A DNA stretch of 64,000 bases from assembly GCF_014303395.1 (NCBI RefSeq), contig NZ_CP060298.1, positions 3,181,001-3,245,000 of the forward strand, given 5' to 3'. Within the stretch, counting starts at the first letter, position 1. Every line of letters begins with the position of its first letter. The translations under genes were made by a program, and so were the position numbers. The stretch comes from Nakamurella sp. PAMC28650. Lineage in GTDB: Bacteria > Actinomycetota > Actinomycetes > Mycobacteriales > Nakamurellaceae. Shown here piece after piece: positions 1 through 64,000 of the stretch. Under the pieces are notes generated by a model. The model was given only the letters and a program-made list of their open reading frames with translations, was not told where the DNA came from and ran no database searches.

Positions 1-60
1 TGGGGGTCCAAGTCCGGGAAGTACCGGGCTGCTCACCAATTGACATTCAGCCTACCGGCT

Positions 61-104
61 GGTTACATTGAGGTTACATTGAGGTTACATTGAGGTTACA
101 TTGA
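61..104. repeat. 11-bp tandem repeat, four copies
   Basis: Four perfect head-to-tail copies of GGTTACATTGA (61-71, 72-82, 83-93, 94-104), followed by a partial fifth copy. The 11-bp period is close to one helical turn, so each copy presents the same DNA face. It lies upstream of a low-GC orphan gene. A protein-binding array or slippage tract is possible; no function can be assigned. Confidence 0.95.
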
Positions 105-110
105 GGTTAG

Positions 111-167
111 CGGTGGCGGTGGCGGTGGCGGTGGCGGTGGCGGTGGCGGTGGCGGTGGCGGTGGCGG
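111..167. repeat. CGGTGG hexanucleotide microsatellite
   Basis: About nine and a half uninterrupted copies of CGGTGG immediately follow the 11-bp repeat array. The tract is strand-asymmetric (G-rich on +) and has GG runs that could form a two-tetrad G-quadruplex. It ends about 110 bp before the next start codon, so copy-number slippage could alter promoter spacing. That effect is inferred. Confidence 0.95.
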
Positions 168-278
168 GTATCGCCGATGATAGCCGTTCCTAGTTCATGG
201 GGAGTTCTATTAATTTCTTACTGACAAACCTCTCTCGTTATCTGATCCTGTTTATAAGCCACCAGGAAGTTCCTTACT

Positions 279-869
279 ATGACTAATGCCGAACCGAAAT
301 ATATTCCCATAAACGAAATGCGCGAAATCGATGACCTGCTGGCTCGGTACGCGGCGGCTCGGGGGGAAAACGAGCCTATGTGGGCCGCTCTAGCCGCCAT
401 TGGCCTCGCGGGAGGGCGGATCCGCACTGAGGCAATGCTGGAAATGGGGCTACAATCTATCTCAATCAGTGCTGAAATAATAGATATACCTTGGCTCTGG
501 CTATCTTACATGACCGCTGTTGCTATTGAAAATAACCTGGCCCTAGCTGGCAGGATAGCTGAGTTTACTATCAGCTACATAGATACGTACTTGCCGAATA
601 TGTCCACTTGGAATCAAGCGGACATCGGTTTGGCGAGACCCCGACCCTTGACTCGGCTCCGCATCGTAGGTCGCTCGTTCGATGCACTTGCATTACTACA
701 TCCCGACTTTATTATCTGTCGACCCGCTGATCAATCAGCTCCCATGACCGCTCTAAGAACACGACTTCTTTGCGCTCTAGATCTGCGGGAGATGCATCAT
801 TTGGGTGAGGTGGTCCCGCGCGAGACGCTTAGTACGGCCTTCAATCTACTTCAGTCAGCCGGTCTGTAA
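279..869 (+). CDS. Orphan hypothetical protein of low GC
   Basis: A 196-residue protein of unknown function; I recognise no family. It starts at ATG 279 with an AGGAAG ribosome site about 9 bases upstream. No signal peptide or clear transmembrane segment is visible, and residues about 80-110 are the most hydrophobic stretch. The base composition is clearly lower in GC than the rest of the window, and codons such as ATA, TTA and CTA are common, which suggests horizontal acquisition. It stands alone between the tandem repeats and a scar region carrying a truncated SDR gene. It may be a cargo gene of a lost mobile element, but that is only context. Confidence 0.6.
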   Translation: MTNAEPKYIPINEMREIDDLLARYAAARGENEPMWAALAAIGLAGGRIRTEAMLEMGLQSISISAEIIDIPWLWLSYMTAVAIENNLALAGRIAEFTISYIDTYLPNMSTWNQADIGLARPRPLTRLRIVGRSFDALALLHPDFIICRPADQSAPMTALRTRLLCALDLREMHHLGEVVPRETLSTAFNLLQSAGL

Positions 870-1132
870 TTATTCAGCGGCCGAACTCGAACCAATTATT
901 GCTCGGCCACGGCAATGTTAATCGCACGCCGCCGAATAGTATTAGCCGGTGACTGCCTGGAGCACTGCCGCCGCCGAGTGCAGCAGCAGACCCTGGGCCA
1001 CCGCGGCCGCGCCGGCGGCCCACTGTATTCAGCTCGCCGAACCCTGTCGACCGGTGCGGATCTACTCACCGACAAGCAGAGCAACGGATCTCGGCGCTGT
1101 TCTGTCGGTTGCCACGCTATATGGCACGCTTT
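870..1132. other. Intergenic scar region without a convincing gene
   Basis: Open frames exist on both strands, but none shows actinobacterial third-position GC bias or recognisable protein sequence. The composition changes from low GC near 870 to high GC by about 960. It leads into the left arm of the 14-bp inverted repeat at 1133. Nothing functional is seen. Confidence 0.5.
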
Positions 1133-1283
1133 CGCCAAATTATTTGTCCGCCCCGACGTGGGCCATCACGGCTCCGCGGCCCGTTGACCTGCATAAATGG
1201 GGCAGTCAGTGCTCCGCCAAGCCGGACGGGCATGGGGGATTGCGGCCATTTAGCGTGGCGATAAGGTGCCAAATAATTTGGCG
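1133..1283. mobile_element. Possible small element or insertion-sequence remnant bounded by 14-bp inverted repeats
   Basis: CGCCAAATTATTTG at 1133-1146 is the exact reverse complement of CAAATAATTTGGCG at 1270-1283. The arms bound 151 bp with no coding capacity. The right arm ends one or two bases before SDR homology begins at about 1285-1291, so the element seems to have cut off the 5' part of that gene. Whether it is a MITE, a solo end of a larger insertion sequence or a deletion scar cannot be told from the sequence. No target-site duplication was found. Confidence 0.4.
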
Positions 1284-1290
1284 ATTCACA

Positions 1291-1641
1291 CTCCTGCGCG
1301 CGTCCTCCGACGCTCGGATCGTCAACGTGTCCAGCGGGGTGGGGTCGCTGGCCTCGAACGCCGACCCGAGCTTTCCCTACCGCACGATCTACGGACCCGG
1401 GTACGCCGCGTCGAAGACGGCGGAGAACGCGATGACGCTGGCGATGATGATCGAGCTCGAGCAGACCAACATCAAGATCAACCTCGTGTCCCCGGGCTTC
1501 ACCAGCACCGCGCTCAACAACTTCGCAGGCACCGAGTCGGTCCAGGACGGCTCCCGCGAGGTCGTCCGCGTCGCGCTCCTCGGCCCCGACGGGCCGACGA
1601 ACACCTTCACGGGCTGGGAGGACACCACCATCCCGTGGTAG
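1291..1641 (+). pseudogene. Truncated short-chain dehydrogenase (C-terminal half)
   Basis: This frame encodes the second half of a classical SDR. It has the serine strand (RIVNVSSGVGSL), the catalytic tyrosine and lysine in a Y-A-A-S-K arrangement (after GPG), and the INLVSPGFTSTALNN segment. The N-terminal half, with the TGxxxGIG cofactor site and NNAG motif, is missing. The homology begins just after the right arm of the inverted repeat ending at 1283. No plausible start precedes it, so it is probably non-functional. It reads into a MarR regulator 9 bases downstream, which may once have controlled it. Confidence 0.7.
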
Positions 1642-1650
1642 CCATGGCAG

Positions 1651-2154
1651 ATGACTGACGAGGCGGACCAGCACGACTCGGTCGGGGCGTGGGCCAAGAA
1701 GTACCACCTCACCTCGCGCGCCCTCATCGAATCGACGCTGCGAGAGCACGACCTGGGTCCGACCCAGTGGTACGTGCTCCACCAGCTCGTCCACGCTGGA
1801 CCGACCCTGCAGCGCGACCTCGGCCGGCTCCTGCAGATCGAGCGCGCGACGCTGAGCGGCATCATCGCGACCCTGGTCCGCAAAGGCCTCGTCACCCAGA
1901 CACCCGACGCGGTCGACCAGCGCCAGCGGTTGCTGAGCATTACCGAGGCCGGACAGAACCTGTGGATCGGACTGCCCGACCCCGTCGCGCTGGCCTTGGC
2001 CGTCTCATTCGACGGCGCCGACGGGAACGACCTCGCGGTCACCCGCCGGGTGCTGAAGGAAGCGGTCCGGCGGCTCGAGGACCACCTGGCAGCGCACGTG
2101 GGTCCCATCCGTCGTCACAGCGAACGTTCGGCGAACGGTTATGGATCCAGCTGA
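1651..2154 (+). CDS. MarR-family transcriptional regulator
   Basis: A 167-residue cytoplasmic winged-helix repressor. Helices 1-2 (residues about 12-50, containing LGPTQWYVLHQL) lead into the DNA-recognition segment (about 55-80, LLQIERATLSGIIATLVRKG) and the wing with DQRQRLLSIT, which is a MarR signature. The C-terminal helix (about 130-155) would dimerise. MarR proteins usually bind palindromes and respond to phenolic or other small ligands. It lies 9 bases after an SDR fragment, the usual regulator-plus-oxidoreductase arrangement, but the truncated partner leaves its present target unclear. The last 12 residues are low-complexity. Confidence 0.85.
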   Translation: MTDEADQHDSVGAWAKKYHLTSRALIESTLREHDLGPTQWYVLHQLVHAGPTLQRDLGRLLQIERATLSGIIATLVRKGLVTQTPDAVDQRQRLLSITEAGQNLWIGLPDPVALALAVSFDGADGNDLAVTRRVLKEAVRRLEDHLAAHVGPIRRHSERSANGYGSS

Positions 2155-2345
2155 TTCTCGGGCCACACCGGCCGCGGCGACGGGTGGGTCGCTCACTGCG
2201 CGCCCCACACCGAACCAGCGTGAACATCAAGCCCCTGTACGACTTGTCGCCGGGCGTCCCCCGTCACTGTGTTCTGACCACCGCCCGATCGCGAGGATGA
2301 TCCACGTCAGCAGAACGAACGAGACGCCGGCCTGTCCCGTCCGGT

Positions 2346-3377
2346 TCAGACGGGTGGACGCCCTCTCGTCACTTCGCCCCCGCTGCGGTGCAGGGCGGCC
2401 AGGTTGGCGTTGTAGGCGTCGAGCGCTCGCTGGTCGAGGTCGACCTCCTCGCCGTCGGCATTGTCGCCGATCGACATCGCTTCGTCACCCAGCAGTTCGC
2501 GCATCCGGATGCCCTCGAGCCAGCCGCCGAGGCCCTTGTTCTCGTTGGCGATCTGTCCCCATTCGATGGCGGTGATCACCATCAGGACCATCATCAGCCC
2601 GTCCCCGCCGAACCACATGATGGCGCCCGCGGTCTTCTGGTCGGCCAGCGCTCCCGGTCCCCAGGACGGGTGCGAGAGTGCGAAGCCGGGAGCCAGGGCG
2701 TGTTCGTTGAGCATGAGCACGACGCCCACCAACGTGTCGACACCCATGGTCACCGCGAGCAGGCCGAATCGGAGCAGGTAGGGCACCTGCCAGGGCCACC
2801 TCTCGTGGCCCAGGAGCGGACCGAACAACAGGTACCCGCTGACGAGGTAGAGCACGGTTTCCGCATCGTGCACCCAGGCGTGGGTGGTCATCACTTCCTG
2901 GAAGCCGGTGAGGTGGGTGCCGACCAGCACCGCTGCATAGAGCACCATGGCCGTGATCGGCGAGGTGAGCACCCTTCGCGCCACCCCTGCGCGGACCGGT
3001 TCGTCGGCCGCGCCCCCGGCCACCCGCACCAGGTGCAGCAGGCGAACCGGCTGGGCGCAGACGAGCAGCACGGGGACCACCATGATCAGGATCAGGTGCT
3101 GCAGCATGTGCACCCAGAACAGGCTGTCGGAGTAGACGCCGATGCTGCTGTCCAACGCGATCACCAGTGTCGCCATCGCGCCGCACCACGAGACGATCCG
3201 GCCGGTCGCCCATTTCGTGCCGGAGAGACGGAGGTGGCGGACCAGCAACAGGTACACCAGGGTGACTGCGACGGCGAGGACGTCCGCCACCGGTGTGAAG
3301 GTCCAGTCGGTGAACGCGGCCCCGGCCCCCGGCGCAGGGAGGGAACCCATGCCTCCCATCCCGTCCGACGCCAGCAC
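2346..3377 (-). CDS. CtaG-like cytochrome c oxidase assembly membrane protein
   Basis: Polytopic membrane protein of the caa3-type CtaG family, about 343 residues. It has several hydrophobic helices and the family's histidines in membrane contexts (FWVHMLQHLILI, HAWVHDAETVLY, and a late glycine-rich HPSWGPGALADQKTAG segment). Family members are linked to copper delivery to cytochrome oxidase. I chose GTG at 3377 because a GGAGGAGG ribosome site lies 5 bases upstream; ATG 3359 and ATG 3350 are alternatives, and the frame stays open to 3785. The 60-residue charged tail is typical of actinobacterial members. It is convergent with the MarR gene and divergent from the flavoprotein at 3604. Confidence 0.8.
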   Translation of the reverse strand: MLASDGMGGMGSLPAPGAGAAFTDWTFTPVADVLAVAVTLVYLLLVRHLRLSGTKWATGRIVSWCGAMATLVIALDSSIGVYSDSLFWVHMLQHLILIMVVPVLLVCAQPVRLLHLVRVAGGAADEPVRAGVARRVLTSPITAMVLYAAVLVGTHLTGFQEVMTTHAWVHDAETVLYLVSGYLLFGPLLGHERWPWQVPYLLRFGLLAVTMGVDTLVGVVLMLNEHALAPGFALSHPSWGPGALADQKTAGAIMWFGGDGLMMVLMVITAIEWGQIANENKGLGGWLEGIRMRELLGDEAMSIGDNADGEEVDLDQRALDAYNANLAALHRSGGEVTRGRPPV

Positions 3378-3603
3378 GCCTGCCTCCTCCACCGCGAACC
3401 CGTTTCCACCGATGCACGTCGCAACCGGAGGCCATACCGACTCCAGCGTGCCACTTCCGGTGGGCGCCCGGACCCCGGACGTATCGTGACGGAAGCCACC
3501 AGAGGCCGCCGCGGGAGCCCGTGCCGACCCCGGCCGGGGTGCGGCCGGGGGCGTCCGGGGGCCTCCGGGGTGTTCGATGCCGCGGCTGGGGTATCCATGA
3601 GTC

Positions 3604-4551
3604 ATGGATTCCAGCAGCACTTCCTCGCCTGTCCCTCCGGTCACCATCGTCGGCGCCGGTATCGCCGGGGCCGCCTGCGCTGTCGCGCTGCGCGCCGCCG
3701 GGGTCGGTGTCCGGGTGATCGACCGGGGTCGCGCCGTCGGCGGGAGGATGGCCTCACCAGTGCTGCACGGTCGCCGTGTGGACATCGGCGCCGGCTACTT
3801 CACGGTCCGTGACCCGGGTTTCGAAACGGTCGTCGGTGGGTGGGAGGCGGCCGGGCTGGCCCATCGGTGGACGAACACCTTCGGGATCCTCGCGGCGGGC
3901 GAGGCGCCCACCAGCAAGTCGGGGCCGGACCGGTGGTCCACGCCCGGGGGCCTGCGATCCCTGGTCCGGACCATGCTCGAGGGCGTCCAGGTGGACGGCG
4001 ACACCGATGTCGACCGCGCCGGCCTGGCCCAACTGGCCGGCACGGTGGTGCTGGCGATGCCAGACCCGCAGGCCGGCCGGCTGGCCCCGGTCCCGTCCCC
4101 GGTCGACTACGACTCGGTGATCACCGTGGTGTGCGGATTCGCCGATCGCGGATGGCCGTTCGCCGACGCCGCCTTCGTCAAGGAACATCCGGACGTCGAG
4201 TTCGTGGCCGACGACGGAGCACGACGGGGTGACGACGCTGCGGTGCTGGTGGCGCACAGCACGGCAGGTCTGGCCGCCAGGTGCCTGGACGACCCGCAGC
4301 GGGCGGTCGCGCCGGTCGTCGCCGGGCTGCGCGACCTCCTGGGGGTGGGAGCCCCGGACTGGACCCACGCCCACCGTTGGACCTTCGCGAAGCCGACCGG
4401 CGGCCACGATGCCACCCGCGGATTCTCCGAGACCGACGGCCGGGAGATCTGGTTCGCGGGTGACCAGTGGTGCCCGGAGGGCTCACCGCGGGTGGAGAGC
4501 GCGTGGCGGTCGGGGACGGACGTCGCGGCGGCGATCCTCGACCGGCGCTGA
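3604..4551 (+). CDS. Renalase-like NAD(P)/FAD-dependent oxidoreductase
   Basis: A 315-residue flavoprotein. The N-terminus has a Rossmann FAD site (VTIVGAGIAGAACAVALRAAG, residues about 12-32) and the family's GRMAS motif (about 45-52) followed by the DIGAGYFT segment that contacts the flavin. The C-terminal end carries the second FAD contact (FAGDQWCPEGSPRVESAWRSG). Bacterial renalase-like enzymes oxidise reduced nicotinamide isomers or amines; the substrate here is unknown. No signal peptide is seen, so it is cytoplasmic. It is divergent from the CtaG-like gene and precedes 6-phosphogluconate dehydrogenase by 140 bases. Confidence 0.8.
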   Translation: MDSSSTSSPVPPVTIVGAGIAGAACAVALRAAGVGVRVIDRGRAVGGRMASPVLHGRRVDIGAGYFTVRDPGFETVVGGWEAAGLAHRWTNTFGILAAGEAPTSKSGPDRWSTPGGLRSLVRTMLEGVQVDGDTDVDRAGLAQLAGTVVLAMPDPQAGRLAPVPSPVDYDSVITVVCGFADRGWPFADAAFVKEHPDVEFVADDGARRGDDAAVLVAHSTAGLAARCLDDPQRAVAPVVAGLRDLLGVGAPDWTHAHRWTFAKPTGGHDATRGFSETDGREIWFAGDQWCPEGSPRVESAWRSGTDVAAAILDRR

Positions 4552-4691
4552 TCGTCGTCCCGGCGTGTCCGGACTCGACGGACGCCGCCGGATCGTCAGG
4601 CTCTAGCCTTGACCCTGTCCGCTTCGCCCGCCGGGGTAGCGCTACCGGAACCGGTGCCGCTGTGCACGGCATGTCAGAGGGAGTCCCCGTT

Positions 4692-5759
4692 ATGCAGCTC
4701 GGAATGATCGGCCTTGGTCGGATGGGCGCCAACATCGTGCGGCGGCTCATTCGCGATGGGCACGACTGCGTGGTCTACGACGTCAGTGCCGATTCCATCA
4801 CGGCACTCGAATCGGACGGAGCCACCGGCGCCCCCACCCTCGAGGAGTTCGTGGCGAAGCTGCAGCGTCCGCGGGTGGCCTGGGTGATGATCCCGGCGGG
4901 CATCACCGGTGAGACCGTGGAAAAACTGGCGACGTTGCTGGAAGACGGCGACATCATCATCGACGGCGGCAACTCCAACTATCGCGACGACGTGCGCCGG
5001 GCCGCGTCGCTCCGCAAGCAGGGCATCCACTACGTCGACATCGGTACCAGTGGAGGCGTTTTCGGACTCGAACGCGGATACTGCCTGATGGTCGGCGGCG
5101 ACGACACGGCCATCGCGACCATCGAGCCCATCCTGAAGACCATCGCGCCGGGCGTCGGGGAGGTCGAGCGGACGCCCGGCCGGAACGGCGTGCTGGCCCC
5201 CGAGGAGCAGGGATACCTGCACTGCGGGCCGTCCGGTGCGGGCCACTTCGTCAAGATGGTCCACAACGGAATCGAGTACGGCATCATGGCGGCCTTCGCC
5301 GAGGGACTCAACATCCTGGACAACGCAGACGCCGGTATCAAGGCTGCCGAGCATTCCGCGGAGATCGCGCCGCTGGAGGAGCCGGAGTACTACCAGTTCG
5401 ACGTGGACACCGCCAAGGTCGCCGAGGTCTGGCGTCGCGGGTCCGTCATCTCGTCCTGGTTGCTGGACCTGACGGCGGCCGCTCTGCAGGCCAATCCGAA
5501 GCTGGAGGGGCTGGCCGGCCGGGTCTCGGACTCCGGTGAGGGCCGGTGGACCGTGAAGGCGGCCATCGACATCGGGGTCCCGGTACCGGTTCTCGCTGCC
5601 TCCCTGTTCGAGCGTTTCGCCTCCCGCGGGGAGGACCACTTCGCGAACCAGGTGCTCTCGGCCATGCGCCAGCAGTTCGGTGGGCACCACGAACTGCCCG
5701 CCGGTGACTCGCTGGAGGCCGGCGCAGCCAAGTCCGACCAGGCCGCGAAGTCGGGCTGA
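4692..5759 (+). CDS. gnd: 6-phosphogluconate dehydrogenase, decarboxylating (short type)
   Basis: Oxidises 6-phosphogluconate to ribulose 5-phosphate and CO2 in the pentose phosphate pathway. The protein has 355 residues, the short form (about 330 or more) rather than the 470-residue enzyme. GLGRMG (8-12) begins the Rossmann fold, DGGNSNYRDD (91-100) and GTSGGVFGLERGY (118-130) line the substrate site, and GPSGAGHFVKMVHNGIEYG carries the catalytic lysine K188 and N192. Asp30 at the end of the second strand favours NAD+ over NADP+, which is an inference from family patterns. ATG 4692 is chosen because GGGAG lies about 9 bases upstream; ATG 4671 is the alternative. Confidence 0.93.
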   Translation: MQLGMIGLGRMGANIVRRLIRDGHDCVVYDVSADSITALESDGATGAPTLEEFVAKLQRPRVAWVMIPAGITGETVEKLATLLEDGDIIIDGGNSNYRDDVRRAASLRKQGIHYVDIGTSGGVFGLERGYCLMVGGDDTAIATIEPILKTIAPGVGEVERTPGRNGVLAPEEQGYLHCGPSGAGHFVKMVHNGIEYGIMAAFAEGLNILDNADAGIKAAEHSAEIAPLEEPEYYQFDVDTAKVAEVWRRGSVISSWLLDLTAAALQANPKLEGLAGRVSDSGEGRWTVKAAIDIGVPVPVLAASLFERFASRGEDHFANQVLSAMRQQFGGHHELPAGDSLEAGAAKSDQAAKSG

Positions 5760-5825
5760 GCTGGTTCCTCGCGGACCCGGCCGGACCCGTCATCTGGGCC
5801 GGTCGGTCCGTGAGACCGTGTGGCC

Positions 5826-7103
5826 ATGGTCGTCGCCCCCTATGCCGCAGTGCTCCGACGTCCGGGAGCGATTCGTCCGTTCGTGGCCACAGTCGTTGCG
5901 CGGCTTCCCATTGCGATGGCGCCGCTGGGCATGGTGGTCCTGGTGCAGAACGTCACCGGCTCCTATGCCATCGCCGGTCTGGTCACCGGCGGGTTCGCTG
6001 TCGGAACCTCGGTCGGCGCGCCGGTGTGGGGGCGCATGATGGACCGTCTGGGGCAGGCGAGGGTGATCGTGCCGACCGTGCTGGCCAGCGCCGTGCTGAT
6101 CGCGGCGCTGGCCCTCGGGGCGGTCGGCGGTGCCCCCGCGGTGTGGCTGGTCGCACTGGCCGCCGCGGCCGGCCTGACGTTCCCCCCGTTCGGCGCCGCC
6201 ATGCGTTCCACCTGGCGCCTCGTCGTCCCGGAGGGACCGGAACGACGGGCCGGGTTCGCCCTGGACGCGGTGGCCGTCGAATCCTTGTTCGTCGGAGGCC
6301 CGCTCTTCCTGTCGTTGCTGCTGGTGGTGAGCCCGCCGGTGGTGCCGCTGCTGGTCAGTGCCGTTCTGCTGGCCGCCGGTGGGCTCGCCTACAGCGCCAC
6401 CGAACCGGCCCGGCGTCGGCCGCCGCATGGTCGCCGGAGTCGACCGGGCGAAATCGTGTCGGGTCGGGCGAAAGCCGATGGGTCCGAGGCGGGTCGAGCA
6501 AGAGCGGGTGGATCGGGACCGGGCCGACTGATGGCCGGCGGGCTACCGGTGGTGCTGGTGATCAGCGCCGCCCTGTCCATCGGCTTCGGCGTCATCGACA
6601 CGTCTCTGGCAGCGACCGCGCGCCAGGTGCTCGGTCACCAGGGCTGGTTGGGGTTGCTCTTCGCGGCCATCGCCGGTGCCAGCGTGATCGGCGGACTGGC
6701 CTACGGGACCAGGGCGACGCACGATCGCGAGCAGCGGAGGCTCCCGGTGGCCCTGGGTGTCTTCGCCCTCGGACTGGCCCCCGTCCCGTTCCTGATCGCT
6801 GCGGGCCGTCCGTCACTGTGGGCGCTCCTGCCCTTGTTGTTCCTGGCCGGCCTGGCCATCGCGCCGGCGCTGATCATGTTGCAGAACATCGTCGATCGGG
6901 TGGCGCCGGCCGCTCGCCATCAGGAGGCGCAGGCCTGGTTGTCGACTTCCAGCACGACCGGGGGAGCCGCGGGAACCGCCGTCGCCGGCCTGGCCGTCGA
7001 CGCGGCAGGGGTGCCGGCGGCCCTCGGACTCGCTGTGATTGCGGTACTGCTGAGCTGCCTGCTGGCGGTGCTGGGGCGTGGCGTTCTGGCCGGCTCGCCC
7101 TGA
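5826..7103 (+). CDS. Major facilitator superfamily transporter
   Basis: About 425 residues with roughly 12 hydrophobic helices split by a charged central loop (residues about 195-235, rich in Arg, Gly and Ser). A typical MFS inter-helix motif appears as GRMMDRLGQARV. It belongs to the drug/sugar exporter-like group common in actinobacteria; the substrate is unknown. ATG 5826 is used, and GTG 5820 is possible in the same frame. The gene stands 66 bases downstream of gnd on the same strand and could be read with it. Confidence 0.82.
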   Translation: MVVAPYAAVLRRPGAIRPFVATVVARLPIAMAPLGMVVLVQNVTGSYAIAGLVTGGFAVGTSVGAPVWGRMMDRLGQARVIVPTVLASAVLIAALALGAVGGAPAVWLVALAAAAGLTFPPFGAAMRSTWRLVVPEGPERRAGFALDAVAVESLFVGGPLFLSLLLVVSPPVVPLLVSAVLLAAGGLAYSATEPARRRPPHGRRSRPGEIVSGRAKADGSEAGRARAGGSGPGRLMAGGLPVVLVISAALSIGFGVIDTSLAATARQVLGHQGWLGLLFAAIAGASVIGGLAYGTRATHDREQRRLPVALGVFALGLAPVPFLIAAGRPSLWALLPLLFLAGLAIAPALIMLQNIVDRVAPAARHQEAQAWLSTSSTTGGAAGTAVAGLAVDAAGVPAALGLAVIAVLLSCLLAVLGRGVLAGSP

Positions 7104-7241
7104 TGACGAGGCGGTCGGGGGCTGCGACGCTCCTCACGCGGCGATCCTCGGTGCGGTCCCCGTCATCAAGCTCTGCGGATTTTTTCGGTCTTGCATAGCT
7201 TGATGATCGATTGACCGTCCCGGGTTGGGCATCCTGGTGCC

Positions 7242-7982
7242 ATGACGTCGGGTAGTGGAGGTGGGGTGGTGGCGGAGCCGGTCTGCACCGACCGCCTTTC
7301 GACACTCGCCCGGGACATCGCCGCCCAGCCCGACGGTTCTGCCTCGATCGCACGGGTAGTGGATCTGGCCCCGAAGTTGGTGGGCTGCAGTCTGGTCGAC
7401 GTCGTGCACGTGGGCCCGTCCGGGAAGCTGTCGGTGATCCACTCCGGAGACCCCGAACTCAGTGCACGACTGGTCCGGGTGGCCGCCGCGTCCAGGGACA
7501 GTCTGGCGCGTCTGTGCTGCCCGGCTTCGGCGCCGGTGATCGTGACCGACCTGGGTACCGGGGACCGCTGCGCCCGGTACGCACGAGACGTGGTCGAGGC
7601 GACCGGGCTGCGCTGGGAGATGGACATCGCTCTGGAGGCGGACGACGACTGGCTGGTGCTCCGATTCTTCTCCGAGACCTCGGAGGCGGGGACCGATTCC
7701 GATCGGGGCGACGCCACGGCGTTCGCCGAGCTGGCGGCGCTGGCGATCGACCGGGCCGTGCTCCGCGGTACGGCACAGAACCTACGGATCGGCCTGGAGA
7801 GCAACCGTCTGATCGGGGCCGCCATCGGGATCCTGCTGACCCGCCGCCGGGTCACCTACGAGGTCGCCTTCGCACTGCTGCGGACGTTCTCGCAGCGTCG
7901 GAACCGAAAGCTCAGAAGCGTGGCAGAGGACGTGGTCCTGACGGGCGACCTGCCGGAATACGTTGGCGGCGAAGCCGCATGA
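7242..7982 (+). CDS. GAF-ANTAR regulatory protein
   Basis: A 246-residue predicted RNA-binding antiterminator. Residues about 15-165 form a GAF-like sensor domain. Residues about 180-235 form the ANTAR helix bundle (LRIGLESNRLIGAAIGILLTRR, then a second helix ending ...LLRTFSQRRNRKLRSVAEDVV). ANTAR proteins bind paired RNA hairpins and prevent termination, and GAF-ANTAR fusions are common in actinomycetes. No dual-hexaloop target was identified here. It is followed 19 bases later by a MerR/B12 regulator on the same strand, so the two probably form a sensory operon. Confidence 0.88.
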   Translation: MTSGSGGGVVAEPVCTDRLSTLARDIAAQPDGSASIARVVDLAPKLVGCSLVDVVHVGPSGKLSVIHSGDPELSARLVRVAAASRDSLARLCCPASAPVIVTDLGTGDRCARYARDVVEATGLRWEMDIALEADDDWLVLRFFSETSEAGTDSDRGDATAFAELAALAIDRAVLRGTAQNLRIGLESNRLIGAAIGILLTRRRVTYEVAFALLRTFSQRRNRKLRSVAEDVVLTGDLPEYVGGEAA

Positions 7983-8001
7983 GGAGGAGAACCGAGAGCC
8001 G

Positions 8002-8910
8002 ATGAGCGTCGTCACACCGCCAGGGACCGGCGAGTCCGAGAGCCACGGCGTACCGATCGCCGTCGCCTCCCAGGCGCTGCACGTGCCGATGCCCACGTTG
8101 CGGTCGTGGGAGTTGCGGTACGGGATCCCGGAGTCCGATCGTCCACCGGGCAAGCACCGCCGGTACACCGAGCCGGAGATGCACGCCCTGCGGCTGATGA
8201 GGGACGAGATCGCCCGCGGCACCAGGGCAAGCGTGGCGGCCAAATCCGTCCGGACCCTGCTGGGCGTGGCCGGACCGGCCGGTGAGTTGATCCAGCACCT
8301 GCTGGAGGCCTCGAACCGGCTGGACACCGACGGCATCCGTGCCCAGCTGACGAAAGCGACCGACGTCCTGGGACTGGACGGGTGCATCGACGAGGTCATG
8401 CTGCCGGCCATGCGGCAGATCGGGCAGTGGTGGATGGCGGGACGCTGCGACCTGAGCCAGGAGCAGCTCACCACGGAGGCGGCCAGAGCCTGGCTGGACA
8501 AGCGAAGTGCGTTCGCGCCCACACCCACCGCGATGAATCCGATCATCCTGGCCTGCGGTCCCGGTGACCTGCACACCATCGGGCTGGAGGCACTGGCTCT
8601 GCTGTTGCGCCACCGGGGCTGGCCCTGTCGCGTGCTGGGTGCCCGTGTCCCGACCGAGTCGCTCACCACCGCCTCGGTCGCCGCCGGTGCTGCCGGCGTG
8701 GTCATCGTCGCCCACCTACCCACCGGTCGGCGGCGTGCCCTGGCGTCCATCACCGCGGTCCACGAGCGGGGGATACCGGTGTTCTGGGCCGGCAATGCGT
8801 TCAGCACCAGGCGCAGTAGGGCGCAGATTCCCGGTTCCTACCTCGGGGTGCGCCTGCAGGACGCCGCCGACCTGGTCGTCGCGACGCTCTCCCGGGACGG
8901 CCACCGCTAG
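8002..8910 (+). CDS. MerR-type regulator with cobalamin-binding domain (CarH/LitR-like)
   Basis: A 302-residue protein: MerR winged helix (residues about 15-85, with PTLRSWELRYGIP and the KHRRYTEPEM wing), a helical B12 cap (about 95-170) and a Rossmann B12-binding domain (about 178-300). DLHTIG at 189-194 fits the DxHxxG motif, so H191 should be the lower cobalt ligand. The cap motif is W144-x9-E154-Q155, where CarH photoreceptors have Wx9EH, and the residue after W144 is Met rather than the histidine used after light exposure. It may sense B12 without CarH photochemistry. ATG 8002 follows a GGAGGAG site. Its stop overlaps the convergent oxidoreductase by 4 bases. Confidence 0.85.
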   Translation: MSVVTPPGTGESESHGVPIAVASQALHVPMPTLRSWELRYGIPESDRPPGKHRRYTEPEMHALRLMRDEIARGTRASVAAKSVRTLLGVAGPAGELIQHLLEASNRLDTDGIRAQLTKATDVLGLDGCIDEVMLPAMRQIGQWWMAGRCDLSQEQLTTEAARAWLDKRSAFAPTPTAMNPIILACGPGDLHTIGLEALALLLRHRGWPCRVLGARVPTESLTTASVAAGAAGVVIVAHLPTGRRRALASITAVHERGIPVFWAGNAFSTRRSRAQIPGSYLGVRLQDAADLVVATLSRDGHR

Positions 8911-9899
8911 CTGCCGATCACCGTCCGCCCGATGTCGGCTGCGGCGCCGAGACTGTAGGTCCCGGCGGGGTCCTCGTCCGTGGCGGCCGGCACCAGGACG
9001 ATGTCGTCGGCGCCGGCCTCGATGTACTCGCGCATCCTGGCCGCCACCTGCTCGCGGCCCCCCACCAGCCCGACGACCGTGTGGAGCGAGGCCGGGACGG
9101 CAGCGAGCAGTGCGCCGGGATGGGGCCGGGTCCGGGCCAGGGCGACGAGGTCGGCATATCCGGCCCGGCAGAACATCTCGGCGTACCCCGGGGCGGCCAG
9201 GTAGCCCACCACCCCCCGGCGCATCTGCTCGATCGCCTGCGGGCCCGGATCGATCGCACAGGTCGTCCAGACCGCGACGCGTGGACGCGGGCGGCCGCAG
9301 TCGGCCGCCGCCTTCTCCAGCTTCGTGACCAGGGCCCGGACGGAGGGCGGATCCACGAGATTCAGCACCATGGTGTCGGCGTGCAGGGCCGCCGCCCTGA
9401 TCGCCTGGTCCCCGAACGCGGCGATGACCAGATCCGACCGGGGGGGCGGCAAGCGGAGTCGGTACCCGCTGGTGTGCAGGACCTCTCCGTCCAGTTCGGT
9501 CTTCCGGCCGTCCAGCAGGGAACGCACCGCGCCGGCCGATTCGGCCAGCGCGAGACCGGACCGACTGCGGTCGCGACCGTGCCAGGACTCGACGACCGTG
9601 GTCGAGGACGTGCCGAGCGCCACGGAGACCTTGCGGCCCGTCAGGGCGGCGACCGAGGCGACGCCGATCGCGATCATCGCCGGGTCGCGGACGGCCACCG
9701 CGAACGGACCCAGTACCAGGCCGGCCTGCCGGAACGTCCGACCGACGTGGGTCCCGAGCGCGAAGGCGTCCCAGGTGGCCATCTCGCCGATCCAGATCGC
9801 CCGATATCCCAGTGAGTCGGCGATCCCAGCGGTGCGGATGACCTCCTCGGGGGGACGGTCCTGCCACAGTCCGAGGGAGACCTCGAGATGTACGCCCAC
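8907..9899 (-). CDS. LLM-class (F420-dependent type) flavin oxidoreductase
   Basis: About 330 residues with the luciferase-like TIM barrel. The N-terminal strand (VHLEVSLGLW), the early SLGYRAIWIGEMATWD segment and the SVALGTSSTTVVESWHGRDR region are typical of actinobacterial LLM proteins using reduced F420; fbiC at 56070 shows the cofactor is made. The substrate is unknown. GTG 9899 matches the usual N-terminus; an in-frame ATG at 9974 abuts the shared operator at 9977-9999. It is the last gene of the leftward catabolic run and seems to have its own promoter, since 147 bases separate it from the ligase gene upstream. Confidence 0.82.
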   Translation of the reverse strand: MGVHLEVSLGLWQDRPPEEVIRTAGIADSLGYRAIWIGEMATWDAFALGTHVGRTFRQAGLVLGPFAVAVRDPAMIAIGVASVAALTGRKVSVALGTSSTTVVESWHGRDRSRSGLALAESAGAVRSLLDGRKTELDGEVLHTSGYRLRLPPPRSDLVIAAFGDQAIRAAALHADTMVLNLVDPPSVRALVTKLEKAAADCGRPRPRVAVWTTCAIDPGPQAIEQMRRGVVGYLAAPGYAEMFCRAGYADLVALARTRPHPGALLAAVPASLHTVVGLVGGREQVAARMREYIEAGADDIVLVPAATDEDPAGTYSLGAAADIGRTVIGS

Positions 9900-9976
9900 G
9901 ACTGCTCTTCCCTGGTCCACTCGATGGCCCGCGTTGTTTCCTCCGGCCGTGGGCACTTGCCGGCGACCGTCCATCG

Positions 9977-9999
9977 GTACTACAACTAACAGTGTTGCA
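9977..9999 (-). promoter_or_regulatory. Shared catabolic operator, site 1
   Basis: Read toward the oxidoreductase gene the site is AACACTGTTAGTTGTAGTAC, which I use as the reference form. It contains the small palindrome AACACTGTT. Five other sites in the 9-32 kb region match it closely, each at a gene start. The binding regulator is not identified. Confidence 0.7.
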
Positions 10000-10046
10000 T
10001 GTGCGAACCAGCAGCGGTGCAGCGACATCGACCTCGCCTCCTGATC

Positions 10047-11651
10047 TCATCGGCGGCCGTCATCCGGGGATTGCCGGTGGCGGGCGTCAGGTGCGTCCGA
10101 GGTGCCCAGTGCCCACATCGCCCGCAAGGCCGGCTTGTCGATCTTGAGACTCGCGGTGCGGGGCAGGGTGTCGACGAAACGGACCCGGGTGGGCTTCTTG
10201 TAGGAGGCGATCCGCGCTCGCGCGGCGTCGATCAGCGCCGCCTCGTCCAGGCCAGGATCCGAGACCACCGCGAAGGCCACCACCGTCTCGCCCCAGCGCT
10301 CGTCGGGCACACCGAACACGGCCAGTTCGGCCAGTCCGGGCAGGCCGGCCATGGCGGCCTCGACCTCGGCGGGATAGACGTTCATCCCGCCCGAGACGAT
10401 CATGTCCTTGGCCCGGTCGGTGACGTACAGATAGCCCGCCTCGTCCAACCTCCCGATGTCGCCGGTCAGCAGTCTTCCGTCCCGGACGGCCTCGGCCGTC
10501 AGGTCCGGCCGGCCGAGGTACCCGACGAACTGGGTGTCAGAGCGGACGGTGATCTCGCCCGTCTCGCCCGGGCCGAGGCCGGCGCCGTCGGCCCCCACGA
10601 TGGCGATGTCGGCCTGGTGGACGGGACGTCCGGCGCTCGCGTAGACGTCCTGGGCGCGGCAGGCGGGGGTCCAGTCCTCGTGTTCGGTCCTGGTCACCGG
10701 AGCGCCGGTCTCCGTCATTCCGTAGGCCTCGGCAAAACGTGACCCGACCGCCTCGACCAGAAGCCGGACCGCGGCCGGCGGCAGACTGGAGCCCGAATGC
10801 ACTGCCACCCGCAAGGTCTCGAGCACTTCCGGTCTTCGCCGCACCTGCTCGACGAACTCGCCGGCCAGCGGAGTGGGCAGGTAGGTGAACTGGGAGCCCT
10901 CGGCAACCATCGCGTCGAACCACTGGTCCGGCGCCAGCCCGGCCATGAAGGAGAGCTCACCCCTGAGATAGAGGTGGGGGAGCACCACACCCCAGATACC
11001 GGACACGAACGAGAGCGTGCCGGTGAAGGCGCACCGGCTGCGGGGACGCATGTCGAAGTGCACCGGCATGTGCTGCAGGATCCGCAGCAGGGTGCGCTGG
11101 CTGTGCATCACCCCCTTGGGCCTGCCGGTGGTCCCGCTGGTGTATCCGACGATGGCCAGATCATCGGGACTGCGCGGGATCTCGGGGACCGACGTCGATG
11201 ATCGGTCCAGCAGGTCGCTCCACCGCAGGTGACCGCGGGCCGCCGGCTCGCCCAGCGCGACGACCAGTGGGGTGTCCCCGACCGCGTCCAGATCCGCGAT
11301 CCGCGGCCCGAGTTCGTCGGCGTAGGCGAAGGCGCGGGGCCGGGCGTCCGCCAGGATGCCGCTCACCTCAGCGCCGGCCAGTCGGTCGTTGACGTGCACC
11401 GCAGGGTAGCCGCCGAGGAGGCACCCGAGATAGGCCTCGACGGCCTCCACCCGATCCGTGACCATCAGCGCGACGGGGTCGCCCGGCCGAAGTCCGTTGC
11501 CGCTTAGGGCGTGTGCGAACCGGCTGGCGTTCTCCAGCAGCTGCCGATGGGTCCGGGTCCGGCCGTGGGCCCGCAGTGCGACCCGGCCGCCGCCACGATC
11601 GAGCGATCTGGCCAGTGCGCCGCCGGCCGTGTCCACCGGGGAGGCGATCAA
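10047..11651 (-). CDS. AMP-forming acyl-CoA synthetase (ligase 1)
   Basis: ANL-superfamily enzyme that activates a carboxylic acid as acyl-AMP and then acyl-CoA; about 534 residues. It shows the phosphate loop YTSGTTGRPKG, the AYGMTETG adenine motif, LLTGDIGRLDEAGYLYVTDRAKDMI and a C-terminal PRTASLKIDK containing the catalytic lysine. TTG 11651 overlaps the stop of the upstream LEH-like gene, suggesting coupling; GTG 11636 is an alternative and the frame is open to 11723. The substrate cannot be told from the sequence. It follows ligase 2 and the LEH-like protein in one leftward operon. Confidence 0.88.
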   Translation of the reverse strand: MIASPVDTAGGALARSLDRGGGRVALRAHGRTRTHRQLLENASRFAHALSGNGLRPGDPVALMVTDRVEAVEAYLGCLLGGYPAVHVNDRLAGAEVSGILADARPRAFAYADELGPRIADLDAVGDTPLVVALGEPAARGHLRWSDLLDRSSTSVPEIPRSPDDLAIVGYTSGTTGRPKGVMHSQRTLLRILQHMPVHFDMRPRSRCAFTGTLSFVSGIWGVVLPHLYLRGELSFMAGLAPDQWFDAMVAEGSQFTYLPTPLAGEFVEQVRRRPEVLETLRVAVHSGSSLPPAAVRLLVEAVGSRFAEAYGMTETGAPVTRTEHEDWTPACRAQDVYASAGRPVHQADIAIVGADGAGLGPGETGEITVRSDTQFVGYLGRPDLTAEAVRDGRLLTGDIGRLDEAGYLYVTDRAKDMIVSGGMNVYPAEVEAAMAGLPGLAELAVFGVPDERWGETVVAFAVVSDPGLDEAALIDAARARIASYKKPTRVRFVDTLPRTASLKIDKPALRAMWALGTSDAPDARHRQSPDDGRR

Positions 11652-12049
11652 TGGGCGAAGTCCTGGCTCGGGACGACGCCCATGCCGCGCAGCAGCGTTG
11701 CCCGGTCGTAGTACTCGAGCCACTGGGTCACCATGCCGTTCTCGACGGACAGGATGCCGACCACCGGTACCTCGCCGTGATGGCCGTTGGTGTCGAAATC
11801 GTCCACCCGCTCGACCCAGACGCGGCCGCCGATGATCCCGATCGCCTTGATGTGCAACTTGATCCGTTCGAGCCCCCTGGCCAGCACGGTGAGCCGTTCG
11901 GCGAAAGCGGCTCTTCCGACGACCGGTTCGCTCATCACGCTCTGCAGCACCCCGTCGGGAGCGAAGAGTGCCTCCACCCTGGCCCAGTCCTGGGCCGACC
12001 AGGAATCCAGGATCTCCTGGACCACTGCGATCTTCTCGTCGTCCGTCAT
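11648..12049 (-). CDS. Limonene-1,2-epoxide hydrolase-like protein (SnoaL/NTF2 fold)
   Basis: A 133-residue cone-fold protein. The segment VERVDDF...QWLEYYD matches the catalytic half of limonene-1,2-epoxide hydrolases, where an Arg-Asp-Asp set activates water. R81 and D83 are present and W110 is kept, but the second acid is E112 instead of Asp. It may be an epoxide hydrolase with an altered acid, or a related isomerase or cyclase. It sits between two acyl-CoA ligases with overlaps on both sides (4 bases each), so it should act in the same pathway. The assignment is by fold and motif; the substrate is unknown. Confidence 0.65.
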   Translation of the reverse strand: MTDDEKIAVVQEILDSWSAQDWARVEALFAPDGVLQSVMSEPVVGRAAFAERLTVLARGLERIKLHIKAIGIIGGRVWVERVDDFDTNGHHGEVPVVGILSVENGMVTQWLEYYDRATLLRGMGVVPSQDFAH

Positions 12050-13758
12050 GCTCGCTGCCCCACTTCTTCGCGTAGTTCTCGTTTGAGGATCTTGCCGACC
12101 GGGTTGCGTGGCAGTTCGCTGCGCAGGTCCAGCCGCTCGGGGAGCTTGAAGGTGGCGATCTCCTGCGCGACGAGGTGGTCGACGACGTCCTGCAGCGTGA
12201 TCGATCTTCCCGGCCTCGGGACCACCACGGCGCAGATTCGCTCGCCGAGCACGTCGTCGGGGTATCCGATCACCGCGACGTCCGCGATGTCCGGGTGGCC
12301 GGCGATCATCGTCTCGAGTTCGGCCGGGGCGATGTTCATCCCGCCGCGGATGATGAGATCCTTGGCCCTGTCGACGTAGCGGAGGAATTCCTGGTGCGGC
12401 CCGTCGATCACGAACAGATCACCGGTCCGCAGGAAACCCTCTTCGTCGAATGGACTCGGCACCCGGGCGGCGTCCAGGTATCCGGCGAACAGGCTGGGCC
12501 CGCGAAGCCGCAGCTCACCCGGGACTCCGGGTTCGTCGATCTCCCGTCCGGTGGCGGGATCGACGAGCTTGATCGTGGTCTGCCTCGATGCGGGGAAACT
12601 CCACTCCCGTCCGCCGCCGTAGCGCGGGAAGAAGCGCGCCCGCTGGGCGGCGTCGGTCATCAGGACGACGTCCGTCATCAGGGAGATGCCCTCGTTGGAC
12701 CCGAAGTAGTTGATGATGCTGATGCCGTGTCGCTCGTGCCAGCCCCGCACCATCCACTCCTGCAACGGGACCGATCCGGAGCCGATGCTGGTCAGGGACG
12801 AGATGTCGGCGTCCGCAAGGATCTCCTCCCGCTGCAGCAGCAGGGCCAGCACCGCCGGGGGTGCCAGCGTGTAGGTGATCCGCTCGTCCGTCACCTGCCG
12901 GAGGAACACCGCCAGATCGAAGGAATGATGTTGCACCATCAGGCATCCCACCCGGAGCCACGGCAGCAACATGCCGTTGATACCGGCCATGTTCACCATC
13001 GGGAAGGGGTTCAGGATCCGGGAATCATGGGTCAGGTGCGGCGAGTAGACCGTGTCCCAGCTCATCACCAGCCACTCGTAGTGGGCACGGGGGACCCCCT
13101 TCGGCCGGCTCTCCGTCCCGGAGGTCCAACAGATGGTGATGCAGTCGTTCGGGTTCACCGGGTGGGTGTCGGCGTAGGCCTGCACCCCGCCCGCATGGTG
13201 ATCGTCCAGGCCGGCGACCGCGGCGGCCAGCCCCGTGGAACCGGGCACCACGGCTGGGCCGTAGTGCAGAACGGTGCGGAGCGATGCGATGTCGGGCATC
13301 ATGCTGACCACATCGGCGGCCGCGGAACGTTTCTGGATGCGGTCGGCGGTGATGAAGGCCGTGATCGCGCCGATGTTGCCGAGCTCCACCAACTCATGAC
13401 GCCGGTACTGCACGGGCAGCGGCGAGATGATCGCCCTGACCCGCCAGATGGCCAGGTAGGCACAGACCAGCTCGACGGTGTTGGGCAGCTGGACGGCGAT
13501 GACGTCCCCTTCGCCCAGACCCGACGCCAGCAGAACGGCGGCCAGCTGGTCGACCTCGACGGCCAGCTCGTTCCAGCTGACCCGGCGCGGGTCGAGGTCG
13601 ACCAGATCCCGCTTGTTCGGCGCGTCGACCACGGCCGGGTCGTCGCCGAACTCGGCCACCCGGTCCAGGAACAACTGCTGCACCGTTTCATCGGTCCAGG
13701 CTCCGCGTCCGACCCATTCGTCGATCCGGTCCTGCGGGTGCATCTTCCTGGCAGGCAT
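12046..13758 (-). CDS. AMP-forming acyl-CoA synthetase (ligase 2)
   Basis: A 570-residue ANL-superfamily acid-CoA ligase. Motifs: CWTSGTESRPKGVPR phosphate loop (residues about 210-225), YFGSNEGISL adenine motif, FLRTGDLF...YVDRAKDLIIRGGMNIAPAE hinge, and LPRNPVGKILKREL with the catalytic lysine. ATG 13758 has AGGAG 6 bases upstream. It resembles ligase 3 at 23230 far more than the other two: both share the NDCxTxCWTSGTE and ILNPFPMVN...GM...LPWL segments and have about the same length. The pair may be duplicates acting on related acids. It is translated just upstream of the LEH-like gene. Confidence 0.9.
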   Translation of the reverse strand: MPARKMHPQDRIDEWVGRGAWTDETVQQLFLDRVAEFGDDPAVVDAPNKRDLVDLDPRRVSWNELAVEVDQLAAVLLASGLGEGDVIAVQLPNTVELVCAYLAIWRVRAIISPLPVQYRRHELVELGNIGAITAFITADRIQKRSAAADVVSMMPDIASLRTVLHYGPAVVPGSTGLAAAVAGLDDHHAGGVQAYADTHPVNPNDCITICWTSGTESRPKGVPRAHYEWLVMSWDTVYSPHLTHDSRILNPFPMVNMAGINGMLLPWLRVGCLMVQHHSFDLAVFLRQVTDERITYTLAPPAVLALLLQREEILADADISSLTSIGSGSVPLQEWMVRGWHERHGISIINYFGSNEGISLMTDVVLMTDAAQRARFFPRYGGGREWSFPASRQTTIKLVDPATGREIDEPGVPGELRLRGPSLFAGYLDAARVPSPFDEEGFLRTGDLFVIDGPHQEFLRYVDRAKDLIIRGGMNIAPAELETMIAGHPDIADVAVIGYPDDVLGERICAVVVPRPGRSITLQDVVDHLVAQEIATFKLPERLDLRSELPRNPVGKILKRELREEVGQRA

Positions 13759-13776
13759 GGGCAACTCCTTTCACGC

Positions 13777-13821
13777 TGTCGAGCTGTTCGGTGTCGGATC
13801 GTTCGGTGTCGAGTCGTTCGG
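13777..13821. repeat. 15-bp tandem repeat, three copies
   Basis: Three near-identical 15-bp units (TGTCGAGCTGTTCGG and variants) at 13777-13791, 13792-13806 and 13807-13821, in the gap between the original end of the substrate-binding gene and the ligase 2 start. No function is seen. Confidence 0.8.
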
Positions 13822-13841
13822 TGTACCGCGGTCGGAGCGGA

Positions 13842-13955
13842 TCACTTGCCGCTGACGTCGATCAATCCGCCGTCGGCCTTGAACGTCTTGGTCGCCGCGC
13901 TCCAGATGAACGTCTGGAAGGCACTGAAACCAGTCAGCTCGGTGGGGGTGCTGAC
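13842..13955 (-). pseudogene. Orphaned C-terminal tail of the substrate-binding protein
   Basis: Beyond the TAG stop of the binding-protein gene the same frame stays open for another 37 codons and ends at TGA (13842-13844). The tail reads like the normal protein end (VSTPTELTGFSAFQTFIW, later LIDVSGK) and keeps high third-position GC. The gene therefore once ended here, and the TAG at 13956-13958 probably replaced a tyrosine codon. Alternatives are stop-codon readthrough or a sequencing error. Confidence 0.7.
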
Positions 13956-15272
13956 CTATTTGATGCCGTTGATCAGCATCGGTGATGCGTAGGACTGGTC
14001 ACGTGCGGCCTGGATGACGCCGACGTGCGTCAGACCGCTGGACGACGCGGCGGCCTGCTTCAGGGTGTTGATGGTCAGGTCCGCCTCTAGCCAGCCGGCC
14101 ACCGTGATGGTGTTGGTCCGGTCGGCCGTGGTGACCTCCGAGAGGTACTGCTCGACACCGGCGTCGGCGGCCAGTGCCGGGTCGCCCGGATCCTTCAGGT
14201 ACTTGGGGATCACGTTGCCGTCCGCCGCCGCGCCGGCCGCGACGTAGGCCGTGCCGTCGGCGCAGTTGCTCGGGTTCACGACGAGCTTGGGGGTGAACCC
14301 GATGCGGGCCAGGGCCTGCACCACCGGTCCGCAGTCGGTGGTGATGCCTGCCGTGTAGACCACGTCGACGCGGGCGGCCTTGAGAGCGGTGGCGGCAGCG
14401 TTGGGATCGGTCGACGGCGCGATGGCGGAGATGGTCAGGTTCGTACCCTTGGCGGCCGCCTGGAACGCCTCGGACTCGCCCTTGCCGGACGCGGTCTGGT
14501 TCTCGGCGATACCGACCTTCGCCCCGTTCGGGAACTTCGCCTTGATCACACCGATGTCGTATTTCGCCTCGGCGTTGCCGGCCGGCAGGAACTGCACCGT
14601 CCATGGGTACTGCGAGATGTCGCGATACTGCTGGACCGAAGAACTGGCGTACAGCAGCGGAATGCAGGCGGCGTTCTGGTCGTCGGCCATCGCCCCGACC
14701 GGACCGCTGCCGAAGGTCACCAGCGAATCGACGTGATCGCTCTGGATGAACTGCACCTCGTTGGCCTTGGCCTTGTCCGGGGCGTACGCATCGTCCTTGA
14801 ACTGGACGTCGATCTTCACCCCGTTGATGCCGCCCTTGGCGTTCTCGGCGGCGATCCGCGCCTTGTAGCCGTCCAGCGCGTAGGTGACCACCCCGGCGAC
14901 GGGCCCGGAAAGCGGTGCGCTGTAACCGATCTTGTAGGTCCCGGTGATCACCTTGGTGGCCGAGGCCGGATCGTCGCACTTGGAGGTGTCGACCTTGAAT
15001 CCGCCGGCCGTCGCGCCGGGGGAGGACGCGGCGGAACCACTGGACGCGGCCGGGGCGGAGGACGCCGACGAGCCGGACGCGGCGGCCGGGCTCCCGGCCG
15101 CGGCGGGTACGGAGCTGGCGGCGGCGGCGGCGGCCGTCGAGGCCGAGGATGACGGGGACGAGCCGGCAGCACCGGACGAGCTCGACGAGCAACCCGAAAG
15201 AGCAAGGGCTGCAACCGTGAGACATGCGAACGGGGCAACCAGGTACGACCGTGGACCTGATGATCTGAGCAC
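13956..15272 (-). CDS. Liv-type ABC transporter substrate-binding lipoprotein, C-terminally truncated
   Basis: A 438-residue periplasmic-binding-fold (type I) lipoprotein that would capture the imported ligand. The N-terminus is a lipoprotein signal peptide with lipobox LSGC (Cys28), followed by a Ser/Ala-rich linker to about residue 95. The binding domain then begins YKIGYSAPLSGPVAGVV. Liv-type importers move branched-chain amino acids but also aromatic acids and amides; context favours an organic acid here. It ends at an in-frame TAG (13956-13958) about 38 codons before the apparent ancestral end at 13842, so the last strand and helix are missing. It follows the two permease genes. Confidence 0.88.
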   Translation of the reverse strand: MLRSSGPRSYLVAPFACLTVAALALSGCSSSSSGAAGSSPSSSASTAAAAAASSVPAAAGSPAAASGSSASSAPAASSGSAASSPGATAGGFKVDTSKCDDPASATKVITGTYKIGYSAPLSGPVAGVVTYALDGYKARIAAENAKGGINGVKIDVQFKDDAYAPDKAKANEVQFIQSDHVDSLVTFGSGPVGAMADDQNAACIPLLYASSSVQQYRDISQYPWTVQFLPAGNAEAKYDIGVIKAKFPNGAKVGIAENQTASGKGESEAFQAAAKGTNLTISAIAPSTDPNAAATALKAARVDVVYTAGITTDCGPVVQALARIGFTPKLVVNPSNCADGTAYVAAGAAADGNVIPKYLKDPGDPALAADAGVEQYLSEVTTADRTNTITVAGWLEADLTINTLKQAAASSSGLTHVGVIQAARDQSYASPMLINGIK

Positions 15273-15323
15273 GAGAGGCCTTTCTGAGAGGGCGGGCAGG
15301 TGTGGGTCAAGGACGTTGGTGGG

Positions 15324-16535
15324 TCAGGGACGTGCGTGGGTCGGGGGGTTCTCCGTCGGGGGGTTCCCGGTCGGATCGTGGGGTTCGCGTTGGTCGGGTG
15401 CGACCGGCGTGCGCAGACCCGGAACCACCTGCAGCACCTTGCGGGTGAGGCGGAAGAAGGCGCCGGTGAGTCCCTCCGGGGCGACGAACACGATCAGGAT
15501 CAGTGCGGCCCCGAACAGCACCGCGGCCGCCTGCCCCTGCCCGATGTCCGAGGTGTAGTAGGGGATGTAGACGACGGCGATGGCACCGATGATCGGCCCG
15601 AATCTGGTCGCCTCACCGCCGATCACGAGACCGGTCAGCAGGGCGATCGCATTCAGAAGGGTGAACGAGTCGTTGGCGACCAGGCTCCCGAGATACATCG
15701 CGAACAGCCCGCCGGCGACTCCGGTGAGGGCACCGGACAGGCCGAAGGAGATGGTCTTCACCGCCGCCAGGTTGACTCCGGAGGCGGCGGCGGCGATCTC
15801 GTTGTCCCTGGCCGCCATCATGGCCAGCCCGTACCGGCTGCGCACGATGTTGTGCACCAGCACCATCACGATCACCAGGATCACGACGCAGAGCCAGTAC
15901 AGCCACTTTCCTCGGTCCGACAGGGTGAACCCGGAAAAGGCGGGCGGGCGGAGCATGGCCCGTCTGATGGTCAGGCCCTGCGCGCCCCCGGTGAGGTCGC
16001 TGAACCGCGCGATCACCTCCGGGAAGGCCACCCCGAACGCCAGCGTGACCATCGCCAGGTACAGACCCCGGATGCGAAGGGCGGGCAGACCGATCACCAG
16101 ACCGACCAGGAAGCAGACGATGAACGCGATCGGCAGGGTGTACTCGGCGCGCCAGCCGTATTTCACCACCAGGATCCCGGTGGTGTACGCGCTGATTCCG
16201 AAGAAGGCGGAATGGCCGACGTAGACCAGCCCGGTGTAGCCGGTCGCGATGTTCAGCCCGGCGATGGCGATCGCGTAGATCATCACCCTGGTCAGCTGGC
16301 CCTGGTTGAACTCGCCGAGACCGCCGCCCCACACGACGATCACGGCCGCGAGGATCACGCCGAGCGTCAACAGCGCGAGGTGCGGTGTCGAGTTGCGCCG
16401 GATCGACCACGGCAGGCGGCGTCCCGCCTCACGGATCGGCGGCGCCGACTGGCGGGAGGCAACCAGTTCGCCATCGGGCGGTGGTGGCGTCAGGTCGGCG
16501 GCCGGCCCGTCGGGGTTGACGGATTGGGTTGTCAC
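15324..16535 (-). CDS. Liv-type ABC transporter permease (LivM-like)
   Basis: A 403-residue inner-membrane permease. A 45-residue polar N-terminus precedes about nine hydrophobic helices. The segments GLNIATGYTGLVYVGHSAFFGISAYT and the cytoplasmic GLAMMAARDNEIAAAASGVN loop, which contacts the ATPases, identify the LivM branch. A proline-rich 40-residue tail is unusual. GTG 16535 overlaps the LivH stop by 4 bases. With LivH it forms the channel for the ligand delivered by the adjacent binding protein. Confidence 0.92.
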   Translation of the reverse strand: MTTQSVNPDGPAADLTPPPPDGELVASRQSAPPIREAGRRLPWSIRRNSTPHLALLTLGVILAAVIVVWGGGLGEFNQGQLTRVMIYAIAIAGLNIATGYTGLVYVGHSAFFGISAYTTGILVVKYGWRAEYTLPIAFIVCFLVGLVIGLPALRIRGLYLAMVTLAFGVAFPEVIARFSDLTGGAQGLTIRRAMLRPPAFSGFTLSDRGKWLYWLCVVILVIVMVLVHNIVRSRYGLAMMAARDNEIAAAASGVNLAAVKTISFGLSGALTGVAGGLFAMYLGSLVANDSFTLLNAIALLTGLVIGGEATRFGPIIGAIAVVYIPYYTSDIGQGQAAAVLFGAALILIVFVAPEGLTGAFFRLTRKVLQVVPGLRTPVAPDQREPHDPTGNPPTENPPTHARP

Positions 16536-17431
16536 ACGCGCTCCACTCGTCTGGCACCGAACAGGCCGGTGGGCTTGGCGACCAGCACCAGCACGATGAT
16601 CACCAGAGCCAGCGTGAGCTGCAGTGATCCGCCGAGGAAGGTGGCGTAGCCGTTGATCATCGATTCCGCGATACCGAGCCCGAGTCCTCCGACGACGGCT
16701 CCCTTGGCGCTGTCGAGGCCACCGAACAGGGCGGCCGCCGAGGCGAAGATGAGAATCGAGAAGAAGGAACTCAGATCCAGTTCCTGAGGCGGCAGCACGG
16801 GTACGAGCAGAATCCCGGCGAGTGCGCTGATGGCCGCGGAGATCCCCCAGCTCATGCTCAGCACGGTGCCGACCTTCACACCGGCCAGCGACGCGGATTC
16901 GGCGTTGGTCGCCACAGCGCGCATCTTGAGCCCGAGCCCGGTGCGGTGGAACAGCAACGACAGCAGGCCGACCACCACCAGCATGATCAGGAAGATCAGG
17001 ATGGTGTCGTAGTGCAGCCGTGCACCGCCGACCAGGAAGTAATCGGACTCCCCGCTGGGGAGCAGGTCCGGGAACTGCTTGTTGGCCGGTCCCCAGATCC
17101 AGCCGTCGAGCCCGTTGAGCCCGGTGAACAGGCCCAGACCCACGATGAGGACGGCGGTTTCGCTACGTCGTCGCACCGGGCGGATCAGTGTCCGTTCGGT
17201 CACCACCCCCATCACGAAGCCGACGGCCATGGCCGGTACCAGGGCAACCCAGATCGGCAGGCCCTTGGTGGTCAGCCACCAGGCGATGAAGCAGCAGAAC
17301 AGGGCGAACTCGCCCTGGGCGAAATTGATCGTCGACGAACTCCGGAACACCACCACCAGGGACAGCGCGATGAGCGTGTAGAGCGAGCCCGCGGTCACCC
17401 CGGAGAACAGTCGGTCGAGGAAGATGTCCAC
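16532..17431 (-). CDS. Liv-type ABC transporter permease (LivH-like)
   Basis: About 299 residues and eight or so membrane helices. The N-terminal LFSGVTAGSLYTLIALSLVVVFRSSSTINFAQGEF stretch (given here as parts of the first two helices) and the LGLKMRAVATNAESASLAGV coupling loop are diagnostic of LivH permeases. The start is taken as GTG 17431, which gives the family N-terminus and has GGGAG about 11 bases upstream; the frame is open to 17563. It is co-transcribed with the ATPases upstream and overlaps LivM downstream. Confidence 0.92.
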   Translation of the reverse strand: MDIFLDRLFSGVTAGSLYTLIALSLVVVFRSSSTINFAQGEFALFCCFIAWWLTTKGLPIWVALVPAMAVGFVMGVVTERTLIRPVRRRSETAVLIVGLGLFTGLNGLDGWIWGPANKQFPDLLPSGESDYFLVGGARLHYDTILIFLIMLVVVGLLSLLFHRTGLGLKMRAVATNAESASLAGVKVGTVLSMSWGISAAISALAGILLVPVLPPQELDLSSFFSILIFASAAALFGGLDSAKGAVVGGLGLGIAESMINGYATFLGGSLQLTLALVIIVLVLVAKPTGLFGARRVERV

Positions 17432-17504
17432 TGGAGGTGATGCTCCCGTTCTCGTTGGGGGGTGGGCGATTCGGACCGAGGGCCTGGAGTGGGGCCCGGG
17501 AAGG

Positions 17505-18265
<761 letters not shown>

Positions 18266-18269
<4 letters not shown>

Positions 18270-19024
18270 GCCGTGCGACCCAGGTAGGAGGCGACGACCT
18301 CGGGCGCGCGCTGCACGTCGGCAGGTAGCCCGTCCGCGATGGTGCGGCCGAAATCCATCGCCACCACGTGGTCGGAGATCCCCATCACCAGACCCATGTG
18401 GTGCTCGACCAGCAGTGCGCTGAAACGGAATTCGCTCTTCAGGCGGACGATCAGCCCGCCGAGATCGTGGACCTCCGAATGGGTCAGGCCACCAGCCGGT
18501 TCGTCCAGCAGCAGCAGGGTCGGGCGGGACATCAGGGCCCGCGCGAGTTCGACGCGCTTCAGCGTTCCGAAGGGCAGACCCCTGGCCGGCCGGAATGCGA
18601 CGTCGGTGAGGTCGAGGGCACGCAGCAGGTAGGCGGCCTCGGACTCGAGCCGGCTCCGGATCCGCCGCCCCGCCGGCCAGCTCACGGCGGACGGGAGCAG
18701 GTGCGGACTCGAGCGGGAATGGGCGCCGACCATGGTGTTGTCCATGACCGTGAGAGACGGGAAGAGGGCCAGGTTCTGGAAGGTCCTGGCCACTCCCTTG
18801 CGGACGATCTGGTGGCGGCGCATCGACAGCAGGTCGATGCCGTCGAAGTCGATGGTGCCCTCGGTGGGTCGGTAGAGCCGGGTGACGCAGTTGAACAGCG
18901 AGGTCTTGCCGGCGCCGTTGGGACCGATCAGTCCGCAGATCTCGTCGTCCGCCACGGTGAAACTGATGTGGTCCAACGCGGTGATACCGCCGAACCGCAG
19001 CACGAGATCTTTCACTCGGAGCAC
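18266..19024 (-). CDS. Liv-type ABC transporter ATPase (LivG-like)
   Basis: About 252 residues, first gene of the leftward import and activation operon. Walker A is GPNGAGKTS, Walker B LLLLDEPAGGL, and the H-loop lies in LLVEHHMGLVM. The usual LSGG signature is replaced by LPFGTLKRVELARALM, an accepted variant in LivG proteins (known pattern: GxxxxxE). GTG 19024 is chosen because GGGAGG lies 7 bases upstream and it gives the normal LivG N-terminus; the frame is open to GTG 19096. Operator site 2 lies about 75-90 bases upstream. Confidence 0.9.
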
Positions 19025-19097
19025 CGTCGCGCCTCCCTGTTTCCAGTCATCGGGCACGGCTTCTCGCCGACAGCCGCCGTGGGTGTGATCTGACACA

Positions 19098-19115
19098 CTT
19101 CAGTTAACAGTGTGA
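19098..19115 (-). promoter_or_regulatory. Shared catabolic operator, site 2
   Basis: Read toward the LivG gene: ACACTGTTAACTGAAGT, which matches the reference over ACACTGTTA exactly and over most of the rest. It is the weakest of the six sites but lies in the divergent gap between the importer operon and the NTF2/SDR pair. Confidence 0.5.
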
Positions 19116-19195
19116 TTGTTACTGCATGAACGGACATTGGTCAACGGGTGGAGGCACTTTTGCTCCTGTGAGTACATTCGTCTGGTCAAGTCACG

Positions 19196-19208
19196 CTCTT
19201 AGTTGTAG
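19196..19208 (+). promoter_or_regulatory. Shared catabolic operator, site 3
   Basis: CTCTTAGTTGTAG matches 12 of 13 positions of the reference half CTGTTAGTTGTAG. It ends 9 bases before the ATG of the NTF2-like gene, oriented toward it, and shares the divergent promoter gap with site 2. Confidence 0.6.
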
Positions 19209-19217
19209 CGTGACTAC

Positions 19218-19808
19218 ATGGGCGACGATGCTGATGAACTGCAGATGCTGGTGGACAAGAGCCGGATCACCGAGCTGCTGACCCGGTATCTCCGAGCGAT
19301 CGATCGTGCTGATGTCGCTACTTTGCGAGCCTGTTACCTACCGGGAGCCACCGAGGAGCACGGCGGGATGTACAGGGGTCCCGCCCAGGGCTACATCGAT
19401 CTCATCCAGGAAGCGCTCTGCCATCCGCGATCGGTCGGCACCCACGCGCTGAGCAACGTCGTGATCGACCTGGCCGGCGACCGCGCCGTCAGCGAGCACT
19501 ACGTGCTCGCGCTGACCCGGGTGAAGGTGGACGGCGTCGTGACCGACCATCTGGTCTCCACCAGGATCGTCGACGACCTGCAACGGCGGGACGGCCGATG
19601 GCTGATCGGCCGCCGCCGGTTGCGGTTCGACTGGTCCCGGGAGCTGGGGCCCCGGCCCACGCTCTGGTTGGGCGGACGCCTCGATCCGTCGAAGCTGCTG
19701 CACAGCGGCAAGTTTCCGGATGATCCGATCTACGACACGCCCGATGCCGGTGTGGTCGGCGTGGGCTCTGCCCCGGGCGGTTCGCGGCAGATCGGGGTCG
19801 ATGCGTGA
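19218..19808 (+). CDS. NTF2-like (SnoaL_4-type) protein
   Basis: A 196-residue protein with the cone-shaped NTF2 fold over residues about 8-140: an N-terminal helical part (ITELLTRYLRAIDRADVATLRACYLPGATEEHG) and a following sheet (THALSNVVIDL...AVSEHYVLALTRV). Related proteins act as small dehydratases, hydroxylating-enzyme subunits or isomerases. The substrate is unknown. No ribosome site is evident and the ATG is only 9 bases from operator site 3, so the mRNA may be leaderless (inference). Its stop overlaps the GTG of the SDR gene. Confidence 0.8.
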   Translation: MGDDADELQMLVDKSRITELLTRYLRAIDRADVATLRACYLPGATEEHGGMYRGPAQGYIDLIQEALCHPRSVGTHALSNVVIDLAGDRAVSEHYVLALTRVKVDGVVTDHLVSTRIVDDLQRRDGRWLIGRRRLRFDWSRELGPRPTLWLGGRLDPSKLLHSGKFPDDPIYDTPDAGVVGVGSAPGGSRQIGVDA

Positions 19809-20569
19809 GCGCGACCGTCATGGGTTGTGTCGCCGTGGTCACCGGTGGCAACCGCGGGATCGGCCGCGCGTTCGTGCAGGAACTCCTGGCCGGCGGAGCG
19901 CGGAAGGTCTACTGCGGTGCCCGCGACACCGGCGACATCCCGGCCGAGCTCCTGGACGCCGGCGCCGTGCCCCTGCGGCTGGACGTCACCGCCGAGAACT
20001 CGGTGGCGGCGGCCGCCGCCGCGGCCAGCGATGTCACGGTGGTCGTCAACAACGCCGGCCTGCACGGAAAGGACAGGCTGGTCCTCGCGGCCGACCCGAC
20101 CATGGCGCGGCAGGAGATGGAGGTCAACTACTTCGGGCCGCTCAACATGATCCGGGCCTTCGGTCCGGTCCTCGCGGCCAATGGCGGCGGTGCGATCGTC
20201 AATGTGCTCTCGGTGGCCGGCGCCATTCCGACCGCTTTCATGGGTGACTATTCACCGGCCAAATCGGCGGCGCTCTTCCTGTCCATCATCGCCCGGGCCG
20301 AGCTCGAGCCGCAGGGCACCAGCGTGACGGCTCTGGTCGTCGGCTCGGTCGACACCAGGATGGCCGATCATGTCGAGGGCATCAAGGAGGACCCGCGGGA
20401 CATCGCGATCACCGGGTTGAAGGCGATGGCCAGGGGAGAGCGCGTCTTCGATACCGATGCGATGGCGGTGCAGGCCAGAGCCAAGTACTCCCTGGACCCG
20501 GTGCGGTGGGAGAAGGGCATGGCCAAGGTGATGAACAACGGCGTCATGTCGACCCGTCGGTCGACCTGA
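19805..20569 (+). CDS. Short-chain dehydrogenase/reductase
   Basis: A 254-residue classical SDR. TGGNRGIG (residues about 13-20) binds the cofactor, NNAG lies near 80, and the catalytic set is Ser in NVLSVAG plus Tyr and Lys in YSPAK. It should oxidise an alcohol or reduce a ketone of the pathway intermediate. GTG 19805 overlaps the NTF2-like stop by 4 bases, so the two are coupled. Its 3' end overlaps the convergent HxlR gene by 26 bases. Confidence 0.9.
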   Translation: MSATVMGCVAVVTGGNRGIGRAFVQELLAGGARKVYCGARDTGDIPAELLDAGAVPLRLDVTAENSVAAAAAAASDVTVVVNNAGLHGKDRLVLAADPTMARQEMEVNYFGPLNMIRAFGPVLAANGGGAIVNVLSVAGAIPTAFMGDYSPAKSAALFLSIIARAELEPQGTSVTALVVGSVDTRMADHVEGIKEDPRDIAITGLKAMARGERVFDTDAMAVQARAKYSLDPVRWEKGMAKVMNNGVMSTRRST

Positions 20570-21512
20570 GTACGTGGACCGTCGAACCCCGGAGTCGCTC
20601 ACGACACTCGCTGCAGATCAGTCGCGGGTGGAAGGTGCGGTGGCAGTGGAGGTGCTCCATTCTCAGCGGCGGACCGTCGGGTGAGTGGAACCACCTCTGT
20701 GCCCACTCGATCTGGACGGCGATGACCGGGTAGAAGGCCCGCCCTTTGTCGGTGAGGCGGTAGACCACCCAGTCCGGCCTCTGCGGATTGGGACTCTGGA
20801 CCAGCACACCGATCTCGCAGAAGGTACGCAATCGTTCCGCGACGATGGTGGGTGGCGCTCCGCTGCGTTGTTCGAACTCGCCGAATCGATTGGATCCCAG
20901 GAAGGCGGCACCGATGAGTGCGGCCGACCACCGGTTCCCGACGATGGCCATCGTCTGGGTGACGACCTCGTCCGGCCGGGTACCCGAGTGGGCCCGCCGC
21001 CGGGTGGCGGCCGACGGGACGCTCCTCGACCAGTGACCGCTGGGCCCGAGGCGCCCCTGCACATCGCGGGCCGCCACCTCCAGCTCGCAGGCCTCGCAGA
21101 TCAGGATCGGGTGGAAGACGGCTCCGCACCTGGTGTGCTGCATCTGCGGAAGGTGTTCGCTCGGGTCGTTGACCCACCGCTGCTCCCAGGCCCACATGGT
21201 GAGCAGGATCGGCCACATCTGCCGACCACGGTAGGTCAGGCGGTAGTCGTGCCGTGGAGGACGCGAGTGGTACCGGACCCGCTCCATGATGTCCGCGTCG
21301 ACCAGGCGGGCCAGGCGTGCCGTGAGCACCGAACTCGAGATCGGCCCGGCCCGAAGCCATTCGTTGTACTGGGTGATGCCGTTGAGGGCCATCTCGACGA
21401 TCCACAGGGTCCATTCATCGCCGACGATTCCGTTGGCCATGGCGATCGCGTTCGGTCCGCCCTCCTCGAGGAGGGTGATCTGCTTGGCGGCCGACTGCTT
21501 GTCCGGATCCAT
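20544..21512 (-). CDS. Tandem HxlR-type regulator with repeated Cys/His motif
   Basis: A 322-residue protein made of two HxlR winged-helix repeats: residues about 22-145 and about 185-305. Each has the HxlR opening (GIVGDEWTLWIVEMAL; AIVGNRWSAALIGAAF) and wing, then the same H-x2-C-x4-H-x4-C-x2-C motif: H126, C129, H134, C139, C142 and H287, C290, H295, C300, C303. That spacing suggests a metal or redox site, which is inference. It could act as an internally dimeric repressor or activator. ATG 21512 follows GGGAGG. Lying inside the island, it is a candidate for binding the shared operators. Confidence 0.82.
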   Translation of the reverse strand: MDPDKQSAAKQITLLEEGGPNAIAMANGIVGDEWTLWIVEMALNGITQYNEWLRAGPISSSVLTARLARLVDADIMERVRYHSRPPRHDYRLTYRGRQMWPILLTMWAWEQRWVNDPSEHLPQMQHTRCGAVFHPILICEACELEVAARDVQGRLGPSGHWSRSVPSAATRRRAHSGTRPDEVVTQTMAIVGNRWSAALIGAAFLGSNRFGEFEQRSGAPPTIVAERLRTFCEIGVLVQSPNPQRPDWVVYRLTDKGRAFYPVIAVQIEWAQRWFHSPDGPPLRMEHLHCHRTFHPRLICSECRERLRGSTVHVLRSTDGST

Positions 21513-21674
21513 CTCACCTCCCGATCGCCGGGTCGGCCCCGCAGGTCCCGTTCACCCGAGGGGGTGGACGCCCGATGTCATCGGCCAACCTAACTTCCGG
21601 GCCGACATCTGCCAAAGCGGGCGGCCTGACGGGTCGCTCACTCCGGGTCCCGCCGCGGTGGCCCGCCTGGTGGA

Positions 21675-22475
21675 TCACGAGCCGGTGAACCGGGCCGGCC
21701 GCTTCTCCAGGAACGCCATCACACCCTCCCGGTGATCGGCCGACAACTGGCACTGGGTCAACACATCCAGGTGAGTGCTCAGGTGTTCGTCGCGGGTCTG
21801 CGAGGCGCCCATGTTGAGCAGCCGCTTGGCCCTGGTGACGGCGAACGGTGAGCCGAGAGCGATCTGGGCGGCCAGCGCGCGGGCTCGTGCGGCGAGGTCC
21901 TCGGGCTCCACGACGTCCAGGACGAACCCGATCTCCTTGGCGTGGGCGGCGTCGATGAACTCCGCGGAGAGCACCAGGTGCATGGCGTGCTGCCGACCGA
22001 CGATCCTGGGGAGCGCCCAGGTGCCCGCCCCGGTATCGGGCACCAGCCCCCGGCGCACGAAGATCCAGGAGAAGCGCGCCCTGGTGGAGGCGATCCTGAT
22101 GTCGGCGAGCGTGGCGAGTTCGACCCCGAGACCGGCGGCGGGACCGTCGATGGCGGCGATCACCGGCTTGCTGCAGTCGCTCAGGTACCACTGCTTGCCG
22201 TTCCGGAACTCCTCCCGGTCGCCGCCGGGGTCGTCGATGTCGACGTCCCGGAGTTCGGTCAGGTCGGTCCCGGCGCAGAACTGGCCCGGCACCGCGGTCA
22301 GGATGACGACCCGGACGTCGGGATCGGCGTCCGCCTCGGCGGTGCGGTCGATCAAGGCGTTGTACATGGCGTACGACAGTGCATTCCGCTTCTCCGGCCG
22401 GTCGATGGTCATCGTGGCGATGCCGTCACGGACCTCGTAGTGGATGTTCTCGGTCATCTCGGTCATCTCGGTCAT
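21675..22475 (-). CDS. Enoyl-CoA hydratase/isomerase family protein
   Basis: A 266-residue crotonase-fold enzyme for addition, elimination or isomerisation on an acyl-CoA. The oxyanion hole is formed around QFCAGTDL (residues about 65-72) and AAIDGPAAGLGVELA; GLVPDTGAGTWALPRIVG follows, with Asp where classical hydratases often have the second Glu, a pattern also seen in PaaG-type isomerases. The start has three tandem ATGACCGAG units (22449-22475), giving three in-frame ATGs nine bases apart. The first overlaps the VOC stop by 4 bases. It is the last gene of the ligase 3 operon. Confidence 0.88.
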   Translation of the reverse strand: MTEMTEMTENIHYEVRDGIATMTIDRPEKRNALSYAMYNALIDRTAEADADPDVRVVILTAVPGQFCAGTDLTELRDVDIDDPGGDREEFRNGKQWYLSDCSKPVIAAIDGPAAGLGVELATLADIRIASTRARFSWIFVRRGLVPDTGAGTWALPRIVGRQHAMHLVLSAEFIDAAHAKEIGFVLDVVEPEDLAARARALAAQIALGSPFAVTRAKRLLNMGASQTRDEHLSTHLDVLTQCQLSADHREGVMAFLEKRPARFTGS

Positions 22476-23233
22476 CTCGATTCCTGCTCGGTGATCGTCA
22501 GGCGGACGCCGCAGATGGTGGTGCTCCGCCCGGTGCGGTCGGGCTCTGAGTTGCGGTCGGGGCGCCCGGTGCGGTCGGGGTCTGCTGTGCTGCGTGCGAA
22601 CTCCGCTGACGCCAGACCACGGCCACCGCCGGTCATGTCGATGAATCGAAGCTCTCCGACGGCCAGCGGCACCGTGGTGGCACCGTCGGGGATGGACGTG
22701 CCCAGCAGGGCGGCCCAGCGCGCGGCGGTCGCGGCCGGGTCCTTCACCGCCACATCGGCCCCGACGATGTTGGACACCACTGCGGTACTGCCGGTGTCCG
22801 ACAGTTCCGGGCAGAAGTGCCAACCGCGGTCGTCGTCGATCTGATCGATCTCGGCGAGCGTGCCGAGGTCCCGCGGATGCCATTGACTGATCGGGTTCCC
22901 ATCCAGGCGCTCCCGCATGACCGGCGAGATGCCCAGCTGCCGGCCGCGTTCGACGACGCCGTCCAGATCGTCGACCTGCACCACCACCATGTAGCCGGAT
23001 TCACCCTGCCTGGCCAGCATTCGGCCCGGGCTGGAATCCGGGATCAGCGGCGCCACGATCTCCACGAAGGTCCGATCGATGGCGAGTACCTCGTGCTCGA
23101 AACCGAGGACGGCCATCCCCTCCTCCTCGCTGAACCCCCGGTGGAGCCCGAGGAAGTCCCTCGTCGTGGCGATGGCCGCCGGAAGGTCTGCGGCGAGCTG
23201 CACGACCTGGCGTAACGCCGGTACCGGAATCAT
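22472..23233 (-). CDS. VOC (glyoxalase/dioxygenase fold) family protein
   Basis: About 253 residues. Two VOC modules appear: residues about 5-125 (LRQVVQLAADLPAAIATTRDFLG...) and about 150-205 (SNIVGADVAVKDPAATAARWAALLG), followed by a low-complexity tail in which P-D-R-T-G-R recurs, encoded by a partial 35-bp duplication. VOC proteins include metal-dependent dioxygenases, epimerases and lyases; the metal ligands are not certain here. ATG 23233 overlaps the ligase 3 stop by 4 bases. It is likely to act on a CoA ester or aromatic intermediate (inference from context). Confidence 0.75.
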   Translation of the reverse strand: MIPVPALRQVVQLAADLPAAIATTRDFLGLHRGFSEEEGMAVLGFEHEVLAIDRTFVEIVAPLIPDSSPGRMLARQGESGYMVVVQVDDLDGVVERGRQLGISPVMRERLDGNPISQWHPRDLGTLAEIDQIDDDRGWHFCPELSDTGSTAVVSNIVGADVAVKDPAATAARWAALLGTSIPDGATTVPLAVGELRFIDMTGGGRGLASAEFARSTADPDRTGRPDRNSEPDRTGRSTTICGVRLTITEQESR

Positions 23234-24996
23234 GTCCACGTCCCGGTGACGAGGGCTGGCTCGGCCGTCCCGGGTGGGGCGTCGCTCCCGGCCGACACCA
23301 GGCGGAGTTCCTCGCGCAGCTGGCGTTTGAGCACTTTACCGACCGGGTTCCGGGGGAGCGCCCCGACGATCTCGAGGCGCTCCGGCCACTTGAACCTGGC
23401 GACCTGTTCCAGAGCGAGCAGCTCCAGCAGCTCCCGCAGCACCGGCGGGTCCCCGACTACCCGGGGGGCGACGAAGACGCAGATGCGTTCCCCCAGCAAT
23501 TGATCCGGCATGCCGACCACCGCAGCCTCTGCGACCTTCGGGTGGGCCAGCAACAGGGATTCGATCTCGACCGCGGACACCTTGTAGCCGCCGCGGCTGA
23601 TCAGATCCTTGGCGCGATCGACGTACACCAGCAGGTGGGCGCCCGCTCCGTCGAACTCGAAGATGTCGCCGGTGCGGTAGTAACCCTGTTCGTCGAACGG
23701 GCTGGCGACGGGGTCCCCGGTGGCCCAGTAGCCCGCGAACACGGTGGGCGAGCTGACGCGCAGTTCGCCGGGCCGGCCGGGCTCGCTGATGTCGAGGCCG
23801 GTCTGCAGATCGACGAGTCGGGAGAGCGTCTCACGTCCCGCGCGGGCCCGCCACCGATGCGTGGGGTCACCGGGGCGCGGGAACAGACGGCCGCGATCGG
23901 CCGGGTCGGGAATGGTGTCCGGGCAACCGAACAGACACAGGCCCTCGTTCGAGCCGAACAGGTTGAGCACCTCGACCCCGCGGTCACGCTCCCAACCCTG
24001 GATCATCCAGGCGGACAACGGGGCCGAACCGGAACCGACGGCTCGCAGCGTGCCGAGGTCGTGCCTGGCCATCAGTTCCGGGTGGGCGATCAGGTTGTTC
24101 AGCACGGCCGGCGGCGCGCAGGTGTAGGTGACGCGCTCCGTCTCGATCTGGGTCAGCAGCACCTCCAGATCGAACAGATGATGCTGCACCAGGGTGGCCC
24201 CGAGCATCAGCCACGGTAGGTACATGCCGGCCATCCCGCCGGCATTCACCATCGGGAAAGGATTCAGCAGGATGTCCTGCACGGTGAGTCCCGGTGTCGA
24301 GATCGTTCCAAGGGCCACGGCCTGCCAGTCACCATGGGTGCGCGGTACGCCCTTGGGGGCGCCTTCGGTGCCGGAGGTCCAGCAGAGCGTCACGCAGTCG
24401 TTGGGATGGAGATCCAGACCGCTGCGGTAGGCGCGGTACTCGGCGTCCCGCCCCGTCTTCGCCAGGTCGTCGTCCAGCCGGACCACCGCGCCCGGCAGGT
24501 CACGGCCCCAGGCCAGCACCGTCCGCAGGGTCGGGATGCGGCCGAGCAGGCGCAGGGCCTGCTCGGCCGGGCGGACCCGGTTCACCCTGGCGGTGGTGAC
24601 GAACGCCGTCAGCCCGGCCATGGTGCCCATCTGGGCCAGCTCGTGCTGGGCGTACTGCACCGGGAACGGACAGGTGATCGCGCCGAGACCCGCGACGGCC
24701 AGGTAGATCAGCGCGAGCTCGACGCCGTTGGGAAGTTGCACCCCCACGACGTCGTCCTTCCGGACGCCGGCCCGGTAGAGCGAGCGGGACAACCGGTCGA
24801 CCTCGTCGTCGACCTGCGTCCAGGTCAGCCAGCGGGGCGGCCCGTCGGTGATGGATTCGCGGTTGGCCGGGTCCACCAGCGACAGGGCCTGGGGTCGTTC
24901 GCGGACGTGAACGGCGAGCAGGTCGAGCCAGGTCCGACCCGACCACCAGCCGTCAGCGATGAATCCGGCGACCTGCTCGTCCGGGTAGAGGCGCAT
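23230..24996 (-). CDS. AMP-forming acyl-CoA synthetase (ligase 3)
   Basis: A 588-residue acid-CoA ligase closely similar in layout to ligase 2. Motifs: CWTSGTEGAPKGVPR phosphate loop, LFGSNEGLCL adenine motif, YYRTGDIFEFDGAG...YVDRAKDLISRGGYKVSAVE, and LPRNPVGKVLKRQL with the catalytic lysine. ATG 24996 has AAAGGAT upstream. It leads a three-gene operon with the VOC and enoyl-CoA hydratase genes (4-base overlaps at both junctions). No copy of the shared operator was found upstream, so it may be read through from the SDR/thioesterase operon or have another control. Confidence 0.9.
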   Translation of the reverse strand: MRLYPDEQVAGFIADGWWSGRTWLDLLAVHVRERPQALSLVDPANRESITDGPPRWLTWTQVDDEVDRLSRSLYRAGVRKDDVVGVQLPNGVELALIYLAVAGLGAITCPFPVQYAQHELAQMGTMAGLTAFVTTARVNRVRPAEQALRLLGRIPTLRTVLAWGRDLPGAVVRLDDDLAKTGRDAEYRAYRSGLDLHPNDCVTLCWTSGTEGAPKGVPRTHGDWQAVALGTISTPGLTVQDILLNPFPMVNAGGMAGMYLPWLMLGATLVQHHLFDLEVLLTQIETERVTYTCAPPAVLNNLIAHPELMARHDLGTLRAVGSGSAPLSAWMIQGWERDRGVEVLNLFGSNEGLCLFGCPDTIPDPADRGRLFPRPGDPTHRWRARAGRETLSRLVDLQTGLDISEPGRPGELRVSSPTVFAGYWATGDPVASPFDEQGYYRTGDIFEFDGAGAHLLVYVDRAKDLISRGGYKVSAVEIESLLLAHPKVAEAAVVGMPDQLLGERICVFVAPRVVGDPPVLRELLELLALEQVARFKWPERLEIVGALPRNPVGKVLKRQLREELRLVSAGSDAPPGTAEPALVTGTWT

Positions 24997-25091
24997 CGGG
25001 ATCCTTTCCAGATCCTCTTCACAGCTGCCGGCCGGCCCTCGTTGGCAGGACGGGTACCTCTCGGGTCGAGCGGCCCGACGGTGGCGTCTCG

Positions 25092-26021
25092 TCAGGGTGC
25101 GGCTCGTCCGACACCTTCAGGCGCATCCAGGATCAGCCCTTCCTGGGCCACCGACGCGACCATCGATCCATCGGGGGCGAAGACCTGGGCCCTGGTGAAG
25201 GCCCGGCCGTCCTGTGCGGCCGGGGACAGTTGCTCGAACAACATCCACTCGTCGGCGCGGACCGGCCCGTGGAACCACACCGCATGATCGACCGACACAC
25301 CGTCCCAGGCTTGACCGCCCACGATCTGCTCGCAACCCACGGATACGCCGTGCGGCACCAGAGCGGCGGCCAGGATGGTGACATCGCTGGCGTAGACCAG
25401 CAGCGCCTGGTGGAGTAGCTGATCCGGAGGCAGCGGAAACGGGACACGCTGCCAGACCCGATCGGTGGTCTGCTCCGCTCCGATCCGTCGTGAGCTGACC
25501 GGCGGGTCGACGGTCAGCGGATTGATCCTGATCTCCAGCGCCTCGAAGCCCCGCCAGGCCGGCCCGAGACCGCCCCAGCGGACCGCGGCCTCCTCCAGAG
25601 TGGGAACCTGTTCCGGGGAAATCGATCTCGGCGGGTGCAGCTGGTGGCAGACGCCGCCGCCGGTGGCAGCGAACGAGGTCGTCATGGTGGCGATCGGCCG
25701 GCCGTGCTGCTCGGCGGTGACCTGGCGCGAGGACAGCCGCCGACCATCACGCACCCGCTCGACCCGGTAGTGGATGGGCTCGGCGGGATCTCCGGCGCGC
25801 AGGAAGTAGGCGTGCAGCGAATGGGCGGTCTTGGCGTCGGTCACCGTGCGCCCGGCCGCCATCAGGCCCTGGGCCAGAACCTGTCCGCCGAACACCCGGC
25901 TCATGCCCATCGAGACCTGCGGGCCCAGGAAGGTGTCCGGGCCCGTCCGCGAGAGGTCGAGCACGGCCGGCACACGCGGGGCCGGCGAGAAATGTTGCTG
26001 CGCCGTCGGATGCCGGTTCAC
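25092..26021 (-). CDS. tesB: Acyl-CoA thioesterase II
   Basis: About 309 residues forming a double hot-dog fold. The N-terminal VFGGQVLAQGLMAAGRTV and SLHAYFLRAGDPAEPIHYRVERVRDGRRLSSRQV segments, and the C-terminal VSVDHAVWFHGPVRADEWMLFEQLSPAA with the catalytic Asp, match TesB-type thioesterases. The second-domain Gln/Thr positions fit within GRAFTRAQVFAPDGSMVASVAQEG. It hydrolyses acyl-CoA, perhaps relieving CoA trapping or releasing a product. GTG 26021 overlaps the SDR stop by 4 bases; other in-frame GTGs are 26030 and 26045. Cytoplasmic. Confidence 0.87.
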   Translation of the reverse strand: MNRHPTAQQHFSPAPRVPAVLDLSRTGPDTFLGPQVSMGMSRVFGGQVLAQGLMAAGRTVTDAKTAHSLHAYFLRAGDPAEPIHYRVERVRDGRRLSSRQVTAEQHGRPIATMTTSFAATGGGVCHQLHPPRSISPEQVPTLEEAAVRWGGLGPAWRGFEALEIRINPLTVDPPVSSRRIGAEQTTDRVWQRVPFPLPPDQLLHQALLVYASDVTILAAALVPHGVSVGCEQIVGGQAWDGVSVDHAVWFHGPVRADEWMLFEQLSPAAQDGRAFTRAQVFAPDGSMVASVAQEGLILDAPEGVGRAAP

Positions 26022-27031
26022 CGATCGCACCCGGACCGATCGCACCGGTCGGCGAGCGTCTCGGTCACGATCGCGGCGAAGTCACCGAAGGCGGCCTGTG
26101 CGGTCTCGAAGGCTCGTCCCGGTGCGTCGCGGCTCTCCCGGACGAGTGCGGCCAGTCCCGCCCCGGTGAGACCCGGAGGGACGGCCACCATTCCGAATTC
26201 GACGGCCGCGGCCGCCCGCATCGCGCCGCCGCCGCAGACCAGGACCTGGCCGTTGACCGTCGAGGTGGGGTCCACCAGCGCGGTGACGACCGGTGCCACC
26301 GATTCGGCGGTCATCAGGTCGCGGTGGTGGGGATCCATTCCGGCGTCGGTCATCTGGGTGGTGGCATAGGGAAGGACGACGTTCGTCAGGACGTCGCGGC
26401 GTGCACCCTCGACGGCGATGCACCGACCGAGGGCGATGACGGCGCCCTTGCTGGCCGAGTAGGCGCCGGCGGTCGGCTCCCCGTGGAGGCCGGCCGTCGA
26501 GGCGATCAGGACGATGCGACCGAAACCGGCCTGCCGCATCAGCGCCGAACACGCGGCGGCCAGATGGGCGGTGCCCCCGATGTTGATGGCGGTCACCGCG
26601 TCGAAGCGTGCGGGGCTGGTCTTGTGGAACATCTCGGGGTTGCTGACGGCGGCGCTGGTGACCAGGAAGTCGACCCGTCCGTAGTGCTCGAGGGCGGTAC
26701 CGATCACCGCGTCGACCGAGCCGGGATCGGCCACGTCCCCGTGGTCGGCGACCGCCGTGCCGCCGGCATCCCGGATCTCCTTCACGACGTGGTCGGCCGG
26801 GCCGAGCCCGGCCGCGTCGATCTCCCGGTTCCGATTGTTGACCACCACGGCCGCTCCGGCGGAGGACAGCGAGAGGGCGAAGGCCCGGCCCAGTCCCTTC
26901 CCGCCGCCGGTGACGATGCCCGCCCGGCCGGCCAGGGGACCACTCGTCCGAACGTCCGCGCCGCCCGCTCGACCGTCCGGCCACGAAACGGCAGGACCAC
27001 CGCCGGCGGGAGATTGCGACACCGATGTCAT
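26018..27031 (-). CDS. SDR of the multifunctional beta-oxidation type (3-hydroxyacyl-CoA dehydrogenase-like)
   Basis: About 337 residues, longer than a classical SDR. TGGGKGLGRAFAL binds the cofactor; VVVNNRNREIDAAGLGPADHVVKEI is the segment typical of peroxisomal-type multifunctional enzyme 2 and bacterial relatives that oxidise 3-hydroxyacyl-CoA. The catalytic Ser, Tyr and Lys lie in LIASTAG and YSASKGA. Residues after about 250 form an extension. ATG 27031 is used; GTG 27043 is possible and sits directly against operator site 4. It is co-transcribed with the thioesterase and divergent from the thiolase, consistent with a beta-oxidation-like step. Confidence 0.85.
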   Translation of the reverse strand: MTSVSQSPAGGGPAVSWPDGRAGGADVRTSGPLAGRAGIVTGGGKGLGRAFALSLSSAGAAVVVNNRNREIDAAGLGPADHVVKEIRDAGGTAVADHGDVADPGSVDAVIGTALEHYGRVDFLVTSAAVSNPEMFHKTSPARFDAVTAINIGGTAHLAAACSALMRQAGFGRIVLIASTAGLHGEPTAGAYSASKGAVIALGRCIAVEGARRDVLTNVVLPYATTQMTDAGMDPHHRDLMTAESVAPVVTALVDPTSTVNGQVLVCGGGAMRAAAAVEFGMVAVPPGLTGAGLAALVRESRDAPGRAFETAQAAFGDFAAIVTETLADRCDRSGCDR

Positions 27032-27044
27032 CCGCCTGGTCACT

Positions 27045-27060
27045 CTGTCAGTTGTAGTAC
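27045..27060 (+). promoter_or_regulatory. Shared catabolic operator, site 4
   Basis: CTGTCAGTTGTAGTAC differs from the reference CTGTTAGTTGTAGTAC at one of 16 positions. It lies directly before the SDR gene, which starts on the opposite strand at 27031 or 27043, and 85 bases from site 5 in the same divergent region. Confidence 0.7.
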
Positions 27061-27141
27061 GCGAGCCGGCGATTCACAAGGGGTTCGGCCGGTCCGGGTG
27101 TCGGGCGGTGTCGAGTTGGCGGCGGCGATTGACGAGAAGCA

Positions 27142-27157
27142 CTGTTTGTTGTAGTAC
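27142..27157 (+). promoter_or_regulatory. Shared catabolic operator, site 5
   Basis: CTGTTTGTTGTAGTAC differs from the reference at one of 16 positions. It points toward the thiolase gene, 62 bases before its likely ATG at 27220. Confidence 0.7.
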
Positions 27158-27219
27158 TGGATGAACAGCCCGCGACGTCGGCACCGATGGCGCTGCGCAA
27201 TGCCGGAAGGGTCTCGAGG

Positions 27220-28452
27220 ATGAGCGTCAGCTCCAGCTGGGTCATCGGTGGTCACCAGACCGATTTCGCCCGCAATACCGTGCGCGAGGGCTCGACCTTC
27301 GCGGATCTGTTCACCGAGACCGTCGCGTCGACGCTGGTCTGCGCCCACCTCGCGCCGGCCGACGTCGATGTCATCCATGTCGGCAACGCCTTCGGTCAGC
27401 TGTTCACCGGCCAGGGTCAGCTCGGCGGCATGCCGGCCACCGTGGAGCCGGCGCTGTGGGGTGTGCCCGCCGTCCGTCACGAGGCCGCCTGCGCGTCCGG
27501 ATCGATGGCGCTGCTGGGCGCGATGGCCGAGATCGAAGCCGGTCGTTACGACGTCGCTCTGGTGGTGGGGGCCGAGATCGAGAAGACGGTCGACGGCGAT
27601 CTGGCTGCGCAGTACCTGGGAGCGGCCGCCTACATCGGCCACGAGGGTCAGGACGCCTCGTTCATGTGGCCGCACATGTTCGACAGACTGGCCGACGAGT
27701 ACGACCGGCGTTACGGTCTCGACGACCGGTACGTGCACGCGATCGCGGAGCTGAACGTGCGCAACGCGCGGGTGAACCCGAACGCGCAGACCCGCAACTG
27801 GACGTACACGGCGGACAGCTTCAGCGACGACGACCTGGCCAATCCGCGGGTGGAGGGGCGGGTGCGCCGGACGGACTGCAGCGCGATGACCGACGGTGCC
27901 GCCGGCGTGGTCGTGGTCTCGGATCGATACCTGGCCGCCCATCCGGACATCGCGGCCCGGCCCAGGGCGCAGATCCTCGGCTGGGGTCACCGCACCGTCG
28001 GGCTGTCGCTGCAGCAGAAGCTGGACCACTCGGCGAACGACGCCTACACCCTGCCCCACCTGCGGCAGACGATCACCGACGCCTTTCGCCGGGCCGGTAT
28101 CGCAGACGTCGACCAGCTGGACGCGATCGAGACCCACGACTGCTTCTCGATGAGCGAGTACGCCGCCATCGACCATTTCGGCATCACCGGGCCCGGTGAC
28201 AGCTGGAAGGCCGTCGACAGCGGCGACATCGAGATCGGCGGCCGGATCCCGATCAACCCCGGCGGGGGCCTGATCGGCGGCGGTCATCCGGTCGGGGCCA
28301 CCGGCGTGCGCATGATGTTGGACGCCTTCAAGCAGGTCACCGGCCAGGCCGGGGCCTACCAGGTGGAGAACGCGAAAACCGTTGCCACCCTGAACATCGG
28401 CGGCAGCACGACCACGTGTGCCAGTTTCGTCGTCGGTTCCGGCGACGAGTAG
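27220..28452 (+). CDS. Thiolase (SCP2-thiolase-like acetyl-CoA acyltransferase)
   Basis: About 410 residues. The nucleophile is C91 in EAACASGSMAL; the C-terminal active-site motifs are ETHDCFS (H306) and GGGHPVGATG (H356). It would cleave a 3-ketoacyl-CoA, or condense acyl groups, as the last step of a beta-oxidation-type cycle. The divergence from standard thiolases (HDCF rather than NEAF) is typical of SCP2-type enzymes used on bulky substrates such as sterols and terpenoids. ATG 27220 has GGAAGGG 8 bases upstream; ATG 27187 is an alternative. The cleavage oxygenase gene follows 13 bases later. Confidence 0.9.
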   Translation: MSVSSSWVIGGHQTDFARNTVREGSTFADLFTETVASTLVCAHLAPADVDVIHVGNAFGQLFTGQGQLGGMPATVEPALWGVPAVRHEAACASGSMALLGAMAEIEAGRYDVALVVGAEIEKTVDGDLAAQYLGAAAYIGHEGQDASFMWPHMFDRLADEYDRRYGLDDRYVHAIAELNVRNARVNPNAQTRNWTYTADSFSDDDLANPRVEGRVRRTDCSAMTDGAAGVVVVSDRYLAAHPDIAARPRAQILGWGHRTVGLSLQQKLDHSANDAYTLPHLRQTITDAFRRAGIADVDQLDAIETHDCFSMSEYAAIDHFGITGPGDSWKAVDSGDIEIGGRIPINPGGGLIGGGHPVGATGVRMMLDAFKQVTGQAGAYQVENAKTVATLNIGGSTTTCASFVVGSGDE

Positions 28453-28465
28453 GAGGACCTCTGCG

Positions 28466-29977
28466 ATGGACATCGAAATTCTGGGCCGTGCACTGACCAC
28501 GCTGCCGGCCGACGACGACCACCCCTACCGGACCGGCCCCTGGCGGCCGCAGACGGTGGAACGCAAGGCCGACGATCTTCCGGTGATCGGCGAGATCCCG
28601 GCCGATCTGGACGGCACCTACCTGCGAAACACCGAGAACCCGGTCCACCCGGCCATGGAGATCTATCACCCGTTCGACGGGGACGGAATGGTCCACGTGG
28701 TGGGTTTCCGTGACGGGAAAGCGTTCTACCGCAACCGTTTCGTCCAGACCGACGGATTCCGGGCCGAGCAGGAGGCGGGGCGGCCGCTGTGGGCCGGCCT
28801 GGCCGAGAACCCGGCCAAGTCGCCGACCCAGACCGGTTGGGGGGCAAGGGGTCGGATGAAGGACGCGTCCAGTACGGACGTCGTCATGCACAATGGCGTC
28901 GCGCTGACCAGCTTCTACCAGTGCGGCGACCTCTACCGGCTCAACCCGACCACCCTGGAGACCCTCGGCAAGGCGACCTGGAACGGTGCGTTCCCCTCCG
29001 ACGTCGGGGTGTCGGCCCATCCCAAGCTGGACGAGCGCACCGGCGAGCTGCTGTTCTTCAACTACGGTACCGACGCTCCCTACATGCACTACGGCGTGGT
29101 CGACCAGCAGGACAACCTGGTCCACTACGTGGATGTCCCGCTGCCCGGCCCGCGGTTGCCCCACGACATGGCGTTCACCGAGCACTACTCGATCCTGAAC
29201 GACCTGCCGCTGTTCTGGGAGCCCGCGGCGCTGGCCGGCGGCAAGTACGCGGCCACGTTCCACCCGGACCTGCCGACCAGGATCGCCGTCATCCCGCGCC
29301 GCGGGCAGACCTCCGACATCAGGTGGTTCGAGGCCGACCCGACGTACGTGCTGCACTGGGTCAACGCCTACGAGGACGGCGACGAGATCGTCCTCGACGG
29401 CTTCTTCCAGCAGGACCCGGAGCCCCCGGCCGGCAACGGAACGCTCTACCAGCGCATGTTCCGGTTCCTGGACAACGAGCTGATGGGACCCCAACTGCAC
29501 CGGTGGCGGCTGAACCTGGTGACGGGTCTGAGCAAGGAGGAGCCGCTGACCGAGAGCAAGAGCGAATTCGGGATGATCAACCAGCAGTACGCCGGGCGGC
29601 GGCACCGCTACAGCTACTCGGCCACGACGCTCCCCGGCTGGTTCCTGTTCAACGGCCTGATCAAGCACGACGCCGACACCGGAAAGGAGGAGCGGTATCT
29701 GTTCGGGGACGGGGTGTTCGGCAGCGAGACCGCGATGGCCCCCCGGCTCGGCTCGACCGGCGAGGACGACGGTTACCTGGTCACCATCGTGTCGGACATG
29801 AATCACGACGTCTCCGAATGCCTGGTGTTCGACGCCGCCGACCTCACTGCCGGACCGCTGGCCAGGGTCCAGCTGCCGGAACGGGTGTCCAGTGGTACCC
29901 ACTCCACCTGGGCCCCGGGGTCGATGATTCCTGATTGGCGCAGCCACGACGACCCGGCGAGTGCTCTCCATCTGTAG
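28466..29977 (+). CDS. Carotenoid/lignostilbene cleavage oxygenase family enzyme
   Basis: A 503-residue seven-bladed beta-propeller non-haem iron enzyme that splits a C=C bond with O2 to give two carbonyls. The four iron histidines are visible: H185 (SAHPKLD), H233 (LPHDMAF), H297 (YVLHWVN) and H479 (SGTHSTWAPG). K132 in GRMKDASSTDVV sits where, from memory, lignostilbene dioxygenases carry the lysine that anchors a phenol. No signal peptide is seen. ATG 28466 has a clear AGGAGG site. Its place between thiolase and VOC genes suggests it cleaves the growth substrate or an early intermediate to aldehydes or acids fed to the CoA ligases. Isoeugenol oxygenase activity is another option. Confidence 0.9.
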   Translation: MDIEILGRALTTLPADDDHPYRTGPWRPQTVERKADDLPVIGEIPADLDGTYLRNTENPVHPAMEIYHPFDGDGMVHVVGFRDGKAFYRNRFVQTDGFRAEQEAGRPLWAGLAENPAKSPTQTGWGARGRMKDASSTDVVMHNGVALTSFYQCGDLYRLNPTTLETLGKATWNGAFPSDVGVSAHPKLDERTGELLFFNYGTDAPYMHYGVVDQQDNLVHYVDVPLPGPRLPHDMAFTEHYSILNDLPLFWEPAALAGGKYAATFHPDLPTRIAVIPRRGQTSDIRWFEADPTYVLHWVNAYEDGDEIVLDGFFQQDPEPPAGNGTLYQRMFRFLDNELMGPQLHRWRLNLVTGLSKEEPLTESKSEFGMINQQYAGRRHRYSYSATTLPGWFLFNGLIKHDADTGKEERYLFGDGVFGSETAMAPRLGSTGEDDGYLVTIVSDMNHDVSECLVFDAADLTAGPLARVQLPERVSSGTHSTWAPGSMIPDWRSHDDPASALHL

Positions 29978-30022
29978 GGCTTCTCGCGTGTCCCCGACAT
30001 TTCACCGATGAAGGAGTGTTCG

Positions 30023-30730
30023 ATGAGTGCACCTACCACCAGCTGGGCCAAGCTGCGCCAGGTGGTCATCGCGACCGCTCACCACGGCGCCGACACTGCC
30101 GCCGTCCGGAAGGCTTTCGGTCTGGGGGAGGGTTTCGCCGACCCGGAGCTGGCGAGGATCTCGCTGGTGGACGCGACGCTGCCGGTCTCCGCCGGGCGCT
30201 ATCTCGAGTTGGTGGGATCGACCGACGGCGTCGGTCCGGTCGGCCGGTGGCTCTCGAAGATCGGTGGCCGCGGCGGATTCGTGCTCTCCGTCCAGCATCC
30301 CGATCCCGACGCCGTCCGCGAGCGGTGCCGGACCCTCGGCGTCCGGGTCCCGATCGACGAGTTGGCCTTCGGTCGGACGGTGCTGCAACTCCATCCGAAG
30401 GATGTCGGTCTGGTACTGGAGATCGACGGTATCGCCGACCGGGATGAATGGTTCTGGGACGACATCGACCCCGGCCCGGAGGCAGGTGCCCGCGTCGACG
30501 AGATCGTCGGGGTCGAGGTGCCGGTGGCCGATCCGGCGGCGATGAACGTCCTCTGGCACCGACTGCTGGATCTGGGTGAGCCGGCTGTGCCGGATCAGAT
30601 CGAGCTGGGCGGCGCGTTCGTGAAGTTCGTGCCGGGTGGACCGTCCGCGGACTGGACGGTGGTGCTGCGCACCGCGTCGGCCGCGGCCGTCGACCCCGGA
30701 CTGCCCGGCATCAGTTTCCGGCTGGTCTGA
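30023..30730 (+). CDS. Two-module VOC family protein
   Basis: A 235-residue protein with two VOC-like modules: residues about 8-140 (LRQVVIATAHHGADTAAVRKAFGLG ... FGRTVLQLHPKDVGLVLEID) and about 158-235 (VGVEVPVADPAAMNVLWHRLLDLG). It resembles the other VOC protein at 22472 in its first module. ATG 30023 has AAGGAG upstream. It follows the cleavage oxygenase by 45 bases and closes the thiolase operon; a strong hairpin comes 31 bases after the stop. Its reaction is unknown, and lyase, isomerase or ring-cleavage chemistry are all possible. Confidence 0.78.
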   Translation: MSAPTTSWAKLRQVVIATAHHGADTAAVRKAFGLGEGFADPELARISLVDATLPVSAGRYLELVGSTDGVGPVGRWLSKIGGRGGFVLSVQHPDPDAVRERCRTLGVRVPIDELAFGRTVLQLHPKDVGLVLEIDGIADRDEWFWDDIDPGPEAGARVDEIVGVEVPVADPAAMNVLWHRLLDLGEPAVPDQIELGGAFVKFVPGGPSADWTVVLRTASAAAVDPGLPGISFRLV

Positions 30731-30734
30731 CGCC

Positions 30735-30768
30735 GTCCTGCCTGCCCGGACGTCCTGCCTGCCCGGAC
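30735..30768. repeat. 17-bp direct repeat, two copies
   Basis: GTCCTGCCTGCCCGGAC occurs at 30735-30751 and 30752-30768. The second copy runs into the 5' arm of the adjoining hairpin, so duplication probably arose from the stem sequence. Confidence 0.85.
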
Positions 30769-30815
30769 GTCCTGCAAAGTGATCGCTATCGCGATCACTC
30801 TGCAGGACGTCCGGG
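30762..30815. terminator. Long hairpin between convergent operons
   Basis: Twenty-five-base arms (30762-30786 and 30791-30815) pair with one mismatch around a TATC loop. It lies between the VOC stop (30730) and the stop of ligase 4 (30829), so it can serve both strands. There is no following T run, as is common for actinobacterial terminators. Confidence 0.75.
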
Positions 30816-30828
30816 GAGCCGGCCCGGC

Positions 30829-32427
30829 TCAACCCCGGTACTGCTCCCGGAGTCGGTTCTTCAGGAGTTTGCCGCTGGCGTTGCGCGGCAACGACGCCAC
30901 GAATTCGACCCCCACCGGACACTTGAAGTGGGCGAGGCGCTCACGCGCGAAATCGATCAACTCCTGCTCGCGGAGCAGGTGGCCCGGCCGCCGGACGACG
31001 ATCGCGTACGGCGACTCGCCCCAGGTCGGCGAAGCGATGCCGATGACGGCGATCTCGGCGACCGCGGGATGCGCGGTGAGCGCGCTCTCCACCTCGGCCG
31101 GGAAGACGTTCTCCCCGCCGCTGACGATCATGTCCTTCAACCGGTCGTGCAGATAGAGGTAGCCCTGGTCGTCGAAGCTGCCGCCGTCGCCGGTCCGCAG
31201 CCAGCCGTCCGGGGTGATGGCGGCAGCGGTGGCCGCCGGGTTGTCCCAGTATCCCAGCATGACGTGACCGCCCCGGATCAGTACCTCGCCCTTCACGCCC
31301 ACCGGAACTCGTTGCAGCGTCACCGGATCGACCACCACCAGCTCGACGCCCGACATCACGCGCCCGACCGAACGCAGCTGCTGTTCGCGGCCCGCTTCGG
31401 GGAAATGGTCCTCCGGCCGGAGAATCGTGACGCCGCCGTTGGACTCCGTCAACCCGTAGCTGGACAGAAATCTGCACCCGAAGATCGCGGTGGCACGTTG
31501 GATGACCGGCAGCGGCATCGGTGCCGATCCGTAGATCAGGTACTTCAACGAAGACCAGTCGGCGGTCGACGCAGCCGGCACGTCGACCATCCGCTGCACC
31601 AGCGTCGGGACCACGGCGGCGTGCGACACCCTGCGCCCCACCAGGAGTTCGACGAGGGCGTGCGGTTCGGTCTCGGTCTCCAGCAGCAGCGCCGATCCGT
31701 TCAGGGTGGCCACCACGGCGATGCCGAAGCCGGAGATGTGGAAGAACGGGATCGGGGCCATCGCCACCGAGGTCGAGTCGAACCCGGCGTCGTGGTGCAG
31801 GACGGCCAGGGCCTGGCTCATGTTGTCGCCGGTCAGCATGATGCCCTTGGGCAGGCCGGTGGTGCCCGAGGTGTAGAAGACGACGGCCGGGTCGTGCGGT
31901 GCTGCCTCGAAGCCGGGGTCCGCTGCGGGATGCGGCCCCATCCAGCCGATGTAGTCATCGGAGGTGACGACCCGGCGCAACCATGGATGCGCATCCGGAC
32001 GCACGGCCGGCTCGCCGACCCCCTGCACGAGGACCGCCGGCCGGGCATCGCGCAGGATGCCGTCGAGCTCGGTCGGCGCCAGGCGATTGTTCAGCGCGGT
32101 GGCGATGGCGCCGATCTTCGCCGCGCCGTAGAGCACCTCGAGGAAGGACGGTGCGTTCACCCCGACGTAGGCCACCCGGTCACCGGGCGCGACACCATCT
32201 GCGATCAGGGCACGGCCCACCTGCGAGGAACGAGCGTCCAGCTCCCCGTAGGTGGTGGTGTCCGCGCCCTGCAGGATGGCCGGTGCATCTGGCGTTGCTC
32301 CGGCCCGTGACCGGAGGATTCCGGCGATGTTGAGCACGCGGGTGCCGTCGGGGTGATAACTCCAGTTCTGCTCCGGTGCAGCGTTTCCCGACTGATCTGG
32401 GTTGCCCGCGACACCGGTGTCTGACAC
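30829..32427 (-). CDS. AMP-forming acyl-CoA synthetase (ligase 4)
   Basis: A 532-residue ANL-family ligase. Motifs: FYTSGTTGLPKGIM (residues about 180-193), the SSYGLTESNG adenine motif, WLRTGDGGSFDDQGYLYLHDRLKDMIVSGGENVFPAE, and LPRNASGKLLKNRL with the catalytic lysine. It is closer to the general FadD/benzoate-ligase-like group than ligases 2 and 3. GTG 32427 begins only 10 bases after operator site 6 with no ribosome site, so a leaderless message is likely (inference). It is monocistronic and convergent with the thiolase operon. Substrate unknown. Confidence 0.9.
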   Translation of the reverse strand: MSDTGVAGNPDQSGNAAPEQNWSYHPDGTRVLNIAGILRSRAGATPDAPAILQGADTTTYGELDARSSQVGRALIADGVAPGDRVAYVGVNAPSFLEVLYGAAKIGAIATALNNRLAPTELDGILRDARPAVLVQGVGEPAVRPDAHPWLRRVVTSDDYIGWMGPHPAADPGFEAAPHDPAVVFYTSGTTGLPKGIMLTGDNMSQALAVLHHDAGFDSTSVAMAPIPFFHISGFGIAVVATLNGSALLLETETEPHALVELLVGRRVSHAAVVPTLVQRMVDVPAASTADWSSLKYLIYGSAPMPLPVIQRATAIFGCRFLSSYGLTESNGGVTILRPEDHFPEAGREQQLRSVGRVMSGVELVVVDPVTLQRVPVGVKGEVLIRGGHVMLGYWDNPAATAAAITPDGWLRTGDGGSFDDQGYLYLHDRLKDMIVSGGENVFPAEVESALTAHPAVAEIAVIGIASPTWGESPYAIVVRRPGHLLREQELIDFARERLAHFKCPVGVEFVASLPRNASGKLLKNRLREQYRG

Positions 32428-32436
32428 CCGTCGAGG

Positions 32437-32456
32437 CTACAGCTAACGGTGTTAAC
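32437..32456 (-). promoter_or_regulatory. Shared catabolic operator, site 6
   Basis: Read toward ligase 4: GTTAACACCGTTAGCTGTAG. It matches the reference AACACTGTTAGTTGTAG at 15 of 17 positions, ends 9 bases before the GTG start and is in the same orientation as sites 1-3 and 5. Confidence 0.65.
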
Positions 32457-32647
32457 CGCGCCAGTGCCGGGCGCCGTCCATCGTCCGGGTGAGCTCCGAC
32501 TTGCTTCATTGGTGGAACAGTCGGGCACGGCATGTGCGAACATCGGCGTGCGTGCTGTGCTGCGCCCTTCGGTGCCCTCTCGCCGCGGGACCCATCGACC
32601 CGGCATCGTCGAAACCGGCGGTGCCGGCCTGCCGGAGGTCTGCCATC

Positions 32648-35446
32648 GTGATCACGACCCGACGAGTTGCCGTCCTGCTACTGGCGACCGTCCTGCCGTT
32701 CGTCGGGCTGGCTGTGGTGCCGGCGGCAGCTACTGCTCCTGCGGTGGCGGCGGTTCCTGCGGTGGCTGCATCAGTACCTGAGGTGGCTGCGTCCGGACCC
32801 GCGGTCGCTGCGGCGGCGGCCGTCCCGAATCCGGCTCCCGCCACCCGGCCGGTCCCGGCAACCGAAAGGATGTCGGACGGCCCGGTCGACTACACGAGCA
32901 ACTGCCCGGCCGAGCCCGCTCCGGGCACCTACACGTGCTTCTCGCTGCGGCGCACCGGCAACTTCGCGCATCTGGCGGCCAACGTGCCGCCCAGCGGGTT
33001 CGGTCCAGCGGACCTGCAGTCGGCCTACGCCCTGCCGTCCTCGTCGGCCGGTGCCGGCCAGGTCGTCTACGTCATCGATGCTTTCGGCTACCCCGATGCC
33101 GCAGCCGATCTCGCGCACTACCGGTCGACCTACCAGTTGCCCCCCCTGGATTGTCAGGGCGGTCACGGCTGCTTCAAGAAGTTGAACCAGGCCGGACAGA
33201 CCAGCCCGCTGCCGACGTACGACGCGGGCTGGGCCGGCGAGACGGCGCTGGATCTGGCCATGGTGTCGGCGATCTGCCCGAACTGCAGCATCACCCTGAT
33301 CGAGGCCATGGACAACAGCAACAACCTGTTCACCGCGGTGGACCGGGCGAACAGGCTCGGCGCGAAGTTCGTCTCGATGAGCTGGGGCGGACCGGAAACC
33401 GGTCAGGAGGGCCGGTTCGACTCCAGCTACTTCGGGCGGACCGGCGTCGTCTACGCCGCATCCTCCGGTGACGGCGGCTACCAGGAGGGCAGCAACTATC
33501 CCTCGACGTCGGGCAACGCAGTCGCCGTCGGGGGCACCACGCTGGCGATGCAGGCCGGAACGACGCGGGGATGGTCGGAGTTCACCTGGGGCAACGACAT
33601 CGCGCACGGCACCGGGTCCGGTTGCTCCAGCGACGAGACGAAGCCCGCCTGGCAGGCGATCATCGCCGCGTCGGTGTGCACGAGGCGGGCGGGAAACGAC
33701 GTCGCCGCCGTCGCGGACCCCAACACCGGCGTGGCCGTCTACCAGACCGGGCTCGGCCTGCCGACCCAGGGCTGGTCCATCGTGGGCGGGACCAGCGCAA
33801 GTGCCCCGATCATCACCTCGGTCTACGCGCTCGCCGGTGCGCCTCGCTCCGATGATCGCCCGGCCTCCTACCCGTACGCCCGCAGCGGTTCGCTGAACGA
33901 CATCAACCAGGGCATCAACGGTTACTGCTCGCCCGATCTGCTCTGCGGGGCGGCCACCGGATGGGACGGGCCGACGGGTCTCGGCACGCCCGATGGTGTC
34001 GCAGCCTTCGCCCCACCGGCACAGGCGATCACCGTCGCGAATCCCGACAACCAGGCGTCCCCGGTCGGGGTCCCGGTCGGCCTGACCGTGGCGGCGACCG
34101 ACGTGCCCTCGCGGGCGCTGACCTTCACGGCCACGAATCTGCCTGCCGGGCTGAGCATCTCCGCTGCCGGCGTGATCTCAGGGACACCGACCGTGCTGTT
34201 CGCGTTCGTCGCCACGGTGACCGCGACGGACAGCACCGGAGCCACCGGTTCGGTCGTCTTCCCGTGGACGATCGCCAAGGCCGGCACCTTCCTGCCACTT
34301 CCCTCGAACCGGTTGCTGGACACCAGGTACGGGGTCGGCGCGCCGAAGGCCGCGGTGGCCACCAAGGGGGCAGTGGTCCTGCAGGTGCTCGGTCGCGGCG
34401 GCGTGCCCCCGTCCGGGGTGTCCTCCGTCGTGCTCAACGTGACGGTGACGGCGCCGACCGCAGCGGGGTACGTCACCGTGTATCCGCACGGCAGTGCGCA
34501 GCCGTTCACGTCGAACATCAGCTTCGTCAAGGGCCAGACGGTGCCCGATCTGGTGATCGCCCCGGTGGGTGCAGACGGCAAGGTCACGCTGTTCACCTCC
34601 GCCGGTACCCACCTGATCGCCGACGTGTCCGGCTTCTACCTGAACGGCGCCGCCGCGGCACTGGCTGCTGTCCCCGGTTCGTTCGGTCCGCTGGCCCCCC
34701 GGCGGATCCTGGACACCCGTTACGGGCTCGGCGCACCGGCCGGAGCCGTCCCGGCCGGACAGTCCATCGCCCTGGCGGTCCTCGGCAACGGTGGGGTGCC
34801 GGCCAGCGGCGTGTCGGCCGTGGTGCTCAGCGTCACGGTGACCGCACCGACCGCCGCGGGTTACGTCACGGTCTATCCGAACCTGGTGGCCCGTCCGGCT
34901 TCGTCGAATGTGAACTTCGTCAAGGGTCAGACGGTCTCGAACCTGGTGGTGGCCCCGATCGGTGCCGACGGCAAGGTCCGGCTGTTCGCCCTGGCCGGTG
35001 CCCAGCTGATCGCGGACGTGGCGGGCTACTTCACCACCAAACCGGGGCCCGCAGCGGCATCTGGGGGCACGTTGACCACCGTCGGCCCGGCACGACTGCT
35101 CGACACCAGGACGAACACCGGCGACAACCAGGGCCCCGTCGGCAATCTCCAGACGGTGTTCCTCAAGGTCATTGGTGTCGGCGGAGTCGCACCGGCCGGG
35201 GTCACGGCGGTCGTGCTGGACGTCGTGGTGGTCGGCCCGACGGGCGCGGGATACCTGACCGCCTATTCGGCCGGGTCGGGTCAGCCCGCCACCTCGAATC
35301 TGAACTACGTCGCGGGCCGGACGGTGGCGAACCTGGTCGTCGTGCCGGTGAGCCCGGACGGTTTCATCGCCCTGACCGTCGACGGAGCCGGGACCGTGGA
35401 TCTGGTGGCGGATGTGTTCGGGTACTACAACGCCCAGCCTTCCTGA
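32648..35446 (+). CDS. Secreted S53-family (sedolisin-like) protease with C-terminal repeats
   Basis: A 932-residue exported serine-carboxyl peptidase. A signal peptide (residues 1 to about 28) and an Ala/Val/Pro-rich linker lead to the catalytic domain. The active-site residues are E198 and D202 (WAGETALDLAM), D275 (SSGDGGY) and S383 (GGTSASAPI). The long activation prodomain usual in this family is missing. After an Ig-like linker (PAGLSISAAGVISGTP), three repeats of about 130 residues follow, each opening R-L/I-L-D-T-R (near residues 555, 686, 816), a module common on actinobacterial secreted proteins. GTG 32648 has GGAGG 9 bases upstream. It likely digests external protein. Confidence 0.87.
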   Translation: MITTRRVAVLLLATVLPFVGLAVVPAAATAPAVAAVPAVAASVPEVAASGPAVAAAAAVPNPAPATRPVPATERMSDGPVDYTSNCPAEPAPGTYTCFSLRRTGNFAHLAANVPPSGFGPADLQSAYALPSSSAGAGQVVYVIDAFGYPDAAADLAHYRSTYQLPPLDCQGGHGCFKKLNQAGQTSPLPTYDAGWAGETALDLAMVSAICPNCSITLIEAMDNSNNLFTAVDRANRLGAKFVSMSWGGPETGQEGRFDSSYFGRTGVVYAASSGDGGYQEGSNYPSTSGNAVAVGGTTLAMQAGTTRGWSEFTWGNDIAHGTGSGCSSDETKPAWQAIIAASVCTRRAGNDVAAVADPNTGVAVYQTGLGLPTQGWSIVGGTSASAPIITSVYALAGAPRSDDRPASYPYARSGSLNDINQGINGYCSPDLLCGAATGWDGPTGLGTPDGVAAFAPPAQAITVANPDNQASPVGVPVGLTVAATDVPSRALTFTATNLPAGLSISAAGVISGTPTVLFAFVATVTATDSTGATGSVVFPWTIAKAGTFLPLPSNRLLDTRYGVGAPKAAVATKGAVVLQVLGRGGVPPSGVSSVVLNVTVTAPTAAGYVTVYPHGSAQPFTSNISFVKGQTVPDLVIAPVGADGKVTLFTSAGTHLIADVSGFYLNGAAAALAAVPGSFGPLAPRRILDTRYGLGAPAGAVPAGQSIALAVLGNGGVPASGVSAVVLSVTVTAPTAAGYVTVYPNLVARPASSNVNFVKGQTVSNLVVAPIGADGKVRLFALAGAQLIADVAGYFTTKPGPAAASGGTLTTVGPARLLDTRTNTGDNQGPVGNLQTVFLKVIGVGGVAPAGVTAVVLDVVVVGPTGAGYLTAYSAGSGQPATSNLNYVAGRTVANLVVVPVSPDGFIALTVDGAGTVDLVADVFGYYNAQPS

Positions 35447-35538
35447 CGATGACAGTCGGCGGCCGACGGGGGCGACGGCAGGTGCGCCCGTTCGGTGGAG
35501 GGACGAACGGGGTATGAATCCAGGTATGGAAGGCGGAT

Positions 35539-36958
35539 TCAACTGGTCGTCGCAACACTCCCGAGAGTGGAGGTCTTGCAATGGGTCCAGCTTCGGATCG
35601 GATGATGTCGATGACCGGGCGGCCGGCGATGCGGTCGCCCGGGCGGCCGCCGGCCCGCCGGGATGTCGAACGGGTATTTTGGCGCAACATCGCGAAAGGG
35701 ATGACCAGCGAAGACGCCGCGACGGCGTGCGGCGTGTCGGGGCCCGTCGGGACGCGTTGGTTCCGCGACAGTGGCGGCATGCCGCTGATTGAACTGCAGC
35801 CCCCGTCGGGCAGATATCTCTCGTTTGTTGAGCGAGAGGACATCGCTCTGCTGACAGCGCAGGGCAACGGAGTGCGTGAGGTCGCCCGCCGCCTGGGTCG
35901 GTCGCCATCGACGATCTCGCGGGAGCTGCGCCGCAATGCCGCAACTCGTGGCGGCCAGTTGGAGTATCGAGCGTCGACTGCCCAGTGGAAGGCCGAGCTG
36001 ATGGCCCGCCGTCCCAAGACGGCCAAGTTGGTGACGAACGATCGGCTTCGTGGCCATGTCCAGGACCGCCTGGCCGGGGTCATCCGCGCCGCGGACGGCA
36101 CTGTCGTACCGGGACCAGTCGTTGCAAAATGGAAGGGGCGTAACAAGCCTCACCGCCAGGACCGGCGGTGGGTGACAGCGTGGAGCCCGGAGCAGATCGC
36201 CCACCGCCTGCCGATCGACTTCCCCGACGACCCGACGATGCGCATCTCCCACGAGGCGATCTATCAGGCCCTGTACATCAAGGACCGCGGCGCCTTGGAG
36301 CGCGATTTGGTGCCGTGTCTGCGGACCGGACGGGCGTTGCGGGTCCCCCGGGCGAGAGCCCGAAAGCGAGCTACGGGCCACGTGACTCCGGAGGTGACGA
36401 TCGATAAGCGGCCCGCCGAGGCCGACGATCGGAAGACCGCCGGCCACTGGGAGGGCGACCTCATCATCGGCACCGGCCGGTCAGCGATCGGCACCGTCGT
36501 GGAACGGATGACCAGGTTCACGATCCTGCTGCACCTGCCGCGAATGGAAGGCTACGGACTTGAGCCGCCGGTGAAGAACGGTCCCGCATTGAGCGGTTAC
36601 GGCGCGACCGCAACCAAGGACAGTATTGTCGCGAAAATGGTTGCAGTGCAGCGGGAGTTGCGTCAGTCGTTGACCTGGGACCGTGGCAAGGAACTGGCCG
36701 CGCATGTCTCTCTAAAGGCCGAGACTGGTATGGCGGTGTTCTTCGCCGATCCGCACAGCCCTTGGCAGCGGGGTACGAACGAAAACACGAACGGCCTGCT
36801 ACGTCAGTACTTCCCGAAAGGAACCGACCTATCCCGCTGGTGCGCCGCAGAAATTGACTCCGTCGCTGATGCATTGAACGACCGACCCCGCAAAACGCTC
36901 GGCTGGAAGACACCGGCGGAAGCGATGGCCGAGCAGCTACTATTACTGCAGGAGCCGA

Positions 36959-36978
<20 letters not shown>
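35539..36978 (+). mobile_element. IS30-family insertion sequence
   Basis: About 1.44 kb with imperfect terminal inverted repeats: 22-bp arms at 35539-35560 and 36957-36978 agree at 19 positions (shared core GCAACACTC), perhaps extending 3 bases further out. The right arm contains the transposase stop codon. The element lies between the S53 protease and an aldo/keto reductase that has lost its start. No clear target duplication is visible, so the exact ends are uncertain by a few bases. Confidence 0.85.
35581..36978 (+). CDS. IS30-family transposase
   Basis: A 465-residue DDE transposase that appears intact. An N-terminal helix-turn-helix segment (residues about 80-115, containing GVREVARRLGRSPSTISRELRRN) precedes the catalytic core: Asp in GHWEGDLIIG, Asp in LTWDRGKEL and Glu in the SPWQRGTNENTNGLLRQYFP motif, which is diagnostic of the family. 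A short insertion (GYGLEPPVKNGPALSGYGA) separates the first two acids. ATG 35581 has GGAGG 7 bases upstream. The element is possibly still mobile. Confidence 0.95.
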
Positions 36979-37954
<976 letters not shown>

Positions 37955-38029
37955 GCCGGGACGGCCTCTTCGCGTCGGATGTGACACGGACCGGTGTGTT
38001 CAGGCACCGGTTCGTGGGAGGCTGGGGCG

Positions 38030-39103
38030 GTGCAGGACACCCGACCCGACCCGGCCGTTCGCGTCGAGCCCCTCGACGTCTTCATGCAGGGGACCACCTT
38101 CTTCGACATGGTGCTGACCGGTTTGCCGTCACAACCATTGCCCGGCACCGAGATTCACGCAGAGGGGATGGGATCGTGCCCGGGCGGGATCGCCAATCTC
38201 GCGATCGCGGCCAGCCGGCTCGGCCTGCGCACCGGGTTGGCGTCCACGTTCGGCGACGACGTCTACGGTGATTTTCTCTGGCGGACGCTGGAGCAGGAGG
38301 GTGTCGACCTCGGACAATCGCGCCGGGTCGCGGACTGGCATTCACCCGTCACGGTTTCTCTTGCGGTGCATCGTGATCGGGCGATGGTCACGCATGCCCA
38401 CGACTCGCCCATCCCACTCTCGGAGCTGGTCGCCGAGCCGCCTCCGACCAGGGTCGGTGTGGTGAGCCTCGGTGGGGAAGAGGGCCCGTGGGTGGCCAAG
38501 GCGAAAGCCAACGGCGCCAGGCTTTTCGGTGACGTCGGCTGGGATGCCAGCGGTGCCTGGCGACCGGAGGAGTTGGTCGGGCTCGGCGATCTCTTCGCCT
38601 TCATGCCGAACAGCACGGAGGCGATGGCCTACACGCGCACCGAGGACCCGCGGGCCGCGCTGCTGAGCCTGGCCGAACTGGTTCCCCTCGTGGTGGTCAC
38701 CTGCGGTGGTCAGGGGTCCATCGGGATCGACTCGATCACCAACGAGGAGGAGTGGGTCCCGTCGCTGCCGGTGAATGCGGTCGACGCGACCGGGGCCGGC
38801 GACGTCTTCGATGCGGCGTTCATCCTCGGAACCCTGCGGGAGTGGCCGCTGCGCAATCGGATGGCGTTCGCCAATCTCTGTGCAGCGCTGTCGGTCCAGC
38901 GCGTCGGGGGGTCCCTCGCGGCGCCGGGCTGGGGGGATCTGGCCGACTGGTTGGCCGGGGTTCGTCAGGCGGCCGCATCGGGTTCGCGATCGGCTTCGGT
39001 ACTGGCCAACAGCTACGGATTCCTGGCCGAGGAGGTCCCCGGCCACCCGTCGATCTCGCTCCGGCGGGCCGTGGCCACCATCGCGCGGCTGTCGGACGCC
39101 TAG
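38030..39103 (+). CDS. PfkB-family carbohydrate kinase
   Basis: A 357-residue ribokinase-like sugar or nucleoside kinase. The N-terminal signature region reads GMGSCPGGIANLAIAASRLGLRTGLASTFGDDVYG, and the C-terminal anion-hole and catalytic base lie in DATGAGDVFDAAF. The bound sugar cannot be told. GTG 38030 is chosen since GGGAGG lies 8 bases upstream; the frame is open from 37994. It may be co-transcribed with the aldo/keto reductase and is convergent with the GH4 glycosidase across an inverted repeat. Confidence 0.88.
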   Translation: MQDTRPDPAVRVEPLDVFMQGTTFFDMVLTGLPSQPLPGTEIHAEGMGSCPGGIANLAIAASRLGLRTGLASTFGDDVYGDFLWRTLEQEGVDLGQSRRVADWHSPVTVSLAVHRDRAMVTHAHDSPIPLSELVAEPPPTRVGVVSLGGEEGPWVAKAKANGARLFGDVGWDASGAWRPEELVGLGDLFAFMPNSTEAMAYTRTEDPRAALLSLAELVPLVVVTCGGQGSIGIDSITNEEEWVPSLPVNAVDATGAGDVFDAAFILGTLREWPLRNRMAFANLCAALSVQRVGGSLAAPGWGDLADWLAGVRQAAASGSRSASVLANSYGFLAEEVPGHPSISLRRAVATIARLSDA

Positions 39104-39178
39104 CTCGCATTCGACGCCTGGTTCTCACTCGCTACGACCGGGCGCCGGGCCATCGTCATCGTGGCCGGTGCCCGTCCG

Positions 39179-39243
39179 CCATCGACCGGAATGAGAACCC
39201 GCGTCAATGGCCCCCGGACTGCGGATCTCATTCCGGTCGATGG
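39179..39243. terminator. 18-bp perfect inverted repeat between convergent genes
   Basis: CCATCGACCGGAATGAGA (39179-39196) and its exact complement (39226-39243) flank a 29-base spacer. Its position between the pfkB and GH4 stops suits a bidirectional terminator, though the loop is large for one; a palindromic repeat element is the alternative. Confidence 0.55.
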
Positions 39244-39288
39244 ACGACAAAGGTTTGCAACACAGCCAACGAATCGACGATGCGGGCT

Positions 39289-40626
39289 CTAGCTGCCTCG
39301 GTTTCCGGCGCGGGGCGGCCGGAACAGGGCCGCCACGGAGGGCTCGTCGCGGATGATCGAGTCGACGAGGGTGGCCGCGATGCGTCGTGATCCGATCAGC
39401 GGGTGGATCGAGAAACCGTGAACGGCAGCGTCTATCGAGGAGTCGGTGACGGATTCGATGATCGCTTCCTCCGCTGCTCGTACCGAAGAGATCAGCCCCA
39501 GTTGGTGCAGGGGAAGATCCGGTCCGGTGATCGGGCGGGCGCCGGACCTGTCGACCGCGCAACGGGTCTCGACCACCATGTCCGGGGGAAGCTGGTGGAA
39601 GGCAGAGTCGTTGCGTCCGTTGACGATCATCTCGGTCTGCTTTCCACTCGTGAGGGCCTGGACCAGGTCGAGTGCGACCCGCTCGTACCCGCCTCCGGAC
39701 AGGTCCTGCTCGTCACGCTCCCCGGTGCGTGCCTCGGCCAGGTAGGTCTGCTCCCGATGGGTCCTGGTCTGCTCCCACAGCTGTGCGGCTCGATCACTGC
39801 GATCGCCGGCCGCCTCGTAGAAGCCGGTCTGCTCATCGAGGACGACCTCGCCCCGGGTCCGTGACTTCTGCAGATCGTGGGCGATTTCCCTTGCAACGTA
39901 GTAGAAGTACAGGTACTCGTTCGGGATGGCGCCCAGGGCACGAAGGAGTTCCGGCCCGAAGAGCCTGCCTTCTTCGGTCGAGGCCAGGCGTCGATCGTCG
40001 TGGAGCAGTTCCGGTAGTACCTCGCGCCCGCCGTGGCGCAACGACGTCAGCCACCCGAGATGGTTGATGCCGGAGTAGTCGAACTCGACCTCGCCCGCCG
40101 GGAGATCCAGGGCCCGGCAGGCCCTTCGGACAAGTCCGACCGGGGAGTCACAGATACCGATCACCCGGTGCCCCATGGTGTTCGAGAGAGCCTGGGTGAT
40201 CATCCCGGCCGGGTTGGTGAAGTTGATCAACCACGCGTCCGGTGCCAATTCGGCCTGGACCCGGGCGGCCTGCAGGGCGACCGGAAGCGTGCGAAGCCCG
40301 TAGCTCAGACCGCCGGCTCCCACCGTCTCCTGGCCGAGAACGCCGGCGTCCAGGGCCCTTCGCTCGTCACGTACCCGGCCGGCCGCCCCCCCGACGCGGA
40401 TGGCGGAGAAGACGATGTCGGCGCCCGTCATCGCCTCCGGGAGCGAGGTGGTCAGGCTCAGCCGGACGCCGGGGGACGGTTCCAGGACTGCGGCGATCAC
40501 CGCGAGCCGGGCCGGGTCGACGTCGTGGAGCACCACGTCGTCGATCCCGAGTTCGGGGCGCCGCAGCAGGGCCCGGTGGACGAGCGGGACCCGAAACCCG
40601 CCGCCGCCCAGGATCACCAGTCGCAT
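39289..40626 (-). CDS. Glycoside hydrolase family 4 (6-phospho-beta-glucosidase-like)
   Basis: A 445-residue NAD+ and Mn2+-dependent glycosidase that cleaves via transient oxidation at C3 of the sugar. GGGGFR (residues 7-12) is the NAD site. NFTNPAG (135-141), CDSP with C159 and GINHLGW with H189 supply the metal ligands; Tyr in IPNEYLYFYY is the likely base. Family 4 includes enzymes for 6-phospho-beta-glucosides, alpha-galactosides and glucuronides; the CDSP motif favours the 6-phospho-beta-glucosidase group. The redox chemistry fits the nearby Gfo/Idh/MocA genes. It is monocistronic. Confidence 0.88.
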   Translation of the reverse strand: MRLVILGGGGFRVPLVHRALLRRPELGIDDVVLHDVDPARLAVIAAVLEPSPGVRLSLTTSLPEAMTGADIVFSAIRVGGAAGRVRDERRALDAGVLGQETVGAGGLSYGLRTLPVALQAARVQAELAPDAWLINFTNPAGMITQALSNTMGHRVIGICDSPVGLVRRACRALDLPAGEVEFDYSGINHLGWLTSLRHGGREVLPELLHDDRRLASTEEGRLFGPELLRALGAIPNEYLYFYYVAREIAHDLQKSRTRGEVVLDEQTGFYEAAGDRSDRAAQLWEQTRTHREQTYLAEARTGERDEQDLSGGGYERVALDLVQALTSGKQTEMIVNGRNDSAFHQLPPDMVVETRCAVDRSGARPITGPDLPLHQLGLISSVRAAEEAIIESVTDSSIDAAVHGFSIHPLIGSRRIAATLVDSIIRDEPSVAALFRPPRAGNRGS

Positions 40627-40750
40627 GGGGACGAGGTTATCCGACGGTCCCGCCCCTGCCGGGTACCCCGCCTGCCGTCCGCGTGACGTCCGCCGGGCGT
40701 CGGGGTGGTGGCCGCGTGGCTTTGTGGTGCCGGCCGCCTCCCGGGGGCTG

Positions 40751-40828
40751 CATGGATCAACTTCCCCCTTTTGGGACGGGAGGGACAGAAGTCATCACTT
40801 TCGGCCATGCCTGCGAAGTTGATCCACG
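40751..40828. repeat. 78-bp dispersed inverted-repeat element, copy A
   Basis: Ends are ATGGATCAACTTC and GAAGTTGATCCACG, inverted with respect to each other; the interior shares TTGGGACGGGAGGGACAGAA and a GTC-TCA-TTT block with copies B and C. It lies between the GH4 start and the ROK stop and is not followed by tandem repeats. Confidence 0.85.
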
Positions 40829-40845
40829 CCAAAGGGGGTGGGCGG

Positions 40846-42177
40846 CTACGGGGCGACCCCAAGGCGCCGGGTCAGGACGGTGGCGGCGGCACCGAGCAGT
40901 CCGGCGTCCTGGTCGAGGGCGGAATACTCCACCCGGACGTCCCCGGCGAGTGCGGGCAGGCAGCGCGCCACGACCTTGGACTGGAGTTCGGCCCGGAATT
41001 CCTCCCCGGCGTGGACCACGTCGCCGTGGATGATGAACAGCTGCAGGGAGAGCAGTTGGACCAGGTTGGCCATTCCGATCGCCAGGTTGTCGCCGTAGGC
41101 CGCGAGGAGCCCGGCCGCCGCCTCGTCGCCGGCCGCCTTCCGGCCGGCCAACCGCTTCGGAGTGGTGTCGCGGCCCCCTGGGACACCACGTCGGACGGCC
41201 TCGTTGCGCAGCCATCGGTGCCCGGCCAGGGTCTCCCAGCAGCCCCGCAGACCGCACGAGCAGGCAATACCGTCCGGGTCGACGCAGGTGTGACCCAGTT
41301 GCACGCTGTGGCCGCCCCGTCCGGACATCAGGTGCCCGGTCAGCACGATGCCGGCACCGACTCCGACGCCGAACTGGAGAGCGGCGAAGTCAGGGATCCC
41401 GCGGCCGAGCCCGAACCATTTCTCCCCGACGGCGAAGGCGCGCACGTCCTGTTCCAGCACGCAGGGCACGCCGAAGGCCTCGGACAGCAGCGGTGGCAGC
41501 CGGGTGCCGACCAGGCTGGGAATCGGAGTGCAGGCCAGAACCTGCATCGAGTCGGTGTGGCACAGGGCGGGCACCGTCAGACCGATCCCCGTCAGCCGCC
41601 CACGAAAGGCCCATAGGACCGATGACGCGGCGGCGACGATCTCGTCGTCGAGCGCTCCGGTCGCGCCGTCCGCACTGATCTGGCTCCGCCCCCGGGCGAG
41701 GATCTCCCCCCTGGCGTTGATGACCGCGGTATCGACCGAGCCGCGACTGACCGAGATCGCCCCGCACAAAAGGGCGTCGGGGGCGAACCACAGCGGCCGC
41801 GGCGGCTTTCCGATGCCGTCGAGCGGTGGCTGGGGTGGATCCTCCTGCAGCACACCGGCTTCCAGGAGACCGGTCACGATGGTACTGATCGTCGCCCTCG
41901 GCACGTTGATGCGGCGAGCCAGGTCGGCGCGGGAGGTCGGCCCGTCGTCCACCAGCGCCTGCAGCAACCGGGCCCGGTTGGCGCTGCCCACATCGGTGGA
42001 GGACAGGAGCCCTCCGCGCAGCGTCGCTGCGTCGTCGAGGACGGCTCCGACGCCGGCCGACGCGGGGGGTCCGACACCGGCCGACACGGGCCGGGTCGCC
42101 GGCCCGCGCCGGTCCAGCGCTTGGAGGGTCCGTCCGGTTCTGGCCACGCCGGAACCGTATGTCAATGACGGCAACAT
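40846..42177 (-). CDS. ROK-family transcriptional repressor
   Basis: A 443-residue regulator with an N-terminal winged helix (residues about 65-125, ANRARLLQALVDDGPTSRADLARRINVPRATIST) and a ROK sugar-binding domain. The zinc motif is complete: CSCGLRGCWE, with an upstream His in LGHTCVDPDGIA. Such proteins repress sugar genes until a sugar binds. The start is unsure: ATG 42177 is the most upstream, and the first 55 residues are low-complexity. It is divergent from the sugar ABC operon across 160 bases, its probable target. Confidence 0.87.
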   Translation of the reverse strand: MLPSLTYGSGVARTGRTLQALDRRGPATRPVSAGVGPPASAGVGAVLDDAATLRGGLLSSTDVGSANRARLLQALVDDGPTSRADLARRINVPRATISTIVTGLLEAGVLQEDPPQPPLDGIGKPPRPLWFAPDALLCGAISVSRGSVDTAVINARGEILARGRSQISADGATGALDDEIVAAASSVLWAFRGRLTGIGLTVPALCHTDSMQVLACTPIPSLVGTRLPPLLSEAFGVPCVLEQDVRAFAVGEKWFGLGRGIPDFAALQFGVGVGAGIVLTGHLMSGRGGHSVQLGHTCVDPDGIACSCGLRGCWETLAGHRWLRNEAVRRGVPGGRDTTPKRLAGRKAAGDEAAAGLLAAYGDNLAIGMANLVQLLSLQLFIIHGDVVHAGEEFRAELQSKVVARCLPALAGDVRVEYSALDQDAGLLGAAATVLTRRLGVAP

Positions 42178-42201
42178 TCCAATGCCTGCGCGCCGTACGG
42201 T

Positions 42202-42211
42202 TGAACGTTCA
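42202..42211. promoter_or_regulatory. Palindrome TGAACGTTCA in the ROK/ABC divergent promoter
   Basis: A perfect 10-bp palindrome in the 160-base gap between the ROK gene and the sugar-binding lipoprotein gene, followed by AT-rich sequence and a TTGACA hexamer at 42239-42244. It is a candidate ROK operator by position only. Confidence 0.35.
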
Positions 42212-42337
42212 TTAAGTCAGACTCCCTACCTTTATCTCTTGACAGCAGTTCTCGAGGCTGATTGGGTCAGCCAGGACGCTCCAGCCCGTTGACCGCAGTT
42301 CGCCCGCAGTTCACCAGCAGTGGAGAGGAAGTCCCCC

Positions 42338-43762
42338 ATGGGCTCATTCCGTCGGCGAGAGTGGCGGGCCGGGCGTCGCCTGGCCCTGCTCGGTGCCGCC
42401 TGCTCACTGGCACTGGTGGCGTGCAGCTCGTTGACTCCCGGAAGCAACGCCTCCACTGCAGGTTCGAGTTCGGCGCCGGTCGCGGTCGCCGGGTCCGGCA
42501 GTTCCGGCAGCAGCGCCGCCGGGTCCCCGGGAGCGGCGGTGAGCAGCGCGGCGGTGGCCACCGCGGTGCCCGCCGACAAGGTCGAGTTGAAGTTGGCCTT
42601 CACCGACAGCCCGGACATGACCAAGGCGCTGATCGCCGCGTTCCAGAAGAAGCATCCGCAGGTCACCATCGTCAGCCAATACACCCAGTTCAACGACTAC
42701 GTGAAGTCGTTGAAGCTGTCGATGAGTTCTGACACCGCACCGGATCTGGCCCAGTACAACGCCGCGTTCGACACGTTCGTCCCGGCCGGGCTGATCCGAG
42801 ATCTGACGCCCTACGAGCAGGCCTACGGGTGGGACAAATCGTTCCCCAAGTCCGCGTTGGACGAGTTGCGGGTCGATCCCACCGGCAAGATCCTGGGGAC
42901 CGGTTCATTGATCGCCGTCCCGGGTGGGCTGTCCCTGGTGGGGCTCTACTACAACAAGCAGCTGATGACGAAGGCCGGGATCACCTCGACGCCCGCTACG
43001 CTCGCCGCGTTCGAAGCAGACCTGGCAAAGGCAAAAGCTGCTGCCATCACACCGATCTCGGTCGGGTCCCTGGATACCGGTGGGCTCCACGTCTGGTCGT
43101 CCGTGATGAACGTGAGCACCGACGTGACGGCCCAGAAGAACTGGATCGACGGCAAGGCGGGCAGCAACATCGTCACGCCCAGCGCGGTCGCCGCCACCCA
43201 GACGTTTGCCGACTGGGCCAGGAAGGGGTACTTCCCGGCCTCGGCGAACGGCACCAGTGAGAACGATTCCGCGACCGCGTTCGCCAAGGGCGCCAGCGTG
43301 TTCCTGATCAACGGCAACTGGGCGGCCGCGCAGCTGGACAAGGCCATGGGCAGCAACGTCGGGTTCATGGTCATGCCGCCGGCGAAGGCCGGCGGCCAGT
43401 CCGTCGGCAACGGGTTCAGCGTCTCCTACTCCATCTCGGCGAAGTCCAAGCACCCCGAAGCCGCTGCCGCCTTCCTGAACTTCCTGCAGAGTCCGGAGGC
43501 GTCGGTCATCGAGGATGCGGGCGGGTTCCTGCCGCCCAACGCCTCCGCCGCGCCGGCCGCCTCCGGCGTCAAGGGAGATCTGAAGAAGGCCAACCAGGCG
43601 GTGGTGGCGGCCGACGGCCTGATCCCGTTCCCGGATTTCGCGGCGCCGGCCATGCTGGACTCCCTGGAGTCGGGACTGCAGTCGGTGATCGCCGGACGGA
43701 TGCAGCCGACGGACTTCCTGCAATCACTGCAGACGGTCTGGACCTCCTACCACGGCAAGTGA
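42338..43762 (+). CDS. ABC sugar transporter substrate-binding lipoprotein
   Basis: A 474-residue family 1-type extracellular solute-binding protein. The signal peptide ends in a lipobox LVAC (Cys near residue 28), then comes a Ser/Ala/Gly linker to about residue 80. The binding fold includes KHPQVTIVSQYTQFNDYVKSL, and PDLAQYNA precedes the hinge. Relatives bind oligosaccharides or glycosides. ATG 42338 has AGAGGAAG upstream. Its stop overlaps the next permease start (TGATG). No ATPase is encoded nearby. Confidence 0.9.
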   Translation: MGSFRRREWRAGRRLALLGAACSLALVACSSLTPGSNASTAGSSSAPVAVAGSGSSGSSAAGSPGAAVSSAAVATAVPADKVELKLAFTDSPDMTKALIAAFQKKHPQVTIVSQYTQFNDYVKSLKLSMSSDTAPDLAQYNAAFDTFVPAGLIRDLTPYEQAYGWDKSFPKSALDELRVDPTGKILGTGSLIAVPGGLSLVGLYYNKQLMTKAGITSTPATLAAFEADLAKAKAAAITPISVGSLDTGGLHVWSSVMNVSTDVTAQKNWIDGKAGSNIVTPSAVAATQTFADWARKGYFPASANGTSENDSATAFAKGASVFLINGNWAAAQLDKAMGSNVGFMVMPPAKAGGQSVGNGFSVSYSISAKSKHPEAAAAFLNFLQSPEASVIEDAGGFLPPNASAAPAASGVKGDLKKANQAVVAADGLIPFPDFAAPAMLDSLESGLQSVIAGRMQPTDFLQSLQTVWTSYHGK

Positions 43763-44766
43763 TGACGCCGGTCCGCCCGCCCGCCGGGATCGAATCCCTG
43801 GACCGGCAGTCGTCCGTCGGTCAGGTCTCGGGAGGCCCGCCGTACTCCGGCGGCCGGGTCCCGGCCGGGCGCCGGAGTACGGGGCGCCGGTCCCGTCAGG
43901 CCCGCTCCCAGTGGTCGGCCCTGGCCTACATCGCGCCGGCGTTCGTGCTCTACGGATCGTTCGTCATCCTGCCTGCGCTGCACACGGTCTACCTCTCGCT
44001 CTTCAACTGGGACGGCATCACGCTCGCCACCTGGTCGGGCCTGCAGAACTACGCCGCGGTGTTCACCAGCACCGCCCTTCGCGGTGCGGTCGAGCATGCA
44101 CTGGTGCTCGTTCTCTTCTTCGCAGGGCTCCCGATCCTGCTCGGATTGATCCTCACGGCGGTCCTGTCCCGCTTCCGGCGGCCGGGGATGTCGCTGTTCC
44201 GGGTGATCTTCTTCCTTCCGCAGATCGTGCCGCTGGTGGCCGTCGGCATCACCTGGCGCTGGATGTACACCGACGACGGGGCCGTCAACCAGATCCTTCG
44301 GGCAGTCGGTCTCGGCGGGATCACCCGTGCCTGGCTCGGCGACTTCAACCTCGCACTGTTCGCGGTGGGGTTGATCGGTACCTGGGCGCTGACCGGGCTG
44401 TGCACCATGCTCTTCGTCAGCGGTGCGCAGAAGGTCGAACCCAACCTCTACGAAGCCGCTCGGCTGGATGGTGCCGGCGCCGTCAAGGAGTTCAGGGCGG
44501 TGACCCTACCCGCGCTGCGCGGTGAGATCGCGGTCGCCCTGACGGTCACCACCATCGCCGCGCTGGCCAGTTTCGACGTCATCTACGTCACCACCAACGG
44601 CGCCCCCGGCAACACCACGACCGTGCCGGGACTGCTGGTGTACCGACTGGCCTTCACCGACGGGCAGGTGGGACAGGCGTCCGCCCTTGCCGTCACGCTG
44701 ACCGTCATCATCCTGATCGTCGTACTGATCATCAATCGATTGATCGCCGAGCGGGACGAGCGGTGA
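43762..44766 (+). CDS. ABC sugar transporter permease (MalF/UgpA-like)
   Basis: A 334-residue permease with a 50-residue polar N-terminus and six predicted helices. The cytoplasmic EAA loop reads NLYEAARLDGAGAVKEFRAVTLPALRG, which docks on the ATPase. ATG 43762 shares one base with the upstream stop; its own stop overlaps the partner permease by 4 bases. Together they should form the heterodimeric channel. Transport direction is inward, given the binding protein. Confidence 0.92.
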   Translation: MTPVRPPAGIESLDRQSSVGQVSGGPPYSGGRVPAGRRSTGRRSRQARSQWSALAYIAPAFVLYGSFVILPALHTVYLSLFNWDGITLATWSGLQNYAAVFTSTALRGAVEHALVLVLFFAGLPILLGLILTAVLSRFRRPGMSLFRVIFFLPQIVPLVAVGITWRWMYTDDGAVNQILRAVGLGGITRAWLGDFNLALFAVGLIGTWALTGLCTMLFVSGAQKVEPNLYEAARLDGAGAVKEFRAVTLPALRGEIAVALTVTTIAALASFDVIYVTTNGAPGNTTTVPGLLVYRLAFTDGQVGQASALAVTLTVIILIVVLIINRLIAERDER

Positions 44767-45587
44767 AGGCGACCAGGACGGAATCGGTGGCCGGGTATGT
44801 GCTGCTGGTCGGCATGGCGGTCGCCACCCTGTTGCCCTTCCTGAGCATCGTGCTGGCGGCCCTCCAGCCCTCGGGTGCTCTGGTGGCGGGTATCGGTTGG
44901 CCTGCACAGCTGAGCTTCAGCAGCTTCCGGGAAGCCTGGACCACGGCCGGGTTCGGCCACCTTCTGATCAACAGCCTGATCATTGCCGTTGCGGTGGTGC
45001 CGATCTCGGTCGTGCTGTCCACTCTGGCCGGCTATGCGCTCGGTGTGCTGCGGGTACCGGCCGGAAGGGCGATCTTCTCGTTCTTCCTGCTCGGTCTGAC
45101 GCTGCCGGTGGAACTGATCGTCATCCCGCTGTACTTCGATCTCCGCGGTGTGGGTCTCACCGACTCGTACTGGGGCGTCATTCTTGCCGAGTCGGCTCTG
45201 TTCATGCCGTTCGGCATCTTCTGGATGCGCACCCATTTCCGCACCACGCCGAAGGAATTGATCGAGGCCGCCGAACTGGACGGCGCGTCCCCGCGGCGAA
45301 TTCTGCTGAGCGTGCTGCTGCCGTTGGCCGGGCCGTCGCTCTCGACGATGGCGGTGTTGTTCTTCATGTGGTCCTGGAACCAGTTCCTCCTGGTGCTGAT
45401 TCTCATCCAGGATCCCCAGAAGCGCACCGCTCCCGCCGGTCTGGGCTTCTTCGTCGGCCAGTACTCGAGCAACATCCCGGTTCTGTGCGCCGGAACGATC
45501 ATCGTGCTGCTGCCGATCTTCCTGGTCTATCTCGCGTTCCAGCGCAAATTCATCGGAGGGATGTTGCAGGGTGCGCTGAAGGGTTGA
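44763..45587 (+). CDS. ABC sugar transporter permease (MalG/UgpE-like)
   Basis: A 274-residue permease with six helices. The EAA loop is ELIEAAELDGASPRRILLSVLLPLAGP, and the C-terminus FQRKFIGGMLQGALKG is typical of MalG-type subunits. GTG 44763 overlaps the MalF-type stop (GTGA). No ATPase gene follows, so it probably uses a shared MsiK-type ATPase encoded elsewhere, as is common in actinobacteria (known pattern, inferred here). Gfo/Idh/MocA genes follow directly. Confidence 0.92.
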   Translation: MKATRTESVAGYVLLVGMAVATLLPFLSIVLAALQPSGALVAGIGWPAQLSFSSFREAWTTAGFGHLLINSLIIAVAVVPISVVLSTLAGYALGVLRVPAGRAIFSFFLLGLTLPVELIVIPLYFDLRGVGLTDSYWGVILAESALFMPFGIFWMRTHFRTTPKELIEAAELDGASPRRILLSVLLPLAGPSLSTMAVLFFMWSWNQFLLVLILIQDPQKRTAPAGLGFFVGQYSSNIPVLCAGTIIVLLPIFLVYLAFQRKFIGGMLQGALKG

Positions 45588-45594
45588 GGGCGAG

Positions 45595-46647
45595 GTGGTG
45601 AAAGCAAGCGTCGAGGACGAAGGGCTGATGACGAACGTGACGATCGCGAGTGCGACGATGACTGACGTGACGAAGACGGCGACGGTCGGCGTGGTCGGTG
45701 CCGGCGGTATCGCCCACCCCCATCTGCAGGCCTGGCGCGAACTGGGTTTTCGGGCGTTGGTCTACTCCACGGACGGCCAGGCACCCGCGGTCGCGTCCCG
45801 TCACGGCGCCAGGGCCTGCGACACCCTGCAGGAATTGATCGACGGATGCGACATCGTCGACGTCTGCACCCCGACCTTCGTGCACGAGAGCATCGTGCTG
45901 GCGGCTGCGGCGGCGGGCCGTCACGTCATCTGCGAGAAACCCCTGTCCGTGAACCATGCTTCGGCCGCACGGATGATCGCGGCGTGCCGGGTGGCGGACG
46001 TGCAGATCTACCCCGGTCAGGTGGTGCGGTACTTCCCGGCCTACGCCGCGGCCCGGGCGGCGGTCGACTCAGGGCGGATCGGCCGTCCCGCCGTGCTGCG
46101 ACTGACCCGCCGCGGGGCAACACCGGTGCAGCAGTGGTTCTCCGACCCCGTTCTGTCCGGGGGGCTGTTGGTGGATCAGATGATCCACGACTTCGACTTC
46201 GCAAGATGGGTGGCCGGGGAGGTGGCGTCTGTGTACGCGAAGCTGGTCGGCGGCAATGGTTCTCCATTGATCGGGCTGGCGGTGCTGACGCACACGAGTG
46301 GGGCGCTGTCCCATCTGGTCGGGGGGTGGGGTCGCCCGGACGAGCGGTTCCGGACGTCGTTCTCGCTCGCCGGGGACGGCGGGTTGATCCGGCACTCGAG
46401 CACCGACCGTCCAGCCCTGACTTTCGACGGGTTCGGACCCGTCGCAGGGGAGGGAGCCTTGCTGCCGGACACCGGGGCGCATTCGCCCTACCAGAGCGAA
46501 CTGGCGGAGTTCGCGGCCGCGTTCGCCGGTGGGCGGACGCCGAGGGTGACGGCGCAGGACAGCCTCGCTGCGTTGGACATCGCCCTTGCGGCAACACAAT
46601 CCATACGTACCGGCCGGCCCGTCGCGCCCGCGGAGATGACCCGATGA
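45595..46647 (+). CDS. Gfo/Idh/MocA-family oxidoreductase 1
   Basis: About 350 residues. The NAD(P)-binding fold has GVVGAGGIAHPHL near residues 32-44, and CEKPLS near 115 contains the lysine of the family's EKP motif. The C-terminal alpha/beta domain carries LLVDQMIHDFDFARW, where His is the probable catalytic acid/base. These enzymes oxidise sugars, inositols or sugar acids, including 3-keto glycoside formers. GTG 45595 is the most upstream start; ATG 45628 is possible. It follows the permease by 7 bases, in the ABC operon, so it probably acts on the imported compound. Confidence 0.87.
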   Translation: MVKASVEDEGLMTNVTIASATMTDVTKTATVGVVGAGGIAHPHLQAWRELGFRALVYSTDGQAPAVASRHGARACDTLQELIDGCDIVDVCTPTFVHESIVLAAAAAGRHVICEKPLSVNHASAARMIAACRVADVQIYPGQVVRYFPAYAAARAAVDSGRIGRPAVLRLTRRGATPVQQWFSDPVLSGGLLVDQMIHDFDFARWVAGEVASVYAKLVGGNGSPLIGLAVLTHTSGALSHLVGGWGRPDERFRTSFSLAGDGGLIRHSSTDRPALTFDGFGPVAGEGALLPDTGAHSPYQSELAEFAAAFAGGRTPRVTAQDSLAALDIALAATQSIRTGRPVAPAEMTR

Positions 46648-47708
46648 CGCGGGCCGGATCCCCGCTGAAGATCGGGCTGATGTCGTTCGCGCACGTCCAC
46701 GCGGCCGGCTATGCGAATCTGCTGAAGAGTTGGTCCGGAATCGAACTGCTCGCCGCAGATCCCGATGCGGCCACCGCCCCGCCCGGGGAACTTCGCGGCG
46801 CGCGGTTGGCGGAGCAGTTGGGTGTGGGACTGGTGGACGACTACGACGACCTGTTCGCCTGGGGCCCGGATGCCGTGGTGGTGTGCGCCGAAACCTCCCG
46901 TCATCGACCACTTGTCGAACAGGCGGCAGCCCGCGGGATCCACGTGCTCTGCGAGAAGCCCCTGGCCACAGGTCTTCCAGATGCTCGCGCCATGATCGAG
47001 GCCTGCGCCAGGGCCGGCGTGCAGTTGATGACGGCCTACCCGGTGCGGTTCCACCCGGCCTTCGCCGACCTCCGCCGGCGGGTGCATTCCGGCGCACTCG
47101 GCCGGGTCTTGATCGCGAACGGCACCAACAACGGACGAGCCCCGATCAGCAGCCGGCGTTGGTTCGTCGACGAGGAACTGGCCGGCGGGGGAGCACTGAT
47201 GGACCACACCGTGCATCTCACGGATCTGCTGGACGACCTGCTGGACAGCCCGGCCGTCGAGGTCTACGCCCAGGTGAACCGGATCATCCATGCAGACTCG
47301 GTGGAGGTCGAGACCGGCGGTCTGGTGGTGGTCACCTATCAGGACGGTACCGTCGCGAGCATCGACTGCAGTTGGAGTGCGCCCAGGACCTACCCGGCCT
47401 GGGGTGGGCTCACCCTCACGGTCGAGGGCGAGTCCGCATCGGGTTCCTTCGATGCCTTCGCCGACCGGTTCGACGTGTTCGACGACGCGGCCGGCGGATT
47501 GTCGTGGTTGGACTACGGTCCCGATCTGGACGCGCTGATGCTGGGAGAGTTCCTACGTTGCGTCCGGACCGGTGAGAAGTGTGAGCCGGACGGTGAGGTC
47601 GGCTACCGGACCCTTCAGATCGTGCGCGCCGCCTACGATTCCGTCCGCACCGGCACTCCGGTCCGCCTCGGCCGCTCGGTCTCCACCGGCGCAGCACCGA
47701 CCGGCTGA
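46644..47708 (+). CDS. Gfo/Idh/MocA-family oxidoreductase 2
   Basis: A 354-residue paralogue of the preceding gene. The N-terminus reads LKIGLMSFAHVHAAGYANLL, with FAHVHA in place of the usual glycine-rich GxGxxG loop, so cofactor binding may differ. CEKPLA holds the EKP lysine and MDHTVHLTDLL the likely catalytic His. ATG 46644 overlaps the first dehydrogenase stop by 4 bases. The two might work as successive dehydrogenases or as different subunits; which sugar is oxidised is not known. It is the last gene of the operon and converges on the 2-hydroxyacid dehydrogenase. Confidence 0.85.
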   Translation: MTRAGSPLKIGLMSFAHVHAAGYANLLKSWSGIELLAADPDAATAPPGELRGARLAEQLGVGLVDDYDDLFAWGPDAVVVCAETSRHRPLVEQAAARGIHVLCEKPLATGLPDARAMIEACARAGVQLMTAYPVRFHPAFADLRRRVHSGALGRVLIANGTNNGRAPISSRRWFVDEELAGGGALMDHTVHLTDLLDDLLDSPAVEVYAQVNRIIHADSVEVETGGLVVVTYQDGTVASIDCSWSAPRTYPAWGGLTLTVEGESASGSFDAFADRFDVFDDAAGGLSWLDYGPDLDALMLGEFLRCVRTGEKCEPDGEVGYRTLQIVRAAYDSVRTGTPVRLGRSVSTGAAPTG

Positions 47709-47714
47709 GCGCGG

Positions 47715-48674
47715 TCAGACACGGGGACGCTCGGGGGTGATGACCCGCACCGGGGTGCCGGCCGCGAACCGGGCGATGTCCTCGACGGCGTCGGTGTAGA
47801 AGATCCGGTACTGCTCGTCGATCACGTAGCCGATGTGCGGTGTCAGCACGACCGTCGGAAGGCTGCGGAATGGATGGTCGGCGGGTAGCGGCTCGACGTC
47901 GAAGACATCCAGGGCGGCGCCGGCGATGACCCCGTCGCGCAGCGCCTGGATGAGGTCCGTCTCGTCGACGATCGGCCCGCGGGAGGAGTTCACCAGGATC
48001 GCGGACGGTTTCATCGCGCGTAGTTCGGAGGCGCCGATCAGACCGCGGGTGCGGCCGCTGAGCACCAGCAGCACCGACAGTACGTCCGACTGGGCCAGCA
48101 GTTCGGCCTTCGAGACGGCCCGCACGCCGATCTCGGCGGCCCGTTCGGGGGTGAGGTGCTGGCTCCACGCGATCACGTCCATGTCGAACGCGAGACCGAC
48201 CTTCGCGACCGCGGATCCCAGCCGCCCCAGCCCCATCAGGCCGAGGGTCCGGCCGGCGAGGCCGATCCCGACGGTGCGTTGCCAGCCGCCGGCGGCCACC
48301 GAGGCGAACTCGGCGGGCAGGTGACGGGCTGCGGCCAGGATCATCGCCCAGGTGTGTTCGGACGCCGCGTTCGACAGGTAGCCGGTCGCGCACACGGTGA
48401 TATCAAGCGCTGCAGCGGCTTTCAGATCGATCGCGGCGTTGCCGGACCCGGTCGTGACCAGCAGACGAAGATCGGTCAGCCTCGTCAGGAGTTCGGCGGG
48501 GAACGGAGTCCGTTCGCGCATCGCCACGATCACGTCGTATCCGGCCAGCGTGGTCACCAGATCGTCGTCATCGGCGAGGTGACGGTCGAAGAAGGTGACC
48601 TCCGCGTCGAGCGACCCCCAATCGGCGAAACCCGCTGCCGCGTGCTGGTAGTCGTCCAGCACCGCGACCCTCAT
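47715..48674 (-). CDS. D-isomer-specific 2-hydroxyacid dehydrogenase
   Basis: A 319-residue NAD-dependent dehydrogenase. The nucleotide site is GLMGLGRLGSAVAK; the catalytic residues are Arg in VNSSRGPIVDE, Glu in ALDVFDVEPLP and His in LTPHIGYV. It reduces 2-keto acids or oxidises D-2-hydroxy acids such as glycerate or a sugar acid. It is 30 bases downstream of a GntR repressor on the same strand and probably controlled by it. It may handle an acid product of the neighbouring sugar dehydrogenases (inference). Confidence 0.9.
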   Translation of the reverse strand: MRVAVLDDYQHAAAGFADWGSLDAEVTFFDRHLADDDDLVTTLAGYDVIVAMRERTPFPAELLTRLTDLRLLVTTGSGNAAIDLKAAAALDITVCATGYLSNAASEHTWAMILAAARHLPAEFASVAAGGWQRTVGIGLAGRTLGLMGLGRLGSAVAKVGLAFDMDVIAWSQHLTPERAAEIGVRAVSKAELLAQSDVLSVLLVLSGRTRGLIGASELRAMKPSAILVNSSRGPIVDETDLIQALRDGVIAGAALDVFDVEPLPADHPFRSLPTVVLTPHIGYVIDEQYRIFYTDAVEDIARFAAGTPVRVITPERPRV

Positions 48675-48704
48675 CGGGACAACCGCCCGGGGCCTGACTG
48701 CTGA

Positions 48705-49067
48705 TCAGACGGCATGCAGGGCCGCCTGGACGATCGAGAGGGCGTCCGCGTCCTTGAGCCCCAGGCCCCGGATGGTGCCGGCGTATTCACGGGCGGCCGC
48801 CGCGGCCCGCTCGCGGGCCTGATCGCCAGAGGCGCTGACGGTGGTACCTGCCCGTCCCCTGGTGTTGACCAGACCGGCGTGTTCGAGTTCCCCGTAGGCG
48901 CGGGCCACCGTGTTGGCGGCGAGTTCGAGCTGGATGGCCAGGCCGCGAACGGTGGGCAGGCGGGCCCCGACCGGCAGCTGACCGGACTGGATCTGGGCGG
49001 CGATCTGCGACCGCACCTGTTCGAAGGGCGGGATCGTGGACGCGACATCGATGTTGATCACGGGCAT
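48705..49067 (-). CDS. GntR-family repressor (YtrA-like, short)
   Basis: A 120-residue regulator. The N-terminal winged helix (residues about 10-78: PPFEQVRSQIAAQIQSG, LPVGARLPTVRGLAIQLELAANTVARAY) is followed by a short helical tail (about 85-118) rather than a ligand domain, as in YtrA-type GntR proteins. ATG 49067 has GGGAG 4 bases upstream. It is co-directional with the 2-hydroxyacid dehydrogenase and probably autoregulated; no operator was identified. Confidence 0.9.
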   Translation of the reverse strand: MPVINIDVASTIPPFEQVRSQIAAQIQSGQLPVGARLPTVRGLAIQLELAANTVARAYGELEHAGLVNTRGRAGTTVSASGDQARERAAAAAREYAGTIRGLGLKDADALSIVQAALHAV

Positions 49068-49474
49068 GCTCCCATTGTCGGCCAACTTCGCCGGATCGGC
49101 TCGACCAACACCGCCGCCGATCTTCGTCATTTCCGCGCCGGGCAGCCGGGAACCTCTGGATGGAGGCGGTCGTTCGCGTGCTCCGCAGCCCGGAGCGGTC
49201 AGTCCCGGAGCGGCCAGTCCCGGAGCGGTCAGTCCAGGCGCACTCGACCGGAACAACTGACCGCCCCGTGCACGGCGCGTCCAAGGACGGGTGGCCGGGC
49301 GAAGTCCCCGACCGGGCCAAGGGCCCCGTACCTGCGATGACGTCATCGTCCGGCACAGACGGCCCCGGCACGCCCACCGGGGTCGGTCGGCGGTCTGACC
49401 CGGGGCCGTCCGCGTCGACACCCGATGAATGCCTAGGGTGGACGGGGAGCCACCACAGCCGAAGGAGCGTCATC
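49068..49474. other. Intergenic region with a 15-bp minisatellite
   Basis: About 400 bases between the divergent GntR and dehydrogenase genes. Three 15-bp units of CCCGGAGCGGTCAGT lie at 49189-49233, the middle one with a single change. Otherwise no gene, RNA or palindrome was recognised. The region should contain both divergent promoters. Confidence 0.7.
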
Positions 49475-50575
49475 GTGTCGACAGCGCAGTCAACTTCCAC
49501 CCCGCTACGGGTGGGGGTGGTCGGTCTGGGATGGGCCGGCCGGCAACACCTGCAGGCCTACCAGGCGATCGAGGGAGTCGAGGTGATCGGCCTGGCCGGG
49601 AAGGAAACCGGGCTGCTGGCCGAGCTCGGTGCCGAGCATGGGATCGACGGTCTGTTCGAAGGCTGGGAGGAGTTGATCGCGCAGCCGGGGCTTGACGCCG
49701 TCAGCGTCGCCGTTCCGACTTTCCTGCACGCGCCGATCGCGGTCGCGGCATTGGACCGGGGCCTGCATGTGCTCAGCGAGAAGCCCATCGCCAGGAATGC
49801 GGTGGAGGGCCGTCAGATGGTCGAGGCCGCGCGGCGCGCCGGGCGTGTTCTGGACGTGGCGTTCAATCATCGCCGTCGTGGTGACATCAGGGAGCTGAAG
49901 AAGATCATCGAGGCCGGTGAGTTGGGCCGGCCGTACTACGCAAAGGCGTCCTGGCTGCGGCGTTCGGGCATCCCCGGTCTCGGTAGCTGGTTCACCAGCC
50001 GGGAACTGGCCGGTGGCGGGCCGTTGGCCGACATCGGGGTGCACGTCCTGGACTACGCTCTCCACCTCCTCGGCGAGCCGAAAGTCCTGGCGGTGTCAGC
50101 CGCGACCTACGCAGAACTCGGCCCCCGTGGTCGGGGTGGATCCGGCCGGGCGGCGGCCGACGCGGCGCGTTCAGCTTTCGAGGTGGAGGATTTCGCCTCC
50201 GCGTTCCTGCGCCTGGAAGGCGGAGGAACGCTGCTGATCGAGGCGGGATGGGCCAGCTACCGCAACCCGGACGACCTGATCGACTTCACCGTCTACGGTA
50301 CCGACGGCGGTGCCGAGTTGCGGGTCGAGGGTGCCTCGGACACGCCGGTCGGCACGTTGAAGGTGTTCACCGAGACCGACGGTGCGAACGCCGACCGGGT
50401 AGTGCGGGCCGAACCGGGCCGTGCGCACCGACACGTGGTCGAGGACTTCGTCGACGTGGTCCGCGGCGATCCGGCCGGTTGGACCGCGCACGACGGGTCA
50501 CTGGCCCTGACGAGAGCCGAGATCATCGACGCCGCCTATCTTTCGGCGGAGCAGAACAGGGAGGTCCAGCTATGA
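49475..50575 (+). CDS. Gfo/Idh/MocA-family oxidoreductase 3 (ThuB-like)
   Basis: A 366-residue dehydrogenase. [17 protein letters not shown] starts the NAD-binding fold, LSEKPIARN holds the EKP lysine and [17 protein letters not shown] the catalytic His. GTG 49475 has AAGGAG 9 bases upstream. Its stop overlaps the ThuA-like gene by 4 bases, the same pairing as thuB-thuA in rhizobia, where trehalose and sucrose are oxidised to 3-keto forms. By that analogy it could oxidise C3 of a glucoside, but disaccharide use is not shown by the sequence itself. Confidence 0.85.
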
Positions 50576-51315
50576 GCAACGGATTGCGCATCACCGTGTG
50601 GAACGAGGGCGTCCACGAAGCCGGCGGCCATCCGGCGAGCATGGCCACGGACTATCCGGATGGCATGCACGGCGCGATCGCTGACGGCCTGGCGCAACTG
50701 ATTCCGGACGCCACCATCCGCACGGCCGTGCTGGCCGACCCCGAACACGGCCTGACCGAACAGGTGCTGGCCGAGACCGATGTGCTGCTGTGGTGGGGAC
50801 ACATCGCGCACGAGCGGGTCGCGGACGAGGTGGTCGAGCGCGTCCAACGGCACGTGCTGGGCGGAATGGGGCTGTTGGTCCTGCATTCCGGGCACTTCTC
50901 CAAGATCTTCATCCGGCTGATGGGGACGACCTGTTCGCTGAAGTGGCGGAACGAGGGGGAGCGGGAACTTGTCTGGACCGTCGATCCGACACACCCCATT
51001 GCGCACGGCATCCCGCACCCGCTCGTGATCCCGCACCAGGAGATGTACGGAGAATTCTTCGACATCCCGGACCCTGACGACCTCGTCTTCATCTCCTCGT
51101 TCACCGGTGGTGAGGTCTTCCGATCCGGGGTGACCTTCCATCGCGGACGGGGCCGGATCTTCTACTTCTCGCCCGGCGACCAGGAGTACCCGGTCTACCA
51201 GCAGGACGGGATCCGTCAGGTGCTCGCCAATGGTGTGAAGTGGGCCGCCCAGCCGGACCTGCCGCGCGTCGCGCCCGCGGTCGAACACCCGGCGCGTGAT
51301 TGGTTCGCGAGCTGA
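50572..51315 (+). CDS. ThuA-like trehalose-utilisation family protein
   Basis: A 247-residue protein with the glutamine-amidotransferase-like ThuA fold: TVWNEGVHE at the first strand, [26 protein letters not shown] where amidotransferases have their nucleophile elbow (His-Ser-Gly-His here, no Cys), and [13 protein letters not shown]. ThuA partners a Gfo/Idh/MocA dehydrogenase in 3-keto-disaccharide metabolism. ATG 50572 overlaps the ThuB-like stop. A 78-bp repeat element begins 27 bases after its stop. Confidence 0.87.
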
Positions 51316-51341
51316 GCCGTTCGGGGCGCCAGAACCTCCTG

Positions 51342-51419
51342 CATGGATCAACTTCGCTCATTTGGGACTGGGGTGACAGAAGTCGTCATTTTCATCCATG
51401 CCTGCGAAGTTGATCCACG
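51342..51419. repeat. 78-bp dispersed inverted-repeat element, copy B
   Basis: Same termini as copy A (ATGGATCAACTTCG and CGAAGTTGATCCACG) with interior GTCGTCATTTTC. It lies after the ThuA-like stop and could also act as a hairpin terminator. Confidence 0.87.
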
Positions 51420-51461
51420 CCGCAGCCCGGGCCACGCCGCAGCCCGGGCCACGCCGCAGCC
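51416..51461. repeat. 17-bp tandem repeat attached to copy B
   Basis: Units of CACGCCGCAGCCCGGGC at 51416-51432 and 51433-51449 plus a partial third. The first unit begins in the last bases of copy B. Confidence 0.87.
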
Positions 51462-51518
51462 GACGTGAGATGGTTCGTGGAGACAGGGATCTGACCCATC
51501 TAGTCGAGGAGGCGCACC

Positions 51519-52634
51519 ATGTGTCCTGAACCACCAGGAGCACCGGTGGCAGCTGTCGGGCTGGACGTCACCGGACACGCCCAGTACGACGCCTGGTGGT
51601 CCAAGAGCTGGCCGCCGGTGGAGCAGGTCAGGCCGGACGTGTGGTCGATCCCGGTCCCGGTGCCGGACAGCCCCATCCGATATACCCTGTGCTATCTCAT
51701 GTTCGGGGCTGACGGTCTGGTCGTCGTCGATCCCGGTTGGGACACCGAGGCCGGCTGGACTGCGCTGCTGGAGGGCCTGGCGGCCGCAGGCACCACGGTC
51801 GGTGCCGTCGCCGGCATCGCGATCACGCACGTCCATCCCGACCATCACGGGATGAGCGCCCGCCTGGCCGATGCAGCGGGCGGGGCCTGGATCGCCATGC
51901 ATCCGGTCGAGCGCGATTCGCTGCCGCGGCATGCCTACCCCTTCGGAACCGTCCAGGCGAGCGATGCCCGCTGGGTCGCCCAGCAGGGGGTTCCGGACGA
52001 GATGGCTGTCTCCTTGTCGATGTCGGACGAGGGGCTCGAGATCTTCCGCCTGATGGTCGAACCCGGGGTGCTGCTGGCCGACGGCGACTACCTACCGCTG
52101 GCCGGACGGCGGATCCGGGCCGTCTGGACCCCCGGACACACGCCCGGACACCTTTGTTTCCACGACGGGGACAACGACGTCCTGCTGACCGGGGATCACG
52201 TCCTGCCCCGGATCAGCCCCAACGTCGGCCTCCAGCCCCATTCGGCCGCCTCACCGCTCGGCCCGTATCTGGACTCGCTGCGGCGGCTGTCCGATCTTGA
52301 CGGAGCGGAGATCCTGCCGGCGCACGAGTGGCGGTTCCGCGGGTTGGCTGTGCGGACCCAGCAGCTCCTGGCACACCACGAAGAGCGTTGCGAGGAGATC
52401 CGCACCGTCATGTCGGTTCTCGGGCCGTGCAGCTCCTGGCAGGTGACGGAGCGGCTGACCTGGTCGAGAGGCTGGGCCGCGGTGAAGGGCTTCCAACGCC
52501 GGGCTGCGCTCTCCGAAACGATCGCCCATCTGGCGTACCTCGCGGAGCAGGAGCAGATCTCGAGCACGTCGTCGGTCGGCGAGTATCCGGACCGAGCCGC
52601 CGCGGAGCCCACGATCTACACCTTGATCGACTGA
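51519..52634 (+). CDS. MBL-fold metallo-hydrolase
   Basis: A 371-residue metallo-beta-lactamase-fold enzyme. The zinc motif is THVHPDHHG (H-x-H-x-D-H), with later ligands in PGHTPGHLCFHD and the Asp of LLTGDHVLP. The C-terminal 90 residues are helical and resemble the winged-helix tail of LACTB2-like hydrolases. Such enzymes hydrolyse thioesters, lactones or phosphoesters. ATG 51519 has AGGAG upstream. No signal peptide is present. It may open a lactone formed by the sugar dehydrogenases, but this is only context. Confidence 0.85.
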   Translation: MCPEPPGAPVAAVGLDVTGHAQYDAWWSKSWPPVEQVRPDVWSIPVPVPDSPIRYTLCYLMFGADGLVVVDPGWDTEAGWTALLEGLAAAGTTVGAVAGIAITHVHPDHHGMSARLADAAGGAWIAMHPVERDSLPRHAYPFGTVQASDARWVAQQGVPDEMAVSLSMSDEGLEIFRLMVEPGVLLADGDYLPLAGRRIRAVWTPGHTPGHLCFHDGDNDVLLTGDHVLPRISPNVGLQPHSAASPLGPYLDSLRRLSDLDGAEILPAHEWRFRGLAVRTQQLLAHHEERCEEIRTVMSVLGPCSSWQVTERLTWSRGWAAVKGFQRRAALSETIAHLAYLAEQEQISSTSSVGEYPDRAAAEPTIYTLID

Positions 52635-52653
52635 CGCCGGCGCGATGCTCCAG

Positions 52654-53664
52654 TCAGTCCTGGCTCGAGAAGGCCGCATCGAACGAGGTGGCCGGTGGCG
52701 AGAACAGTTGCGATCGAACGAATTCGATGGCTTCGGGGGCTCCGTGGAGGCGATCCATGCCGGCGTCCTCCCACTCGATGGAGATGGGGCCCTCGTAGCC
52801 GATCGTGGTCAGCATCCGGAAGCAGTCCTCCCAGTCGACGTCGCCGCGACCGGTGGACACGAAGTCCCAGCGCCGCCTCGGGTCGGCCCAGCCCAGGTGC
52901 GAGCCGAGGATCCCGCGGCGTCCGTCAGGGGTGCGGACCTTGGTGTCCTTGCAGTCGACGTGGTAGATCCGGTCCTTGAAGTCCCAGATGAACTGCACCG
53001 GATCGATGCCCTGCCACACCATGTGCGACGGGTCCCAGTTGATGCCGAAGGCTTCCCGGTGTCCGATCGCCTCCAGAGCGCGTTGGGTGGAGTAGTAGTC
53101 GTAGGCGATCTCGGATGGGTGGACCTCGTGGGCGAATCGGACGCCGACCTCGTCGAAGACGTCCAGGATCGGGTTCCAGCGATCGGCGAAGTCCTGGTAG
53201 CCGGCGTCGATCATGGCCTGCGATGCGGGCGGGAACATCGCGATGTACTTCCAGATGGACGATCCGGTGAACCCGATGACGGTCTTGACCCCCAGCCGGG
53301 CTGCGGTTCTCGCGCCGTTCTTGACGGCTTCGGCGGCCCGCTGCCGTACGCCCCCGGGGTCGCCGTCGCCCCAGACCCCTTTGGACAGGATGCCCTGGTG
53401 CCGTTGGTCGATGGGATCGTCGCACACCGCCTGGCCCTGGAGGTGCACCGAGATGGCGAACACCTGGAGCCCGTATCTGTCCAGGATCTCTCGTCGGGAG
53501 GCGATGTAGTCGTCGTCGACTGCGCCGCGTTCGACGTCGAGATGATCACCCGAGCAGGCGATCTCCAGGCCGTCGTAGCCCCATTCCGAGGCCAACCGAG
53601 CGACTTCCTCGAACGGCAGATCGGCCCACTGGCCGGTGAACAGGGTGACGGGATGCGTGGTCAT
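52654..53664 (-). CDS. Sugar phosphate isomerase/epimerase-like TIM barrel
   Basis: A 336-residue xylose-isomerase-like (AP-endonuclease-2 fold) protein. Metal-site features are visible: Glu and His in [36 protein letters not shown] and [10 protein letters not shown]. Relatives include 3-keto-glycoside lyases and hydrolases, inosose dehydratases and epimerases. With the Gfo/Idh/MocA and ThuA-like genes it makes a plausible 3-keto-sugar pathway. It is convergent with the MBL hydrolase gene, 19 bases apart. Confidence 0.87.
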
Positions 53665-53788
53665 GCCAGAAGACGGTACTCCGCGAAAGGCGAGGCATAT
53701 CCAGCGGTATCAGCACCGCGGTGACCGGACGTCCGACACCGTACCGACTTCAGGGTTCTGCCCGGGGGGTGTTAGTCGGGCGTGTCGA

Positions 53789-54259
53789 TCAGGGTGTGTT
53801 GATCAGAGTGCGGCCGGTGGCCAGCCAGGCGTACATGCCGCCGTGCAGTTCGACGACGTTCGTGTAACCCAGCGAGGCCAGGGTCTTGGCGGCGATCGCA
53901 CTCATCACGCCGGTCCGGCAGTAGATCGCCAGTTCGGTGTGATGATCGGCGGGGAGCTTCGAGGCCTGCTGGGCGATGTCGGTGTAGGCGATGATCAGGT
54001 TGGTGCCGGCGATCTTGCCCTCGAACGGGACGTGCACATCGATCGTCACGGTGCCGCTGGTCGCGATGGCAGTGGCGAAGGCAGCCGGATCGACCAGCCG
54101 GCTGACGGGGCGCCCGGAGGTGGTCACCGTCCCGGGCGGCATGGCCATGCTCATCGGGGACGTGGAAGTCGGTACTGCCGGTGCGGCCGTGACGGACGAG
54201 GAACACCCCGCGATCAGCACCACCGCGGCGACGGCGAGATAACGGACAGGGTGAGGCAT
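53789..54259 (-). CDS. Rhodanese-like domain lipoprotein
   Basis: A 156-residue exported lipoprotein: signal peptide with lipobox LIAGC (Cys19), a Thr/Ser/Pro linker, then one rhodanese domain (about 50-150). The active-site loop is IYCRTGVMS, with C114 as the likely sulfur acceptor. Envelope rhodaneses handle sulfane sulfur or serve in redox repair; the donor is unknown. ATG 54259 gives the signal peptide; the frame is open to 54466 but overlaps the divergent ERCC4 gene there. Confidence 0.85.
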   Translation of the reverse strand: MPHPVRYLAVAAVVLIAGCSSSVTAAPAVPTSTSPMSMAMPPGTVTTSGRPVSRLVDPAAFATAIATSGTVTIDVHVPFEGKIAGTNLIIAYTDIAQQASKLPADHHTELAIYCRTGVMSAIAAKTLASLGYTNVVELHGGMYAWLATGRTLINTP

Positions 54260-54341
54260 CACCCCAAAGTACTCGTCGGCGCGTGATGCACCACCGAGCC
54301 TCCTCGCCGTGCGTTTCCACGAGGTCGGGGTCTGGGGCAGG

Positions 54342-55322
54342 ATGGGAGCGGTGGAACTGGTCATCGCGAAGAACCCGGATCCCGACAGCACGCTGCCGTA
54401 CCTGGTGCGGCTGCCGATGGCCGGTGGGCTCGTATTCCGGACCAAAGGAACGTGGCCGCGAACCACCGCCCTCTACTGCCACCCGGTCAGCCTGCAGGAG
54501 TGGCCCGCAGAACCGGAGATCGTCGAGATCGTTCCACTGCGTTCCTGCGAGAGGCGTGGCGCAGCCATCGATGTGGTGGCCGACCGTGGGCGGGAGCAAC
54601 GATCGCAGATCGTCTTCACCAAGGCGCGGGGCCGGGACATGGTGTTCTGGCAGGCGCCACGCACCCGTCGACAGGCCCGGCCGGACGTGCAGGTCCCGAC
54701 CGCACGGGCCGCCGGGATCAGGAACCTGGAGATCCTGATCGACACGCGGGAGCGGTACGCCTACCAATTCGGCGCCCAGCAGGTGTCGACCACCAAGCGC
54801 ACGCTGCCCAGCGGCGACTACGCCGTCACCGTCGACGGCAGCGTGGTCGCCGCGGTGGAGCGAAAGTCGTTGGAGGATCTGGTGTCCAGCCTGATCAACG
54901 GGAAATTGCGGTTTGCGTTGGGCGAGCTGTCCCTGCTGCCGAGAGCGGCCCTGGTGGTCGAGGAGCGCTACTCCAAGGTCTTCGCCCTGGGCCACGTCCG
55001 TCCGGCGGTCGTCGCCGACGGTCTCGCCGAGCTGCAGGTGCGGTGGCCGAACATCCCGATCGTGTTCTGCGAGACCCGAAAGCTCGCCGAGGAGTGGACC
55101 TACCGGTATCTGGCGGCGGCTCATCACTGGGCGGCCGCCGAGGCTGCGACCGTGGCCCGGATCGGCGTGGGTGAGAGCGGCGCCGTCGGTGGTCCGGCCC
55201 GACCGGACCCGTCGACCGCAGAGGTACGCGCCTGGGCCAGATCCAACGGTCTGGACGTGCCGGCCGGTGGGCGACTTCGGCCGGAGGTCTTCCAGGCCTG
55301 GCGTGATGCCGATCTGGGCTGA
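54342..55322 (+). CDS. ERCC4-domain nuclease with Lsr2-like C-terminal tail
   Basis: About 326 residues. The nuclease core (about 128-250) has the XPF/ERCC4 signature: D134 in LIDTRERYAY, GDY (158-160), ERK (173-175) and D179, which bind metal and cut DNA near branches or flaps. Residues about 287-326 (TAEVRAWARSNGLDVPAGGRL...EVFQAW) resemble the DNA-binding domain of Lsr2, which favours AT-rich DNA, although the minor-groove R-G-R motif reads G-G-R. The first 120 residues are unknown. It may be a structure-specific repair nuclease steered to certain DNA. ATG 54342 is used; GTG 54351 and 54309 are alternatives. Confidence 0.83.
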   Translation: MGAVELVIAKNPDPDSTLPYLVRLPMAGGLVFRTKGTWPRTTALYCHPVSLQEWPAEPEIVEIVPLRSCERRGAAIDVVADRGREQRSQIVFTKARGRDMVFWQAPRTRRQARPDVQVPTARAAGIRNLEILIDTRERYAYQFGAQQVSTTKRTLPSGDYAVTVDGSVVAAVERKSLEDLVSSLINGKLRFALGELSLLPRAALVVEERYSKVFALGHVRPAVVADGLAELQVRWPNIPIVFCETRKLAEEWTYRYLAAAHHWAAAEAATVARIGVGESGAVGGPARPDPSTAEVRAWARSNGLDVPAGGRLRPEVFQAWRDADLG

Positions 55323-55349
55323 GATGCCGGCTCTGGCAGGATCGGGTTC

Positions 55350-55820
55350 GTGAGGACGAGCGCCGGGCTGCTGCTGTACCGGACGGGCTCCGACGGTATC
55401 GAGGTGTTGCTGGTCCACATGGGCGGGCCGTTCTGGGCGAAGAAGGATGCGGCAGGGTGGTCGATCCCGAAAGGCGAGTACGAGTCCGGCGAGGATCCGC
55501 ACGACGCCGCGACCCGCGAGTTCACCGAGGAACTCGGAGCACCTCCGCCTCCGCCTGCGGGCGACGATCCTGATCTCGACCTCGGGACGCTGAAGCAGTC
55601 GTCGTCCAAATTGGTCACCGTCTTCGCCCGCTCGGGGAACTTCGACGCGGACTCGATCAGCAGCAACCTCATCGAGATCCAGTGGCCGCCGCGCTCGGGA
55701 CGGACCATCGTGATCCCCGAGGTGGACCGGGCCCAGTGGTGTGACCTGGGTTCCGCGGCCGTCAAGCTCGTCAAGGGCCAGGTGCCGTTCCTGGACCGGC
55801 TGGTAGCCCGGCTGTCCTGA
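55350..55820 (+). CDS. Nudix hydrolase
   Basis: A 156-residue hydrolase of nucleoside diphosphate-linked compounds. The Nudix box is complete (GEYESGEDPHDAATREF then TEELGA, fitting Gx5Ex7REUxEExGU). SAGLLLYRTGSDGIEVLLVHMGGPFWAKK is typical of actinobacterial members. A proline run (APPPPPAGDD) follows the box. GTG 55350 begins 27 bases after the nuclease stop, so they may be co-transcribed. The substrate is not predictable; nucleotide sanitation is plausible. Confidence 0.92.
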   Translation: MRTSAGLLLYRTGSDGIEVLLVHMGGPFWAKKDAAGWSIPKGEYESGEDPHDAATREFTEELGAPPPPPAGDDPDLDLGTLKQSSSKLVTVFARSGNFDADSISSNLIEIQWPPRSGRTIVIPEVDRAQWCDLGSAAVKLVKGQVPFLDRLVARLS

Positions 55821-55831
55821 CCCGTTCGACC

Positions 55832-55869
55832 CGCCCCCGCATGGATCAACCGCCCCCGCATGGATCAAC
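55832..55869. repeat. 19-bp duplication at the left end of copy C
   Basis: CGCCCCCGCATGGATCAAC occurs at 55832-55850 and again at 55851-55869. The second copy carries the left terminus of the 78-bp element, so the left arm has been partly duplicated. Confidence 0.9.
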
Positions 55870-55936
55870 TTCGCGATTTTGGGACGGGAGGGACAGGAGT
55901 CGTCATTTTCGTCCATGCGTGCGAAGTTGATCCACG
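55859..55936. repeat. 78-bp dispersed inverted-repeat element, copy C
   Basis: Termini ATGGATCAACTTCG and CGAAGTTGATCCACG, with interior TTTTGGGACGGGAGGGACAG and GTCGTCATTTTC as in copies A and B. It lies between the Nudix stop and the fbiC stop. Confidence 0.88.
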
Positions 55937-56064
55937 CAGCACGGGGAGCCACGCAGCACGGGGAGCCACGCAGCACGGGGAGCCACGCAGGACGGGGAGC
56001 CCCGCAGCACGGGGAGCCACGCAGCGACGGGGAGCCACGGAGGACGGGGAGCCCCGCAGCAGGG
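55933..56064. repeat. 17-bp tandem repeat attached to copy C
   Basis: About 7.7 units of CACGCAGCACGGGGAGC. The first three are identical; later ones carry single changes and one is 18 bases long. The array starts in the last bases of copy C and ends 5 bases before the fbiC stop codon. Confidence 0.92.
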
Positions 56065-56069
56065 AGGGG

Positions 56070-58739
56070 TCAGGCTTTGCTGGCGAACAGCGGGAGGTTG
56101 GCGAGGCCGTTGAAAGCCTTGGCGGCTGCATGCCTCTCGGGGTCGACCGGGCCGTAGACGGTGGTCCGCTGGACGACCGGACGACCGATCCCGTCGGTGA
56201 TCTCCTCGATGTCGGCGACCGTCTTGTACGAGCCGAACTCCGAGCCGGCCATCCGCGAGATCGTCTCCTCCATCAGCGTTCCGCCGAGATCGTTGGCGCC
56301 ACCCCGCAACATCGCCCGGGTGCCTTCGATACCGAGCTTCACCCAGGAGGTCTGCACGTTGTCGATCGATCTGTGCAGCATCAGCCTGGCCATCGCGTGC
56401 ACGGCCCTGTTCTCGTCGTAGGTCGCTCCCGCCCTGGCCAGGCCGGCCAGGTAGATCGGCGAGTTGGTGTGGATGAATGGCAGCGGCACGAATTCGGTGA
56501 ACCCGCCCGTCTCCCCCTGCAGCTTCCGCAGCAGGGCCAGGTGTGCCACCCAGTGTTCGGGTGTGTCGACGTGGCCGTACATCATCGTCGAGGACGAGGG
56601 GATGCCCAGCCGGTGGGCGGTGGTGACGACCTCGATCCAAGCCGCGGTCGGCAGTTTGCCCTTGGTCAGCACCCACCGGACGTCGTCGTCCAGGATCTCG
56701 GCCGCGGTACCCGGGATGCTGCTCAGGCCGGCCTCCTTCGCGGCGCTCAACCACTCCGAGATCGACAGGTTCGCGCGGGTCGCGCCGTTGACCACCTCCA
56801 TCGGGGAGAAGGCGTGGATGTGCATCTCCGGCACGGCGCCGCGGATCGCGCGCACCAGGTCGAAGTACGCCGTACCCGGCAGTTCGGGATCGATCCCGCC
56901 CTGCATGCAGACCTCGGTGGCCCCGAGATCCCAGGCCACCCTGGCCCGCTGGGCCACCTCGTCGGTGGACAGCGAATATGCGTCAGCATCGGTGCGGCGC
57001 TGCGCGAAGGCACAGAACCGGCAGCCGGTGTAGCAGACGTTGGTGAAGTTGATGTTCCGGTTGACGACGTAGGTCACGTCGTCGCCGTTGACGTCCGCCC
57101 GCACGGAATCGGCCAGCGCGCAGACGGCGTCCAGTTCGGCGCCGGTCGCCGTCATCAGCGACAGGGCGGCCGAACCGTCCAGCGAACCGGGGTTGCGCTC
57201 GGCGATCCGCAGGGCCGCCATCACGTCGGACTCGAACTTCCGCGGGGCCCGGATCCGGGACCGCAACGAGTCCCAGTCGCCGTAGACGTCCAGGAAGTCC
57301 GACCGGCGGTCGGCGGTGCGTCCCTCGGTGTCGATCGAGGTGGCCAGATCGGTGCGGCCGGACGAGGTGAGCCCGCCGGGACCGTTCGGCCCCGACGCAG
57401 GCTCCTCGGGCTCCTGCCAGGGTCGGCCCACCGGGAGGGCGTCGGGCCGCGCCAGACCGGTGACCGGGTCCGCCAGGGCGTCGACGTGGGCGCGCAGGCG
57501 AGGGTCGAGCCAGGGTTCGCCGGCCCTGACGAACTCCGGGTAGATGGTCAGCCGCTCGGCCAGGGTGAACCCGGCCTCGGCGGTGCGCGCGGTGAGCTCG
57601 TCGATCTGCGGCCAGGGGCGCTCGGGGTTGACGTGGTCCGGCGTGAGGGGCGAGACCCCACCCCAGTCGTCGATCCCGGCGGCCAGCACCCGGGAGAACT
57701 GATCGTCGATCAGGTTCGGCGGTGCCTGCAGCCGAACAGCGGGCCCCAGCACCAGTCTCGCCACCGCGACGGTGGCGATCAGCTCGTCCATCTCCGCATC
57801 GGGCCGGCGGGCCATCGCGGTGTCCGGCTTGGCCCGGAAGTTCTGCACGATCACTTCCTGGATCCCCCGGTAGGCCCTCGACGTCCGCCGGATGGCGAAC
57901 AGGGACTCCACCCGATCGGCCGGACTTTCCCCGATGCCGATCAGAATGCCGGTGGTGAAGGGGATCGACGAGCGGCCGGCGTCCTCGAGCACCCGCAGTC
58001 GAACCTCGGGATCCTTGTCCGGCGAACCGAAGTGGGCACCGGACCGGTTCTCGAAGATCTCCCGGGAGGTGGTCTCCAGCATCATCCCCATCGACGGCGA
58101 GACCGGCTTGAGCCGGGCCATCTCCTGCCAGCTCATCACCCCGGGATTGAGGTGGGGGAGAAGCCCGGTCGCCTCGAGCACCCGGATCGACACGGCGCGG
58201 ACGTAGTCGAGGGTGGAGTCGTAGCCCGCCTCCTCCAGCCACTGCTTCGCCGCGTCCCACCGGTCCTCGGGCCGGTCCCCGAGCGTGAAGAGTGCCTCCT
58301 TGCAGCCCAGAGCCCTTCCAGCCTCGGCGATCTCGAGGACCTCGTCGATCGACAGGAACGGGGCCGGCACCCGACCGGGCGTGGTGGCGAACGTGCAGTA
58401 GTGGCAGCGGTCCCGGCAGAGGCGGGTCAGCGGGATGAACACCTTCTTGGAGTAGGTGATCACGCCCGGCCGGCCGGCCGCGACGAGCCCCTGGTCGCGC
58501 ACCCGCGCCGCACTTGCGCACAGATCGACCAGATCGGTCCCACGGGCCTGCAACAGCACGCCGGCCTCCACCTCGTCCAGGGCCACACCGTCCCTGGCCC
58601 GGCGCAGCGCGCGGCGCATCGCACTCGGCGAGGGGGCGGTCGCGCCGGGCCGAGGAGCGGGAGCCTGCGTCGTCGCCGGAGGAACTTCGGCGGGCGGGGT
58701 CCGGAGGGCGGGAACAGCCGGGTGCGGAAGATCGGTCAC
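56070..58739 (-). CDS. fbiC: FO synthase, fused CofG/CofH (coenzyme F420 biosynthesis)
   Basis: An 889-residue two-module radical SAM enzyme that builds the F420 chromophore FO from tyrosine and a flavin precursor. The CofG half carries C108-x3-C112-x2-C115 ([11 protein letters not shown]); the CofH half carries C569-x3-C573-x2-C576 ([11 protein letters not shown]). The two modules are joined near residues 440-480 by a proline- and glycine-rich linker. The fused form is typical of actinobacteria. GTG 58739 has AAGGAT upstream. Monocistronic here. It supports F420 use by the LLM oxidoreductase at 8907. Confidence 0.97.
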
Positions 58740-59001
58740 GTGAAAGATCCTTTGCGGCAGGAGTTCTGATGCTGATGCAGGTTCTGCCGAACTCCTCGGC
58801 CAACGGCTGGTCGTTCACGACCGCCACCTACTCGACTCGTGGACCCGCAGGCCCACTGGAGGAAGCTTCGAAGAACACCGTTGCTGGCCTCTGCCCTGCC
58901 GGGAGACCTCCCGGACCGCATCGTCGTTCCTCGTCGTACCCCGCACCGCGGGGGACCGATCTACGATAGCCCTCGATCGTCCAGGGATCGACGGCGGCCG
59001 T

Positions 59002-59451
59002 TCACCGGTAGGAGCGTTCGCTCTCCCGCCACCACAGAACGGTGACCAGCAGCAGCAGCGTGACCACGTGCACTCCCGTGCACCAGAGGCAGATGGCGTC
59101 CACCTCGAAGATCTCCACGTAGACGAGCCACAGCACCATGATCATGCCGGCCACCACCCCGACGAGCCTGGGCAGAGCCGCGTCGCGTGCCCACCGGGTC
59201 GGGGCGCACAGCATCGTCATGGCCAGGAAGAAGGCCAGACCGGCCACGGCCACCGGTACCCCGGCGATCACCGACCACTGGCTGGTGGTCACCTTGAGGC
59301 AGTTGACCGTGCCGTTGCCGGAGCAGGCCAGCGTCGAGGAGCCGGTGAAGTGCTCGTACGTCAGGTACGCCGAGATCAGCACCCCGACGATGCAGAGGCC
59401 GAAGGCGACCCATGCCGGGGCCGACGGCCGCGCCGGCGTCCGGGTGCTCAT
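59002..59451 (-). CDS. Vitamin K epoxide reductase family protein (VKOR)
   Basis: A 149-residue four-helix membrane protein that re-oxidises a DsbA-like partner using quinone. The loop cysteines are C43 and C51 (LACSGNGTVNCLKV), the conserved Ser is near 60 (SQWSVIAGVP), and the active-site pair is C121 and C124 (ICLWCTG). It lies 10 bases downstream of the thioredoxin-like DUF929 gene in one operon, so the two should form a periplasmic disulfide-forming system. Confidence 0.93.
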   Translation of the reverse strand: MSTRTPARPSAPAWVAFGLCIVGVLISAYLTYEHFTGSSTLACSGNGTVNCLKVTTSQWSVIAGVPVAVAGLAFFLAMTMLCAPTRWARDAALPRLVGVVAGMIMVLWLVYVEIFEVDAICLWCTGVHVVTLLLLVTVLWWRESERSYR

Positions 59452-59461
59452 CGGAGCCCCG

Positions 59462-60385
59462 TCATGACGGCAGGGTCTGCGACGTCACAGCCGTCGAGGT
59501 GCAGACCGCGGCCGGCTGGCCGTTCGTCAACCTGCACAGGACCGCGCTGATCATGTTGGCCGCGCCCAGCACGTTCTTCGCCACCGCCGAGTCGGGCTTC
59601 AGCATCTCGGCGGCGATCTGGCTCTGGGTCAGGCCTTTGAGCGAATCGGGCAGGTAGGACGACCCGACGATCATGTACCGGTTCCCGAAATCGACGAACG
59701 GGATGCTCTGCTGGGTGTCGTACTTCGTCAGCAGTGCGCCGTCGGCAGGGGCCACGGTATCCAGGGCGGTGTAGTTGCCGCTGCCGTCGGGGATGTTGGT
59801 GGTCTGCTCCACACCGGTGAACGACAGCACGTTGCTGGTGTAGGTGGATCCGTGGAACGAGAGGGTCGCGGTGCTCGGGTAGACGTCCGTCGAGGACGAG
59901 GAGGTGACCCCGAGGTGGGCGAAGGTGCCGAACCTGGACAACGCGGTGACCATCGCCCACCGTTCGGCGGCGCAGTACGGGCAGTACTCCGCGCCGATGT
60001 AGAGCACACGCGGTTTGCCGTCGGCGGTCAGCGCATCGCCCTTGATCAACGTCGGTGGACTGACTCCGGTGCCCTTGCCGACGGTGTCGAAGGTCGCGGC
60101 CGGGATGCTCTTGATCGAGTTCTCCAGTGCGCCGGCGGCCGGCACAGAGGGAGCGCCGGTCGCCACGGGCGGCTTCTGGTTGGCCTTGATCACCAGAAAC
60201 GCCCCGACCACGAGAACGATCACCAGGACCGGGGCACCGATCGTGAGCAGCATGCGCCGCCGCCGGTCCCGCCGGAGGCCGGCCTCCCGGAGTTGCCGGG
60301 CGTGCTCACGAGCGGCGACCTGGCTGGCCGATCGCGCCTTGCCCTCGGGCGCCTTCCTCGACTTGTTGCTCACTGTTGGTGCCAC
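59462..60385 (-). CDS. DUF929 thioredoxin-like membrane-anchored protein
   Basis: A 307-residue protein with a basic cytoplasmic N-terminus (residues 1-44), one membrane helix (about 45-67) and an external domain. The active-site pair is C135 and C138 in [13 protein letters not shown], a DsbA-like CxxC within the DUF929 family. It probably oxidises or isomerises exported proteins with VKOR downstream. GTG 60385 and GTG 60373 are both possible; neither has a strong ribosome site. Confidence 0.87.
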
Positions 60386-60643
60386 ACCCTGTCGTTGTCG
60401 ACTGCTCTCGTTTCAGCTGCTCACCGGCCGTGCGGCCGCCCATCAGGCACATCCAACCCACGGTGGTGCGGTGACGTCGATTCCGGCGGACGGCCCGATC
60501 ATGACGGTAGCGCCTGCGAGACCCCTCGGGACGAGCTGGGAAACGTCCATGACACCCGTCCCCGAAGCAGTCCTCGGGCGGCCGCACTATCGCCGCGCAG
60601 CACGGCCCCACACGCGCTGGCAGAAGCGGAAAAATTGTTGTGC

Positions 60644-61240
60644 TCAGTGCGCCAAGTTCTTGAGGACGACGACCAGCAGGCCGAGCAGGAGCAGCGCCGC
60701 GATCAGGAGCGTCCTGGCCCGCCGGCTCAGCGAGGTGCCACGGACGGCGAGAAACGCGAAGACGCCCATCTCGGCGACCAGCACCCAAACCCCCGCCCAG
60801 ACCGCACTGTGCAGGGGGATCACGGTGAGCGCGGCAAGCAGCAGCAGGACGAGCGGAATCGTGGACGCTGCCACGATCTGCCCGGAAACCCAGAAGATGT
60901 GGCGCATCTCCCGCGGGCCCGGTGCCTTCTGATGGGCGCCCAGATGGGAGATGACCTCGGCCAGGACGCTGGCCGTCCACAGACCTCCGGTGGCGATCAT
61001 GACGTCGAAGAGCTTGCTCCACGGGTGATCCAGCGGCTGGTAGCCGGTGATCACCAGCAGTGTCGAGAGGCAGGTGATGGATCCGTAGACCCGTTCGCGC
61101 AGGGCTGCCGCCGCGATCTCCAACGTCACGCCCTCGGGCGCGTTGTCCATCAGGTACGACGGACCTCCGGCGACGGCCGGTTCCGTCACGACCGGGCGCT
61201 CGATCTCGGCGTTCCCGGCGTCGGCCACGTCAGGAGTCAA
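60644..61240 (-). CDS. Four-helix membrane protein of unknown function
   Basis: A 198-residue protein with a polar N-terminus (about 45 residues) and four hydrophobic helices (about 55-70, 75-92, 115-140 and 145-165, with another near 178-195). I recognise no family beyond small actinobacterial membrane proteins. The start codon is TTG 61240 or GTG 61228; neither is compelling. It is on the same strand as the disulfide pair but 258 bases away, with no visible signal in that gap. Confidence 0.65.
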   Translation of the reverse strand: MTPDVADAGNAEIERPVVTEPAVAGGPSYLMDNAPEGVTLEIAAAALRERVYGSITCLSTLLVITGYQPLDHPWSKLFDVMIATGGLWTASVLAEVISHLGAHQKAPGPREMRHIFWVSGQIVAASTIPLVLLLLAALTVIPLHSAVWAGVWVLVAEMGVFAFLAVRGTSLSRRARTLLIAALLLLGLLVVVLKNLAH

Positions 61241-61281
61241 TCAGTACCTGCGTCGGGGCGGCAAGGTTCGAACCCTCGCCG

Positions 61282-61506
61282 TCACTGCACCGCGAGCGCG
61301 ACGAGCGGGTCTGCGTGCAACGGGCTGTCGCCGCCGAACGCAGGTCCGGGGAGGTCGACCGGCAGACCGACGCCCTCCACGACTCGTTCCTCGCGGTCGT
61401 AGGTCGGCGCGGTGCTGATGCGGAGGTCGATGTCCGGGGTGAGCCTGACGGATCGGGGTCGTCCGGATCGTGAAGTCGTCGCTGGCCGGTCTACCGACTT
61501 GGTCAA
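61282..61506 (-). CDS. Possible small protein or gene fragment
   Basis: A 74-codon frame on the minus strand. The last 55 residues (VRLTPDIDLRIS ... LPGPAFGGDSPLHADPLVAL) look like real protein and have high third-position GC. The only start, TTG 61506, lies inside a palindromic operator, so it may be a remnant or a leaderless gene. No family recognised. Confidence 0.3.
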   Translation of the reverse strand: MTKSVDRPATTSRSGRPRSVRLTPDIDLRISTAPTYDREERVVEGVGLPVDLPGPAFGGDSPLHADPLVALAVQ

Positions 61507-61519
61507 GCGACCAAGTCGG
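61494..61519. promoter_or_regulatory. TetR-type palindromic operator 1
   Basis: CCGACTTGGTC and GACCAAGTCGG form perfect 11-bp arms around AAGC. The spacing suits a TetR dimer. Confidence 0.7.
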
Positions 61520-61562
61520 ACGCAACATGATGAAGCCGCACGACCTAGAGATTGGTCGCTTG

Positions 61563-61582
61563 ACTTGGTCGAATGACCAAGT
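61563..61582. promoter_or_regulatory. TetR-type palindromic operator 2
   Basis: ACTTGGTC and GACCAAGT flank GAAT, the same core and 4-base spacer as operator 1, whose centre is about 66 bases away. It lies upstream of the membrane protein gene and TetR gene. Confidence 0.7.
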
Positions 61583-61638
61583 TACCGTCGGTCATCTTGT
61601 TCGTCCGAGTTCGACTGACAACTCCGGAGGTCCGGCTC

Positions 61639-62283
61639 ATGAGTGGTGTGGAACTCGGCGACCCGACGTCGCAGGCGTTTCGATCGCGCTCGTCCAGCTG
61701 GGTCGACGCGGCGTGGATCATCGGAGGCAGCCTGCTCCTGGGTGGTCTGACGTCCGTTGCTCAGGGCGTCTTGCCGGACTCGCTACGACCGTTCGCGAAT
61801 TCGCCGTCGGGCTGGGCGCTGCTGACCGTCGTCATGATCGCCATCCGGCGCCCACCGTTGTTGCCGGCGTTGTTCCTGGGGGCGTTCAGCTTTATGGGCC
61901 TGGTGATGGGCTACACCATTGTTTCCGAACTTCGCGGCCTGACCTACCACCCGCTGCTGTGGGCTGCTGTCGCACTGATCGCCGGTCCGGCAATCGGCTG
62001 GTCAACGTCGGCCACGTTCGATGCACGACTGCCTTTCGCCGTGACTGGCTCCTCCCTCATCGCCGGTGTCGCGATCACCGATGCGATCTACGGGCTGACG
62101 GCTGTTGCGGACACGACCAGTCCTGCCTACTGGGTGATCGCAGGAACAGCCGGAGTCGTCTTCCTTGGTTGCGCGGGTCTGCGACGGCCAGTCCGATGGT
62201 GGGTTGTCGCCCTGCGGGTGGGTCTGACCATCGGGTGGGTCTCCCTCGGATCGGCGGGCTACGCCGCGTTGAACACCGCGTAG
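61639..62283 (+). CDS. Membrane protein of unknown function (DUF6518-like)
   Basis: A 214-residue protein with about six hydrophobic helices separated by short loops. It resembles small membrane proteins grouped as DUF6518, but I am unsure. ATG 61639 has GGAGG 8 bases upstream; ATG 61573 overlaps the operator and is less likely. Two TetR-type palindromes precede it and a TetR gene follows 78 bases later, so it is probably induced when TetR releases DNA. An efflux or envelope role is a guess. Confidence 0.7.
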   Translation: MSGVELGDPTSQAFRSRSSSWVDAAWIIGGSLLLGGLTSVAQGVLPDSLRPFANSPSGWALLTVVMIAIRRPPLLPALFLGAFSFMGLVMGYTIVSELRGLTYHPLLWAAVALIAGPAIGWSTSATFDARLPFAVTGSSLIAGVAITDAIYGLTAVADTTSPAYWVIAGTAGVVFLGCAGLRRPVRWWVVALRVGLTIGWVSLGSAGYAALNTA

Positions 62284-62361
62284 GGCACATGACCGGACTG
62301 CAGCTTCTCACCGACATCCGGCTCGGCGGCGTCGAGCACCGAACCACGCAAAGGAGTAGAT

Positions 62362-62976
62362 GTGGCGCGAATTCCAGTCGATCAGCGGCGAAAAGATCTG
62401 GTGGATGCGGCATTCCGCGTCATGGCACAGACCGGAATCGCGCAGGCAACCACTCGGGCGATCTGCGCTGAAGCCGGCGTACATCAAAGCGTTTTCCACT
62501 ACTGCTTCAAGTCCAAGAAGGAACTGCTGCAGGAACTCATCCGGGTCGTCGTGGCCGACATGACAGACGCAGCAATCCTCGTCGCCGCGGTGGACTCCGA
62601 CGCACTTGCCTCCCTCAGGTCGGCTTTCACGCTCCTCTGGGAGCAGGTCAAAGCCCACCCGGACCGTCAGTTGGTGTCCTACGAACTCACCGCCTACGTG
62701 CTGCGGGATGCGGAACTGGCGGACCTCGCGAAATGGCAGTACGAACACTACTTCGCACAATCAGTTCGTTTGTTGACCGCCATCGAGGCATCGGCCGACA
62801 TCGCGTGGAGCCTGCCGACGCCTACGTTGAGCAGGATGATCGCCACCGTCATCGACGGTCTCGTGCTCGGTTGGCTGGCCGATCGGGACGACACCCTGAC
62901 CGAAGCGGCGCTCGATGAATTTGCCACCATCTTCGCTGGTCTGGCCGGACGGCGACCAGAGGGCCACGGGGGATAG
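62362..62976 (+). CDS. TetR-family transcriptional regulator
   Basis: A 204-residue repressor. The DNA-binding domain (residues about 5-55) reads RRKDLVDAAFRVMAQTGIAQATTRAICAEAGVHQSVFHYCFKSKKELL, spread over three helices; the ligand and dimer domain follows. GTG 62362 has AAGGAG upstream. It is the likely binder of the two GGTC-N4-GACC palindromes at 61494 and 61563, controlling itself and the membrane protein. Confidence 0.92.
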   Translation: MARIPVDQRRKDLVDAAFRVMAQTGIAQATTRAICAEAGVHQSVFHYCFKSKKELLQELIRVVVADMTDAAILVAAVDSDALASLRSAFTLLWEQVKAHPDRQLVSYELTAYVLRDAELADLAKWQYEHYFAQSVRLLTAIEASADIAWSLPTPTLSRMIATVIDGLVLGWLADRDDTLTEAALDEFATIFAGLAGRRPEGHGG

Positions 62977-63126
62977 CCCAGCCCTGAAGTCATCATCGCT
63001 CGAACCTGCGCACCGTTGGGATGACACACATGAAAGCTACCTACACCCATATTCGAGCAGGGCTCCCAACAATCGGCGTCTGCCTCCAGCATCGGTCCCT
63101 TCGTCGCCGGCGCAACTCCTGGATTC

Positions 63127-64000
63127 GTGTGGATCCACCTTGATCAGCCGGACGCCGCCCAGATTTCGGAGGTAGCCGGCCACCTGAAGATTCCGGCCGA
63201 GGTTGCCCGCGTCATTTCCGGTCCGCACCAGCGCCCGACACTTCTGATGCTGGACTCGATCGCAGTCGTCGGGCTCAAGGTGAGCCGACCCGGAGGCGAA
63301 AGCTCGTCGACGGCCTTCGACGACGTCTTCATCGTCCTGGGCCATCGCTTCGTGCTGACCATGATGTGGTCGCCGAGCACCGTGATGCTGGAGGTCGAGC
63401 GGAGGGTGAAAGCCGAGGTCGAGACCGTTTCGCTCGGCTCGGTCGGAGTGCTGGTCACCATCGCCAGTTGCGTGATCAACGGGTACGAGGAGAGGATCAG
63501 CGCCATCAACAGCGAGGTGGACGTCCTGGAGGCGCATGTCTTCGGCTCAGGAGATGCGGACCACTCGGAGCAGATCTACCTGTTGAAAAGGAGGACCGCC
63601 GAATTCCGCCGATCGGTGGTCCCGCTCGCGCGCGGCCTGGAGCGACTGGCCAGGACCGACCTGCCGTGGCTGCTGGCCATGCCGGGCCCCGTACTCCAGG
63701 GAGTGCTCGCCGATGCCCTCAGTGCTTCGGAGGACATCGAGGGATTGGACCTACTGCTCAACGACGTGCTGCAGGCGAACGTAGCGAGAGTGACGGCAGG
63801 CCAGAACCGCACGGGACTGCAACAGAACGAAGACACCCGCAAGATTTCTACGTGGGCCGCGATCGCCCTCATACCCACCATGGTGACAGGCGTCTACGGC
63901 ATGAATTTCACCAATATGCCGGAGTTGCAATGGAAGTACGGCTACCTGCTCGCGTTGGTCGCCATCGTGATCCTGTGCTTGATCGTGCATCGACTGTTTC
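63127..64000 (+). CDS. CorA-type magnesium/divalent cation transporter (3' end beyond window)
   Basis: The frame runs off the window end, so only the first 291 codons are seen. It encodes the CorA funnel domain (starting VWIHLDQPDAAQISEVAGHL), long stalk helices, and two C-terminal membrane segments. The selectivity motif GMN is in TGVYGMNFTNMPE near 63898, and the second helix (YLLALVAIVILCLIV) reaches the edge. GTG 63127 is the only start in frame after a TGA at 63031, yet codon choice upstream also looks coding, and the family usually has a longer N-terminus. The gene may therefore be shortened. Confidence 0.85.
   Translation, partial: MWIHLDQPDAAQISEVAGHLKIPAEVARVISGPHQRPTLLMLDSIAVVGLKVSRPGGESSSTAFDDVFIVLGHRFVLTMMWSPSTVMLEVERRVKAEVETVSLGSVGVLVTIASCVINGYEERISAINSEVDVLEAHVFGSGDADHSEQIYLLKRRTAEFRRSVVPLARGLERLARTDLPWLLAMPGPVLQGVLADALSASEDIEGLDLLLNDVLQANVARVTAGQNRTGLQQNEDTRKISTWAAIALIPTMVTGVYGMNFTNMPELQWKYGYLLALVAIVILCLIVHRLF

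What the first reader, a model, noticed from the sequence alone, without database searches (positions are those of the whole stretch)
9977..32456. Six copies of a shared operator define one regulon across the catabolic island
Seen directly: reading toward the gene, the site AACACTGTTAGTTGTAGTAC (9999-9977) recurs with few changes before LivG (19115-19098), the NTF2-like gene (19196-19208), the SDR/thiolase divergent pair (27045-27060 and 27142-27157, each 15 of 16 identical in the core) and ligase 4 (32456-32437). All lie within about 95 bases of a start and five of six share one orientation relative to the gene. Inference: a single regulator, perhaps the tandem HxlR protein at 20544 or one encoded elsewhere, controls uptake, activation and breakdown together. 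I have not seen this site described.
Basis: partly seen in the sequence, partly recalled or inferred. Interest (0 to 1): 0.82.

Follow-up and report, generated by a model that had tools for sequence, protein, structure and literature searches.

The report
Shared DNA switch of double-HxlR regulator
A short, one-sided DNA signal in front of the genes of a breakdown pathway is very probably the landing site of a duplicated (double-domain) HxlR-type regulator that switches the whole pathway together in many actinobacteria.

Summary
The six sites are real and far from chance. Models find, in the own 5.63-Mb genome, these six plus two distant ones. A model of the six alone, run over 397 genomes of the order, hits 16, all among the 53 with a tandem HxlR protein, none of the other 344; all 19 non-own hits lie within 6.5 kb of a tandem HxlR gene. 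Of 80 named tandem-HxlR loci from many actinomycete genera, 72 carry the site; 4 of 8 misses are truncated contigs. In Mycobacterium the site fills the -35/-10 spacer of a leaderless thiolase-carotenoid-oxygenase-HxlR operon; one clade without the adjacent HxlR keeps operon, -10 box and start codon but not the site (0 of 13; one loss). So the motif is an operator, and the tandem HxlR at 20544-21512 is the likely binder, most probably a repressor. The site is not palindromic, as expected if two unequal HxlR halves read it. Against: outside Mycobacterium the promoter geometry is unclear. Binding, ligand and expression are untested. No description of motif or tandem HxlR was found in the open-licence papers searched.

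The parts
9975..9999 (-). operator site 1, between LIG1 and the LLM oxidoreductase gene (8907-9974)
19093..19117 (-). operator site 2 (type II, TCACACTGTTAACTGAAGTG), at the start of the LivG operon
19189..19213 (+). operator site 3, before the SnoaL/NTF2-like gene and SDR1
27038..27062 (+). operator site 4, over the SDR2 start; 97 bp upstream of site 5 in the same orientation, as in relative L099 (110 bp)
27135..27159 (+). operator site 5, before thiolase and carotenoid oxygenase; TTGACG lies 17 bp upstream of TAGTAC
32432..32456 (-). operator site 6, before acyl-CoA ligase LIG4 (weakest of the eight with model R2)
20544..21512 (-). tandem HxlR regulator: two copies of [HxlR winged helix + HxxC...CxxC]; proposed binder
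8907..9974 (-). LLM-class oxidoreductase (TIGR03841 family), target of site 1
10047..19096 (-). putative operon livG-livF-livH-livM-livK-LIG2-SnoaL-LIG1, target of site 2 (operon inferred from spacing)
19218..20569 (+). SnoaL_4/NTF2-like gene and SDR1, target of site 3
20544..27043 (-). putative operon SDR2-TesB-LIG3-glyoxalase-ECH-tandem HxlR; site 4 at its head implies autoregulation (inference)
27187..30730 (+). thiolase, carotenoid oxygenase (RPE65 family) and an unassigned 240-aa gene, target of site 5; thiolase-oxygenase is the conserved core of the regulon
30829..32427 (-). acyl-CoA ligase LIG4, target of site 6; a 57%-identical paralogue at C1:1616842 has its own site

Best explanation
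The six sites are operators of one local regulator, the tandem HxlR protein encoded in the island (20544-21512). Shown by computation: the motif GTCACTCTGTTAGTTGTAGTA goes with the tandem HxlR gene across actinomycetes and is missing from sister operons without the adjacent gene. Inferred: the protein is a single-chain pseudo-dimer whose two unequal winged helices read the two unequal halves of the non-palindromic site. It sits on the promoter between -35 and -10 and over the first bases of -10 (geometry seen in Mycobacterium, assumed here), so it excludes RNA polymerase (repressor). A pathway metabolite, CoA thioester, aldehyde or thiol/metal change releases it. It controls its own operon, the thiolase-carotenoid-oxygenase core and, in this genome, uptake (Liv ABC), four ligases, SDRs and an LLM enzyme.
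For: Co-occurrence: model from window sites only, 16 of 53 tandem-HxlR genomes hit versus 0 of 344 others; Fisher p 1e-15 with the own genome, 8e-15 without; all 19 non-own hits within 6.5 kb of a tandem HxlR gene. 72 of 80 named tandem-HxlR loci carry a site at PWM>=14 (60 column-permuted PWMs: mean 4.7, max 25); 61 versus mean 0.17 (max 4) at >=20. Different target genes across loci, including loci where thiolase and oxygenase were not detected in the stretch held: L254, L266, L269, L286. Mycobacterium group (g7): 16 of 16 operons with a close tandem HxlR have the site, 0 of 13 without. 13 of 13 HxlR-minus promoters keep TANNNT plus 6-8 nt plus ATG and 12 of 13 an upstream hairpin-like element. 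In Mycobacterium loci with tandem HxlR TANNNT falls at motif columns 18-23 in 47 of 54 distinct sites. L202 holds a decayed copy. No favoured symmetry axis among 28 tested.
Against: No binding or expression data. In Mycobacterium the HxlR-minus operons are a single clade, so 13 is one event. Outside Mycobacterium TANNNT is not enriched at columns 18-23: 5 of 32 distinct sites, and 0 of 6 in the window, so the promoter geometry there is unknown. 4 non-truncated tandem-HxlR loci of the 80 lack the site: L244, L245, L273, L289. Of 28 order loci with tandem HxlR at 42-74% identity 5 score under 14.5 (L113, L115, L122, L123, L124), and so do L127 and L128 (42%) and the loci of more distant tandem HxlRs, the own-genome paralogue (L067) included; two g33 loci and one G019 locus keep only a similar right half, by eye. 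Co-occurrence cannot by itself exclude a second linked regulator. Repression rather than activation rests on position alone. The AlphaFold2 model shows a confident two-unit chain, but its coordinates and any DNA complex were not inspected.
Confidence: 0.82

Rival explanations
1. The motif is a promoter element (extended -10 region or alternative-sigma promoter), not an operator.
For: It lies just before starts, mostly in one orientation, and in Mycobacterium overlaps TANNNT. Outside Mycobacterium no separate -10 box was identified.
Against: HxlR-minus sister operons keep the -10 box and start-codon spacing without the motif (13 of 13); presence tracks a regulator gene over 397 genomes; several loci hold back-to-back or tandem copies.
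Confidence: 0.06
2. A different linked or global regulator binds the site, and tandem HxlR merely travels with the operon.
For: Other regulator genes (MerR-B12, ANTAR) lie at 7242-8910, outside the island.
Against: Relatives of these two were not seen in any of the 80 loci at E<=1e-20 (only window proteins were searched for, so an unrelated regulator shared by those loci would not have shown). The site is absent where tandem HxlR is absent while thiolase and oxygenase stay.
Confidence: 0.08
3. The six matches are chance or a dispersed repeat.
For: None.
Against: Only 8 places in 5.63 Mb, conserved across genera before related genes.
Confidence: 0.01
4. Tandem HxlR binds the site but activates transcription, like Bacillus HxlR, for which a paper passage describes a gain-of-function response to formaldehyde.
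For: One HxlR family member is described as a positive regulator (passage of PMC7835342).
Against: In Mycobacterium the site fills the -35/-10 spacer and overlaps the -10; sister operons without it keep an apparently intact promoter.
Confidence: 0.17

Closest known systems
HxlR/DUF24 regulators (YodB, CatR, HypR, QsrR, HxlR)
   Same: Both halves of the protein match PF01638 above its cut-off; profile matches to solved YodB, HxlR, YybR/HypR, QsrR.
   Different: Two HxlR units in one chain, each with an added HxxC...CxxC stretch; non-palindromic site; regulon of a carotenoid-oxygenase/acyl-CoA pathway.
Mce3R of Mycobacterium tuberculosis (double TetR)
   Same: Duplicated DNA-binding unit in one chain that binds a non-palindromic operator, with targets in lipid/cholesterol metabolism (listing abstract and passages of PMC11667970).
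   Different: TetR fold, not HxlR; unrelated protein. Works-like analogy only; motif sequences were not compared.
PA1607 (2f2e) and PA1374 (4gcv) of Pseudomonas aeruginosa
   Same: Closest solved structures by sequence profile and by fold.
   Different: Chains of 146 and 168 residues matched by one half only; named only as putative transcription factors.
SarS of Staphylococcus aureus (two winged-helix units in one chain; that description is recalled)
   Same: Tandem winged-helix chain; weak Foldseek match (rank 43, 1p4x).
   Different: SarA/MarR type, 7% identity over the alignment; not HxlR.

Membership tests
HxlR family (PF01638) | HxlR winged-helix domain above the curated cut-off | tested here: met
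   113.8 bits against cut-off 20.8, two stretches; each half over the cut-off
HxlR family (PF01638) | binds DNA as a homodimer of single-domain chains | not testable with these tools
   the chain is a tandem of two units; oligomeric state unknown
HxlR family (PF01638) | palindromic operator (usual for the homodimers; recalled) | tested here: not met
   40 sites, 28 axes: mean complementarity at most 0.34 and close to expectation at every axis
HxlR family (PF01638) | sensing through an N-terminal redox cysteine (YodB Cys6, CatR Cys7: passage of PMC6798810; a trait of a subgroup) | tested here: not met
   first cysteine of P0001 is C129; cysteines lie in HxxC/CxxC pairs after each winged helix
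single-regulator regulon | shared site before several unlinked transcripts | tested here: met
   six window sites plus two distant loci
single-regulator regulon | coordinated expression | not testable with these tools
   no transcriptome at hand

The most novel reading that the evidence does not exclude
A widespread, apparently undescribed actinomycete regulator class: a single-chain double HxlR, each half carrying a possible zinc-ribbon-like HxxC...CxxC stretch, that acts as an asymmetric pseudo-dimer on a directional operator, laid inside leaderless promoters in Mycobacterium, with a regulon that grew from one self-controlled thiolase-oxygenase operon (one site per genome in 16 of 16 Mycobacterium-group genomes) to an eight-site pathway regulon here.
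Probability: 0.6. Interest if true: 0.66.

Novelty: new variant of a known kind. Interest (0 to 1): 0.57.

Why it matters
It gives a directly testable operator, regulator and regulon for a conserved carotenoid-oxygenase operon of Mycobacterium and other actinomycetes whose substrate I could not identify. The regulon membership points to the pathway (uptake by Liv ABC, CoA ligation, double-bond cleavage, thiolysis). It would also be another case, beside the double-TetR Mce3R, of a fused repeat regulator that reads a one-sided operator.

Tried and rejected
Palindrome: sites such as 19192 (GTCACGCT...AGCGTGAC) looked palindromic, but across 40 sites no axis stands out. Literature on HxlR operators for comparison: searched and passages seen of PMC7835342, PMC6798810 and PMC6212828; no operator sequence of an HxlR protein was in the passages seen. 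Motif strings: 3 papers held one of six strings; by title and abstract (iflavirus, lupus polymorphism, Sulfolobus knockout) they are unrelated. Tandem-HxlR wordings: 3 papers, on formaldehyde sensing. HxlR with tandem, with carotenoid cleavage, or Rv0913c/Rv0914c: nothing on this system among the papers listed (of 812, 55 and 25 matches only the best 15, 15 and 10 were listed); passages of PMC5133782 name Rv0913c as a putative carotenoid oxygenase. These searches cover only open-licence PubMed Central papers. Own-genome paralogue tandem HxlR (L067) and one other own-genome HxlR locus (L069): no site above 10.5. First idea of -10 = TAGTAN was replaced, for Mycobacterium, by TANNNT at columns 18-23 after comparing HxlR-minus promoters. 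One search used 53 mycobacterial-type loci picked by hand (51 distinct with a site, 47 with TANNNT), leaving out L245, L251-L253, L258 and L259; one search repeats it on all 43 Mycobacterium-titled loci plus the 16 g7 loci (47 of 54 distinct; no site in L242, L245, L251, L253). The confidence was set slightly lower (0.84 to 0.82) after one search showed no such box outside Mycobacterium.
Full report
Check of the sites. The six sites are present as described. A 21-column PWM of the six gives them 27-36 bits; the next window position reaches 13. In the own genome (5,629,850 bases, window at C1:3181001-3245000) the 13-base core with at most one mismatch occurs five times, four in the window. A sequence-only model of the six (R1) finds the six plus C1:1616842 and C1:2917699 at E<=10; a 64-site model (R2) gives the same eight places at E<=5 (150 of 250 first-look candidates scored). 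The extra site at C1:1616842 lies directly before a LIG4 paralogue of 57% identity. The other lies about 45 bases before an SDR gene followed by a zinc alcohol dehydrogenase gene, reading away from them.

Genes. Pfam assigns the island to acyl-CoA ligases (four), a branched-chain-type ABC transporter, SnoaL-like proteins, SDRs, TesB, an enoyl-CoA hydratase, a thiolase, an RPE65-family carotenoid oxygenase and an LLM enzyme. NCBIfam's nearest models for the oxygenase are apocarotenoid and lignostilbene dioxygenases, all under cut-off; PDB sequence neighbours are carotenoid 9,10-dioxygenase and lignostilbene dioxygenases among others. The substrate is therefore open. Together the six sites stand at the head of the putative transcripts of 8.9-32.4 kb, including by inference the operon that ends with the tandem HxlR gene.

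Which regulator. The protein of 20544-21512 has two HxlR domains. A tandem HxlR was found in 53 of 397 genomes of the order at E<=1e-30 (at most 5 candidates a genome scored). R1, trained on window sites alone, was run over 397 genomes drawn in the same way, with the same handles: 16 hit at E<=0.2, all among the 53, none among the other 344. Fisher p is 1e-15, or 8e-15 without the own genome; genomes are related, so p is only indicative. The 19 non-own hits lie 2.4-6.5 kb from a tandem HxlR gene, measured from its lower coordinate. In G017 one of the three hits is nearest a second, 33%-identical tandem HxlR. With R2, trained on many of these loci, I searched 32 of the 53 tandem-HxlR genomes and 8 of the 13 HxlR-minus ones: 22 of 40 hit at E<=0.05, all 22 among the 32; 10 of the 32 and all 8 had none. 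The 16 g7 genomes among them had one site each.

Named relatives. Of the eight misses L242, L251, L253 and L255 are stretches that begin at or inside the oxygenase gene; L244, L245, L273 and L289 are true misses. Sites stand before thiolase, oxygenase, LIG2 (L234, L238, L254, L269, L286), SDR1 (L266, L287) or beside tandem HxlR itself (L216). The common core is [site]-thiolase-oxygenase-tandem HxlR.

Order loci. Of L099-L126 (28 loci, tandem HxlR 42-74% identical) 23 have a site at >=14.5; L113, L115, L122, L123 and L124 do not. Of L127-L138 (30-42%) only L134 does, and it belongs to genome G017, which also carries the 74% homologue; L129 is only 3.4 kb.

Natural experiment. Thirteen Mycobacterium-group (g7) genomes carry the thiolase-oxygenase pair (62-68% identity) without an adjacent tandem HxlR: 12 have none at E<=1e-30, and G198 has only a distant one on another contig. 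0 of 13 have the site; neither does G024 of another family. The sixteen g7 genomes with a close tandem HxlR: 16 of 16 have it. The 13 form one clade in an oxygenase tree (support 100/99), so this is one loss, not thirteen. Their promoters keep TANNNT, 6-8 bases and ATG in 13 of 13 and, in 12 of 13 by a loose pattern, an upstream hairpin-like element; L211 and L212 with tandem HxlR have that element too, by eye. L202 keeps a decayed site (11 bits).

Position. Motif columns here count from the first C of CACTCT. In Mycobacterium loci TANNNT falls at columns 18-23 in 47 of 54 distinct sites; in the 51 tabulated a start codon follows that box by 6-7 bases in 36 of 47. This looks like a leaderless promoter whose -35/-10 spacer is the operator and supports steric repression. 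Outside Mycobacterium this box is not enriched (5 of 32 distinct sites; 0 of 6 in the window), so promoter geometry there is unsolved. TTGACG stands 17 bp before TAGTAC at window 27138 and before TAGTAA in L099.

Asymmetry. No symmetry axis is favoured (40 sites, 28 axes). Information over 64 sites peaks, in alignment A4 columns, at C6, C8, T16, G17, A19 and G20. Two subclasses occur: GTCACTCTGTTAGTTGTAGTA and TCACACTGTTAACTGAAGTG; L234 and L238 hold one of each kind 27 bp apart, and L102 has a weak copy at that spacing. The protein aligns as two copies of [winged helix + HxxC...CxxC]; H126, C129, C139, H287, C300 and C303 are invariant in 41 sequences. AlphaFold2 gives mean pLDDT 89.3 and pTM 0.88; the best Foldseek matches are single-unit PA1607, PA1374 and YodB. 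That two unequal halves read an unequal site is inference. Two g33 loci and one G019 locus of distant tandem HxlRs show a related intergenic element with the same TGTAG right half, by eye.

Comparison. Mce3R, a double TetR, binds a non-palindromic operator (listing abstract and passages of PMC11667970): same logic, unrelated protein. No paper describing this motif, or a tandem HxlR, was found among those listed from the open-licence library.

Limits. No wet data. Whole-genome searches used speed filters. Gene starts are mechanical. Operons are inferred from spacing.

Noticed in passing
window 32489-35446 (+): 985-aa secreted-looking protein with GGTSASAPI, sedolisin/subtilisin-like by eye (recalled motif), without any Pfam match at E<=1.
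   Followed up: partly
window 35581-36978 (+): Transposase-like gene (HTH_38 + rve; IS30-like by recall) beside the island.
   Followed up: no
L067 9181-10107 (-), own genome C1:3428222-3429106: Second tandem HxlR (38% identical) without the site in its 20-kb stretch; its own operator is unknown.
   Followed up: partly
L220, L221, L246, L258: Back-to-back inverted sites that share AGAGTNACTCT, in part between divergent genes.
   Followed up: no
L102, L216, L234, L238: Two sites in tandem 23-27 bp apart (in L102 the second is weak), perhaps cooperative operators.
   Followed up: no
plasmid records: Tandem-HxlR-like proteins at 28-33% identity on Rhizobium, Sinorhizobium and Cupriavidus plasmids; the annotated ones listed are named only as helix-turn-helix proteins.
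   Followed up: no
non-mycobacterial loci and the window: TANNNT is not enriched at columns 18-23 (5 of 32 and 0 of 6); how the site meets the promoter there is unexplained.
   Followed up: no
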